Shown piece by piece: positions 1 through 64,000 of a DNA stretch of 64,000 bases. The stretch lies in NCBI GenBank assembly GCA_950295325.1, contig OX485806.1, forward strand, positions 54,555,169 to 54,619,168, given 5' to 3'. The notes below the pieces were generated by a model. It made no database searches. It saw nothing but the letters and a program-made list of their open reading frames with translations, and had not been told where the DNA came from. Positions within the stretch are counted from its first letter, which is position 1, and each line of letters begins with the position of its first letter. The translations under genes were made by a program, and so were the position numbers. Source of the DNA: Polytrichum commune (lineage: Eukaryota > Streptophyta > Polytrichopsida > Polytrichales > Polytrichaceae).

Positions 1-190
1 TTCTCATTCACACTCCCATACACATTATCATTCATATTTTCACATACTCACTCACATTCACACACACATTTTCATTCACACACTTATACACTTACACTCA
101 TACACACATTCTTACTCTCACACATATACACACATTCTCACTCTCACACATACACACACATTCTCACTCTCATACATACACACACTTATA
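1..190. repeat. CA/CTCACA-rich microsatellite-like tract
   Basis: The first 190 bases are dominated by short repeats of the type CACACA, ACTCTCACACA and ATACACAC. No coding potential is visible. The small reverse-strand ORF reading through it is a by-product of the simple sequence. Confidence 0.8.
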
Positions 191-244
191 ATAAACCCCA
201 ATATTGAGGCTAATACGAGACGGAGGGTGAGAGAATGGGGGTCA

Positions 245-1938
245 CGTTTTTCTCTCAAAGTCGCATCTCGGATCCGAGATGACAATTTGGAAAAATATAT
301 CAATCCCCCCACCGAAAAATTTCACAAACAATTCAATCAAAAAAATTAAAATTAAAACCTCAATTTTTTTAATTTCCTTGAATTCATTTCAATCATTTGT
401 GAAACTTTTTGAGGGGTGATTCTTTTATTTTGAATAAGTGGCATCTCAGATCCGAAATGTCACTTTCATAAAAACAAACAATCAACCCCATAGAAAGTTA
501 TGCAAATTTTTTAAATAAATTCCAAAAATAATTCAAAATAATAATTCAAAAAATTCAAAACCAATGACCTCGCATGTAAAGACATATTTGTTAGTTATTC
601 TAAAAATTTTGGAATTTTTATAAACCAGTTATAGAACATTCTCATAAAGAAGGGTATTAGTTATTCTTTCAAAAGTGGCATCTCGGATCCAAGATGCCAC
701 TTTTTAAAAAGAAACCATCTACCTTCCAAAAAATTTTACAGTAAACTCAAAAAAATCAAAACAATTCACAAAAAATCAAAAGTTATTGACCTAACATGTA
801 AAGACAAATTTGTGAATTCTTTTGGAAGTTTTTGGAATTTTCTAGAATCAATTATGAAACTCTTTGGGAAGGGGGGGAATCAATTTTTGTTTTCTTTAAA
901 GTGGTATCTTGGATCCAAGATGCCATTTTTTTGTAAAGAAAACTATCTACCTCCCAAAAATGTTTACAAAAAATCCAAGAAAATCCCAAAAAATCACAAA
1001 ATCCAAACTTATTGAGCTCTTGTGTGAAGAAAAATTTGTGAATTTTTGGAATTTTTTGGAACCATCTGTGAAACTTTCTATGCAAAGGAGTTCATTCATT
1101 CTTTTGAAAGTGGCATCTCGGATTTAAAAAAAAACCATCTAATTGCTAGAAATTTTTACAAACAATTTTTAAAAAATGAAAAAAATCCAAAAAAATCCAA
1201 AAAATCACAAAATCTAATACTATTGAGTTTTTGTGTGAAGAACGTATTTTTGAATTTCGGAGAATTTTTTGAAAACTTTTTGAATTTTTTCGAATCAGCT
1301 TTGAAACTTCTGGGGGGGTCGTTTATTTTATTAGAAGTCGTATCTCGAATCTGAGATGTCACTTTTTAAAAAAAAAACTATCCCTCTTGTTTAGAATTTT
1401 TACAAATTATTCTAAGAAAATTCCCAAAAAAAACACAAAATCTAAAGCTATTGAGCTCACCATTCATGTGCGAGGACATATTTGTGAATTTTTTAATTTT
1501 GTTTTGAATGCTTTGTTTGTTGATTTGTCTTAAGGGTACATCATTGTTTTTCATAAAGTGGCATCTCGGATCTAAGATGCCACTTTGAAATTAAACATCC
1601 ATCTCCTTCCCATAAATGTTTATAGAGAATTCAAACGACTTCCGATAAAATTTCAAAAATATCCGATATTTTGTCACATCAACATAGAGTTGACAATAGA
1701 AAAATTGAGGGCACATGTGTTGTTGAATATGGAAACTTGTAGAGGAGATCCAAGAGGTCACTTTGAAATTAAACATCCATCTCCTTCCCATAAATGTTTA
1801 TAGAGAATTCAAACGACTTCCGATAAAATTTCAAAAATATCCGATATTTTGTCACATCAACATAGAGTTGACAATAGAAAAATTGAGGGCACATGTGTTG
1901 TTGAATATGGAAACTTGTAGAGGAGATCCAAGAGGTCA
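245..1938. repeat. P3 palindrome array (core AGTGGCATCTCGGA / TCCGAGATGCCACT)
   Basis: A roughly 30-base inverted repeat, half-site AAGTGGCATCTCGGA followed by its reverse complement, recurs near 258-290, 434-470, 672-702, 900-930, 1108-1130 (half only), 1338-1366 and 1557-1586. Spacing is about 220 bases. Spacers are AT-rich and related (runs such as AAAAATCCAAAAAATC and CTATTGAGCTC). Copies range from perfect to decayed. No gene is seen in this stretch; the short ORFs come from the repeat. The array has the same design as the P1, P2 and P4 arrays later in the window but a different core, so I take it to belong to another member of the same type of element. Confidence 0.75.
1583..1938. repeat. 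two tandem 178-bp units at the right end of the P3 array
   Basis: The unit starting CTTTGAAATTAAACATCC at 1583 is repeated almost unchanged at 1761, and a third copy starts at 1939 before diverging. The same small ORF frame appears in both copies 178 bases apart, so the duplication is recent. Each unit contains a reduced P3 half-site (GAGATCCAAGAGGTCACTTT). Confidence 0.85.
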
Positions 1939-2032
1939 CTTTGAAATAAGATTTCTATTCCCCCCCACCCCCATAAATTTTTGACAATCCCAGTCGTTGA
2001 TTGTCTAGTAGAGGATTAACGAGGAGATACAT

Positions 2033-4635
2033 GTGCGGAAGGCGCAGAGCCCACCCATTTTATATCTTTATTCAACATTCTACATATCTTGGTGGTACGA
2101 GCTGCCCCTGAGACCGGCAGAATTGACACCGCCAAAACCTTCACCTGTCAAACAATTAATGTCTCCCCCTTCCCCGACCTCGGAAGAAATCGAGGCCCAA
2201 CACGCAATAACGGCTGCAAAAATGGTAGATTTGCAAAAACAACTAACGAAGAAACATGGTAAATTGGAATTGGCCCAAAAAAAGAACGCGGAGTACCTCC
2301 AACAAGTTAACCAACTGCTACAAGATAAATTGGGTGACCATCGCCCGGGTACGCAACTCCCGTATTATATGGTCCTGATTATAATCACTTATAATGCGTT
2401 TTAGTCTAATATTGAGTGATACAATTTGTTTTAATGTAGGAAACCCTTGTAGCCCTTCTAACAAGGAATCCCAAAATATAATTATATATAGGAAATGAAT
2501 CTATTTTGATGCATATAATTGCATTAAAAACCTAATTATATGATTTTTTTAAAATACATGTACCATAGGTCAAACTACCCAACTTTTTGGACTTTTTAAT
2601 AAAATTTTAACATTTTAAATGAATTATAATTTTAATGGGAGGCAACTATTCATGGCTTATAATTTTAATGGGAGGCTTAATAAATATGCAACCCATTTTA
2701 TTTTTCATCTCATTTTATTTAATTTGGTCTTCACCCAATTTTTTGATCATTTTAATTTGTTATAATTTGATATGATTTTTACAAAAGCCGTCCTCTAAGC
2801 CGTTTTTAATATGTTGCCCCCTGCGTATAATATGGGAGTTGCGTACCCAGGGACCATCGTCGTTTCACGGAATTGCAGATTCAGAATGTTGCTCTCAAGC
2901 TACAACTAACTGAGTTACGACATGACCTTAGTTGATTGCAGTTGGAGGTGGCTGGTAAGGCCGCCCCGAAGCCCTTGATGGTAGAGAAGTCAAGTAACAC
3001 GATGGAGTACAACCCTATGGGTATTTCAAGGTCGATGGCCCCTGTGTTACCAGGTCATGTGCCCATAGAGGGCAAGAAGTTTTTGTCAGAAAAAATATGT
3101 GCTAAGTTCTGGGATATAGAAAGTAAGATTTCTTTGAATTTTAACTTGCACCAATTTTACGAGATGCACTAGGATTTACTTTTAGCCATGACCGGGTATG
3201 AACTAGGGGAGGTTTTAGATAGGGCACAGTTCTTCAAGTTGTGGTCTTTTGTGAGAAATTTAAGGTTGAGAACTTGTTCACGGAATTCCTAGCCCAAAAA
3301 CACCTTCGGCTGTCCGATGCTTTTGCAATTTTTATCAAAATGGGTGACATAGGAGGTCGAATTTACCTATAGGCGAAGTGTGAGGAGGGTCTACACCAAC
3401 GCCGGGCCCTGAGAAGGCAAATTGAAGATAGGCAGGTAGACTGGGCCGACTATAGTACTGTTATGTCCCAACAATTTTACAGTCTAGGGAAAGAAGTTGT
3501 AGTCCAGTGGAAAGAAAGTCTAGAGGCGGTTGCACCTTTGGTGAACACATGAGAATATCTTGAGAGATTCTTATGTTATAGTCTTCGTTGAGTCTACAAC
3601 TTAGCTTAGATAGATGATTTCACCGCAACCCATTACTTATGCAACGAGGAAAAGGCCATACATCATATAGAGAGATATTTGAAGGCCATCGAAGGAAGGA
3701 GGGCCCCAGTGTTAACCATACAGCCACAGGTGGAATTTTGCCTTGCACCACCTAGTTATTGCCCCCGTTACGTCCGAACCATATACCTGCCAATAGAAGG
3801 GTGAATGGCGAATCAACGATACCTCCGTCATTATCGGGAATTGTTCGACAACGAAGAGGATCAACCGGTGCCAACATGGCCGGCCTTAGCATGGATATTG
3901 GAGGACTATGGTCTGTCGCACACAGAGAAGGTTGCAGCTGACTTGATCTATCGACAATAGAGTGGACCATGGTCTTTTGAACCACCTCTGGCTATACAAC
4001 TGCATCCACAATATTGCCCGTGCGCCCGTCACCATAAGTGGGCACCCGATGTGACTATTGCCTCAGTGGAATATAATTGGCCGCAGATCCAATGGGCCCC
4101 AGGTCTCAACACGCCAGGCCAATGTCGAGATGCTTACTTGACATTTCATGAGGAGCACCGAGCTCACAAATATCCTGTGTGTTTTTGAGCTGCTATGTTT
4201 TGTGATGTTCTTGCAGAGTGGTGCCCATGCTAGAATTTTGCAATCAATGTCAATTGCCACCACGCGTCGAGGGAGGAATTTATCATGTTGCTGAAGTTGC
4301 AGTATCGGCCCTCTCGTTGGCTGCGCCTGGTAGAGACAATGGCAATCACCCATTTCATCAAAGGGGTCCATAATAGCCTCATCAACAAATTTCCCTTTAC
4401 ACGAGCTGGGCCGTTCAAACAATTCTTGAAATGGCAGCGTTTGAACAATCCTCAAGTAGTAGCTCAAGACAAGGATCTGCAACATGCTATTATCAGGATG
4501 GAGGCGAAAAAAACCCGGCATCAGAGCGGATCGAGGAGTCGTGGTCCCCCACAAGAAGGAGAGGAGGATGATACTGAGTGGTCGGTCAAGAGACTCTGAA
4601 TTGGCAAGGACGCCAATGAGTAAAAGAGGGGGCAA
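2033..4635 (+). pseudogene. decayed plus-strand ORF remnants, possibly the coding part of an LTR retroelement
   Basis: Reading segments on the plus strand resemble one decayed coding region. At 2033-2335 there is a Pro-rich start followed by a Lys/Gln-rich helical stretch (EEIEAQHAITAAKMVDLQKQ). This is interrupted by a small transposon and resumes at 2860-3170. At 3640-4600 several frames carry protein-like sequence (KGVHNSLINKFPFTRAG) broken by stops and frameshifts. The last ORF ends at 4599 and is followed by a purine-rich AAAAGAGGGGGCAA and TGTGATAC, the usual look of a polypurine tract next to a 3' LTR. I do not recognise a protease, reverse transcriptase or integrase motif, so retroelement origin rests on the downstream signal only. 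A captured host gene is the alternative. Confidence 0.4.
2344..2851. mobile_element. 508-bp non-autonomous TIR transposon with 8-bp TSD
   Basis: The sequence GACCATCG occurs directly before (2336-2343) and after (2852-2859) this segment. The segment starts with CCCGGGTACGCAACTCCC, and its right end is the reverse complement of CCTGGGTACGCAACTCCC; 24 of the 27 terminal bases pair. The interior is AT-rich with no ORF. An 8-bp duplication fits the hAT superfamily. The insertion splits a reading frame that is protein-like on both sides, so it came after that gene. Confidence 0.88.
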
Positions 4636-5545
4636 TGTGATACTATTTTTTGGACGAGTAGAATAGTTTTAAATTTTGAATGTTAAGTTTGATGTAAAGT
4701 GGCGTTCAAAACTCTAAATATCATGATAAATTAGGCAATTAGTGACTCTAGGATGGAAACAAGCTAGTTTGGACATATTTTATATGTGTTGATCATAGTC
4801 TAGAGTGAAAGTTACCAAGAGTCAGAGAATAGTCACATGGGTAATTACGAAAACACTTTCAGATCCTGGCTATAGCTAGATGCAATTGTTCGCAAGGGAG
4901 CCAGTAGACGAAGGAAAGAGGTAAGAAGAGGGAGAAAAAAATCAATCAACTTCCTCTTCCTCTCGTGAAGAGAGTGGGTTTTTGTTCTCTTGAGTATTTT
5001 TCCTCCGTAAATCACGCGAATCGGATTGAACAGAAAGATCGGGTGTGAAGCACTTGATATGTCTTGTAAATTCACTTTTGAAATATATCTGGCTTTGGCC
5101 AATTAACTTGTTATCTACACTCGGGCTGAGTATATGTAAGTAAGGCATAATACAAAAATGTGTATGGAATGGGGCAGATTACATAACGCATAATGTTTGA
5201 CCACTATCAGAATTCATCTTTAGAATGTGAAACTCTAACGAGTGTGTATCTGTGAATCTCTTATGTATTCTTGATATGATTAATTTACATCAAATGTCAA
5301 AGCATTGCCTGCATCACCTGTGGGAGAAATGTACGAATTAAACAAGGAGCGTGATCAATAACACAATCAATCTTCCGGAGAATCCAAGTGTAAAGCTTTT
5401 TGAAGTAATTGAAGAAGTTGTTTTGAAAACGTGTCTTTTAAACTAAGTGTTACGGTGGTCATACAACAGATTGACCAAATTCTCTGATATGGTGTTGGCC
5501 ATAGTAAAGAGAAGAATTCACAATTGGCAACCTTCCATGCCATGA
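4636..5545 (+). mobile_element. possible LTR, left part, interrupted by element 1
   Basis: TGTGATAC at 4636 follows a purine-rich tract and could be the start of a 3' LTR. The segment has no convincing gene. It is cut at 5546 by element 1, and the target sequence continues after 47852. A plausible CA-terminated end lies near 48455 (GTAGTCCCTGTCA), giving about 1.5 kb in total. I have not identified the matching 5' LTR, so this is inference from the left terminus and context. Confidence 0.3.
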
Positions 5546-6220
5546 GGGAAACTTAGTAGTGTGAGCGTAGAGCGGAGAGCGGAAAATTTTGACTTTGTTG
5601 GATAATTTTAGGACAAGCAGTGCCTATTTCCGTGGAGTTTATAGATAATTTGAATTCAATTTGTTGGAAAGGCACCCCATTCCCGTGGGGATAATAACCC
5701 AACCTAGTTCGAGGAGCAACCGGAACCTAAAGGCGTGGAAGAATGTATTTGATATCAAAGATCTTATAATCTAGGTTTCAAATGGTTTCATATTAAATTA
5801 GGGCTGACGTCATCAATTGAAATCGAACAACAACATAAGAATCCACCTTTGGGAGGTAGGCCTAACACAAAATCAAAAGACCCTGGCATTCCAAATATTC
5901 ACAACCGTTGATTTATTTTGTTTTTATCATGTGTGAAGACTCACATGAATAGAAATCCATTGAAATAGCATTTGATTGAGGGCCTGGTCACATATGGCTT
6001 CACACTACACTTGAGGATCCGTGACCACACTACATATTTTTGGAGGTGTCTTGGGACGGCCTTTGGACACCTTCTGGTGGGCTCTCACAATGTCTTACAA
6101 AATATTTGATTGGCCGAGAAAATGTAGGTGAAGTTAGGTGCCAAACTCAAGAATTACAAAAATGTGTATCCAATTAAAAAATGTGAATCTAGATAAATGT
6201 GGATTCCACATGTATGTAGG
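5546..6220 (+). mobile_element. A-end subterminal region of element 1
   Basis: After the terminus come the subrepeats GAGCGTAGAGCGGAGAGCGG and about 650 bases of non-coding sequence. This is matched, inverted, by 40980-41786 at the A end of element 2 (shared stretches include GGACAAGCAGTGCCTATTTC and GGAGGTAGGCCTAACACAAA, with point differences). It has no ORF of note. It marks the left limit of the colinear part of the two elements. Confidence 0.85.
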
Positions 6221-6229
6221 TTGTGTATG

Positions 6230-6925
6230 TTAAATGAAATGCAAATTCCATCTACACCCTATCGGCCGGGCATGTCCAATACGGTGCACCTGGATGGAAG
6301 CTCGTGCCATAGAACTCCACCGCACAGAATGACATCTCCAATTCATCCCTAAGCGCAGCCAATTTCCGCAATGACAAATCCCCCAAGTCCGACATAAGAA
6401 TCCTCCGTGAAATCCGTGAGCTGACGTGGCGGCTATGTGAGAAACCACATCAAGTTTTGTTGAAATTGAGTGATGACGTTATGTTCGCGTGGCAAACACA
6501 CCCTTCTGAGAGCATTGGGACCCATCGCGTATTCATATTGAGCCAAAGGAAGAGCATTGAACTCCGCACTTTTATCCACAATCGTTTTCCATGCTTTGCA
6601 AGATAACCTCAAACTATGGATTTGCAACAAACGGAGTTGGGTGTCCAATGCCGTCTCTGCACCCATGTCCACCTTTGTGACACCCACCAACAAGTTTAGA
6701 ACCAAGACTGTCAATTGTACATCTTTGTCTAGATACAATACAAGTGGCTCCATTACGTGGAATTGGCGCGATCTTCCCCACCCTGATGCGTCATCCAAAC
6801 ACACACATTCATCCTATGAACGAAGCCCAAAAATCCGGCCTACCCTCTACCCTCTTAGAATGAAGAGACTAATCCAAAACAAACATATTCATCCAATGAA
6901 TCATACCCAAGAATGTAGCCTACCC
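6230..6925 (-). pseudogene. captured gene fragment of unknown origin, frameshifted
   Basis: The minus strand holds protein-like sequence in more than one frame. Near 6800-6436 it includes RLSCKAWKTIVDKSAEFNA and LAQYEYAMGPNA; near 6400-6240 a different frame reads LRKLAALRDELEMSFCAVEF and GTSFHPGAPYWTCPADRV before a stop. The segment is absent from the corresponding position of element 2, where the subterminal region leads straight to the P2 palindromes. The first part has an F-box/LRR-like flavour (C-x-AW at the start of a helix), but this is only a guess. Mutator-like elements are known to capture host gene pieces (Pack-MULEs), which is a possible origin. Confidence 0.45.
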
Positions 6926-6929
6926 ATCT

Positions 6930-8520
6930 AGTATCACTTCCGAAATGAGAGCATCCAAAAAAACAAAAACATTCATCATATGAATCAAAGTTGAGAATCT
7001 GGCCTACCCATCTAGGTTCTCGAAAGTGAGAGCATCCAAAAAATCAAAAAGATTCATCATCTGAATCAAAGTTTAGAATCTGGTTCACACATCTAGTCTC
7101 TCGGAAGTGAGAGCATCCAAAAAAACACGACCATTCATAACATGAATCAAAGTTGAGAATGTGGCCTACCCATCTAGGCTCTCGGAAGTGAGACACGGGG
7201 AGGTCACTTCATTGTCAAGTTGACACCACGTGCGGACAAAGTTTGCTACCCCTATATTACATGCCATATATAATTTTAAAATTTATGATATTTTTTCTAC
7301 ATATACATAACCATTGATAGTATCTTTTGTATATTTTTTTGAAATTTTTAGTCATCTTCATTTTTTTTAGTAATTGTTTTAGTTCAATTTTGTGTCATTC
7401 TAGTTAGAAATGGTATGTTTTATGAAAAAAACAAATCATCAAATTTAGTTACCACTTTTGACTATGTCATAGGTAATATGTATATCTACTCATGAAAAAA
7501 AATTGATAAAAATTTGACCCATTTTGGTGGTGCAACTTACCAAAAGAATATATTTTTTGGTCGCACGTGGTGTTCAACTTGACAATGGAGTGATCTACCC
7601 ATGAAGTGAGAGCATCCAAAAAAAAAAGATTCATCATATGAATCAACGTTCAGAATCTGGTTCACACATCTAGTCTCTCGGAAGTGAGAGCATCCAAAAA
7701 ATCAAAAAGATTCATCATCTGAATCAAAGTTCAGAATTTGGTTCACACATCTAGTCTCTCGGAAGTGAGAGCATTCAAAAAAACACAAAATTCATCATAT
7801 GAATCAAAGTTGAAAATCTGGCCTACCCATCTAGGCTCTCGAAAGTGAGAGCATCCAAAAAATCAAAAAGATTCATCATCTGAATCAAAGTTGAGAATGT
7901 AATTCACACATCTAGTCTCTCGGAAGTGAGAGCATCCAAAAAAACACAAAATTCATCATATGAATCAAAGTTGAAAATCTGGCCTACATATCTAGGCTCT
8001 CGGAAGTGAGAGCATCCAAAAAATAAAAAAGATTCATCATCTGAATCAAAGTTGCGAATGTAATTCACACATCTAGTCTCTCGGAAGTGAGAGCATCCAA
8101 AAAAACACAAAATTCATCATATGAATCAAAGTTGAAAATCTGGCCTACCCATCTAGGTTCTCAGAAGTGAGAGCATCCAAAAAATCAAAAAGATTCATCA
8201 CCTGAATCAAAGTTGAGAATCTGGTTCACACATCTAGTCTCTCAGAAGTGAGAGCATCCAAAAAAACACAACCATTCATCATGTGAATCAAAGTTGAGAA
8301 TCTGGCCTACCCATCTAGTCTCACTTCCGAAGTGAGAGCCAACAAAAAAACACAAAATTCATCATGTGAATCAAAGTTGAGAATCTGGCCTACCCATCTT
8401 GTCTCACTTCCGAAGTGAGAGCCAATAGAAAAACACAAACATTCATCTTATGAATGGAATTTGAGAATCTGGCCTACCCATCCAGTCTCACTTCCGATGT
8501 GAGAGCCTACAAAAAACACA
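6930..8520. repeat. P2 palindrome array (core GCTCTCACTTCCGAAGTGAGAGC)
   Basis: A palindrome with half-site GCTCTCACTTC/CGAAGTGAG recurs about every 85-120 bases. It is separated by a conserved spacer containing ATTCATCATATGAATCAAAGTTGAGAATCTGGCCTACCCATCTAG (written 5'-3' in pieces: ATTCATCATATGAATCAAAG, then TTGAGAATCTGGCCTACCC). The spacer itself contains the small inverted repeat ATTCATCATATGAAT. Around 15 copies lie here against about three in the matching region of element 2 (40730-40930). Many copies keep only one arm (TCTCGGAAGTGAGAGC). No genes. Confidence 0.85.
7194..7603. mobile_element. 410-bp TIR transposon (CACGGGG family) inside the P2 array
   Basis: AAGTGAGA flanks both sides (7186-7193 and 7604-7611). 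The ends are CACGGGGAGGTCAC and the reverse complement of CATGGGTAGATCAC. A second inverted block (CATTGTCAAGTTGACACCAC / its partner near 7570-7590) extends the TIR to about 45 bases. The interior is AT-rich with no ORF. An 8-bp TSD and related termini link it to the larger copy at 12037-14134. Confidence 0.85.
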
Positions 8521-8837
8521 AACATTCATCTTATGATTCAAATATGAGAATCTGGCCCAAAAAAAAACCAATAATCACTATGGGGAAGAGTCCGAACACT
8601 CACCAGGATGGAGTAGCATAATGCTTGTGCTTGGAAGTCTTTCATTGTGAAAAGGGTGCACGGAGATATGACCATCATTGGTAGGATATTTTCTTTGAAT
8701 GCACTAGAATAATGGGCTCAATCTGAATTTGATTAGGGTATCCTAGCTAGTAAACCACATAATGAACGGGGATGCAATATTTATCATTATGGCTATAATG
8801 CCACATGCAAAAATCTTGAGCAAACCCCCAACCCGTG

Positions 8838-9130
8838 GACCCTCTCGGAACCGAGAGGGTCCCTACAGAGTCCAACCCCTTAACTTGAGAAATATCAACC
8901 CAACAAAAAAAGGTTCAACCCGTCAACCCCAACTTGTGTAGACATCCAAAAATTTGGTGCAAACCCCCAACCTTTGGACCCTCTCGGAACCGAGAGGGTC
9001 CCTACATTACCCAACACCTTAACTTGAGAAATATCAACCCAATCAAAAAAGATAAAACCCCATCTACCCGAACCTATCTTAAATCTTGTCCTTGATTCCT
9101 ACACTAAGACCCTCTCGGTTCCGTGAGGGT
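8838..9130. repeat. P1 palindromes, three copies, with their own spacer type
   Basis: Half-site GACCCTCTCGGA followed by its reverse complement occurs at about 8838, 8979 and 9108. The spacers read AACTTGAGAAATATCAACCC and AAACCCCCAACC and are unlike those of the other P1 arrays. One corresponding site remains at 40520-40545 in element 2 (plus a decayed one near 40655). The copies lie just downstream of the 3' end of the ParB-like gene. Confidence 0.85.
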
Positions 9131-11879
9131 CAAATTCTAGCCAAAAAACAAACTAGTTAAACCTATCAACCAACTAGTTAAACATATGTACAAATACAAG
9201 TTTTTAACCTTCAAGAACAATTGAAATCAAACAACAACATAAGATGAAGATGGAGTTGAATGTGGTTTGCAAAAGGGAAATGGAAATTCAACAAATGAAC
9301 TTATGAAAAACTTAAACATAAACAATACATAGGAGATGGAGGTTCTAAACGCACGAGGTGTAGTCAAGAACTTGGACTACCATGTCTATCACTATCCTCA
9401 CCCTGGTCGGCCTCTATGTCTAGGAAATCCAAAACTATTTTGTTAAAAGGGCGGGTGCGACTAGGAGGTGGGGACGGTGCTTCCGCCAAAAGATGGGCAA
9501 GGTCAACAGCATACGAAGGGAGCTCAAACGTCGTCGAAGGGGTTGCAAACATGTCTGCATTAAGGACACAAATCGGGTTCTCAATAGGAGCTCTGAAAAT
9601 ATTGAACAAGAAAAGAAAAAAAATTAGCACATGCCAAAAATTCGGAATCGAGAAGATAGAAATGCAAGCAAGCAAGTTAGAAGACAAGAACGAACTTACG
9701 CATAGAGCAAATCAAAATTGCGCTTCGCCATCTTCCGGGGAGGAGGAGTAAAAACCGACCCTCGTTGTGGGACAATGTGCTGAGAAGTGTGTTCTTGCTT
9801 AGTCTCACATATGGGGAGGATGATGGACTTGAAGATGTCGATATCCGACTCAAGCGCCACAAAATTGCGTTGAATGGATCGACATGCAATGACGGAACCT
9901 CCTAGAAGAACAAAATGCGAGAATGTGAGCATAAGGGAATGAATGGGAAATGTAATAAGTTTAAAATTTTAAAAAAAAACAACCAAGGCCACATTGCCAA
10001 TCCATGATAATGGCGTCTTTGTCCATGAGGGCGGAAAAAAAGATGGAAAAGAACTCGGGGCGTTTTTCATGAGCACCTCTCCAAGACACCCCGTCTTCCC
10101 TCATCGACTAGTTCTTCGAATCGGCGAAGCTATTGAGCCAACCATCTCTTTTAAGATTGTAACCCATGTCTTTGAAGTCCGAGGTCCGGACATTCAAAAT
10201 AGATTCATTACGCACGAGCATCTTGATGAAGAACTTACGAGTTTGCTAGAAATGAGAAGGGTAGAATTAGAAATACAAAAATGCAAGGAAAAAAATAAAT
10301 AGAAAAAGATGAGGCAAAAAAATGAATTACCAACTTGGATGGATTAGTGGGCGATTGGAGGTCGAGGTCATTCCTGCCAAACCAGTCTTTGGCAACGTAG
10401 AAATCCTCTGTATGTGCCTAGTTATGTATGGATCTAGACACATCAGAATCAACGGCGTGTGCAAAGACAAGAACGCCGTCGTAATGGAAGTTGGCATTTG
10501 CAGAGGCAAACAAAACCTCAAAATAAGTCGAAGAACGCTTGTTCCATTGAGGAACATCCGACGATGATGACAGGATGTCCAGCACACGGAGGTTCTCCGG
10601 CACATCTGCGAAGAGTAGATCAAGCCCTGTGTGCATTTTAGGCTTACTATTAGGTTGAATACGACCCGCTCCTACCTGCAAATAAAAAATCCATAGGAAA
10701 ATATAGAAAAACAATTGTTGAATTAGAATGAATGAACGGGAAAACAAGATAATGTCGCACAGACCTTAGTAAGGAATTCTTGGATGCGGCGGTAAGTCGG
10801 AGGGGGAACCTTGGACCGCATGAGATCCTCTATGAGGTCCCCCATGTCAACATTCTCAATCAAAGAGAGAGAAAACGACTTCTCCGAAGAAGTTGCGGAG
10901 GTATCAGGAGCAACGGCCTTCCTCTTGCACGACACGGAGGGAATGGTGATACCGCTATGGGAAGGAGCCAGAACATGGTTCCAAGAAGGGGCATAAAGAG
11001 TTGTCGTTGGACTTCCGACAACCGTGGTAGCTGGAGCTGCAGTGTGCTAAGCGGAGGCCTTGGTGAAATAACTGGTGGACACTTGAGTGGAGGCCACCCT
11101 CTTGCCTTTACCTTTGGCCTTCACCGGTGCAACCTCTTTGTCATTGGTAGGAGGGGCCGGATTCTTATCTTCTTCCGGCTCTTCCTCCAATTCAATTACC
11201 TCAGGGGCAGAGGAAGCGAGGCTATTGTAGAGGGGTTCTTCTACGTCGGAAACGAATCCACGAGAACAATCCAAGTACCAACCACCAGCCACCAAATGCA
11301 CGCGTGGAAATTTTACAAGTTACATGGGCATGTACACACAAAGATTTGAGTTGTCATCGATCCAATCGTCAAGAAATGACGGCAAGGACGAAGAAGGAAT
11401 AGCATTCTTCACGACAAGCTCACGGTGAATGTACCTACACATTAGAGAACATGAGAACAAAGAAATGGAGTTGAAAAAATGAAAACAAACGAAGATATGA
11501 AGGACAAAAGAAAAACAAAAATGATTACCGGTAAGCAACGCGCTTGATAGCTATGGGACCTTCCTCGAACTCCATGAGATCTTGAATACACCCGAAAAGC
11601 CTTGTCCCACAAAATGAGCCTCCAATGCTCGACAAAATGAGCAGGTTGCAAAAGATCTTCCGTAGAAACCCAGTCGATGTCGATGGAGCATTCATTTTCA
11701 AATGAGGCGATCTCACCCTCAACACCTTTGTCCAACTAAGATGAGACAAACATGAAGTTAGAAATCTGGTCAAAATCTGGTCGTAATGCCTAATTAAACA
11801 CACAAAGTACCCAACATAGAAGGCAAAATCTGGTCGTAATGCCTAACTAAACATACAAAGTACCCAACATAGAAGGCAA

Positions 11880-12036
11880 AATCTGGTCCTCGTGCCCTCA
11901 ACAAAAGACCCTCTCGGATCCAAGAGGGTAGTCCTCTAGAGCACACCAAACTATTTCAACAATACAACCCAACTAGGCCACCCAAGCTGAACCTATGTAC
12001 ACACTCGATGTACCCAACCTTGGAGACCAAATCTGG
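11880..12036. repeat. P1 palindrome and spacer left of the CACGGGG insertion
   Basis: One P1 site (about 11907-11929) followed by the spacer CAACCCAACTAGGCCACCCA. The same spacer unit continues at 14143, showing that the element at 12037-14134 interrupted an existing array. Confidence 0.85.
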
Positions 12037-14134
12037 CACGGGGGGATCACACCCCCTTACATTTTGTAACCATGTGCGATAATGGGGTATTTGATGGGGG
12101 GATATTTATGCACCTCTCAATATTTTTTTCCTCCCTATATGTAGATATAAAGCTACTTTGACGTATTTTTTAACACCCTATATTTATTTGTAATTGTTTA
12201 GAAAGGCTAATTTTTGGCATCATATTTTTTTTATAAATCGTACAAGTACCAAATAGTAGACGGAATACTATAGCATTGCAAAGTTGACTATGTGAGCAAC
12301 AAACGTTTCATAGCATCCATCTTGTCATTTAATCGGTTTCAATTAGTTTTACCAATGCTAAACCGTTCAAAATACCGTTCAAAACACAATCAATAACACT
12401 TGGATATTATTTAAAATGTTACCAATAAATATGGAGATAACAAAATGTACAAGCTAACATAGACAAGTTGTAAAAACGGATAGAACAAAACAAGAAACAC
12501 AATCAATTATCACAAAACATGATTTTTTGTACAACTATGTACTCCAAAAACAAAAGATTGCATTCAAATGAAAGAAAGTTAAATACACCAATTGAAAACA
12601 TTTACTTCAATTGTGTTCACAAACACATTCAACCTTGTATCAAATATTTATAATGTGAAGGGTTAGGATATAACTATGCACCCTCCAATATATGTCAATA
12701 TCCTTTACAATGTCATGATAAGACTAAACAATTTGGAGAGATTTGCTTAACACCAATGATGACGAATAACTAAAACTAATTGATGGCATGAAGCGGGTAA
12801 CATTTAAAGTCTCCAACCACTCCACCAAGTCTTCATCCAAGGCAGAGTGCAAGGCAAAGCGCAATCCTCTACGTCTACAACGGTGACGTTGCCAAATGTT
12901 GTAGCGCATCATCGATCATCTACAAAAGATTGTTGTAGCAAAAACATAATCAATAGAATATTGGCATATTGGACACTACTAGCATTATTATGATTACATA
13001 ATAGAATTTGTAATTTTATGTTTGAAATCTTCGAAATAAACCTATAATTCTAGGGTTGAAAATGATCACATGAAAAAAATTGGCTCACATTTTCGAGATG
13101 ATCCCAATATCGGCCTTTCTAGAACCCAATTCCAACCTCACGAACTTTTCTTAATCTCTTTTTCATCTGAGTAATCTCCTAGTTTCCACGACATTAGTTT
13201 CAGTTCAATGACAAAATTGGCCTCTCATGGAATGACACTACAATCTCCAATAGGACCTCGTCCTCTGACTACGAAACCACATGCTACACAAAATCCGAAT
13301 GACACATCTCATCAAAACGTACACATTTTTACAACTATTGGTAGCTACATCAGAACATCCCACTTGAGGTAGATGTCTCAAAGAACAAGATACAAATACA
13401 TAATAACTTGGAAAGCATTTCATCTTTCTACGCTCACATTCAGATTTTCTAACTGTTCATCTTTCTACATCTCACATTTAGGAGGGCGTTGGAAATCAAT
13501 AGCATGTGGTCAAAAAACAAACAGTGGAAGGGAAAAGTCAAGGAGTTAGAGTTTGAAATCAATTCTTACCGCATGCAAGCGGAGCAAGCTGAATCTTTGG
13601 CGCTCATGAAACACCTTGTATGAACGTTATGAAGCAAAGAAGAAAACTCCAAAAAATGTGTCTTACCTACCGCCTATGCGCCTCACTTCACCAACGCAAG
13701 ACCTCCTACCCGAACGCTTCACCGCCTTCACGCCACTGTGCTTGCCCAACCCTAAGCAAGCCAAGGGCCATTGAGAAGTCACAACATTCCTTCCCCCAAA
13801 AAATCCACAACATTTCCCTCCATACTAACGCGTTTCATTCAAATTTGGACAAAATTTACACAATTCTTCATCCAAGTAGTCAAACCCATAACTATTCTAT
13901 CGATCCTACTACACACATTTGGGGGGATCCAATATCTAATACCCTATTTTTTTTCTACTAATTACTAAAATGGAGGAATTATTCACCACATAATTTACAA
14001 ATAATCATGTAGAGGACATATTTCCAATGATATTGTAGATCTAACGAATTTGTAAAATTTACCCTCGATGAATTAAATTGACCCTACTTTTTATCTCACG
14101 TGGTTTTGAAAATTTCAATAGTCACCTCCCCGTG
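12037..14134. mobile_element. 2.1-kb TIR transposon (CACGGGG family) with perfect 8-bp TSD
   Basis: AAATCTGG lies immediately on both sides (12029-12036 and 14135-14142). The left end reads CACGGGGGGATCAC and the right end is the reverse complement of CACGGGGAGGTGAC. The interior is AT-rich. I find no transposase. Short ORFs near 12724-12912 and 13620-13961 look non-coding or at best remnants. With the copy at 7194-7603 this defines a small family, hAT-like by TSD length. Confidence 0.87.
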
Positions 14135-14142
14135 AAATCTGG

Positions 14143-15230
14143 TCTAAATACACTCAACTAAAGACCTTCTTGGATCCGAGAAGGTCGTCCTCTAGTGCAC
14201 ACCCAACTATTTCAACATCACAACCCAACTAGGCCACCCAAGTTGAACCTATATACACACTCAATGTACCCAACCTTGAAGTCAAAATCTGGTCTTAACA
14301 CACTCAACAAAAGACCCTCTCGGACCCGAGAGGGTCGTCCTCTAGAGCACACCAAACTATTTCAACAACACAACCCAACTAGGCCACCCAAGTTGAACCT
14401 ATATACACACTCCATGTACCCAACCTTGAAGTCAAAATCTAGTCTTAACAACCTCAACAAAAGACCCTCTCGGATCCAAGAGGGTCATCCTCTAGAGCAC
14501 ACCGAACTATTTCAACAACACAACCCAACTAGGCCACCCAAGTTGAACCTATGTACACACTCGATGTACCCAACCTTGGAGACCAAATCTAGTCTAAATA
14601 CACTCAACTAAAGACCCTCTCGGATCCGAGAGGGTCGTTCTCTAGTGCACACCCAACTAGGCCACCCAAGTTGAACCTCTATGCACACTCCATGTACCCA
14701 ACCTTGGAGTCAAAATCTGGTCTAAATACTCTCAACAAAAGACCCTCTCGGATCCGAGAGGGTCGTTCTCTAGTGCACACCCAACTATTTCAACATCACA
14801 ACCAAACTAGTCCACACAACATGACCCTAACTACACACTCAGTGTACCCAACCTTGAAGTCAAAATCTGGTCCTAATGTCGTACCGACACTATCAACCGA
14901 ACTAGTCCACAACAAGTTCACCCTATATACACATATAATTTTCACAACTTGGAGGCCAAAATTTGGTCTTAATGCCCTACGCTCACACTATCTACACATC
15001 AAACCTTCCCAACCATGAAGTCAAAATCTGGTCCTATTGTTATCAACGAAGACCCTCTCGGATCCAAGAGGGTCGAGGTCATGTGCATACCCAACTAATA
15101 CAACATATCAAAAAAAGTACTTCGTACAAGTTGAGCCTATCTACCCTTACAAGCTTTACAACCTTGAGGTCAAAATGTAGTCCTAATGCCATTGAGGTTG
15201 AAATGAGGCAATGTCACCCTCACTAAACGT
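14143..15230. repeat. P1 palindrome array, spacer family S2
   Basis: P1 sites occur near 14163, 14313, 14463, 14612, 14740 and 15050, mostly 128-150 bases apart. The spacer reads CAACTATTTCAACATCACAA and GTCAAAATCTGGTCTTAA. At 15190-15225 the minus strand contains a truncated copy of the start of exon 6 of the ParB-like gene (GAGGGTGACATTGCCTC, compare GAGGGTGAGATCGCCTC at 11700). The array and exon edge were therefore duplicated together. The apparent 138-aa ORF at 14195-14611 is a translation of the repeat. Confidence 0.85.
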
Positions 15231-16173
15231 GTAGTTAGAGATGACAAAGAGTGAAAGAGAACAAATTAAAAAGTATAAGGTATTGGAGCACCTGTGCCCA
15301 AAAAGAAGCTTTGTGAAGCCAGTCATCGAGGGTTTTCTCGCAAAGAGGAAAAGAAGAGGGGAACTTGTTTTTGGTTTTGACCTCGGCGGGGGAATTCCAC
15401 CACCGAAGCCATTTAGCCTTAAAGGAAGCATCCACATGTGTAGTTGCCACCTTTTGCAGTTTCTCAATAGTCATATCCGGGATAAGGAAGGTGGAGAAAT
15501 GACGGTCAATATGCAAAAATGAATAGTGTAATGTAAGGGAATATACATAAAGCACAAGTAGAAAAACACAAAGGTGGAAGCAAACAAAAATTGAAGAGGT
15601 GCAGGGAGTACCTCTTGAAAGAAGTCATCGCCGTTGTCCTTGTGGGCGACGGAGATGAATTTTTCAAAGTTCCGAGATCGAATACTCTTGATCAATCTAT
15701 CCTGGGCTTTTGTCATAGCATCCCAAATCCCAGGAGGAGATCAAATAGCCTCGGGAGTGGCCTCAGGGTATAACCGTGCAACAGTATCCGCCGAATTGGA
15801 GATCTCTCTCTAAATTAAACAGAGATGTGTGTAAGGATAAATGCACAAAACATGGGAAAAAACTATAGCGAGGAGAAATATTACCTTGTATAAGAACTTC
15901 ACGAAGACGTCCAATGTGAGGGGATACCAAGTAGGACTCTTCTCCATCTTAGCTTCGCACATCTTGTAGTCGTCAACCGAAATGAGGTCCTTGAAATCCT
16001 CAAGCTTCATTTTTCCAAATGTACGAATGCGAAGCAATTTGGCGGGGAGGTTGTCCTTAACATAATCGTGCTCCGTGGACCTAGAAAACAAAGTAATGAG
16101 GGTCCAAAAAACAATGAAACAGAAAAGGAAAACGTAAAAGGAAAAGAAACAAGGGAAAGAAACCTGAACTTAC

Positions 16174-16751
16174 CAATTGATGTCATTCATGGCATTCAAG
16201 AAGACAGCGGTGCAATTTCTTGGATCCACGACAATACAGTCAACAGAGATATGCCAATCTTTATCCAGCGAATGATGCTTATTAATGTGCCTCCACCAAG
16301 CCAACAAACGGTGGTTCCCCTCCCACACGTAGAACATCTTGCCAGAAAGGTGAGCAAGGTCAGTGTCATTTTGGAGCATGGCGTCAAACTCCTCATGGGC
16401 CTCTTGCCATAATGAACTCCAAGAATTGTGGATGTCATCGGAGGCATGGAGTACCTCATTGAGGTTGTTGTAGGGAGAGACATACAAGGCTCGGTCACCG
16501 TCAAGGTAACCCATGACGAATTCATTTTCCAACCGAGTGACATCAACCTCGTTGATGGGACGAACAAGTGGAAGACATCGCAAGCGACACAATGGGATAG
16601 AGAAACGCGACATATGAAGAGGTTTCATTCGAACCCGGTGAATCACAGCATTAGAGTCTTCTTTTTGCGATCTCCGAATCAAGAGCTCAGTCTCCTCTGG
16701 GTTGGACTCATCAAGAGGACACAAAGAGTCGGTTGCAACCGGTGCATCATT
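16174..16751 (-). CDS. ParB/Srx-like domain exon of the element 1 gene
   Basis: This exon is open throughout and bounded by CCCTTGTAG (acceptor) and GTAAGT (donor). Its centre carries INEVDVTRLENEFVMGYLDG and then FYVWEGNHRLLAWWRHINKH. The pattern hydrophobic-x-W/V-(E/D)-G-x-H-R/S-x-x-A-x is the signature of the ParB N-terminal/sulfiredoxin fold, where it lines a nucleotide-binding pocket. The end (HISVDCIVVDPRNCTAVFLN) gives alternating beta/helix character. The assignment is motif-based. The partner motif in the 56.7 kb gene (FYIVDGQHS) supports it. An unrelated domain with a chance EGNHR is possible but less likely given two independent cases. Confidence 0.6.
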
Positions 16752-16934
16752 CTACAAGGGTAACCACCAAAATATTAGCCAACGGCCAAAATTATTTAAA
16801 ACACAAAGAACCGTAGGCGATGTTTCAATAACAAGGAAGCATCATTCTACAAGGGTAACCACCAAAATATTAGCCAGCAGCCAAAATTATCTAAAACACA
16901 AAGAACCGTAGGCGATGTTTCAATAACAAGGAAA
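16744..16934. repeat. 95-bp tandem duplication covering a splice acceptor
   Basis: The 95-base unit beginning GCATCATTCTACAAGGGTAACC (16744) is repeated at 16839 with few changes. It carries the acceptor (CCCTTGTAG on the minus strand) of the ParB-like domain exon, so the intron now has two near-identical acceptors. Confidence 0.85.
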
Positions 16935-17144
16935 AAGGGAACTCGAATAAATGAAATATCTATTGACAAAAGAGATGAAGCAATGCCCAATTTCATACCA
17001 GAGGAACCTCCAATGGAACAGTCTGGTCCTCCATTGAGGGCTCCTCTGATAGAATGAGATCCATGGATGGTGATCCTTGCAAAAATTCAACACATTCAAG
17101 CTTTAGAACCTTGCAGTCAAATGTGGTCAACATGCCTTGAAGAA

Positions 17145-18870
17145 AAGACCCTATCGGATCCGAGAGGGTCATTTTGTAGTCCACACCAAACTATTTCAAC
17201 ATCCCAACCCAACTACTCCACACAAGTTGACCCTAACTACACACATAAAGTGCCAACCTTGAAGTTTAAATCTGGTCTTAATGCCCTCCAACTAAAGACC
17301 TTCTCGGATCCGAAAGGGTCCTTCTCTAGTCCATACCCAACTATTTCACCATCACAACCCACTAATCCAAACAAGTTGAAACTAACTACACATTCAACCT
17401 TCCCAACACTCAAGTCAAAATCTGGTCTTAATGCCATCAACAAAAGACCCTCTCAGATCGGAGAGGGTCCTTCTCTAGTCCATACCCAACTATTTCAACA
17501 TCACAACCCAACTAATCCAAACAAGTTGAAACTAACTACACATTCAACCTTCCCAACACTCAAGTCAAAATCCGGTCTTAATGCCCTCCAACTAAAGACC
17601 CTCTTGGATCCGAGAGGGTCCTTCTTTAGTCCATACCCAACTATTTCACCATCACAACCCAACTAATCCAAACAAGTTGAAACTAACTACACATTCAACC
17701 TTCCCAACACTCAAGTCAAAATCTGGTCTTAATGCCTTCCAACTAAAGACCCTCTCAGATCCGAGAAGGTCCTTCTCTAGTCCATACCCAACTATTTCAA
17801 CATCAAAACTGAACCAGTGCAAACAAGTTGAACCCAACTACACAAACAATATACACATTATTAGAGTCAAAATCTGATCATTGTCTCCTACCCGACACTA
17901 TGAACCGAACTAGTCCACACAAGTTTACATTATCTACACATACAACATAAACAACCTTGAATTCAAAATCTGGTCCTCATGTCCTACCCGACACTATCAA
18001 CCAAACCAGTCCAAACAAGTTCAACCCAACTACACAAACAACATACACAACATTCAAGTCAAAATTTGGTCCTCATGTCCTACCCGACACTATCAACCGA
18101 ACCAGTCCAAACAAGTTCAACCTAACTACACAAACAACATACACAACATTCAAGTCAAAATCTGGTCCTCATGTCCTACCCGACACTATCAACCGTACTA
18201 GTCAACACTAGTTTACCCTATCTACTCATACAACATACACATCTTTGAATTCAAAATCAGGTCCTTATGTCCTACCCGGCACTATCAACCAAACTAGTGC
18301 ACACAACTTTACCCTATCTACACATACAACATCCACAACCTTGAATTCAAAATCTGGTCCTTATGTCCTATCCAACACTATCAACGGAACTAGTCCACAC
18401 AACTTTACCTTATCTACACATTGAACATACACAACCTTGAATTCAAAATCTAATCCTCAAGCCCTCAATGAAAGACCCTCTCGGTTCCGAGAGGGTTGTT
18501 CTCTAGTCCATAACCAAGTATTTCAACATCACAACCGAACTAGTCCAAAGAAGTTCAACCTATCTATTCATTCAAAATTCCCAACATTCAAGTCAAAATC
18601 TGGTCCTCATGTCCTACCCGACACTATCAACCGAACTAGTCCACACAAGTTGACCCTATCTACACATACAAGATACCCAACCTTGAAGTGAGAATCTGGT
18701 CTTCATGCTCTCAATTAAAGACCCTCTTGGACCCACTATTTGAACCTACCACCCCTTCTAGTCCACACAAGTCCAACCTATCTACACTTACAACATATTC
18801 AAGATTCAAGTCGAATTCTTTACCTCTTGTCCTACCCCAAGACCCTCTCGGATCCGAGATGGTCACATGT
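17145..18870. repeat. P1 palindrome array between the ParB-like gene and the transposase
   Basis: P1 sites near 17148, 17298, 17447, 17596 and 17747 are spaced almost exactly 150 bases apart. They are followed by a stretch with the spacer but decayed palindromes (17880-18440, period about 120, with CCTACCCGACACTATCAACC), and further sites near 18474 and 18841. The first palindrome overlaps the presumed first exon of the ParB-like gene. The array occupies the intergenic space between two divergently transcribed genes. Confidence 0.85.
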
Positions 18871-19009
18871 TAGCTACCTCGTCAAGATTGCAGAATATGG
18901 TGTCGATATCTTTCATCCTTCTCAATTTTGAAACCTCAGTGGATTTTTCTTGTTGGGTATGTGCAAGTGTCGATATCGATTCATATACAAGAACTAAGGT
19001 TTTTTTCAT

Positions 19010-20626
19010 CGCCAAGCTTCGAGGTGTGAGCACCTAGGCCTATGTCCAGCAGTATCAATTCCCAGGCCAGGGTGACGAGACGGACAAAGTTTTCGTTTTT
19101 AAGATGTCTGAGGTCGGCCCTGGTAGTGGGGTCGACTTGGTTAAGCGCATGCAACATGGCGGGGATCTCGAGCATGCTTGGATCATGTCCGACCATGTCA
19201 AACGCGTCGCCAAGTGGATCACCATGGCCTGCCACATATACGACGGAACCTACCAGCGCGTCATGACCATCGCTTGTTGCGACTTCCAATCCGAGGACAA
19301 GGATGCTCAAGTATTTTTCTGGCAAAACCTCAACCATGTCATGGCCCACCATGGAATCCCCAAGCCCCACTTCAAAGGCTTCATGGCGGATAGTGCACAA
19401 GCCAATTGGAATGCCGTGAGGATTGTCTACGGGTCCGGAGATCCAAAGGTTCCCATCGATGGGCGTGAGACAACTTGCTACTTCCATTGGACCTAGTCTT
19501 TGGAGAAACACACCAAATTCTATATCAAGCACGACTTGCAAGACCAACACAAGCGTCTCTGCCTCTAGTATCGCGACGCATCCTCTATGCAGGAGGCTGA
19601 GACGAGGTACCTCGTCATCAAGGCCTGGTGGGTTTCATCTAACTACACCTCCGAGGATGGACTGAAACACCTCCAACTTTGGCTTGCCTTCTGACACTTC
19701 CGATATCGACAATGGGGTGGCTTCATGGAATTGGTGCCTTTTTACTCTTATTACTTCTTGTTTTTTGTTTTAAATTTAATTTTCCCAAAATTTGCTTATT
19801 TCTCACACTGCCATTTCATTGGCAGGAGAAAATCATGACCGCCGAGAAATTTGCACAAATGCCCAATTGCAACATTGCCGAATCCATTCACAACAAATGG
19901 CTTCAAGCGTCCGGCAACAAAGGTGGCGATTTATACGTGGCCATTGTGGATACTACATTCGAGCGTTCCTCCAAGTTGTGGCGTACCATCAATTTCTGAA
20001 GGGTGGCGTTGGGGGTGATGGCCCTAGCAAAGAAGAACTCAAGCTTCGATGTGTTCAATGTCGTGCTCAACGTACCGATGACCCCGCTGTTCTACAGAAG
20101 GTTGTCCTCGATATGCTCGGCGGGGACGAATTTTGCACCCGTAGTCCCCACCTCAAGGGTGCAGAGATATTCGGCTCGCAAAAACGTAAGCCCGACACTC
20201 CCATTGGAGACGACGATGAAACCCACCACCTCGACACCATCAACTTCTCTCGCCCTCGTATCGCTCAGAGAACCATAAGATCTCATGCTTCACCTTTGCC
20301 TACCATCGTCGAAGAGACCTCTCTATCAGTGCTAGAGGTTCCACCACCCCCTCCTACTGGTTTGGATTTTCGCCGGGTCACTACTGTTCAAGAATCTAAA
20401 GTGGACGAGAAGCTTTGGCATATTGCTCGCGTTCCTTACAATTCCTCCAAGGCATGTTGGGCCATGCATGCTGTTACCAAAAAAAATGCACTGCAAAAAT
20501 CGTCTCCAACTCCAAGAGCACCCCTGCCTCGGCATACCTTGGAGTTTGGAACTATTACAAATTCACTACACCTAAAGTCGAGAAGTTTTTTTTTGCCCTG
20601 ACGACATTGAGCGTTGTGTCAAAGGT
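19010..20626 (+). pseudogene. Mutator-like (MULE) transposase of element 1, 5' and central part
   Basis: Reading from 19040: GDETDKVFVFKMSEVGPGSG, then WIMSDHVKRVAKWITMACHI, FKGFMADSAQANWNAV and ETTCYFHW. The order 'D..Q/A..A…CxFHW' followed by a NCNIAESIHNKWLQ block is the MULE transposase core layout, with likely catalytic Asp in TIACCD and FMAD and Glu in IAES. An intron at about 19733-19826 (pyrimidine-rich, TTGGCAG acceptor) sits at the position also used by the copy at 50 kb. In-frame stops after HWT, KRLCL and LAF, a 1-base shift near 19995 and another near 20480 inactivate it. The N-terminal zinc-binding part seen in element 2 is missing. It continues at 45137 after a retroelement insertion. 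Confidence 0.72.
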
Positions 20627-22130
20627 GTGACCCCAAATTAGGTGCCCACATGTGGTTTTACGCCGTGGAGTTTATAAAACTTGGGTTCGGAATTCTTTTT
20701 AATTATTCAAAACATAAAAAGAGTGGTACATTGAAATTTAATTTAGATTAAGCGTTAGGCTAGATTGTTAGTAGTTAGTGCTAAAAGTGTGAAGTTGAGA
20801 TTTTACAAATTACTTAGTTGGGTCAATAGGATTAGGCCTATTGACCTAAATCCTAAGTGCGAGCTGGGTCGATTGTATTAAAATGGGCATTGTTAGTGTT
20901 CGTATTAGGGGGGGCCACTATACCCTAGCAATTTACGGATCCAGGGGCCAGGACTTTCTGGTATGCTCGGGAGGCTAGTTTTTGACTCTCTCTGGAAGGA
21001 GCTGTGTGGAGGGGCACCGCTGCAAGAGGTCGGGAGATGGTTGCATCTTCCTGGGAGCAGGGAAGGCTACATAGGGGGGATAGGTTGAGACGGGAGCAAT
21101 GCGGCTAATCGGCGGCCTAGAGTGCTGGTTCGGTGAACTCGGAACCAGAAATGGGGATGGGGATTTACTGGATTGCCGCTCGCACATGGAAACAGGGGAA
21201 TGCGTGCAAAAGGAATTGAATCAACTGAGAATGGCTTGGCTGCCGAGGGTGCAAGGAAATCTCTGAGGGCTGGCGGCCACAATGTGGGCAGCATTGTGGG
21301 TAGTTGCCTAAGAAATACTTCGGAAATCAGGAACATGGGGAAGGCGGTAAGGAGTCTGAAGGTAAGGATGCCGAATCATGCATTCTTGAGTTGTCACTGA
21401 AATCGCTCAAACCAAGGCAGCAATTGCTGGGCGCAGCTCAATTCCACGTGGGAATTCGGGAAGAAAAATGGGTTGCTAGGCTGGTATTTGCGAGCTAGCA
21501 GACTAATGCCGAGTCGAGGGCATTGTAGCATTCGCACATGTTGATATCCTCGAGTCTAGGAAGGGGGATCCAGGCGGCGGTGGCCGAAGGAGGTGTCTGG
21601 AACGAGGAGTGCGGGTGTACCAGGCAGGTAGCTAAACACACTAGGGTGCATGAGTCACAAGTAGCAACAGCTGCTGGGAGGAGCCGCGGATGTAAGGAAT
21701 TCCCAGCGGGTGCAAAGCAGTCGGCCTTAAGGGGCAGGGCAGTAAGCTGCTGGGCTGGACTTGGTGGAGATGGTGACGAGGGAGTGAGGCGGTGCTCGAC
21801 TGTCACCAGGGAAGTGGTTAGAAGGATCCGGGCAGCAAGGGATCTAAGCTAAGGATTAAAATTCAGCATTGGCCTTGAGGAATATTGTTAGGATTATGCC
21901 TTGGTTGAAGGCCATAGTTTTAGGACAGTGAGTGGACAACTCAACAAATGAATTGTGTGGCCATGACTCCAAGAGAGTATAGTATTTCTAAATACTGGGC
22001 ATGTGTGTTCTTGAATAAAATTTGAGTGTTGGCATGACATTGTGGGATATGGGGGCAATCCCTTCCTGATTAAGTATTGTCAGTCATGTGGATATGAGTT
22101 GTAAACCACCACCCGGACTACGACGCATAA
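20627..22130 (+). repeat. LTR-like copy 1
   Basis: This roughly 1.5-kb unit starts TGTGACCCCAAATTAGGTGC and ends near ACGACGCATAAGGGGTGGG, after which a related start (TGTGAGCCCAAAAACATG) follows. The AGTATTTCTAAATACT inverted motif near its end recurs near 44940, close to the end of the whole insertion. The small ORFs in it lack coding character. Confidence 0.55.
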
Positions 22131-23391
22131 GGGGTGGGTGTGAGCCCAAAAACATGTGCCCACATGAGCTTTAAGTCTGAAAATGATTAAGATTTGGGTT
22201 TGGATTTATTATTACTTCATCAAAATATAAAAAGAGTGAGTTAGTCTAGTCTAATTGAAGTTAGAGGTTAAGGGAGGATGTTAGTATTTTAGCGTTGGAA
22301 TAGAGGGGGACATAAATTAAAGATTAGACTATAGTTTTGATTTAGGCTTTAAGCTTTAAAGGATGGGGTTGGTGTGAAATTAAGTTAATTAGATACCACG
22401 GGTGTTCATTCAAGGGTAGAGGTTGGGTTTTAGAGTCGGATTTGGGCTACATCCCTGCCCATTCAAGGGGGGAGCTCCGAGTTTTTGGAGGATAAGCCCT
22501 GGTTCGGTACTGGGGAGAACTCTCGGAACCAATGTGTGTGTCTCTCTTGTACCAGGGATATGGCGGCGATGGACTGCGGCGATCAACGTGGGTGAATGAA
22601 GGAAGGGGCTCCCAGGAGGAGAGCTCCCTCAATCTAGTCTAGCCGTATTGGCAACTAACATCTAAGGCGTTGGGGAGAGGTTGCTGAGACTGTTCTCAGG
22701 TAGGGGGATTAAACAAAAGGGTGAGCCGAAGGCCGATGCCATGGATGAACATCTGGCATTGCGGTGAGGGGGATGCAGGCTAATGCGACTGTGGACAATC
22801 AAGGGAAGGCGATACTCGGGAGCAGCAAGTGAAGCTGCAAGCGGAGTGAAGCACGGAGGAAAGTGAGTTTGGGGATGCTGATCCAGACTAGCCAAGGCAA
22901 TCTAGGACGAGTTAATACCATACTGGGCATTTACGGAAGGCTACTGAAAGGTGAACGGAATTGCATAGCGCTGGATTGGAGGATGAGTGCGTGGGTGAAA
23001 TCAGACTGTGAAAGGTGTGAGGTGGAAGCGTGAGACGCCAGGTAGATTGCTCGAGAACAGGGTAGAGATGGCGACATTCACGGCCGAGGCTAGTGGGCTC
23101 ACTCTGCTGCGGATTTCCAACAGGCTGGATGAAGGAGAATTTGAGCAAGCACACAGCCAGGGGGTGTAGCCAAGGGCAGTAGCCAGAATGCAGGTTGTGG
23201 GAAGTGAGATCCTTGGGACAGTGAGCGAAATTGCATTACAGAGGGAGATACAAGCCATTCAAACACAAGCCGAGGTTGCCACATGTCGTGGATTTGTAGG
23301 TTTGGGAGGCTGGCCTAAGGCCTGGGATGGTTGAGTGGCAGACTGCCGTTCGGTACCACTACTAAACTCTACCAAGGGTTCCGTACCCAAT
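22131..23391 (+). repeat. LTR-like copy 2 / retroelement body, part left of element 2
   Basis: The start TGTGAGCCCAAAAACATGTG matches copy 1 after a small offset, and CATCAAAATATAAAAAGAGTG parallels TTCAAAACATAAAAAGAGTG of copy 1. It is interrupted at 23392 by element 2 and resumes at 41796. No gene recognised. Confidence 0.5.
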
Positions 23392-24125
23392 AGGACGACA
23401 CAGCTATGTGAGCGTAGAGCGGAGAGCGGAGATTTGGATAGCGGAGAGCAGAGAGGAAGTAAAAATAGTAAAATGCTTAGACTAAATTTAGAAATATTTT
23501 CAAAAAGATTTGGATATACCCAGAATATTCCAGATTCCCCCAAAAATAGTAAAAAGTTGTGACCTATTTCCGTGAAATGTTTAGGTCATAAATTAAATAA
23601 AAATACCCTGAATTTGAAATGGTCTCATTGAGTTTGGAAACCGTGAAGTGCTAAAATGATAGGAAAATTGTGATATAATAGATAAGAAAATGATAAAAAC
23701 CAATGTTGATCCCAAGAAAAAATAAATGAAAAAGTTTTTTTGAGATTGGTATAATTGAAGAATGAGTTAATCAAAATACAAAAGGCGACCAACTTGCTTC
23801 GTTTTTATTTCATCACTTTTGTCTTTGTCTTATGTGTGAGTCAACTCTAGAGCTTGGACTCCAACAATTATTGTTTGTGGTCGAAGAGATTATCTTGAGC
23901 TGAATATATATATGAGGACATAATTTAGACTCATACCCAATATGAATGTAGAGACACATGCACACAATGGGAGAGGAGAGAGACATGTTTGCTGGCCTAG
24001 GATGGGAGAAGGAAATTAGAAGTATAGGAGATCCCCATGTTCCCTTTAATTCATCGCCGGAACATGACATAGGTGTTGCAAATCGATATAGAGATATACA
24101 CACGTACTTAATTACCTCCTCTTCC
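23392..24125 (-). mobile_element. B-end subterminal region of element 2
   Basis: Sequence from the terminus through GGAGAGCAGAGAGGAAGTAA, ATATTTTCAAAAAGATTTGG and the region around 24060 (CGCCGGAACATGACATAGG) is matched in inverted orientation by 46440-47843 of element 1, apart from the hAT-like insertion there. It contains no gene. The innermost part is the 3' end of the transposase unit. Confidence 0.82.
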
Positions 24126-24129
24126 CATT

Positions 24130-25747
24130 GAACTCAGCACTGAGGCACTAGAGGTATTCATGCCAAGCCATAATTTTACTTACAAGCATTAAAAAATGCC
24201 CTTCTCCCGCGTGAAATATATTCACACCTTCACTAGTTGAGTTCCAAACACACCACCCTATCAACACATTCCCACAAGTTCTTTCCTAACATAATACAAC
24301 ACAATGCTAACTCCTACGCTACACCTAAGCTGGCCTCCTTAATTAATTATCCAATGCTCTAGCATGTTAAGTGGATGCCTAAACCCAAACTCCCAGAACC
24401 TCAACTGCCGCCCTTCAGTCCTGGTCTTCCGACCAGCAACTCCATTACTCTGCCTAGGTACAGAGTAGTGTTGATCTGCATCAATTGCACTCACCCTCGA
24501 AGAGGCCCAGTTCATCTAGGGCACCCACCAAGTGCAGACAGTAGCTTCGCTGGGAAAATGCCTCTCTACCTCCCCGAATCCTCTTGGTGGCTCCAAGCCC
24601 AGCTCCTTGTTGTCTTCCCCTCGCCTCGAACGGCTTCACCTCTGCCTCAGTATACACCCAAGGGAAAAACTCCCGTCCCCTGTTGCTGCATTCTCGGAAG
24701 AGCCCAGGCATGCTTCAACTCACTGCGGCGAAATGCCCAGAGGTGAATTGCTCCTCCGAATTAACCACCTTTTCAGAGGGAGAGCCCTGCGCAGATGCAC
24801 TGGACCAGGGCGATCTCCCTCCCAAAATTCATTTATTTAGCTCTCAACACCTTCACAACTGCGTGGGATTAATGCCATGATTGTTACCTTAAGCAACTGG
24901 AATTCAACATGAATAAGTGTCGATCTGGCCCTCCTGCATTTCTTCGACACACAAGTCTTAATTTCTCCGCCCAGCTTGGCCACTGGAGGAAAAAACCTCC
25001 CTACAGAGCTGCAACTACAATACCTCACAGCGATTCCTGACCCTCCGTTGGCCTTTGCCGACCTTTCCCTCACAAGCAACCAGCTCCTTGTGGCCACTTT
25101 GATTGCAACGATTCCGCCACTTAATCTGGCAGGGTTTTCACCCTCTGTGTAGTAGCCCCAGCTAGCAGGCCACCGTAGATCGAGATTGGCACTTCCGAAT
25201 TCAGGAGTTGGATATTGTAATTCGCACCTGCCCAGTCTACGACAAACACAACTAACGCCTTGCTGGCCTCGTATGGTGAATGCTAAAACCCGAATCAAAA
25301 ATCTGGCAGGGGCTCTGCCCCACTGTCGCCGCTCTTTGTTTTTGGTGTTCGGTGAAGCGAGAGAAAATGAGAGAGGAGGCCCCTGGACTTGCCGGACCTC
25401 TTTCCTGGGCACCCCGGAAATCTAGATGCCTCGTCCTTTCAAAACAAGACCCCCTTCCTTAAACAGGCAGACCCCGAATCCGAAACCAACAATATTTTTT
25501 AAGCCCGACACCCATAATCCTAACTTAAATCCCTTGACTTTAAGCGTCACATAAAATCTAATTGACTAATTACTTGTTTTTGGCCTTCTCCTTTACAGTT
25601 CAAACAGTCTCACATAAAACTTAAATCCCTTTAACTTTTAAAACTCTAGAACTCTCTAGATTCTATCTAATTCAATCAAAACATTATTGCACCCGTTAAA
25701 ATGTTACAAACATTAAATTGAAATGTGGGCACCATATTGGGCTCACA
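24130..25747 (-). repeat. third LTR-like fragment, reverse orientation, truncating the transposase of element 2
   Basis: On the minus strand TGTGAGCCCAATATGGTGCC begins at 25747, directly after transposase sequence. It parallels the TGTGAGCCC…GTGCCCACAT start of the copies at 20627 and 22131. The left limit is uncertain (about 24130, where element 2 sequence resumes). ORFs such as 24837-25412 show no recognisable domain, and I regard them as chance. Confidence 0.45.
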
Positions 25748-26450
25748 TCAAGGGATGGATCCAAAATCTCTTTCTGCAAGAAAATTGTCGCTTGCAGATC
25801 CCCGCCAGGTTGCATGCGCTTAACCAAGTCGACCCCACTACCAGGGCTGACCTCCGACATCTTGAAAACAAAAACTTTGTCCGTCTCGTCACCCTGGCCT
25901 GGGAATTGATTATGCTGGACATAGGCCCAAGTGTTGACACCTCTAAGCTTGGCGATGCCATCCATAACTCCCAACCTACATAAGTATTTGAAGGGTGTAA
26001 TCTTGTTTTGGAGGTGGGGGGAATTCAACTCCTTGCACCGATCAAAAACGGGCTAAGTTCTTCCAACGAAAGAAGCTGATGAGGGTCACTATCATTACGA
26101 AGGAGGAACTCACCCACAAGATCTTTGCTGGCTTCAAAAACAATTTTGGTATGAGTGGCTTGGGGTGTTCTCTTGACGTGCTCCTCGATGAAGACGTTGA
26201 TGCGCTTGCGGCTATCTCTGCAGTTGCCAACCTTGACGGGGTGCCGATGGTAGCCCAGATGAATACATGCACGCTGAGTGGTGTCACTGCCGCGGACGTA
26301 GAAGATTTTGGCGTGGCATAGAGCAATGCAACTGGGAGGCTCCTTACATATCCTACACACTAGGGTGGAGAAGGTAGGCACGGGACCACCAACGGGAAAG
26401 GACTCTTTGGTGAATCCATCAAATTCAGTATCATTGACTCAGGAGGTACA
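25748..26450 (-). pseudogene. MULE transposase N-terminal part of element 2
   Basis: The minus strand from about 26440 reads through TFSTLVCRICKEPPSCIALC, TTQRACIHLGYHRHPVKVGN and later LRGVNTWAYVQHNQFPGQGD and KMSEVSPGSGVDLVKRMQ. The Cys/His spacing (C-x2-C…C…H…H-P-V) is a zinc-binding-looking N-terminus. The last 60 residues match the start of the element 1 copy at 19010, with only a few differences. A stop occurs after LIGARS. The gene is cut at 25747 by the LTR-like fragment. Together with element 1 it shows the domain order: Cys/His N-terminus, DDE core, SWIM finger. Confidence 0.68.
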
Positions 26451-26599
26451 ATGAAAACGTTGGAGGTAGTCGCAATGACGATTATGGCACTCGAGGTGGC
26501 CAACGCAGGTGGACGAACAAAAAGCAAGGGCTAAGTCATTGCTAATGTTGGTGGTTTGGATTTTGGTCCAGACATGGCTGTCGTAGCGTTTGTCCATGC

Positions 26600-29230
26600 T
26601 GTCCATTGACCCGATTCCGAGAGGGTGGTGGAGGGGTAGGATCCCCAAATCAGATGTTGCTGTGGGACCTAGTTTTGAATGGGCATAACTTCCTCAATAC
26701 TTTCGTGAATTTTGCAAGTGAATAGTCCATTGACATCTACAAGAAATGTAGATGAAGATGGAGTGGTCGTTTTTTAGAATCAAAGATTGTATGAGGAGGT
26801 TATGATGGTCTGAAGTTTGTACGGGCTTCTAGGCCTACCAGCTAAGGGAAAATGCATACTTGGCCCCACCTCTTGGTAGGGACCCTCTCGGTTCCGAGAA
26901 GGTGGTGGAGGGGTAGGATCCCCACATCAAATTTTGCTTTGCGACCTAGGTTTGATGTATGTGTGATGTTTTTGTATGTGTAGATGATATGTCACACAGA
27001 CACCCTCTCGGAACCGAGAGGGTGGTGGAGGTGTAGGATACCCACATCAAATTTTGCTTTGCGACCTAGGTTTGATGTATGTGTGATGTTTTTGTATGTG
27101 TAGATGATATGTCACATAGACACCCTCTCGGAACCGAGAGGGTGGTGGAGGTGTAGGATCCCCACATCACATTTTGCTTTGGGACCTAGGTTTGATGTAT
27201 GCGTGAGATTTTTGTTTGGGTATATGATATAGGAGAGTATATGTTTGTGTATATGATATGTCACATAGACACCCTCTCGGAACCGAGAGGGTGGTGGAGG
27301 GGTAGGATCCCCACATCAGATTTTGCTGTGGGACCTAGTTTTGAATGGGCATAACTTCCTCAATACTTTCTTGAATGTTGCAAGTAAGTAATCCATTGAC
27401 ATCTACAAGAAATGTACATGAAGACGAAGTGGTCGTTTGTTAGAATCAAAGAGTGTATGAGGAAGTTATGACGGTTTGAAATTTGTAGGGGCTTCTAGGC
27501 CTACCGGCTAAGGGAAAATGTATACTTGGCCCCAACTCTTGGTAGGGACCCTCTCGGTTCCGAGAGGGTGGTGGAGGGGTAGGATCCCCAAATCAAATTT
27601 TGCTTTGCGACCTAGGTTTGATGTATGTTTGAAGTTTTTGTATGTGTAGATGATATGTCACATAGACACCCTCTCGAAACCGAGAGGGTGATGGAGGGGT
27701 AGGATCCCCACATCACATTTTGCTTTGGGACCTAGGTTTGATGTATGCAAGAAGTTTTTGATCGGGTATATGATATGGGAGAGTATATGTTTGTGTATAT
27801 GATATGTCACATAGACACCCACTCGGAACCGAGAGGGTGGCGGAGGGGTAGGATCCCCACATTAGATGTTGGTGTGGGACCTAGTTTTGAATGGGCATAA
27901 CTTCCTCAATACTTTCTTGAATGTTGCAAGTAAGTAGTCCATTGACATCTACAAGAAATGTAGATGAAGATGCAGTGGTTGTTTGGTAGAGTCAAAGATT
28001 ATATGAGGAAGTTATGATGGTTTGAAGTTTGTAGGGGCTTCTAGGCCTACCGGCTAAGGGAAAATGTATACTTGGCCCCAACTCTTGGTAGGGACCCTTG
28101 TTAGGGTTCCGAGAGGGTGGTGGAGGGGTAGGATCCCCACATCAAATTTTGCTTTGCGACCTAGGTTTGATGTATGTGTGAAGTTTTTGTTTGTGTAGAT
28201 GATATGTCACATAGACACCCTCTCGGAACCGAGAGGGTGGTGGAAGGGTAGGATCCCCACATCACATTTTGCTATGGGACCTAGGTTTGATGTATGCAAG
28301 AAGTTTTTGATCGGGTATATGATATGGAAGAGTATATGTTTGTGTATATGATATGTCACATAGACACCCTCTCGGAACCGAGAGGGTGGTGGAGGGGCAG
28401 GATCCCCAAATCAGATTTTGCTGTGGGACCTAGTTTTGAATGGGCATAACTTCCTCAATACTTTCTTGAATGTTGCAAGTAAGTAGTCCATTGACATCTA
28501 AAAGAAATGTTCATGAAGATGAAGTGGTTGTTTGTTAGAATCAAAGATTGGATGAGGAAGTTATGATGATCTGAAGTTTGTAGGGGCTTCTAGGCCTACC
28601 GGCTAAGGGAAAATGTATACTTGGCCCCAACTCTTGGTAGGGACCCTTGTTAGGATTCCAAGAGGGTGGTGGAGGGGTAGGATCCCCACATCAAATTTTG
28701 CTTTGCGACCTAGGTTTGATGTATGTGTGAAGTTTTCGTTTGTGTAGATGGTATGTCACATAGACACCCTCTCGGAACCAAGAGGGTGGTGGAAGGGTAG
28801 GATCCCCACATCACATTTTGCTTTGCGACCTAGGTTTGATGTATGCAAGAAGTTTTTGTTTGTATATATCATATGGGAGAGTATATGTTTGTGTATATGA
28901 TATGTCCCATAGACACCCTCTCGGAACCGAGAGGGTGGTGGAGGGGCAGGATCCCCAAATCAGATTTTGCTGTGGGACCTAGTTTTGAATGGGCATAACT
29001 TCCTCAATACTTTCGTGAGTGTTGCAAGTGAGTATTCCATTGACATCTACAAGAAATGTAGATGAAGATGGAGTGGTCGTTTGTTAGAATCAAAGATTGT
29101 CTGAGGAAGTTATGATGGTTTGAAGTTTGTAGGGACTTCTAGGCCTACCGGCTAAGGGAAAATGTGTACTTGGCCCCAACTCTTGGTAGGGACCCTTGTT
29201 AGGGTTCCGAGAGGGTGGTGGAGGGGTAGG
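26600..29230. repeat. P1 palindrome array with higher-order period of about 550 bp (spacer S3)
   Basis: P1 sites lie near 26614, 26882, 27001, 27121, 27268, 27547, 27667, 27818, 28096, 28217, 28370, 28649, 28770, 28918 and 29196. From 27268 they cycle with steps of about 279, 120 and 150 bases, so each 550-bp block holds three palindromes. Palindrome centres alternate between GGTTCC and GGAACC. The 279-base spacer (GGGCATAACTTCCTCAATAC to CCAACTCTTGGTAGGGACCC) is related to 49150-49450 outside the elements. No genes. Confidence 0.88.
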
Positions 29231-30780
29231 ATCCCCACACTTGATTTTGATCATTTGATCTAGGTTGTTTGTATGTGTTGAATGATTATTGGTGCAGATA
29301 ATATGTGCAAGTTAAGGAGTCTGGTAGTATAAGGAGGCCAAATCTTGATTAGTTAGGTTAGGTTGAAAATAATTTCAAGTTAAGAGGTTGGGACATATAG
29401 AGACATATATAGGATCTTCACACCTGATTTTGATTGTTGAGGCCGAGAAGCTATTATGTAGAAAATGTTTGTAATCCTTGATTTAGTTACAAGGTAGGGG
29501 ATTGGGTGCGCCTTAGACCCTCTCGGTTCTGAGAGGGTGGTAGGGATAGTATATGTGAACCTGATTTTAGAATGTTAAGGCCGAGATGCAGGTATGTGTT
29601 CCATGTTTGAAACTCGTTCAACAAGTTAAGAGGTAGGGGGTTGGGTGCAACTAAGACCCTCTTGGATCCGAGAGGGTGGTAGGATAGTATATGTGGGTTA
29701 TATTTCTGATTGTTAAGGCCGAGATGTTGGTATGTATTCCATGTTTGAAACTCGTTCAACTAGTTAAGAGGTAGGGGGTTGGGTGCAACTTAGACCCTCT
29801 TGGTTCCGGGACAACACTCCTATGTGAGCGGTGAGCGGAGATTTAAAGAGCGGAGAGGGTCTAAGTGGCGGTTGATTGGACCAAATTTTGACTTGAATGG
29901 GTTGTAATATAGATGTGTATATATCTGGAATAGATAAATTCATATGTTGAAATCCTTTTGAATTGCACTAGGATCCGACCCTCTCGGAACCGAGAGGGTC
30001 TAGGTGGCGGTTAATTGGACCAGATTTTGACAAGAATGAGTTGTAATATGGATGTGTATGTATGTGGACTACATAGACTCATATGTTGAAATTCTTTTGG
30101 AATGCACTAGGATCCGACCCTCTCGGAACCGAGAGGGTCTAGGTGGACCAACTTTTGACAAGATTGAGGTGCCTTGTGTATGTGTATGTATGTGGACTAG
30201 GTAGGTTCCTTTGTAGAAATTGTTTGGGTATGCCCTAGAGTTCGACCCTCTCGGAACCGAGAGGGTGTAGGTGGTGGTTGTTTGGACCAGATTTTGACTT
30301 GAATGGGTTGTAATATGGATGTGAATGTTTGTGGACTAGCTAGGTCCATATGTTGAAATTCTTTGGGAATGCACTAGGATCCAACCCTCTCGGAACCGAC
30401 AGGGTCTAGCTGACGGTTGTTTAAACCTGATTGTGCAAAATTTGGTGCTTCATTACTACACCAAGACCCTCTCCGTTCCGAGAGGGTGAAATTCTAGCCC
30501 CAAAACAAACCAGTTGAACCTAAGAACAAACTAGTTGGAACTATCCACACATACAAGCTAACAGCCTTATTGTGCAAAATCTGGTGCTTCATTACTACAC
30601 CAAGACCCTCTCGGTTCCGAAAGGGTGAAAATCTACACCACAAACAAACTAGTTGAACCTAACGACCAACTAGTCGAACCTATCCACACATACAAGGTAA
30701 CAACCTTAATGTGCAAAATCTAGTCCTATATTACTACACGGAGACCCTCTCGGTTCCGGGAGGGTGAAATTCTAGGCCAC
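29231..30780. repeat. P1 palindrome array, mixed spacers, left of the solo LTR
   Basis: P1 sites occur near 29515, 29655, 29793, 29980, 30117, 30243, 30382, 30467, 30604 and 30741. Spacers before about 30420 read GGACCAGATTTTGAC. After that they read the other way (GTGCAAAATCTGGTGC and AACTAGTTGAACCTAACGAC), so the array changes orientation. It includes an isolated B-end fragment at 29808. Confidence 0.85.
29808..29858 (+). mobile_element. isolated B-end fragment embedded in a P1 palindrome
   Basis: GGGACAACACTCCTATGTGAGCGG is present (given in two parts: GGGACAACACTCC, TATGTGAGCGG), followed by TGAGCGGAGATTTAAAGAGCGGAGAGGGTC. The left P1 arm (GACCCTCTTGGTTCCG) ends where it begins and a right P1 arm (GAGAGGGTC) ends it. 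Only about 45-50 bases of the element end remain. Confidence 0.7.
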
Positions 30781-33089
30781 TGTAGAGACATCCTCATCAC
30801 ACTAGAAGGAAGCGATGCGAGGAAGACGAGGAGTTTGAGCAACCAGTGAAGGGGGTGAGAGCTCGGTGAAGGAGCCTGAGGAGAAACCAGCAAATACGCG
30901 CCAGGACTAAGGGACCAGCGTAAGGGACCAGGGCAGGAGCTGCAGGACCAGCAAAGAGAGGACCCAACCCGAGAGCATGCGGCGAGTGAGAGCTAAGGGA
31001 CTAGGGCAGGAGCTGCGGGACCAGCAAAGAGAGGACCCAGCCCGAGAGCCAAGCGGCCGAAAGCCTGAGGGACCAACAGGAGAGGGAACTAAATGGACGG
31101 TGGAAACGGGGCCATTTGAGGACGAGGACGGCCATCGGCCTCTGAAGTTAGCAAGCCGGTTCGGGTTGGCCGAACGGAAGTGGAGACGAACTGGTTTGAG
31201 CCTCGGACAGTAAATGTAAATAGGACCATTTTGAGAAGCGTAGAGGCGCGGTCCTATTTCCGTTTAGGAGCACATGTTAAATAGAATTAGGATGAATGAA
31301 ATTCCAACTAGGGTGATAGGAAAAGTTATGTACATGGATAGTACATGTTGGACTATTTAGATTTAAACTCTATGAATTAAGACATTTAAACTATGCTATA
31401 ATTAGATTCAGTGCTAAAATTAGCCGAGCTAACATTTACAAAAATTCTAGGGAAACGTAGATTTGTGAGACTATATAAGGAGGCCACTAGAGGGCCCTAA
31501 TACACTTCATTTCATCCCGAATATTATACATGAGTGTCCGGACCTCGGACTTTGTTGAGACGTGAGGCTTGAGCGTCCGAACTTGGACTATTGTTGAGAC
31601 GTGAGGCATGAGTGTCCGAACTCGGACTTTGTTGAGACGTGAGGCACCTATGGTGATTAATTAGCTTAGGAATTAGAGAATTAATCCGAGACGGGAGGCA
31701 CCGAAGGGCATTCGGACTTAAGAACGCTCGTGGAAACAATACAATCAACCGCGGCAACGAATCGAACTCGCCAAGTATTATTACTCAAGCGGGCGAGGTT
31801 GGGATTTCCGTGCCGACGCGGGACGATTAAAGACTTAGAAAATAAACTAAAATTACCGAGGAGGCCACATGATTTTGGAGTTGCGGGAACTTCAAGGACC
31901 TTAGGAAAGTGGACACAAATTCACCGAAGGAAACGATTAAGAGAAGTAACTTATATGTAACATGATTGGAATTGATTGATGAATGTAATTACACTTAAGC
32001 TTAAAAAGGATCTCACATTGTCTACATACTTAACCATCATTTGAACTTGAGTTATTAGAATCATATCACCGCATGACGTAAAAACGTAATCATAAGCGGT
32101 AGAGGATTCGTCCATTAGGCAAATCAATGTACCGCCACATCATACCTTTATATCAAGACCTCATATCAAACTTTTACCGCATATCAAATCTAAAAATAAC
32201 TTAAGGGGCAATGAGTAAGGAATTGAGGGATACATGAAGGGATTACTTAAGCCATATCTTTGTGAGATGCCCTAAGGAATTTGAGAGATATTATTCTTCC
32301 TTGAGGTTAGATTTTGAACATGAGAAAAGGATTTTGAGGTGGATGAACTAAGGATTTAATTCAAGGCCGTAAACCTAACCAAATAGGCACCCGAGAGATC
32401 TAATTTCGCAAGGGTATATGCTTGCGTAAATTGGATAGCGTGACTCGGATTTGAGATAATTGAATGGACATTCGAACCATGAAATAATGGGGAGTGATCC
32501 TAGAAATTATTAGACTTACGGGAATGATAAAATATTCTAAGAGAGTAAATGAGGAACATTCTATGAATTAGGTTGTTTTGACTTAGCAAGGGAGTATGCT
32601 TGCCTTATAGAGAAGTTGGGCAAGATGCTTGAAGACTTGAAAGGAACGAGAGATATGTTATAAGAACTTGAATGGATAAATAGGATTGTGAATGTTTTCA
32701 ACCATGAAAGATATTGTATAGGAACGTTTTCCCTCGTAACACTTAACCGTGACATTACACTTTTGAGGAAACATTATCTTGAGTTCTAAAGGCACTTACA
32801 CATTAAGAATTCATTAGAAATTTATTAAGAGATATTGAGAATGCATTTACGTGTTTCTGGTTAAGGACGCTTTCGGGGAACATAAACTTGTGAACTTAGA
32901 TCAACTACTCTTAGAGAATTTATAAGTACATTGGAACTATATGTTACGGGATTGAGACACAGAAGAATGCAAACACCTTCACGAGACTTAGAGAGAAGAT
33001 CTAATTTTGGTGGGAGTAATTTCCATGTAAACCGGTTCAGCAGCGGGTTACACCGTCTGAGGCTGGAAGGTTGAAGGTGGCCCTCCACA
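30781..33089 (+). mobile_element. 2309-bp solo LTR with perfect 5-bp TSD
   Basis: GCCAC flanks the segment exactly (30776-30780 and 33090-33094). The segment starts TGTAGAG and ends CTCCACA, the TG…CA ends of an LTR. A TATA box (ACTATATAAGG) lies at about 31470. Short repeats of GACGTGAGGC(A/T)TGAG(T/C)GTCCG follow at 31530-31640. There is no gag or pol ORF and no second LTR, so it is a solo LTR left by recombination, or a short non-autonomous unit. It interrupts a P1 spacer, so the array is older than the insertion. Confidence 0.85.
31465..31480 (+). promoter_or_regulatory. TATA box inside the solo LTR
   Basis: GACTATATAAGGAGG fits a plant TATA box and lies about 690 bases from the LTR start, where the U3/R boundary of a long LTR could be. 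Transcription would run rightward. Confidence 0.55.
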
Positions 33090-35460
33090 GCCACAAACAA
33101 ACTACTTGAACCTAACGACCAACTAGTTGAACCTATCCACACATACAAGCTAACAACCTTATTGTGCAAAATCTGGTGCTTCATTACTACACCAAAACCC
33201 TCTCGGTTCCGAGAGGGTGAAAATCTAGACCACAAACAAACTACTTAAACCTAACGACCAACTAGTTGAACCCATCCACACATACAAGCTTTCAACCTTA
33301 ATGAGAAAAATATGATGCTTCATTACTACACAAAGACCCTCTCGGAATCGAGAGGGTGAAATTATAGCCCCAAAACAAACTAATTGCACCTAACGACCAA
33401 CTACTTGAACCTATCCACACATACAAGCTAACAACCTTAATGTGCAAAATCTGGTCCTATATTACTACACCTTCACCCTCTCGGTTCCGAGAGGGTGAAA
33501 ATCTAGCCCCCAAACAAACCAGTTGAACCTAACAACTAACTAATGGAACCTATACACACATACAACTAACACACTTAGTGTGGAGAATGTGGTCCTATAT
33601 TTGTATCCCAAGACCCTCTCGGAACCAAGAGGGTGAAATTCCAACCCCAAAACAAACCAATGGAACCTCACAACTAACTAGTCAAAGCTATACACACATA
33701 CAAGCTAACAACCTTATTGTGCAGAATCTGATCCTATATTACTACACCAAGACCCTCTCGGTTCTGAGAGGATGAAATTCTAGCCCACAAACATACTAGT
33801 TGAACCTAACGACCAACTAGTTGAACCTATCCTCACATACAATCTAAAAACCTTAATGTGCAAAATCTGGTGCTTCATTACTACACAAAGACCCTCTCGG
33901 TTCCGAGAGGGTGAAATTCTAGACCACAAACAAACTAGTTGAACGTAACGACCAACTAGTTGAACCTATCCACACATACAAGCTTTCAACCTTAATGAGC
34001 AAAATATGGTGCTTCATTACTACACAAAGACCCTCTCGGAATCGAGAGGGTGAAATTATAGCCCCACAACAAACCAGTTGCACCTAACGACCAACTACTT
34101 GAACCTATCCACACATACAAGCTAACAACCTTAATGTGCAAAATATGGTCCTATATTACAACACCTTCACCCTCTCGGTTCCGAGAGGGTAAAATTCTAG
34201 ACCAAAAACAAACCAGTTGAACCTAACGACCAACTAGTTGAACCTATCCACACATACAAGCTAACAACCTCAATGTGCAAAATCTGGTCCTATATTACTA
34301 CACGGAGACCCTCTCGGTTCCGAGAGGGTGAAATTCTAGACGACAAACAAACTAGCTGAACCAAACGACAAACTAGTTGAACTTATCCACACATACAATC
34401 TAACAACCTTAATGTGCAAAATCTGGTGCTTGATTACTACACAAAGACCCTCTCGGTTCCGAGAGGGTAAAATTCTAGACCAAAAACAAACCAGTTGAAC
34501 ATAAGAACAGACTACTTGGACCTATCCACACATACAAGCAAACAACCTTATTGTGCAAAATCTGGTCCTATATTTCTATCCTAAGACCCTCTCGGTTCCG
34601 AGAAGGTGGAATTCCAACACACATACAAGCTTTCAACCTAAATATGCAAATTTTGGTCCTATATTACTCCTTGAAGAACCTCACGGTACCGACAGGTTGA
34701 AAATCCAGCCCAAAAACAACCCCGTTGAACATATGAACCACCAAGTTTAACCTATGTCCACAAACAACCTTTCAACCTTAATGTTCAAAATCTCTTGCTT
34801 CATTACTACACAAAGACCCTCTGGGTTCCGAGAGGGTGAAATTCTGGAACACAAACAACTAGTTGGACCTAACGACGAACTAGTGCACCTCTCCACACAA
34901 ACAAGCTAACAACCTTTATGTGCAAAATCTGGTCCCATATTTCTATCCTAAGACCCTCTCGGTTCCCAGAGGGTGAAATTCTAGCCCACAAACAAACTAG
35001 TTGAACCTAACGACCAACTACTTCAACGTAACCAAACAATGAAGCTATGAACCTTCAAAAGTAAAATCTAATCCTTGACACCTATACTAAGACCCTCTCG
35101 GTTCCGAGAGGGTCTAATTCCAGCCACCAAGCACACTAGTTGAGCCTAACAACCAACTTGTTGAACCTATCCACACATACAATCTAACAACCTTAATGTG
35201 CAAAATCTGGTGCTTCATTACTACACAAACACCCGAGAGGGTGAAATTCCAGTCGTAGAACAAACCAGTTCAACCTAACAACTAACACCCTTAGTGTGCA
35301 GAATGTAGACCTTTACTTCTATCCAAAGACCCTCTCGGAACCGAGAGGGTGAAATCCTTGCCCACAAACAAACTAGTTGAACCTATGAACCACCTAGTTG
35401 AATCTATCCAAACATACAAGCATTCAAACTTAATGTGCAAAATCAATTCCTATATTTCTA
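33090..35460. repeat. P1 palindrome array, spacer S5
   Basis: P1 sites occur roughly every 130-150 bases. The spacer reads AACAAACTAGTTGAACCTAA, CCTATCCACACATACAAGC and TGTGCAAAATCTGGTCC. The spacer contains ACTAGTTGAAC twice per unit. Most palindromes are intact at the core CTCTCGGTTCCGAGAG, while spacers differ by many substitutions. Confidence 0.88.
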
Positions 35461-37912
35461 TCCTTAGACCCTCTAGGAACCGAGAGGGTGTAGGTGGCGG
35501 TTGTTTGGACCAGATTGTGGGAATTATGTATGTGGACTAGGTAGGTACTTAGGTTGAAATTTTTTTGTGTGTGCATTAGAGTGAGACCCTCTCGGAACCA
35601 AGAGGGTCAAGGTGGTGATAGTATGGACCAAATTTTGCCAAGTGTAGGGCGGCTTGTGTATGTGAATGTATGTGGACTAGGTAGCTACTTAGGTTGAAAT
35701 TTTTTGTGTGTGCACTAGAGTGAGACCCTCTCGAAACCGAGAGGGTCTAGCTGGTGATAGTATTGAACAGATTTTGGGAATTATGTATGTGGACTAGGTA
35801 GGTATTTAGGTTGAAATTTTTTGTGTGTGCATTAGAGGGAGACCCTCTCGGAACCGAGAGGGTCAAGGTGGTAATAGTATGGACCAAATTTTGCCAAGTT
35901 TAGAGCGGCTTGTGTATGTGAATGTATGTGGACTAGGTAGCTACTTAGGTTGAAATTTTTTGTGTGTGCATTAGAGGGAGACCCTCTCGGAACCGAGAGG
36001 GTCAAGGTGGTAATAGTATGGACCAAATTTTGCCAAGTTTAGAGCGGCTTGTGTATGTGAATGTATGTGGACTAGGTAGCTACTTAGGTTGAAATTTTTT
36101 GTGTGTGCACTAGAGTGAGACCCTCTCGGAACCGAGAGGGTCTAGCTGGTGATAGTATTGAAGAGATTTTGGGAATTATGTATGTGGACTAGGTAGGTAC
36201 TTAGGTTGAAATCTTATGTGTGTGCACTAGAGTGAGACCTTCTCGGAACCGAGAGGGTCTAGGTGGTGATAGTATGGACGAGATTTTGGGAATTATGAAT
36301 GTGGACTAGGTAGGTACTTATGGTGAAATTTTTTGGTGTGTGCACTAGAGTGAGACCCTCTCGGAATCGAGAGGGTCTAGGTGGTGATAGTATTGACCAG
36401 ATTTTGACAAGTTTAGGGCGGCTTGTGTATGTGAATGTATGTGGACTAGGTAGGTACTTAGGTTGAAATTTTTTGTGTGTGCACTAGAGTGAGACCCTCT
36501 CGGAACCGAGAGGGTCTAGGTGGTGATAATATTGGCCAGATTTTGACAAGTTCAGGGTGGCTTGTGTATGTGAATGTATGTGGACTCCCAAGGGACTTCG
36601 GTTGAAATTGTTTGGGTGTGCACTAGAGTGAGACCCTCTCGGAACCAAGAGGGTCTAGGTGGTGATAGTATGGACCAGATTTTGACAAGTTTAGGGTGGC
36701 TTGTGTATGTGAATGTATGTGGATTAGGTATGTTCTTAGGTTGAAAATGTTTGTTTGTGCACTAGAGTGAGACCCTCTTGGAACCGAGAGGGTCTAAGTG
36801 GCGAATGTATGGACCAGATTTTGACAATTGTGAGGTTCCGTGTGTACGTGTATGTATGTGGATTAGCTAGGTTCATATGTTGAAATTCTTTTGGAATGCA
36901 CTAGGATCCGACCCTCTCGGTTCCGAGAGGGTCTAGGTGGCGGTTGTTTGGACCAAATTTTGACTAGAGTTGGGTGCCTTGTCTATGTGTATGCATGTGG
37001 ACTAGATAGAATCATATGTTGAAATTCTTTGGAAATGCAATAGGATCCGAGCCTCTCGGTTCCGAGAGGGTCTAGGTGGCGGTTGTTTGGACTTGATTTT
37101 GACAATAATAGGTTGTAATACGGATGTGTATGTATGTGGACTAGGTAAGTTCATATGTTGAAATTCTTCCGGAATGCACTAGTGTCCGACCCTCTCGGTT
37201 CCGAGAGGGTCTATGTGGCGGTTGTTTGGACCAGATTTTGACAATAATGGGTTGTAATATGGATGTGTATGTATGTGGACTAGGTAAGTTCATATGTTGA
37301 AATTCTTCTGGAATGCACTAGTGGCCAACCCTCTCGGAACCGATAGGGTCTAGGGTGCAATTGTTTGGACCAGATTTTGACTAGAATTGGGTGCCTTGTC
37401 TATGTGTATGCATGTGGACTAGATAGAATCATATGTTGAATTTCTTTGGAAATGCACTAGAATCCGACCCTCTCGGCACCGAGAGGGTCTAGTGTGCGGT
37501 AGTTTGGACAAGATTTTGACTTAAATGAGGTTCCTTGTGTATGCGTATGTATGTGGTCTAGCTATATTCATATGTTGAAATTCTTTGTGTATGCACTAGA
37601 ATCTGACCCTCTCGGGACCGAGAGGGTGTTGCTTGCAGTATTTTGGACCAGATTTTGACTAGAATGAGGTGCCTTCTCAATGTGTATGTATGTGCACTAG
37701 CTAGGTTCATATGTTGAATTTTTATTGGAATGCACTAGAATCCGACCCTCTTGGAACCGAGAGGGTCTTCCTTGCGGTATTTTTGACTAGATTTTGACTA
37801 GAATGAGGTTCCTTTTGTATGTGTATGTGTGTGGACTAGCTAGATTCATATGTTGAAATTCTTTGTGTATGCCCTAGAATCCAACCCTTTCGGACTACGT
37901 TTATGTTTGTGT
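35461..37912. repeat. P1 palindrome array, inverted spacer S4, up to the multi-exon gene
   Basis: P1 sites lie near 35467, 35585, 35723, 35841, 35980, 36119, 36236, 36355, 36493, 36633, 36772, 36910, 37049, 37190, 37329, 37466, 37606 and 37745, mostly 117-140 bases apart. The spacer (GGACCAGATTTTGACAAG, TATGTGGACTAGGTAGGTAC) is the reverse-orientation relative of S2/S5. At 37885 a half palindrome leads directly into the intron before exon 6. Confidence 0.88.
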
Positions 37913-37920
37913 TATCTTAG

Positions 37921-40332
37921 TTTGAGAAAGGGGTTGAGGGTGAGATCGCCTCATTTGAAAATGAATGCTTCATCGACATTGACTGGGTTTCTATGGAAGA
38001 TCTTTTCCAACCTGTTTATTTTGTTGAGCATTGAAGGCTCATTTTGTGAGACAAGGCTTGTGGAGTATATTTTGATGACAAGGGTGTCTTAAAGTTCACC
38101 AAAGGGCTCGATCTCATGGAGTTCGAGGAAGGCCCCTTAGCTATCAAGCGTGTTGCTTACCGGTAATCATTTTTTCTTTTTCTTTTGTCCTTCATATCTT
38201 CGTTTCTTTTCACTCCATTTCTTTGTTTAAATTTTCTTCACTTTGTAGGTACATTCACCATGAGCTTGTCGTAAAGAATGCTCTTCCTTCTTCGTCCTTG
38301 CTGTCTTTCCTTTACGAGTGGATCGATGACAACTCAAATCTTAGTGTATACACGCCCATGCAACTTGAAAAATTTCCACGCGTGCATTTGGTCGCTGGTG
38401 GTTGGTACTTGGATTGTGCTCGTGGATTTGTTCCTGACGTAGAAGAATCCCTCTACAATAGCCTCACTTCCTCTGCCCTGAGGTAATTAAATTGGAGGAA
38501 GAGCCGGAAAAAAATGAGAATCCGGCTCCTCCCACCAATGACAAAGAGGTTGCACCGGTGAAGGCCAAGGGCAAGGGTAAGAGGGTGGCATCTAGCTAAG
38601 TGTCCACTCGTTCAGCGCATTCCAGCTATGACAGTTGTCGGAAGTCCAATGGGAACTCTTTCTGCCCCTTCTCGGGACCATGTTCCAGCTCCTTCCCATA
38701 GCGGTGTCACCATTCCCTCCGTACCACGCAAGAGGAAGGCCGTCGCTCCGGATACCTCCGCAACTTCTTCGGAGAAGTTGTCTTCTCTCTCTTTGATTGA
38801 GAATGTCCACATGGGGAGCTCATAGAGGATCTCATGCGGTCCAAGGTTCCACCTCCGGCTTACCGCCGTATCCAAGAATTCCTTACTAAGGTTTGTGGGA
38901 CATTCTATTGTTTTCTCGTTCATTCATTATAATTTAACAATTATTTTCTTATATTTTTCTTTGGATTTTTTATTTGCAAATTGGAGCGGGTCGTACTCGT
39001 CCTAATAGCAAGCCTAAGATGCACACAGGGCTTGATCTACTCTTCGCAGATATGCCGGAGAACCCTTGTGTGTCTGGCATCTCGTCATCATCGTCTGATG
39101 TTCCTCTATGGAACAAGCGTTCTTCGACTTATTTTGAGATTCTCTTTGCCTTTACTAACGCCAACCTTCATGACGACGACATTCTTGTCTTTGCACATGC
39201 CGCTGATCCTGACGTGTCTAGATCCATACATAACTGGGCACATACAGAGGACTTCTACGTTGCCGAAGACTGGTTTGGCATGAATGACCTCGACCTCCAA
39301 TCGCATACTAATCCATCCGAGTTGGTAATTTCTTTCTTGCCTCATCATTTTGTATTATTATATTCTTTTCCTTGCATTTTTGTATTCCTAATTCTACCTT
39401 TCTCATTTATTGCAGACTCGCAAGTTCTTCATCAAGGTGCTCGTGCGTAATGATTTTGTTTAGAATGTCCGGACCTCGAGCTTCAAAGAATATGGGTTAC
39501 AATCTCAAGAGAGATGGTTGGCTCAATAGTTTCGCCGATTCGAAGAACTAGTCGGTGAGGGAAGACGGAATGCCTTGGAGAGGTGCTCGTGAGAAACGCC
39601 CTAAGTTATTTTCTATCATTTTCTCCGCCCTCACTGACAATGACGACATTATCATGAATTGGCAATGTGGCCTTAGTTTGTTTTTGTTTTTCTTGTTTCT
39701 CATTACTTTGGTCTTTGTTGTTTTGCTTTTTTTTTACTTGTTCTATTTCCCATTCATTCCCTTATGCTCACCTTCTCGTATTTCGTTCTTCTAGGAGGTT
39801 CCGTCATTGCATGTTGATCCATTCAACGCCATATTATGGCGCTTGAGTCGGATATCGATATCTTCAAGTCCATTGTCCTCCCTATGCGTGAGACTGACCA
39901 AAAACACACTTATCAGCATGCTGTCCTACAACAAGGATTGGTTTTTGCTCCTCCTCCCCGGAAGATGGTGAAGCGCAATTTTAATTTGTTATGTGCGTAA
40001 GTTTGTTCTTGGCTTCTTACTTGCTTGCTTGCATTTCTATCTTCTCGATTCCAGATTTTTGGCATGTGCTAATTTTTTTTGTTTTCTCGTTCTATATTTT
40101 CAGAGTTCGTATTGAGAGCCCGATTGGTGTCCTTAATGCGGACATGTTTGCAACCCCTTCGACGACGTTTGAGCTCCCTTCGTATGCTGCTGACCTTTCC
40201 CATGTTTTGGCGGAAGCGTCGTCCCCACCTCTTAGTCACACCCGCCCTTTCAACAAACTAGTTTTGGATTTCCTAGACATAGAGGCCGAGCAGGGCGATG
40301 ATAGTGATAGACATGGTAGTCTAAGTTTTTGA
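37921..40332 (+). pseudogene. 3' half of the ParB-associated multi-exon gene in element 2 (exons 6-11)
   Basis: Exons read 37921-38162, 38249-38890, ~38981-39324, 39416-~39680, 39795-39996 and 40104-40332, with GT donors and mostly intact AG acceptors. They are colinear with 11735-9364 of element 1 and clearly homologous. Product segments include RYIHHELVVKNALPSSSLLS, HLVAGGWYLDCARGFVPDVE, PKMHTGLDLLFADMPENPC and FNKLVLDFLDIEAEQGDDSD. Exon 8 here is open where element 1 has a stop. Exon 6 carries two stops, exon 9 several, and the acceptor of exon 8 is lost (TTGCAAATTGG). Exons 1-5, including the ParB-like domain, are absent and replaced by P1 array. No known domain is recognised in this half. 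Confidence 0.65.
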
Positions 40333-40494
40333 CTACGCCTCGTGCGTTTATGTTTGAGTTTTTTATAAGTTCATTTGTGGAATTTTCATGTGCCTTTTGC
40401 AAACCACATTCAACTCCTTCTTCATCTTATGTTGTCGTTTGTTTTCAATTACTCTTGAAGGTTGAAGGCTTGTATTAATTTTGTACATATGTTC

Positions 40495-40950
40495 AACTAC
40501 TTTGTTGTTTGGCTGAAATTTGACCCTCTCGGAACCGAGTGGGTCTTAGTGTAGGAATCAAGGACGAGATTTAAGATAGGTTCGGGTGGATGGGATTGTA
40601 TCTTTTTTGGTTAGGTTGATATTTCTCAAGTTAAGGTGTTGGGCAATGTAGGGACCCTGTTGGTTCCGAGAGACTATATGTGTGAACCGCATTCTCAACT
40701 TTGATTCATATGATGAATCTTTTTGTTTTTTTGGATGCTCTCACTTCGGAAGTGAGACTAGATGCGTAGGCCAGATTCTCAACTTTGATTCATATTAAGA
40801 ATGTTTCTATTTTTTTGGATGCTCTCACTTCCGAGAGCCTAGATGGATAGGCCACATTCTCAACTTTGATTCATATGTTGAATATTTGTGTTTTTTGGAG
40901 GGCTCTCACTTCGGAAGTGAGACTAGATGGGTAGGCCAGATTCTCATTTA
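40495..40950. repeat. P1 site and short P2 array of element 2
   Basis: One P1 site (about 40522-40545), one decayed P1 (about 40655-40675) and three P2 sites (near 40735, 40825 and 40905) with the ATTCATATGATGAAT-type spacer. This is the counterpart of 6930-9130 in element 1, where the same repeats are several times more numerous. Confidence 0.82.
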
Positions 40951-40979
40951 GGCCACATTTATCTGGATTCTCATTTTTT

Positions 40980-41786
40980 AACTGGATACACATTTTTGTA
41001 ACTCTTGAGTTTGACACCTAGCTTCACCTACATTTTCTTGGCCAATCAAATATTTTGTAAAACATTCCGCTCCTTCATCAGAAGGTCTAAGAATACTCGG
41101 AAAGAATACCCTAGCTACTTGGGGCAATGTATCACTTTGGACAAAATCATTTAAGAACACTTAAGTACATTTAAGGGCTACTTCACACACGAGCCAAGAG
41201 TTGTGACCATGAATTGTGAGAGCCCACGAGAAGGTGTCCAAAGGCCATCCCAAGACACCTCCAAAATTATGTAGTGTGGTCACGGATTTTCAAGTCTAGT
41301 GTGAAGCCATATGTGACCAGGCCCTCATTCAAATGCTATTTCAATGGATTTCTATTCATGCGAGTCTTCACACATGATAAAAACAAAATAAATCAACGGT
41401 TGTGAATATTCAGAATGATAGGGTCTTTTGATTTTGTGTTAGGCCTACCTCCCAAAGGTGGATTCTTATGTTGTTGTTCGATTTCAATTGATGACGTCAG
41501 CCCTAATTTAATATGAAACCATTTGAAACCTAGACTATAAGATCTTTGATAACAAATACATTCTTCCACGCCTTTAGGTTCTACTTGTTTCTTGAACTAA
41601 GATGCGTTATAATCTCCACGGGAATGGAGTGTCTTTCCAACAAATTGAATTCACTCTATCTATAAATTCCACGGAAATAGGCACCGCTTGTCCTAAAATT
41701 ATCCAACAAAGTCAAAATTTTCTGCTCTCCAATCTCCGCTATCCGCTCTCTGCTCTCCGCTCTACGCTCACACTACTAAGTTTCCC
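40980..41786 (-). mobile_element. A-end subterminal region of element 2
   Basis: Inverted match to 5546-6200. It includes the terminal GGGAAACTTAGTAG, a longer run of GAGCGGAGAGC-type subrepeats (41715-41775) than element 1, and the sequence around the AAACAAAATAAATCAACGG stretch. Non-coding. Confidence 0.82.
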
Positions 41787-41795
41787 GTACCTAAT

Positions 41796-44700
41796 ACTGG
41801 TCCAGCGGTTATGCCCTGGACTCACAGTTGTGAACCCTTTGAGTGGTCCACCACTCTGCGGGATCACTTTTAGTTAGAATGTTAGCATTAAAAGTTAGAA
41901 TTGATAGGGAATTTAGGAAAAATTAGTTCATTTAGCATTTAGCCTAGAAGAAGGAAGGTCAAAATGAAACTAAGTAGTGCTAGAAGATAGCAAAGTAGAA
42001 AAAATGTGCTAGCTAGTAAAAACAACTAGCTAAGCAAATATTAGTAGATGCTAGTTATTAAGCAAATGTTAGTAGATGCTAGCTAAGCAAGTGTTAGTTT
42101 ATTAGTTAGTGTGAGGCACACAAGACTATTGGAGGTGTTTTACGTAAGAAGATAAAATCGGCGTGAAGAATTTTGAAGACAAAAAAGAAAGAGAGCAAGG
42201 GGGCTACTTGCCCACTTGCCCCCTTGCCAACTCGATGGCGAAAAATTAGAAAGATTTCTAGGTTCCCCGTCGGAGCCACCTTGGCGAGAGGGTGGCAACC
42301 TCAACCGGGAAAACCCCCGAGCCAAAATTTCGGGAAAGGGTTTGAAAAATGGATCCGGTGGAGGAGGGGTCCAACCCTTTTGTGAGAGGGTTTAAAAACC
42401 CCTCCTTCCACCTTGTAGCTCTCTCTCTTTCTCTAGTTTTTGGGCGAAGCCCTGCTTCAATGTAGTTAGGAAAAAATCCTTTAGCATGTATTCTCAATGG
42501 TCTAAAAGAAAGGCTTGAGAACCTCCTCTACTCTCTCTCTCCTAGTTAGGTTGTGTGTTTATTAACACACCAACAAAATTATTCCTTCTTTTGTAGAGGT
42601 AGGTTGGATGGTAGAGTTTTGAGTAGAGGCATTATAGACCTCATCTGCCAATGCCATGAAGGCTTAGTTCAAAAGCTAGAACAAGATACTTATCATTTTT
42701 CTCTTAGAGAGATTTCATATAGCTATCCATAGCCGTTTCCCATTTGTGATTTGGTTGAGATGACAATTAGTTATGGATTTTCAAAGATGGAGTAGAAAAA
42801 CTGGGTGGTCTTGTGGGTAGCGGCTGCTGGATCAGACCTGCGAGCCCAATAGGAATTTAAATTCTAAGAAATTATATTTTTCCCAAGTAGAACTTTTGTG
42901 TAGCTTTCCAAAATGGCTTAGAAAATTTGATTTGAGCATGATTTGAATTAGATATGAATTGTGCAAGATGGGACACATAGTTTGAGAACTTTTGGTTGAC
43001 TGCTGCATTACAGAGGACCTGCTGGGTTCACTTCGGCTTACCTTTCTAATCACATATTTTTATCAAATACATCTTTTTAATATCTCTCCAGGGTCATATA
43101 GAACGTTTGATTTGACTAAGATTTGAATTAGATATGAATTGTTGAAGGCGAGATACATAGTTTAAGCCTTCTTGATTGACTGCTGTGTTACAAGGAGTCC
43201 GCTGAATTTCTATTAGCTTAACCTGCTGATGTCATAATTTTTCTAGTTAGAGCTTGTTCATAGCTTTCCAATGGTATAAGGAAAGCTTAGATCCAAGTAG
43301 TAAGGAATGTGCTATGAAATTTTGAAGTTAGAAGGTAGATAGGTGGGTTGGAAGGGTCGGTTGAATCGACCTCACACTTCCAACCCTCATAACTTTTGCA
43401 TTTCTTATCCGATTAGAGTGATTTTTAGATCATTGAAAAGATAATTTGGTGCACTAAGTATAAATATTATGCTTAGGATTAAATTACAGGGAAGAATAAC
43501 ACTTTATATTTTAATTGTTAACTAAGGTACGCTTACTACCAAACTAGTTACAAAGAAGGAGGCAAGGTCGACGCTCGGAAAGTGGAGCAAGGAAGGAGGT
43601 AGCGGCTCGGCCTACATCAAGCCCAAATCAACCGAGGAAAATTGAGGTAAATTAACTAACCTTAAGCCTTCCATTTAGGATTGGAGGGAGCACGGCTAAG
43701 GTACGCATTTCTAAACCCACTCACCTATCTCGTAAGGTCAAGTGGCTTGACCACTTGACCGCCAAGGGAGTACCCAATTCCATTGTTTTCGGGGCCCTTG
43801 GTATGTTTTGTGGTAGTAGCTTCATTTATTAGCAAGTTTCGTGTGTGGTAAGTCGGATTAATCACCGACACGACCACTCTGAATGTTGTTGGTGGAAAGG
43901 TGGGGTTAATGACCCGCGAATCCACTATTATGTTGTTGGCCCCATAGATTGGGAGTAATGGCCCCAATTTATGAAGATTGCGCAACAGGTTGAACCTACA
44001 AGTCGCCCGTCACCCTGGTCCCATTCAGTTGCATTTCGTAGTCTATCCAGTGTAAACACATTTAACAATCAAAACATACAAAATAAATCGTAAACCCTTG
44101 TTGGCAAGAGACCCGAGGTAAGGGGTGATGCCTAATATATTAATGTAGTAAGTTAGGACGTGCAAACAAAAGTAAGTAATTAAGAAGGAATTTGTGTGAA
44201 GGGTGGGACTTAGGCCAAGTTCCCCCGCTTAGAAAACTAAATAGAACTAAATAAAGAAATAGGAAGAATTGAATGGTCCATCAAATTGTCGTTATTCCGT
44301 TCGTTGAGTTAGGGTGGTATGAGTCACACCCGGTTGGGTGTATCAGAACCATCCCAATTCACAAATTAGGATTGCCTTGGTTTCAAGGCTGGTGCGTCTG
44401 CGCGTAGAATAGGTTGTAGGTTAAGGTTAGAACTAGATATGAAATTGGTTAGTGGAGTTTAAAGCCACACTAGTAAAAAACTAAGGCCTAACCTCCGGAG
44501 GTACTACGACGCATATTTAATCTCCCTTAAAAATCTAACTACTCACGTTATACACCTATCATCCGGGTTCGGCTTGGGCGCCTGCAAATGCAGGCCACCT
44601 TCACCGAAGGGCTTGTGTGATACTTTTAGGCTCCCTCGAAAGGGGGTGGCCCAAAAGTACCACAACAGTCCAACAGCTTTAATAGTATTTAGAGTTGGAT

Positions 44701-45136
44701 TAGAGGCAGGGTAGCAGTACAGTAATTAGGCGTGAAGCTGGTGGTTCGGATTGGAAATGAAGGGTAATGTGGGAAGCAAGGGGGTGATTGACTTAGGTAG
44801 TATTAGGCTGGGTGGTTAGTTAGGAGTGGGACTAGTACTTAGGGGTGCCAGGGAATTAACAATGAGGATGAATTAGCCTCGACCTAGGATTAATAAAAAA
44901 GGGGAGGGTACACGAGCAAGTACCAGGCTACCGGGACTAAAAGTATTTCTAAATACTTGTGATCTTGCTTCCTTGTGAGTAAAGTGGTCGTGTTATTCCC
45001 ATTGGTGGTGTAATGTGTATTGGGGTGCCATGATGGGTTGAGATTACTTAAATACATGTAAGCATCGGGCCTCCACCCGGACTATGACACATAAGGGTGG
45101 GGGTTTGGGGCTCACAGTGGGGGTTTAGGGCTGACA
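41796..45136 (+). repeat. retroelement body right of element 2, no gene seen
   Basis: This 3.3-kb stretch continues the host sequence of element 2. It shows runs of TAGTAGATGCTAGTTA near 42040, repeated paragraphs around CTGCTGGATCAG / TGACTGCTGCATTA (42820-43210), and an ending related to LTR copy 1 (AAGTATTTCTAAATACT, CCACCCGGACTATGACAC). The start (GGTCCAGCGGTTATGCCC…GTTGTGAACCC, 41798-41845) faintly resembles tRNA A and B boxes. No ORF has coding character. Confidence 0.5.
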
Positions 45137-46450
45137 AAAGATTCACGACGCAAGTGGGTCGACAAATTCTCTGCTGACCAAGAACGACCTCCGATCCCTC
45201 CCGTGTGGCCTGTCAAGCTTGGTACCAACCTCACTCGTCCGGAGATCTTCAAGCTTGAAAATGTCGGCTTTCAGCTCCTGCAAAAAGAACACATCACGCC
45301 CACTCACCTCTTTAACACATCCGCTCCTCCCCTGGACCTCTCTAGAATAGACGTTCCTACCAATCCAAACGCTTATGCTTCTTCCAAGCAGTCCAAGTCT
45401 ACCAGACGATCTGCCACCGCACCATCAACAAAACAAATGCAAATGGTGGCGTCTGCACGAGCTATGGACATACCATCTTGAAGGTCACCATGATTCCATG
45501 TCCTAGATTTGGTTGTGTGATCATGTTGCAGTCCAAGCCTGCACCTACACAATCCATTTACCAACTCACCGTGAGTTCTCTGCCCAAGTGTAATTGTCCG
45601 GCCTTGAAGGATATGATATCAAAGTTTGGCCGGAAACGAACTTTGTTCCTGCATTGTAAGCACCTATACTTCATATTTGTCAAGGTCTCTAATGTAGACC
45701 CCGAAGTTGACTTGTTCATTCACGCCCCTACCTTTAGCTTCAATGAGGTCAAACTCATCCTCAAAGGGGGCCTCTTGACACAGTCTACTTCCTAGAATTA
45801 CTCCCATCCTAGCACTACATTTTGTGTTAATGGATGTGGTCAGTTCTGGACTGAATGTGAACTCATAATTGATTTCTATAATAAATATAATCTCATGGAT
45901 TATTTTTATTCCCTTTAAAATGTTGTATTATAATACTCAATTGTGGCATGTATCACTCGTCCGGTTGAGCAGTATATATTCAATTTGGAGGTGTTTCCTA
46001 TGTCTACCAATTATACTTCCGTGTTGCCAATTTCCTAGATGATTCGCACTTCATTTCATTGTCTTTGTTTTACGGAGGTGAACCCGGTCGAAGCAAATCA
46101 ATGTACGAAACCATTTTATCCCTCATTCGATCCTTCAATGGACGACGATGCGGCGATATTCCTCTCATCCCATCGCAAAACGACAAAGACCTCGAAGATT
46201 TGCCTACCACCTTGACATCCTGCTCCGTGTGGATTGTTTTGTCTTCATTCAAATCAGACGCATCATTTGCCTCACTATTCATGCACCTTGTTTCGTCTTT
46301 CTCCTGCACATCACCTCGTATTTTTATCATTTTTTGCATATCGTTTATGCTCCTCCTACATCCTCCACCTCCAGGCTTGTGTGGACTGCGAAAATGGAGT
46401 CAGCTCGTAGTGATCACTATATCGATTTGCAGCACCTATGTCATGTTCCG
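45137..46450 (+). pseudogene. Mutator-like transposase of element 1, 3' part with SWIM zinc finger
   Basis: The frame picks up as DSRRKWVDKFSADQERPPIP and runs to a stop at 45479. A second frame from 45478 contains SLPKCNCPALKDMISKFG and LFLHCKHLYFIF. The C-x-C…C-x-H pattern (CNC and CKH, with an FIF tail) is a SWIM zinc finger, the usual C-terminal module of plant MULE transposases. Further protein-like sequence (QMIRTSFHCLCFTEVNPVEA, near 46030-46120) suggests the product extended close to the B-end region. The frames are broken in at least three places. It is the continuation of the gene interrupted at 20626. Confidence 0.7.
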
Positions 46451-46826
46451 GCAATGAATTAAAAGGAACATGCGAATCTCCTAGAATTCTAATGTCCTTC
46501 TCCCATCCTAGGCCAGCAAACATGTCTATCTCCTCTCCCATTGTGTGCATGTGTTTCTACATTCATATTGGGTATGAGTCTAAATTATATCCTCATATAT
46601 ATTGAGTTCAAGATAATCTCTTCGACCACAAACAATAATTGTTGGAGTCTAAGCTCTACAGTTGACTCACACATAAGACAAAGACAAAAGTGATGAAATA
46701 AAAACGAAGCAAGTTGGTAGCCCTTTGTATTTTGATTGACTCATTCTTCAACTATACCAATCTCAAAAAAAAAAATTATTTATTATTTCTTGGGATCAAC
46801 ATTGGTTTTTATCATTTACTTATCTA

Positions 46827-47580
46827 CAGGGTTGTCTATCCCGACGTCATGACGTGTCGTGTCGTGACGGACCCCTCCGTCACGACACAATAGGGTCCAC
46901 GTAGGGTCACCCTAGGGGGAAGCTAGTAGGGTGGGTAAAATACTTACCTTCTTGCCAAGGTGGCGTCCTATGTGGCAGAAAAGGCCGACGTGGACGTGGA
47001 TATGCCTAGCGCCAAGTAAACCATTTTGCCATTCTGTTTATCATTCTATTAAAATCAAAGTAGTAAAATATGACTAAGGAGGGTGTGGGGCAGACCCGGG
47101 GGGGGGGGGGGAACGGAGCCGACGGGGGCGGACGGGGCGGGAACGGGGCGGACGGGGGCGAAAACGGGGGGAGACAGGGGGGAAACATAGTGGACGGGGG
47201 CAAAAACGAGGGCGGACAGGGGGGGGAACGGGGGCGGACAGGGGGGGGAACAGAGCGGACGGGGGCAAGAATGGGGGCGGACGGGGGGAAAACGGGGGTA
47301 GACAGGGGGGGAACGGAGCGGACGGGGGCGGGAACAGGGCAGACGGGCGTTAGTAATTTTTTCCCCACTTTACCTCTACTTTGCTGACATGTCATCACAC
47401 GTGGACATCTTACATCCTACGTGTCCTAAATGGGGTATTGTAATTACACACAGAATTTGGTAAAATTTAAGTCCGTCAGGATAAAGACAGCATCCGACAT
47501 AATGTCGTGACAGATACGTGTCGTGACGGCACGACATTATGCCGAGATTAGCCTCCATCACGACACAATAGACAACCCTG
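46827..47580. mobile_element. 754-bp non-autonomous hAT-like element with G-rich minisatellite
   Basis: CTTATCTA flanks it exactly (46819-46826 and 47581-47588). Its ends are CAGGGTTGTCTAT and the exact inverse ATAGACAACCCTG. An 8-bp TSD with CAGGG termini is the hallmark of hAT transposons. Internal inverted blocks built from GTCGTGACG lie at both ends. The centre (47090-47345) is a GGGGGCGGACGGGG-type minisatellite. No transposase is encoded; the proline-rich ORFs on both strands come from the G/C tract. Confidence 0.92.
47090..47345 (+). repeat. G-rich minisatellite with G-quadruplex potential
   Basis: Runs of 4-13 G separated by CGGAC, CGGGAAC or AAAAC recur through 250 bases, for example GGGGGGGGGGGGGAACGGAG and GGGGCGGACGGGGGCG. 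The sequence is strongly strand-asymmetric and unlike its AT-rich surroundings. Confidence 0.85.
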
Positions 47581-47852
47581 CTTATCTATTATATCACAAT
47601 TTTCTTATCATTTTAGCACTTCACGGTTTCCAAACTCAATGAGACCATTTCAAATTTAGGGTCTTTCATTTATTTTATGACCTAAACATTCCACGGAAAT
47701 AGGTCACATTTTTTACTATTTTGGGAGAATCTAGAATATTCTAGGTATATCCAAATCTTTTTAAAAATATTTCTGAATTTGATCTGAGAAGTTTATTATT
47801 TTTACTTCCTCTCTGCTCTCCGCTCACATAGGAGTGTCGTCCCATGCCGTGA

Positions 47853-48455
47853 GAAGTTATTCTCTAAGCAAGATCGGATTTGATTCTCGAATGGTGAAAG
47901 AGATTTTGGTGTTCTGTCTCTTATAAAGATAAAAATGTCTATGTGCTGACGAAGAAGAAAGGATTGGGCTGATTCTTGAGGATCTTGAAGATTGGAGGGA
48001 ATTAATAATGAGCGCTATCTGAAGCAACTGGTCTTGAGCAATTGGAGCAGAGAGTATCGATAACAATTTAGACCAATGGAACAATTGTAAAGGGAGTAAA
48101 TAGGAATCCATTGGAGCGATCGGCGAATGATCCAAAAAAACGTATGCACGAAGGCGAAACCAACTGAAAGAGAAAGGAAGGTGACTTATCCCATATCATT
48201 TGCGGTAACGGCCACAAACCAATATAAGAGAAGTCTCACCAAGTACATTGTCGTGATTAGACGTTTCTTTGTTACTAAAGACTATGGCTTGCACTACTTC
48301 ATAAGACTCGCTCTTTGAGATTGTTACTTGGACTTAGACTCGTTGCTTGGAACTTGTGACTTGGACTATGGCCTCGCTATTAGACTTGAATTACCTTTCA
48401 GGACACTTGTTTAAGACCCTATTTGCTTAGCCTCCGGTACGTAGTCCCTGTCACT
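47853..48455 (+). other. right continuation of the target of element 1; possible LTR right part
   Basis: This segment would have been contiguous with 4636-5545 before insertion. It includes repeated CTTGGACT / GACTCG motifs at 48320-48400 and a possible LTR end near 48455 (CCTGTCA). No gene is supported. From about 48456 to 48830 I see nothing recognisable. Confidence 0.3.
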
Positions 48456-48830
48456 TGTAACTAGACTTTTGCAAATTACAATAATCTAGTCTTAAATATT
48501 ATATTAAAAAGTGTTTTTCCCGTTTCGTAGAGGTAAAGGGATGTTAAATATTGTGTTATCATTTTTAAGTAATCATCTTTAAAAATTGAGGGATGCAATT
48601 GCAACATGTTGTGTACAAATACTAATGGTTGTATGGCCTATGGTCACTGGATACTGAAGAAAGAGACTATGGACCAAAATAAGGAGGTTGGACCTTGTAT
48701 GTATAAGACTATGGCGTATTCAAAATACTTGTCGCAACCCTTGCTAGCCCCCTTAGCAATCTTGCCAATTTTCTTTTTTAGCAAAGGTTACAAGCGCTAA
48801 CCCTTCGCATACCACCATGCTAATGGTTAG

Positions 48831-49830
48831 CTCCTCCTACCCCGGACCATATAGTTCATAGGAGGGGAACCAACCCTCCTACTTTGCTTTCCGGACTCAC
48901 CCCTTAATCGGTAACCCATTTTTTTGATGTGGACTTCCATCCATGGAAGTCCAATCCTATGTTGATCATCGCGTTGCCGGAGCAACACTACAACTACCCG
49001 AAGCGTACTAAGCAACTATGGCCTCACAATGGGCCAAAGCCCATGGAGGCCGTGCCGTTTGGCCTCGGATGGGTGAGGCCACACCACCTCACCCATATAA
49101 GCCTCTAGGACTCTACGCGGGGCCCCTACCCCACCATCAAGAAACCTCTTGTCTCTCTACCAAGAGTTGGGGCCAAGTAAACATTTTCCTTTAGCTGCTG
49201 GGCCTAGAAGCTCCCAGCAGCTTCAGACCATCATAACTTCCTTGTATGATGTCTGATGCTAACAACAAACCACTCCATCTTCATTTACGCTTCACGTAAA
49301 TGCCGATGGACTCCTCACTTGCCCCATTCAGGCAAGTATTAATGAAGTTATGCCTGTTTGAACCTTGGCAGTCCCGGGAATCACTCCCAGGCACTGCTGG
49401 GCGCTGTCCCATGACAGCGCCCCACTCAAATTGCCATAACTCCTAGCTCACACCTCCGATTGAGGTGTTCTTGAGCATTCTAGAATCTTCACGCCATAAG
49501 CTACGCACAGTTTATGGCCTCACCCTCGTGCCTCCTAGTCTCCATGGGTGGAAGGCGATCCCAACGCCCGGGGCCTTCGCCCACACTAGGATCACTTGGG
49601 CCCTCTCACCAACGGCGCCACAAGTCCTGGGTGTCACTCCGGGGTCCCCCTTGTGCCCATGGTGTTTCGGGCACTCCTCATGGAGAGGTGCGCGACAATA
49701 CTATTGCTGAGTTGTGAGTCTTTATATTGCAAAATCATCTTAAGAGGGATGCTACTGACAAAAGTGGGTTGTAAGGGAGTGACTGAGCAATTGTATGTAC
49801 TGCCTTAACTGACCTTCAACCTTAATTAAA
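48831..49830. repeat. dispersed repeat related to the S3 spacer, without palindromes
   Basis: 49150-49450 (reverse strand) matches the S3 spacer of the 26.6-29.2 kb array: CCAACTCTTGGTAG, TTATGATGGTCTGAAG, CATTGACATCTAC-like and CATAACTTCATTAATACTTG. Where S3 has a P1 palindrome this copy has GAGACAAGAGGTTTCTTGAT instead. The rest (CTCCTCCTACCCCGGACC etc.) looks like part of an interspersed repeat. ORFs here show no domain. Confidence 0.55.
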
Positions 49831-49989
49831 TAAGTCTTAAAATTCACCTGAAAAGCTATTTCTCTGGGGTTTGTTGTCCTAAGTTCATCTTCTTTCCCTT
49901 GTGATCTATCAATTAACCTAATAATGACATCTAGATGTAAAACCTAACACTCATGCAGTCTTCCTTATGTGGTTTTCTTAATTGGAACC

Positions 49990-51026
49990 CAACCTCAAAA
50001 ACTGTCTACAGGGGACATGGAGAATTCATGGATAATGTTTGACCATGTCAAACGTTTGAAGGACTGGACCACCTTGGCGTGCCATTTGTACAATAGCAAA
50101 TATTGTAAGGTGTTGACGATTGCATATTTTGACATGCAATCTGAAAATGATAGAATACAAACATTGCTATGGGAAAACTTGAATTATGTCATGGCGGAGA
50201 ATGGAGTGCCAAATGTAAACTTCAACGGTTTCATGGTTGACAGTGGTCACACTAATTGGAATGCAATGAGGAAGATCTATGGAAATGGTGACCCATGTCT
50301 ACCCATGGTCAATCGTGAGCATACAAGTCTTTTCCATTGGTCTGCAAGTTTGGATAAGGTGACGCAAAAGTATATTAAACCATCATTGCAATTTTAACAT
50401 AAACAAATATGCAAGGATTATAAGGACGCAGAGACAATGGACACAGCTATAACTAAATATCATGTGCTTCGTTCATGATGGTTGTTGTCGGGAGCTGCCA
50501 TAGAAGATGGCATTTTCAATCTTTCTAAGTGGTTGGAATTTTGGCACTTCCGTCACATGCAATGGGGTGGTCATATGTTTATTGTGAGTGTATTGCTAAA
50601 TTATAATTTTGAGTGTTGTTTTAATTTGAACAACAACAAAAATATATATCATCTATTACAATTTACAATTGTGGTGTTTGCAAGATATAACAATAGATGA
50701 ACGTGCGGAAATGCTAACATATGGTGCACAACAAATGGCTCCAACAGTTCGGCAACAAGATGACTTGTCTCTACAAAGTGACAATGGATGATTTGATTCG
50801 TGCATTCATGCAGATTGCAAATTATAGATCATGGTTGAAAGGGAGTGCCATTGGTAAAGGCCTTGATTCAACATCCTTGAAATTGAAGGTTGCTGCCATA
50901 TGTGGAGATCCCAAGCTGCTAACAGATGCCATAAAGTCTTATCCAGGGGTAGAAGATCTTGACACTAAGGAGTGTAACACTATATTCGGTAATTGGAGAC
51001 TTTTTGTTGATTTTGAGACTATTTAA
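49990..51026 (+). pseudogene. second, diverged Mutator-like transposase fragment
   Basis: Translated sequence parallels the 19-20 kb copy: WIMFDHVKRLKDWTTLACHL, FNGFMVDSGHTNWNAMRKIY, EHTSLFHW, LEFWHFRHMQWGGHM, then after an intron (about 50583-50690, same position) HNKWLQQFGNKMTCLYKVTM. The two copies have clearly diverged, so they are not recent duplicates. Stops after PSLQF, at the Trp-rich LRS-WLL position and in the second exon before MVHNKW show decay. The N-terminus and SWIM part are absent. No end structure of elements 1/2 was found around it. Confidence 0.65.
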
Positions 51027-51284
51027 GGACGTGGCTTTCACATTTGTAGGAAGGAAAACACTAAAAATATGCTATGTTCCCAATTTTGGAAACAAATAAG
51101 AGACTCAAATGCATGGAACCACACATAAAAATGAGAAAATGGGATATATGAAAACATTTGCATATGGAAAATCAATATCATATTTATTGAATAGGGGTTG
51201 AAGTACAAAATACAAGTGGAATATCCAATATTAGGCGAAAGTCCTAGAAACATAATTCAACAACTACATGTATGTTAATATAGC

Positions 51285-53028
51285 CTATATGTTCGGATCA
51301 TGATTACGACTCACTACTTTTGCTTTTGCAATACTATTATTAGCATTTATGGCCGTTTCACGTTCTTTTGCTTTCATGGCCTCCATGGCTCTAAAGATCT
51401 CGGGTCCGCGGCTAAAACCTTGTGTATTTGTCGACCCCGAATATGTGCCATTTGCCCATATTTGCCGACCCCCTACCGAATAAGTGGAATACGAATGCGA
51501 TTGGGAAAACGAACGTCTTTCACTCTTCCGTAGGGCCAAACAACGATCAGACTCGCAAGAAGCAGTCTTCAGTGTTCGCCTATCCAATGACGAAGTCGAG
51601 GATGAACGGCCCACATTCATGTGTATTGGGGTCTGAAACAATGACCATAAATACATATAATGATGTGGGTTAGTATAAGTTACGGATGGAAGTCCGAAAA
51701 ACCCAATAATATGAAATGCACTAATCCACGGAAATCATGAAGAAAAAACTTGAGAATGCCAATAATTGGGCACCTTGGCCTACGGGGCGGTGGTTTGAGC
51801 TTCTGCGACATCGAGGGGGGCCACAAGTACAACAGGGACGCTCGTAAACGCCGGGACACCAATTTGGGGTTCATCCATACAAAGGCGTCTGGTCGACCGC
51901 GGGTTTCGAATGTGCTTCTCATTGCGGAGGGGAGATGGAGATGGAGATGGAGCGTAATTGAGTTTTGCAACCTTTGGAGGAGGGCTATCGATAACTCCGT
52001 CTTCAAACCCCGAGTCTTTGGAGTAATCAATAGCAGAGGCGGCATCGACGGCAGAAAATTGAAATAGTGAAGGCATTGAAATGTCGGTCACACCGATGGA
52101 AGGGGAGCTGGGGCCCGGTTTAGATGCACACATGCCATGGACGAGACTTTGGGATCCTTGGTGAGGCAACTAAGACACAAAAATACATTTACAAAATACG
52201 GGGAGAAATGTTAGATATAAACATGGAGAGTCCAAGTACAAACCCAAAAAGCAGTTATCATATTAATTTATTGAGTTTGGCATAGCCGTACAACCTCCTA
52301 AATTCCTCATCTCTTGGGCCTAGAGGCCTATTGCCAATGGGGTTGGAGAGGACAAAATCCGGGACACTTCCGGGGTGATAGGCAAGCCTCCTAATGTAGG
52401 GTCCTAGTTCATTCTCTAGAAAGTTGTCATTTCTATCACTCTCCCAAGGATCCGGGAATATGCAACTACCCGGGGGATTGAGAATACTCTTTGCCGGGCT
52501 GTCGTCAATGAGGAGCGTGTTCTCCGGGGTGGGCCAACAACCGTGGGGCACCCCCTCCAACATAGGGACGCCCACCCAAAGGTTCTTCCTCAGTACCTTT
52601 AGGAATTGAGGCCCTTGGCCTCCTCCGACCTTGGGTACAATGTTGCCATTACGGTCATAAAGGTCATCGCAGTGTTCTTGACCGAGAAGCAAGCATGGCA
52701 TTGCGAGTTCTCGGAAAAGGAAACCGACGATGGCCTTCGTGTTGTCCATGAGCATAGAGCTCCAGATGATGACATGGGCCAAGCCAAGGACATCACGAAG
52801 GAAGCACCTCAACCCCGGCCGGGCCCGTACAACCTTCTTGTTAATGAAAGTATCGAACTGTCCGCCGTAATCCATGTCTTGTGGACTACGGAAGGGACCC
52901 TTCGACGCACTATTGGAGATATGCATGGAATGACAAAGCACCCCATTGAGGTCAAATATTATGAACGGTTTCCTCATGGGCCGGCTTGGTCTTTCAGCGG
53001 GGTTGCGACATATCTCCGACGGACCCTG
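51285..53028 (-). CDS. FCP1/NIF-like HAD phosphatase-type protein, plant family with DLNGVL motif
   Basis: The exon from 53028 (acceptor TTTCCATCACAG) is open through 52258, a stop. The domain reads RKPFIIFDLNGVLCHSM (motif I), VIIWSSMLMDN (motif II Ser), GPQFLKVLRKNLW (motif III Lys) and NTLLIDDSPAKS (motif IV DD). This is the order of FCP1-homology phosphatases. The second motif-I Asp is Asn, so classic acid/base catalysis would be impaired; plant relatives with DLNG are known. Two further ORFs on the same strand, 52169-51780 (Ser/Pro-rich) and 51656-51285 (acceptor TTGTTTCAG; Ser-rich, ending AKVVSRNHDPNI), could be later exons or a separate gene. The upstream exon is not found. The most likely substrate class would be phosphoserine proteins. 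Confidence 0.65.
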
Positions 53029-53241
53029 TGATGGAAAATACTATCTAGGTGAATGGTACTACCCATGAAAACCAATTGACAAGCATGCACAAACTCAACA
53101 AACAAATATAAGGCAAAAAAAATACTAATACGCAGTTCAAAAAATTTGTATTAATGTGATTGGTTTAATACATTTCGCGAATAATTTACATTGTCACAAA
53201 AGGTCTCCCCTAAAACTAATTGAATCTATGCTGGCAAAATT

Positions 53242-56200
53242 GCATCCACCCGCCGGGCGAAGCCGAGCATCGAACTCGACAATATGCACACGCCACGAAG
53301 TTGGCAGACAAGGAAGTTTCGGACGCGCGTCCGTAACGTGGGAGGCAAGCTCAAAGGTGGATTACCTCTTCAGCGGAGAGGCCCTCGCCAGCAGTGCCTC
53401 CCTCACCAGGCCCCATCGTGGGCACAGGTTCCGGACGCGCGTCCGCAAAATTGTGCATGCTATCCTCCACCACCAAGGCGCCTCCAGCCGCTTGCGACCC
53501 CTGGGTATCGACATGAGGTTGATCTTCATCTGTGGTGTCTTGGCTGCCCCGCATATGTTCATCTTCTTGGCTGCCCCGCATATCTTCATCTTCTTGGCTG
53601 CCAATGGTTGTGATGTCTTCAATGGCGCCTTTCTCGTGAGCACCTGCCGTATAACGTGCAGGTCTCTCCTCCTCTTGTACGCTATGAGAGGAGGGCTCTG
53701 GGGTGTCGGCAACCTGGGGAGAGGGCGGGGGCTGGATAGGTATGCTCTGGTATGTACACCGTATGGCTACTAGACGGAGGCCGCATGAGAGTGGGAGGCA
53801 TCGACATGCCGGCTTCGGGAGCTGCATACATTACTGGGGGTCTTGCTTGCAAGCTCTGCATGAGGCTCATAAATTGTTGGCTCTGGGCCAAGAATTGTTG
53901 ATTTTGAGCCATGAGATCGGCGTGCCTTCTAGCAGACTCCAACCTAGCCTCCTCCATCTCAGCTTGGATGGCGGCCATCTTTCTGGCGTGCTCCTCGTTA
54001 GCTTCTCGAAGCCGTTGGTCAAGCTCTTCCTTCATTCTCTTCTCCAGTTTCTCGTCCAATTCGGCCACAGACATCGGCTCTTTCTTCACCTTGCCAGGTT
54101 CAGAAGGCAACGCAGAGAGGGCATTGTACATCCTAACCTCATCCTCGTCTTCATCGGAGAGTTCCAAGACGGCGCCTTCAGGGTACTCGTTGTAAGGAGT
54201 CTTCTTCCTCTGTCGACGACTCTCACGGTATGAGGCGATATCCGGCCTCAAAATCAACTCCAGCACATCTCTACCCTCCATAGGTGGTAGCTCTGCCTGT
54301 TCAGATCCCCCTCCAGATGAGGCTGTGCATCCGGCTTCTGTCGCAACGTCCACATCCTTCTCTGCCATAAGCCCAGCAGCACGCGATGGACCCGCAGTGG
54401 AAGGAAACCCAACTCGAGAAGTGGGAGTCCCAAAGGGAGAGGAAATAGGGGTAGGATGGACCCTTATTGGAGTGAAGTTTTCCTGCGCCCCCTCTGTATC
54501 CATGTGGTCTTTGCCCAAGACAAATTGATGAGGATGAACAGGATCACGAACAAGGCCGGGCACGTGATCTTGTCTGGCTGGCTGCTCTCTTGGGGAGACG
54601 GGCTCTTGGTCTCCGTCACTGTCCCACTCCGTCGCAGGAGTTCCCTCTTCTCTTGAGGCAAGAGGCACCACAGGATGGGGGGTAAGGACATCGATGATGT
54701 CTTCGATATCCATTTTCGAGGCAAGAACCCTATGAGTATTCGCCTCATCCATGTCGCGAGCCTCCACAAACGAATTTACCTGCAACCCAAGCATCTGCAC
54801 CAAAACAAGGAAATTATAGTCATTCCATTGTTGCAAGCAAGTATGAGGACAAATATAATCATGAAGCACTGCAATTTACGGACGCGCGGCCATAAATTTA
54901 CACTGCATATTTGTGTGGCCAATGTTACGGACGCGCGGCCGTAAATTTCAATTCAGATGAACCATGGAAAGAGGTGCATACAAGTACTTACCAATGCCGC
55001 ATAAACAAATTTGGTGCCTCCGAAGACGTTGTAAACTGTTTCACTCATCACAGTCACAGCCTTCAAGACTCCAATATAAAAATCCATTCGGAGCTCGTAC
55101 GCCGGGTAGATTGCATACATAGTCTCCGCGACAAGCTCCTTGGGGTGTGGTGGTGGCAACGAGTATACTTTCTTGAACACGTTCTGCGCTTTGATAGGCA
55201 TCCGCCCACTTGGTGAAGACTTGTGTGTCAAGAAATAAAGTGCCAAAGCCCTGACCTGCTTCGCCTCTCTTGCCTCTTCAATAACACTGATCCCTTCCGT
55301 CTTCGCGGGGATGTATGTGCTGTGGTAAAGATCGTATTGGAGGTTCATCGTCGATGTGTAAAGCTGGACGACCGATGCGGACCTCTCTTGATCTACGATC
55401 CAGAGCCACACATTTGGCTCGAAGAGGGCAGGCGACCGATAGCTCTTGAAGGCCTTGAAGAAGTTGTCATAGAAAGCGGTCCCGCTAGCGTTTTGTCTCC
55501 AAGATCCGGGAAATGCACGGAAATCAAATAGTGCGAACGGACAACCCCGGGGGTCATCTCTCACAGAGGCTCTTGAAGCATGTGTGTCCCATGTGCCAAA
55601 CTTCAAGGCCGTTGTAACAGTGCAGAATCTTGCGACCCCTTCGAATTTTGCTTTCTTTTTTCTGTCAAGGAAATGGACGTACAACGCCGTCTCTCTTTCG
55701 TCGATAGACCCTTTCTTCTCGTTCCTCCTAGATCTTTGGGCTAGGAAGGGAGATGCGCCTCTTATCAATGATCGCATGGAGACCCCATTGATGTGATATT
55801 CCTCCTTGAGCGTCCTCCAGTTTTCCCACATTATTTCACCATCTGTATCAGTGAAGTTGTGGGAGGGCAGCAGCTTGCTAATTTCCCTTATAGCCATGGT
55901 CTTCTTCTTCCTATATTCGCACCATTCCTTAATGTGGTACGTGGAAGGCTTCATGTGCTTCGGCCGCTTCAAGAAGATTTTGGGGTAGGGCAGTGTCCTC
56001 CTCAGAGTCTCCAATAGGATGTGTTGTGCCGCTCTGTACAGTTCGGAGTCGAGCAATCCTTGGAGGGGACGAAAGAACTCTCTCAGGATAGGTGGCACCT
56101 TAACCTTCGAGTCGCTCTTGTACGTGTTTTCTGCATCCGGATTGATAAGGTCTCCGTTGTTGTGGGCATCGAATAGGCGTAACCAAATTGCCCATGTCTC

Positions 56201-59200
56201 TTCTGTGGCGGTGATGAGCTTAAGTTCCCCCTTCAGCTCCTGCACCGTCTTCATGCCGCTTGTCTTCAAGTCAATGCTGGAGAATTTTGTCAAGATGGCA
56301 TTGCTGAATGTCTGCAATGCCATGTATTACAAGAACTCAGCAGAGCTTAAATCAAAGGAATTAAAGAATTGGAAGGAGATGGGAAGAAGTTTACGGACGC
56401 GCGTCCGTAAAATTATACTGAGACATACCTGCCATTTGGGATTCTTGATGACTGCATTCTCCCTCTCTTTTGGGGGACAATCGTGCTCTACCCACAAGGT
56501 CCTTCCAGCCACGATGTTGGCAGCCCATGAAGCCTCGAACTGCCTCACTTTATTCCCTTGGTTCATGAAGGCAGATATTGCGATGAGCTGGTTCGAGTCT
56601 TTGGAATGGACGACGAATGCCTTCCAGTATCGGATTGTCTCTTTCAAAGGGTTCTTCCACTCATCGTCCTCTAGGAGAGCTTTTGCAGCCATCACACTAT
56701 GTTGGCCGTCGACTATGTAGAACTCTCCATCTTTGAGAATTGGCCAGTTTTGCGCTGTGACTTCAACCACAGGATCCTTTGGTGTCACACATATGGTTTG
56801 CCTATCAAATTTGGGGTTGTTCATAATGTTATTCATTTGCCACCACACCCCGGTCTCTTATTTGGCACGAGTATTCATACTCTCCGTGCCCTTGTGGCAT
56901 TTGTAGACATCCACATCAAACGTGAAATATCTTCCAAGTGGCCAGCAGCCCTTTGTCTTCTCGTCGAACTCTTGGAAAATCTTTGTGGAAAGTTCGGCGT
57001 CAGGGCGTTGTCCTTTCTTCAGGAGTGGTGCGACAGTAAGAGTAGAGCTCACATCTGGACCCTCTGTTAGCCCTGACGACTCCATCTGTGAGTGGGAGCG
57101 TTTACTAGTCTGCTTGCTCCCTCTTGATGCCCCACTCTGTGAGGGTCTCGAGGCTTCTGGTACGTGTTTAGGAACACGTTTAGGTCGTTTAGGAACTGGT
57201 TTTTTCGCCTTTCCTTTCTTGGCTTCCAGTAATGCCCCATTTACTCTTGTCACATTATTCAAGAGACGTCCAAGCCGTTTACCCGTCCAGGGTGCATTGC
57301 ATGCATAGTCTTGGAATTCATTCTGTAAATTGAAGCAAGACGCATCTGGGCTGGCATTTTCACATTCATTTTTGTTGAACGGATGGTACAACTCGTACAA
57401 AATGAATGTGATCCTATCATTTTTCTTTTCAAGGTCAATGACAACATAATCACCTTGGGCTACCGCACACTCTACTGTCCAGTTTTTTACCTTCATCCAC
57501 TTCTCGGATTCATGTATATCTGCTTTTATTTGATAGGCAAATCTAAGGACAAATATATCCTTTTCGTCTTTTTCTACAATAACTGTCCAGTTATCTACAA
57601 TGTCTTCGCGTGGCTTGTAATGGTCGTTGTGGCTTATGTCTTTGATGGCTTTTGGAAGCGGAGGATGGACAAGCTCTGCGAATAAATCAATAGCGGGTCT
57701 TTTTGTAGATTCCATCTGCAAATGTAAAATATACAAGTCAGTATTAAGGTCTGGGGATGCAGAGCCTATCTTACGAACGCGCGGTCGTAAACCTTTGCGT
57801 ACCCTTTCCTATATAATGTGGTTATGTATTATGTTATAGTACATGTCAAGTTTACGGACGCATGTCCGTAAACTTGAGATATCTTATAAAAAAAAATCAC
57901 ATACATGATATATGTGCAGAGTTTACGGACGCGCGTCCGTAAACTCTGTACATATATCATCCAAAAGTTTCTATTTCTATATTCCATGAATATAATATGT
58001 TTATTATTATTATGTAGCCCTAATTTATGGACGTGCGTCCGTAAATTCTTGGAAAATAAGTTCATTTTTGTTGTGTAGAACTTGTATATTTTGTAGAACT
58101 TATTTTGAAAACCCATGACATGTATTATACTCTGAGATTTTCATAGCTTTTGCTGCCTAGTTTACGGACGCGCGTCCGTAAACTCTGCACATGTATCATG
58201 TACCACATTTAGTGTACTTAGATATTTCAAGTTTACGGACGCACGTCCGTAAACTTATCATTCATGTTTTTAAATAGTTCTTTTTAAATATATCTACAAT
58301 TTACGGACGTGCGTCCGTAAACTGTTCACACATAGTGCGATGCATATTCCCAGGGTTCCCTAAGTTTACGGACGCGCGCCCGTAAACTTCAGGCCATTTT
58401 TTAATTACTCTGAATTTAATTACTTTGCACAATTACTGTGTTTCTGGATATTGCTCCGAAATTTTCGGAACAGGTTTTTTGTTGCATTCCATTCATGTGC
58501 AATGTTCATCTTTACTTGGAATGCAACATGGATTTGCACTCCAAATTAGAATATATCAGGTGTTGCATTGCAATAGCAGATTCTACACTCCAAACTAAGA
58601 AGAATGTTCCATTTCAATTTGCAATGTACTAAAAACACTTACCTTTGTACAATGTTTGCTGCTCAACCACAGCTACAGCTAGGACAGACTGCAAATTAAC
58701 AATAAAATTGAAGTTAGAAACCTCTGGTAATGCAATGTGCACATTCAAGATTCAACTAAACTGTGTGTTGCTCCTAAAATGCATCAAACCCACCAAAAAA
58801 ACCCTACTACAAAGATTGCACTGGATTGAACATTGACATCAGATAGAAGTGAACAAAGCAAAACATATGATTTCTTAGAACTTGGAAAAAGTGAATTCAA
58901 GTGAAGTGAAGACAATTACAAACTGAAAGGAGGAGCACTCTGAAACAACTGAAATACTCCAACCCTAAAACCCTTGCAACAACTGAAACTACTCCATTAA
59001 TGTCCTAATGAGACTGCAAGCAAAAAACTACTCAATTTCTGATGTTACTTGCAATTGTGAGTGCAACAAAACATTGCATGCTCACACAATACTCACAATC
59101 CTCCTCTTGTGCATCAATACATAAACTCAAATCACCTAATTAGCACCTGGAACAACACATCTAGCAAAGAGGGAAAGAAAAAAAGCACCTGCCTGGAGCT

Positions 59201-59545
59201 CCTGGCGCTCTTATGGAACTAAGAGCAAGGAGGAGGAGAAACAACAAAGGAAGAGCAAGGAGGAGGAGAAAGAGGAGAAACAACAAGAAGGAGGAGGAGG
59301 AGAAGGAGGACCAGCAAGGGAGAAGGAGGACCAGTAATAGTAGCAAGGGAGAAGGAGGAGAAGGAGGAGAAGGAGCAGCAGCAGCAAGGGAGAAGGAGGA
59401 GAAGGAGGAGCAGCAAGGGCGAGGAGCAAGGGCGAGGAGGAAAGGAACGATGGTGGGTGAGGAGGAAAGGAGCGAAAGGGAGTAAGCGAAAGGAGCAAAA
59501 TGAGCAAAAATGAGCGAAATGAGCAAAGAGCAAGGGAGTGTATCG
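53242..59545 (-). CDS. second ParB/sulfiredoxin-like gene, nearly intact, with P4 palindromes
   Basis: Gene model on the minus strand: CT-rich leader exon about 59545-59189, leader exon 58688-58643 (TTTGCAG acceptor, GTAAGT donor), coding exons 57715-56429, 56311-54992 and 54794 onward. The joins examined in the coding part are phase 0. The start ATG (57715) directly follows its acceptor. Residues ~1-285: a beta-rich part (DNWTVIVEKDEKDIFVLRFA) and a basic linker (KKGKAKKPVPKRPKRVPK). The ParB-like motif FYIVDGQHSVMAAKALL lies near residues 332-348. Exon 3 is a 440-residue domain I do not recognise (YPKIFLKRPKHMKPSTYHIK). Exon 4 has a coiled coil (DEKLEKRMKEELDQRLREAN). A frame change near 53760 gives an acidic tail (GSQEDEDMRGSQEDEHMRG). 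There is one in-frame TAA at 56858-56860. Function unknown; DNA binding is inference. Confidence 0.6.
53317..54950. repeat. P4 palindromes in the 3' part of the second ParB-like gene
   Basis: Core GGACGCGCGTCC with TTTAC/GTAAA arms occurs at about 53317-53336, 53431-53446, 54872-54898 and 54923-54949. The second lies inside the acidic reading frame (encoding NFADARPEP). The last two lie in the intron between coding exons 2 and 3. Confidence 0.85.
53351..54794 (-). CDS. coiled-coil and acidic C-terminal exon(s) of the second ParB-like gene
   Basis: The exon starts MLGLQVNSFVEARDMDEANT after TTTGGTGCAG. It contains a Pro/Gly/Ser-rich middle, a KK-EPMSVAELDEKLEKRM coiled coil (about 54090-53850) and a Gln-rich stretch. 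The frame stops at 53682. The neighbouring frame from about 53760 encodes a repetitive acidic tail (GSQEDEDMRG twice) to 53351. Either a frameshift or an unseen splice joins them. GAG|GTAATC at 53356 could be a donor to a last exon near 53242. The acidic end resembles the acidic end of the element 1 gene. Confidence 0.5.
54992..56311 (-). CDS. large uncharacterised domain exon of the second ParB-like gene
   Basis: The exon is open for 440 codons between AATACATGGCATTGCAG and GTAAGT. Pieces such as TFSNAILTKFSSIDLKTSG, PPILREFFRPLQGLLDSELY and MWENWRTLKEEYHINGVSM suggest a helical region followed by a mixed domain. In element 1 the exon after the ParB-like exon (STEHDYVKDNLPAKLLRIRT) occupies the same place in the gene. 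Its composition and lack of stops indicate a functional or recently functional protein. No family recognised. Confidence 0.6.
56388..56414. repeat. P4 palindrome inside an intron of the second ParB-like gene
   Basis: A perfect TTTACGGACGCGCGTCCGTAAA sits between donor (56428) and acceptor (56312). It makes up a large part of this 117-base intron. Confidence 0.9.
56429..56857 (-). CDS. ParB/Srx-like domain segment (DGQHS motif)
   Basis: Directly downstream of the TAA the frame continues ETGVWWQMNNIMNNPKFDRQ, then VVEVTAQNWPILKDGEFYIV and DGQHSVMAAKAL, ending NPKWQ at a GTATGT donor. In ParB/sulfiredoxin folds the sequence (V/I)(V/I)DGxHRxxAA lines a nucleotide pocket. Here the usual Arg is Ser. 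The preceding ICVTPKD and following RYWKAFVVHSKDSNQLIAIS give the expected beta/alpha succession. DndB-type DGQHR proteins share the motif and are an alternative relation. Confidence 0.6.
57769..58390. repeat. P4 palindrome array upstream of the second ParB-like coding region
   Basis: Eight P4 sites lie at about 57769, 57849, 57920, 58023, 58158, 58230, 58299 and 58362 in the leader intron. Arms are GTTTACGGAC and its complement; the central 4-6 bases vary (CGCG, CATG, GTGC, CACG). Spacers of 40-110 bases are AT-rich and not alike, unlike the P1 and P2 arrays. Confidence 0.9.
58643..58688 (-). other. 46-bp leader exon of the second ParB-like gene
   Basis: Minus strand TTAATTTGCAG|TCTGTCC … ACAAAG|GTAAGTG: a strong acceptor and a consensus donor 46 bases apart. 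It lies between the CT-rich first exon and the coding start. Confidence 0.6.
59189..59530 (-). other. CT-rich leader exon / polypurine-polypyrimidine tract
   Basis: On the plus strand it is a 270-base GGAGGAGAAGGAGGA-type tract; on the minus strand it is a CT-rich leader, common in plant 5' UTRs, ending at CAGGCAG|GTGC. The ORFs in all frames (poly-Leu/Ser/Pro) are composition artefacts, although a short upstream ORF effect is possible. Mirror-repeat purine tracts can form triplex DNA. Confidence 0.55.
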
Positions 59546-59563
59546 AAACCCTAAACCCTAAAC
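59546..59563. promoter_or_regulatory. telo-box (AAACCCTAAACCCTAAAC) at the presumed promoter
   Basis: Two and a half plant telomere repeats lie just upstream of the CT-rich leader of the second ParB-like gene. In plants telo-boxes near transcription starts are regulatory sites. Similar short motifs occur at 60532, 61454 and 61719, so an interstitial-repeat explanation is also possible. Confidence 0.5.
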
Positions 59564-62560
59564 GTCACATCCACTCCCTACCTAGACGTCCCATCAACCC
59601 GCGCCCAAAGGCCACATGTAACCCTTACGTGGCATATGTCTATTGGTCTATTTTGTGATTGCTAGAGTCCACCCTCGATAAATGTTACACTTCCACATGT
59701 TAACTCATAATTGTATTTGTTAACAAATTCGTACTCCTCTCATATTGCTAACTAGAATGTAAACTTTGTTACATGTTAAGAATAATTTATTCCCCTCTTT
59801 GTTAATTTGCCACTTATAAATGTTAACCTACGAACTACATCCAATATTGTGAGATGACATCCATTACATTGAGTCACAACCTTTCAAAGTGGCAAAAGCC
59901 ACCAAATTTGACTTTTGTGATCAAATTATTAATATGGGTTATATTGTGATTGATACACATATTTTATAATTTATAATTTTGCAAAACTCTCCCTCCATAA
60001 TTGTAATGAATCAAATTTGTTAAGCATTCAAAAAGCTCCCTTTATAGTTGTTACAATGTTAACTCACAATAAATGTAAGGAAAATTATATTCCAGAGCAT
60101 AACATTTATAGAGGATGGATTGTATGTGGTGAGTCCAAAAACGAATACCAAAAACAATTGCTGACCAAAAATAAAGGAATCTCAATGCTCAAATTATAAT
60201 AACCATCTAGGCCCAATAGTAAACATAATTTTGAAGTATGGGTTGAGGTTGAGTAACTCAAGTGTAAGATTTTCTTTGTGGACTTGTTGTAATATGAAGG
60301 TAAGCGGGCTTTAAATTACTAGTACACTAAATATTATAAGTAGTATTGCTTAATATTTAGAATTATGGAATGCTATATTAACTATTCATTGTATATTATG
60401 TCATTGGCATCAATTAAATAACATCAATAATAAAAAAGATAAAGCATTTTGTAATTTTTTACCACAAAGGTGGGATTCAAATGCAATTGGGACAATAATA
60501 TACCCATTGGCCAAAAATTCAATTAACCCTAAACCCCTACACCCTTATGAATCCCTCAATTATCGCAATAATTTGTGAAAGGGGATTTTCAACCTAAATT
60601 ATACTATCAATAGCAACTTGGGGACTTTATTGAAGTTGGACACTTGGGATGCTTTGATGTGAATATCATTATTAATGATATTTAAATTAAGCATGTTTGA
60701 AACACAATTAACAAAACCAAACATCGAGATAATATGGGTTAAGATCAAATGCTTATAATATCTTAAACAACGTTAGGGGTTAATTCAATCCCTCTGCACA
60801 TAGGTCTAAGCTTGTATTAGAACAAAAGGAATGGGTAGGTGTTGAATTTACATCCCTCTTGTCCATTAAACAACCTTCAGGATTCATGCAATCCTTCCAA
60901 ACCTAGGCATGAGCTTGTATTATCGCCTATAAGTAGTAGCAAATTGTTGTTTATATTGGAGTTTTGTTTCCACGACATGTATGGTTGTGTTAAGTATTCG
61001 ATTATAGAATACCAATATATGATGTTCAAAACCTATCTTCAAAAGTAAAGGTTTAAAGCAAATGGATAAATATGACTTAGAACATAACTTTGATGATCTT
61101 AAATGTTTTGAAGGCTTAATTGTTTTCATATTGTATCCCATCAAAGAATAACAAGTCTCGGCTAAATCTTGTACTTGCCTCTAAGGGGTGGATTTTACCC
61201 AGGCAAACAAAGATTAAAAAAATGAAAGGTAAGGTTACGCAACCCATGTACCTTTTTCCTTAGCCAAATTAAGACCACATATCGGATTGCCATTCACAAT
61301 TTGATAAATCTTTGTGCTATGTCACCTACTTTTTCACCACTTACCATGTCTTCAAGAATAATTTGTAAACATAAATTTGCTTGACTTTTGAAATCTTGAT
61401 GGTTTTGTTTTAGAGAATTTTAAGCCTTGACATGAGTCGGGAGTCGTTTATACGGTTTAGGGTTTAGGGTTAAGAGTATCCCCCTTGTGTCACCGACTTA
61501 ATATTGGTTGCCTTATTACTATTTAGATACCCTACCCTCCCTTTCTGTCCGTTATATTTTATGGGTTAATAGTATTACGTAGAACAACAATTGGTATAAT
61601 TGTTTGCTTGCTTGTTTTGAATTACTTTCCACTTAAGCCTTGACATGTATCAGGAGTTGTTCAGTTAACCATGCTTGCATCTCTATGTCCACATGTTTGT
61701 TTAGGTTTGGGTGGTTATAGGGTTTAGGGTTGAGGGTAAGAATGTTACTTGGAGCAACAATTGGTATTGTTTGAGTATTAATTAATGTAGGTAATGTACA
61801 TGAGGTACTAAAATATGTTTTTCCTCACGTATAGTACATGAAGAAGGCTAGTATAATTAGTTTTTTTGAAGTAAATGTTGATGTACGGAAGGGGCCCCTA
61901 AGGTTTAGAGAGAAAATTGATAATATTGAATTTAATGCAACCCATGTTACCTAGGACAATAGATGTGCTACTATCATGGCCTTACGGTAATCAAAGTTTC
62001 TGTATCAGATATGAATACAATTATGTATAGGTGTGTATAGGTGGGTAAATTAAAAATGTTGGATGGTTAGGTGGTGGCCAATGTAATTATAATATTAAAT
62101 GCAAGATGAGAGGAGATAGCATGATATTATGGTCAATACCATTACATTGTATGCAAAACAATAAAGTAGTTGCTAATTTAATTTTGATTACATGTATTTT
62201 TATACTCCATGTACTATTGTTGTTGCTAATTTAATTTTGTTGTCTACGTTTTTTAAAATGTACTCTTCATATTAGGTACTCCAATATTATAAACCACCCC
62301 TCAACAATGTTTATTGCTCATATAATATTAGCCAATTTACTTTGTTGTATACCACAAATACATAGATGCCTTTTTCTTTGTCATTATGTGGACTCATGGT
62401 CTATGCATGTAGTCCACATGAATACACATTCCATTGTAAGGCTGGCACACGGAATGTAGTAATGCTAGGTTTGTATTTATAGGACATAGTTGGTGGCTGG
62501 TATCCTATGTTGGAAAACGGATCCAAGGTAAAGCGATCAGTACTTAAGGGGACACCCCCC
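59564..62560. other. AT-rich intergenic stretch without recognisable gene
   Basis: About 3 kb of AT-rich DNA with only short ORFs lacking domains. It contains three short telomere-like motifs (near 60532, 61454-61472 and 61719-61731). No palindrome of class P1-P4 occurs here, which leaves a gap between the two P4 clusters. Confidence 0.7.
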
Positions 62561-62812
62561 ACCGTCGGGACTCTTTTTGCATCTCAGCTGTGGGTTGCGC
62601 TCTTGTAGTGTGCTCCTGCTACAAATTTTGTGCAGGTAAAGATCCTATTGCAATGGACCTATTATACCCTAAACCCGAAGTCTTGAGCCCATTAGGGTAC
62701 ACAATTTGTATTTGGGTTGCACTCTCCTTGTAGTGTGCTGATTTTTTTAAAATTTCGGACAGTTATCTTTTCTGGTGCAATGATCCTATTTTCACGCCGC
62801 AAATCACGGAGA

Positions 62813-63650
62813 TTTCCGGACGCGCGTCCGTAAACCTTAAACATATTGGTTCATTGAACCTTTATTTGTTTGAGCCAATACTCATGTACGTTGAGGTTTA
62901 CGGACGCGCGTCCGTAAACCTGCATACCTTTGGTGCTATAGTTCTGTAGGTCACCTACACCACCTGTCGTGTAGAGCACCACAACGACAATATATTACCA
63001 TGGAAGTTTACGGACGCACGTCCGTAAACCCCTTGGCGCGTTGGACATTGTATTTAGGCTAGTAATGATGTCCACAAAGGTGTATTCCATCGATCACTGT
63101 CTTTATGCCAGGGATGAGGTCCACAGAGGTTTACAGACGCGCGTCCGTAAACCTGGAAATCTTTGTTACCATAATGTGCCATGTAGACTGAGACTGCAGT
63201 GAGACTGTACGGTCATGAAGGGTTGGGAGCTCGCATCCCTTAGCCTACATCACCCTATGTGTCATACTATAATAATTTGACAGTGATTAAACATTTTAGG
63301 AAGCGCGTATGGCCGTGTTCAAACCTCTTCAAATTTCATGAGTCGTCAGGCCTGTGTATACATGGCCGTGTTTGGAAGACCTCTTGCTTCCTTGAACCTC
63401 TGTCTAGGACTACATTGATGTTTGTCATACGGATGTTTACGGACGCGCGTCCGTATACCTTTGTTTTGGTTGAGGGTTTAACTGAACTCTGTGTACGAGC
63501 CGATTTACGGATGCGCGTCCATAAACCAGTGATGTTTTTTTTGCCTCCTCCTTTCCGCTCGTATGAACACATCAATGTATCCGTATGCGCGTGTGCTTGC
63601 GCTGCTGATGTTATTACATGGAGGTATACGGACGCACGTTCGTATACCAA
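62813..63650. repeat. second P4 palindrome cluster, upstream of the right-edge gene
   Basis: P4 sites lie at about 62813, 62896, 63003, 63128, 63434, 63501 and 63622. The last copies have diverged arms (GTATACGGACGCACG). Spacers (GGTCACCTACACCACC, GTCCACAAAGGTGTATTCC) are unrelated to those of the first cluster. The ORFs at 63259-63710 run through palindromes and are not considered genes. Confidence 0.88.
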
Positions 63651-63791
63651 TGCTAGCTTTGTTTTCAAGCCATGAAATCCACTAGTGTTCACATTGTGTT
63701 TCATTGACAATAATAAGCGTTAGGGCTATCCATGACATTTATTGAATGGGATATTTTGACATACTCTTCATTTGGCTCTCTTGTAGTGGCC

Positions 63792-64000
63792 ATGGATTCC
63801 AACGTCAGTGATAGTGGGGTTGATTTTTCGTCGGAAGCGTCAAGCTATGCTAGCGAGTTTGAAGTTGTCGTGGAACAAGAAACTACAATTGGTGTCGCCA
63901 ATGTAGAGGATGAATTCCTCCCACCATGTGAGGGTTATTCCCGGGAGCAGTGGATTGATCTTGATGTCGTCCTCCTCAATGGATGTGGCGTCCCCGTGGC
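63792..64000 (+). CDS. 5' end of an unknown acidic protein, running off the window
   Basis: The ATG at 63792 follows CTCTTGTAG (possible acceptor) and opens a frame to the window end (69 codons): MDSNVSDSGVDFSSEASSYA … VVVEQETTIGVANVEDEFLP … REQWIDLDVVLLNGCGV. It is rich in Ser, Glu, Asp and Val, with no known domain yet. It is divergent from the second ParB-like gene, with P4 palindromes between them, as the transposase is in element 1. Confidence 0.5.
   Translation, partial: MDSNVSDSGVDFSSEASSYASEFEVVVEQETTIGVANVEDEFLPPCEGYSREQWIDLDVVLLNGCGVPV

What the first reader, a model, noticed from the sequence alone, without database searches (positions are those of the whole stretch)
5546..47843. 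Giant Mutator-like transposon with 9-bp TSD, a ParB-like gene and palindrome arrays as cargo
Both ends of a 42-kb interval begin GGGA/TCCC, are flanked by ATGCCATGA / ATGCCGTGA, and share TGTGAGCG plus GAGCGGAGAGC subrepeats. Seen in sequence: ends, duplication, internal MULE/SWIM transposase. Known: Mutator elements make about 9-bp duplications and can carry genes. Inference: this is one mobile unit with a ParB-like cargo gene. Such large gene-carrying MULEs with palindrome arrays are not, to my knowledge, described.
Basis: partly seen in the sequence, partly recalled or inferred. Interest (0 to 1): 0.9.

Follow-up and report, generated by a model that had tools for sequence, protein, structure and literature searches.

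The report
Transposons carrying their own palindrome arrays
Large jumping genes in an unnamed plant carry, beside the enzyme that moves them, a bacterial-looking protein gene and arrays of a palindrome that differs from family to family in step with that protein, which suggests a self-recognition system.

Summary
The interval is a real transposon insertion, but not one 42-kb unit: a ~23.9-kb element (w5546-47842) with an inverted 18.4-kb relative nested inside (w23393-41786). The duplication is 10 bp, not 9. Of 109 listed A ends, 33 have a correctly oriented B end within 60 kb (wrong arrangements 2-6); 15 of 23 tested pairs show a >=9/10 duplication (0 of 506 controls). The "ParB-like cargo" is an element gene: in copy e5 it reads as 10 exons, 1086 aa, opposite the transposase, with a weakly ParB-like N-terminus and an adenine-methyltransferase-like C-terminus with an apparently altered catalytic motif. 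Perfect palindromes form conserved islands in noncoding DNA and are family-specific: three protein families, three palindromes (13 of 14 own-type, 0 of 30 other-type co-locations on C1). Palindrome type follows the accessory gene, not the transposase. ParB-methyltransferase genes are published for algal transposons and self-binding motif arrays for VANDAL/VANC; seven library searches on the subject showed no report of both together. Best reading: VANC-like self-recognition by a ParB-methyltransferase-derived protein; binding and function are inferred. Mutator membership is supported by TSD length and motif, not by PF10551.

The parts
5536..5545 (.). left copy of the 10-bp target-site duplication, CATGCCATGA
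5546..5582 (+). A terminus of the outer element (GGGAAACTTAGTAGTGTGAGCGTAGAGCGGAGAGCGG)
6255..6813 (-). third conserved reading frame near the A end (matches e5 424-1077, 74%); function unknown, no Pfam match
6876..8557 (.). 81-bp tandem arrays with an imperfect palindrome (GCTCTC-N6-GAGAGC)
9364..16751 (-). ParB/methyltransferase-like gene of the outer element (matches to the e5 model at 16739-15609, 15519-15253, 11735-10319, 10242-9367); at least one in-frame stop
14135..14787 (.). palindrome-I array inside an intron of that gene
17144..18707 (.). palindrome-I array between the two divergent genes
19008..20598 (+). transposase exons of the outer element (middle part; N-terminal part not found by tblastn)
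23383..23392 (.). left target-site duplication of the nested copy, GTACCCAATA
23393..41786 (-). nested, inverted 18.4-kb relative (B end at 23393, A end at 41786); no match to residues 1-440 of the accessory protein and only a transposase remnant
25765..26624 (-). transposase remnant of the nested copy
26882..37894 (.). palindrome-I arrays of the nested copy (120- and 139-bp units), discontinuous
37921..40326 (+). second half of the accessory gene (methyltransferase-like part included) in the nested copy
41787..41796 (.). right target-site duplication of the nested copy, GTACCTAATA
45131..45792 (+). C-terminal transposase exons of the outer element with the SWIM-like motif CxC-x19-CxH
47815..47842 (-). 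B terminus of the outer element (inverted GGACGACACTCCTATGTGAGCGGAGAGC)
47843..47852 (.). right copy of the 10-bp duplication, CATGCCGTGA
50011..50993 (+). transposase relative (38-51% identical by segment to e5) of a neighbouring element of another family (family III)
53317..63650 (.). about 20 dispersed copies of palindrome III, GTTTACGGACGCGCGTCCGTAAAC
53682..57808 (-). long frames of the family-III element; 56327-56857 weakly ParB-like; 54953-56326 resembles the methyltransferase-like part only by eye (no family match)

Best explanation
The interval is a member of an abundant family of large DNA transposons (12-56 kb between paired ends with duplications, later insertions included) that make 10-bp target duplications. 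The fuller copies carry two divergent genes: a transposase (+ strand) and a 10-exon accessory gene (- strand) whose product joins a weakly ParB-like domain to a beta-class amino-methyltransferase-like domain that looks catalytically altered. Noncoding parts (intergenic space, introns, 3' side) hold arrays of a short perfect palindrome specific to the family. Most likely mechanism: the accessory protein binds this palindrome as a dimer, marks copies of its own family across the genome and keeps them expressible or mobile (anti-silencing or transcriptional control), in the manner of VANC proteins on VANDAL motifs. Shown: the element, its duplications, the gene pair, the conserved palindromes, and the match between palindrome and accessory-protein family. 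Inferred: binding, dimer symmetry, anti-silencing, loss of catalysis.
For: Paired ends: 33 of 109 listed A ends correctly paired against 4, 2 and 6 in wrong arrangements. Duplication: 10 of 23 perfect at 10 bp, 15 of 23 >=9/10 counting the nested copy at its corrected end, 0 of 506 controls. A 1086-aa frame through ten exons with GT-AG introns in copy e5. Methyltransferase: phrog_18293 E 1.4e-4, CcrM model E 0.0067, DpnA 5hfj E 0.037, on overlapping motif-I stretches. ParB: phrog_1033 in 7 of 46 homologues, best E 0.0098, and the family-III exon E 0.018. Palindromes: pairwise identity 0.84-0.96 inside the motif against 0.24-0.79 in neighbouring 10-bp blocks; each of five element sequences (one partial) holds one type only. 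Genome counts 1484 (I, TT form), 2171 (II), 790 (III); reversed-pattern controls 0. Co-location within 5 kb on C1: 13 of 14 own type, 0 of 30 other types. Mosaic: outer and e1 share palindrome I and an accessory protein 84-92% alike where e1 was the query (e5 59-74%), yet outer's transposase is nearer to e5 (88-90% in two of three segments; e1-outer 70-83%), so the palindrome goes with the accessory gene.
Against: No binding, methylation or expression data. Arrays travel with their element, partly inside the accessory gene's introns, so association of palindrome with protein family is partly expected by linkage; the 44 comparisons come from few lineages. Of 18 palindrome clusters in the complete C1 listings, 5 have no listed own-type exon within 5 kb (exon lists are capped), and one own-type exon (C1:49660) has no exact site. 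No Pfam match for the protein; no PDB match for the ParB-like profile or the presumed motif-IV half; an undescribed phrog_21494 matches 6 of 46 ParB-like exons; both AlphaFold models failed (mean pLDDT 33 and 34). The nested copy is rich in palindromes but lacks the ParB-like exons, so it would depend on other copies. CpGs in palindromes mutate 0.9 to 2.1 times as often as other motif positions, no clear sign of hypomethylation.
Confidence: 0.55

Rival explanations
1. The accessory protein is an active N6-adenine or N4-cytosine methyltransferase that writes a mark on its own palindromes (the idea offered for the Ectocarpus Sola1 gene).
For: Order of motifs by eye and motif-I similarity to DpnA/CcrM; published proposal for algal relatives (PMC12477816, passages).
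Against: Where beta-class enzymes have DPPY (recalled), 4 of 4 copies read DIPE, DVPE or DMPE, and motif I reads DWQCGVG. The alignment of that region to DPPY is by eye only (searches found no methyltransferase match).
Confidence: 0.15
2. The palindromes are binding sites of the transposase itself or act as DNA hairpins or replication/recombination signals, like subterminal repeats of CACTA elements (recalled); the accessory protein does something else.
For: The termini carry repeated GAGAGC half-sites that resemble half of palindrome I; perfect palindromes can extrude.
Against: Arrays lie thousands of bases inside and in introns of the accessory gene; e5 and outer have near-identical termini and the closest transposases in two of three segments (88-90%) but different palindromes.
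Confidence: 0.17
3. The arrays are neutral tandem repeats that expanded by slippage; palindromy is incidental.
For: Tandem repeats are common in large plant transposons (recalled); units also differ in copy number.
Against: The palindrome stays at 0.84-0.96 identity while the sequence beside it falls to 0.24-0.79, in family III to random level, where copies are dispersed rather than tandem; three families each keep a different perfect palindrome.
Confidence: 0.08
4. The first reader's single 42-kb Mutator-like unit with a ParB-like cargo gene.
For: Outer ends and duplication are genuine.
Against: Inner B and A ends with their own duplication; the ParB-like exon recurs in the family.
Confidence: 0.02

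Closest known systems
Sola1-1_Ec32 of Ectocarpus and the green and red algal transposon genes cited with it (PMC12477816, passages; Iyer et al. 2011 and Petroll et al. 2025 known to me only as its references)
   Same: 21.5-kb element; a 1104-aa ParB-like + DNA methyltransferase protein on the strand opposite the transposase; proposed to bind and modify its own transposon
   Different: Sola1 is another transposase superfamily (4-bp duplications, recalled); the passages I saw mention no palindrome arrays and no altered catalytic motif; host is a brown alga, here a genome with LEAFY-type domains, so a streptophyte
VANDAL elements with VANC proteins, Arabidopsis (PMC5735166, PMC10398659, PMC13317346, passages)
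   Same: MULE-type element with degenerate terminal repeats; an accessory protein specific to its family; short motifs in tandem repeats in introns and upstream regions; motif differs between families
   Different: The protein here has no Pfam match, though it was not compared with VANC sequences directly; the VANC21 motif YAGTATTAY is not a palindrome; binding and demethylation are shown there, only inferred here
Bacterial ParB-parS and ParB-methyltransferase fusions (recalled)
   Same: ParB-type domain and palindromic sites
   Different: Similarity is weak (best E 0.0098); nothing indicates partition
Pack-MULEs (recalled)
   Same: Mutator-type elements with extra genes
   Different: Here the second gene recurs across the family and is not a passing host fragment

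Membership tests
Mutator superfamily | 8-11-bp target-site duplication (recalled) | tested here: met
   10 bp; 15 of 23 pairs >=9/10, 0 of 506 controls
Mutator superfamily | MULE DDE domain (PF10551) | tested here: not met
   0 of 19 homologues match at E<=1; none of 142 listed genomic matches lies at the transposase of outer, e1 or e5; one, C6:24752392, lies about 18 kb from an A end on the strand expected of a transposase and was not examined
Mutator superfamily | SWIM zinc finger after the DDE domain | tested here: inconclusive
   CxC-x19-CxH in 3 of 3 copies read; no Pfam SWIM match
Mutator superfamily | acidic catalytic residues | tested here: inconclusive
   D297, D333 and E359 invariant in 19 of 19; assignment as catalytic is by eye
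Mutator superfamily | long terminal inverted repeats (recalled) | tested here: not met
   the two ends share only short subrepeats, not long repeats; also degenerate in VANDAL
ParB-methyltransferase transposon accessory genes | about 1100-aa protein on the strand opposite the transposase | tested here: met
   1086 aa in e5, start codon not determined
ParB-methyltransferase transposon accessory genes | ParB-like domain | tested here: inconclusive
   phrog_1033 in 7 of 46 members, best E 0.0098; no consistent Pfam and no PDB match; N189 and H190 of the GNH motif invariant in 46
ParB-methyltransferase transposon accessory genes | amino-methyltransferase domain | tested here: inconclusive
   motif-I similarity E 1.4e-4 to 0.04; the motif-IV tetrapeptide is non-canonical by eye
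VANDAL/VANC | VANC homologue | tested here: inconclusive
   no Pfam family at E<=1; no direct comparison with VANC sequences made
VANDAL/VANC | family-specific motif arrays in noncoding regions | tested here: met
VANDAL/VANC | accessory protein binds the motif and removes methylation | not testable with these tools
   no binding or methylation data
Sola1 | 4-bp duplication (recalled) | tested here: not met
   10 bp

The most novel reading that the evidence does not exclude
Plant transposons have reinvented sequence-specific self-recognition from a prokaryotic-type ParB-methyltransferase: the enzyme lost catalysis and became a dimeric reader of a palindrome, and protein and palindrome have diverged together, swapping between transposase backbones as a module, into at least three orthogonal pairs in one genome (more are likely, since a clade 56-57% identical to family III lacks palindrome III).
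Probability: 0.35. Interest if true: 0.85.

Novelty: new variant of a known kind. Interest (0 to 1): 0.68.

Why it matters
How transposons escape silencing without disturbing the rest of the genome is an open question, with VANC as a well-worked case in plants. Here is a second protein, with no detected resemblance to a known family at Pfam level, that sits beside family-specific motif arrays. It also offers a missing partner for the ParB-methyltransferase genes reported in algal transposons: a candidate target site. Three protein/palindrome pairs in one genome make specificity directly testable by a simple binding assay.

Tried and rejected
One 42-kb element: rejected (nested copy with its own duplication). 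A 9-bp duplication: rejected (0 of 23 pairs perfect at 9 bp, 10 of 23 at 10 bp). Homologues of the full 1086-aa protein: none found, probably because database entries of such genes are single exons outside the length window; the first exon alone gave 145 homologues and a transposase piece 295. Structure prediction: both models unusable, so no fold search was run; the first job was sent with only two sequences before the larger alignment existed. Direct homology between the e5 protein and the family-III frames: none significant by tblastn. CpG decay as a proxy for methylation: indecisive. Host name: a guess at a haircap moss found no support in the library; only LEAFY-type domains were shown. 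A 34-bp B-end-like stretch at w29808-29841, inside a palindrome of the nested copy, is not the nested element's end, because the duplication is at w23383-23392. Of the 23 pairs tested, six lack a duplication (<=3/10) and two have 8/10; the six may be mispaired by the nearest-end rule. Eleven of the 33 pairs were not tested for duplications.
Full report
What is there. The window lies at C4:54555169-54619168 of an unnamed 408-Mb genome that has LEAFY-type SAM domains at four places, 0 of 14 control genomes having any, so the host is a streptophyte. Blast of the ends against the window showed an inverted copy inside: B end at w23393, A end at w41786, flanked by GTACCCAATA and GTACCTAATA. So the outer element is about 23.9 kb (42,297 minus the nested 18,394 and one 10-bp duplication), and a relative inserted into it.

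Is it a transposon family? The A-end pattern occurs at 173 places and the B-end pattern at 296 (<=3 mismatches; reversed controls 2 and 0). Of 109 A ends taken from the listings have a B end in the right orientation within 60 kb; three wrong arrangements give 4, 2 and 6 (100 of the 296 B ends were listed). For 22 of these 33 pairs (the outer element among them) and the nested copy I compared flanks: 10 of 23 are perfect at 10 bp, 14 are >=9/10 as scripted and 15 with the nested B end at its right base (read); none is perfect at 8, 9 or 11 bp; of 506 mismatched pairs none reaches 9/10 at 10 bp. The paired ends with a >=9/10 duplication are 12.1 to 55.8 kb apart, later insertions included.

Gene content. 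I read two further copies in full: e5 (C5:23475068-23501352) and e1 (C1:36990806-37016698), with duplications of 9/10 and 10/10. Comparison of reading frames across e5, e1, outer and nested shows one gene pair on opposite strands plus a small third frame near the A end, the latter not found in the nested copy. In e5 the minus-strand gene reads through ten exons without a stop (1086 aa; the start was not determined; two donor sites were chosen to keep the frame). In the window the gene spans about w16751-9364 and has at least one in-frame stop; the nested copy keeps only its second half. The plus-strand transposase is interrupted by other repeats in e5 and e1 and by the nested element in the window.

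What the proteins are. The C-terminal part of the accessory protein gives weak but concordant matches to adenine methyltransferases at VVMDWQCGVGGSIVACRSLERHIVALESDP: phrog_18293 E 1.4e-4, NCBIfam CcrM E 0.0067, PDB 5hfj (DpnA) E 0.037. Upstream of it 4 of 4 copies read LDLLFAD-[IVM]-PEN, where beta-class enzymes have DPPY (recalled); I take this as an altered catalytic motif, by eye, and two PDB searches with that region found no methyltransferase. The N-terminal exon has 145 homologues; the 46 aligned share the core WEGNHRLTAW, with N189 and H190 invariant. Its ParB-like nature rests on phrog_1033 matches in 7 of 46 members (best E 0.0098; an undescribed phrog_21494 matches 6), on the family-III exon (phrog_1033 E 0.018, DUF1015 E 0.047, DUF6551 E 0.12) and on the motif. 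Pfam, PDB and structure prediction did not confirm it. The transposase has 295 homologues, invariant D297, D333 and E359 in the 19 aligned and a C-terminal CxC-x19-CxH in 3 of 3 copies, but no PF10551 match in those 19, although 142 PF10551 matches are listed elsewhere in the genome. I therefore call it Mutator-like by duplication length and motifs, superfamily unproven.

Palindromes. Outer, nested and e1 carry ACCCTCTCGG-WW-CCGAGAGGGT (I): 17, 56 and 54 sites at <=4 mismatches. e5 carries GGCCTCGGATCCGAGGCC (II): 10 sites. The neighbouring, partly seen element in w48-64 kb carries GTTTACGGACGCGCGTCCGTAAAC (III): 18 sites. No element has a site of another type, and one shuffle each of e1, e5 and the neighbour has none. 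Pairwise identity is 0.90-0.96 within I and II and 0.84 within III; in the ten-base blocks beside them it is 0.33-0.79, in family III 0.24-0.33, that is random (sites were chosen by resemblance, <=5 mismatches, which sets a floor). The arrays lie between the divergent genes, in introns and 3' of the accessory gene. Exact copies in the genome: 1484 (I, TT form), 2171 (II), 790 (III); reversed patterns 0.

Match between protein and palindrome. On C1, in the stretches where the palindrome listings are complete (100 places are shown per search), 13 of 14 ParB-like exons of a family have that family's palindrome within 5 kb (I: 2 of 3, II: 3 of 3, III: 8 of 8) and 0 of 30 exon/palindrome combinations of different families do; two exons only 56-57% identical to family III lack palindrome III. 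Seen from the other side, 13 of 18 palindrome clusters there have a listed own-type exon within 5 kb (I: 2 of 4, II: 3 of 5, III: 8 of 9); the exon lists hold only the best 150 of 915-1297 candidates, and one of the five without (C1:24.59 Mb) lies in an element with a perfect duplication. Elements of a family share descent, so Fisher's p of 2.7e-10 overstates independence.

Which gene goes with the palindrome? The transposases tell another story: outer is 90% and 88% identical to e5 in the middle and C-terminal segments, against 83% and 71% to e1 (a third segment does not decide, 70% and 70%). So the copies are mosaics, and the palindrome type follows the accessory gene, in whose introns part of the arrays lies. 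I lowered the transposase rival slightly for this. Each family keeps perfect symmetry with a different sequence, as expected of a dimer site that changes with its reader.

Prior knowledge. [quoted passage not shown] Passages of PMC5735166, PMC10398659 and PMC13317346 say that VANC proteins recognise short motifs arrayed in tandem in introns and upstream regions of their own VANDAL family and remove methylation there. Nine searches of the paper library (two were about the host) listed no report of ParB-methyltransferase genes with cognate palindrome arrays, or of such genes in a Mutator-like element; I saw listings only, apart from the four papers named. The library lacks most subscription journals, so this is not proof of absence.

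Judgement. The gene kind is known and the idea of self-binding is in print. New here, as far as I could search, are the Mutator-like carrier in a streptophyte, the palindrome arrays as candidate targets, their family specificity in three pairs, and the apparently altered catalytic motif, which favours a reader over a writer. Binding and function remain to be tested.

Noticed in passing
C4:41.5-59.1 Mb of the source genome: 35 of 89 exact A-end matches and 29 of the 40 best places lie in this 17.6-Mb stretch, about 4% of the genome; it may be a low-recombination or sex-linked region.
   Followed up: no
window 48000-64000: A neighbouring element of another family (III) with its own transposase relative, long minus-strand frames and about 20 dispersed palindromes; its ends were not located and it may run past the window.
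   Followed up: partly
window 52258-53040 (-): Frame matching Pfam NIF (NLI-interacting-factor phosphatase, E 2.4e-12); either a further gene of the family-III element or a captured gene.
   Followed up: no
window 29808-29841: A B-end-like sequence (GGACAACACTCCTATGTGAGCGG) sits inside a palindrome of the nested copy; the same GGACAACA variant appears at six listed places, all on C4, 9.7-12 kb from an A end in five of them.
   Followed up: partly
window 47104-47347: G-rich minisatellite with roughly 21-bp units (ACGGGGGCGGACGGGGGCGGGA) just inside the B end of the outer element.
   Followed up: no
window 6255-6813 (-); e5 424-1077: Conserved small frame near the A end, 74% identical between e5 and the window; LRLCCKAWKKIVD recalls an F-box by eye, but there is no Pfam match.
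   Followed up: partly
e5 and e1, e.g. around e1 8737, 20723, 22386: Repeated insertions with the palindromes GCTGTCCCGGGACAGC and ACTTCCATGGATGGAAGT, probably another transposon, interrupt the transposase gene.
   Followed up: no
P0016 and P0227 (unnamed database proteins): A transposase homologue and a ParB-like-exon homologue are listed with the same longest-contig length (318,782), the only shared value among 51 and 21 entered, which suggests linkage in another genome.
   Followed up: no
C6:24752392-24752691: A PF10551 (MULE) match about 18 kb from the A end at C6:24770548, on the strand expected for the element's transposase; own transposase of a divergent copy or a nested element.
   Followed up: no
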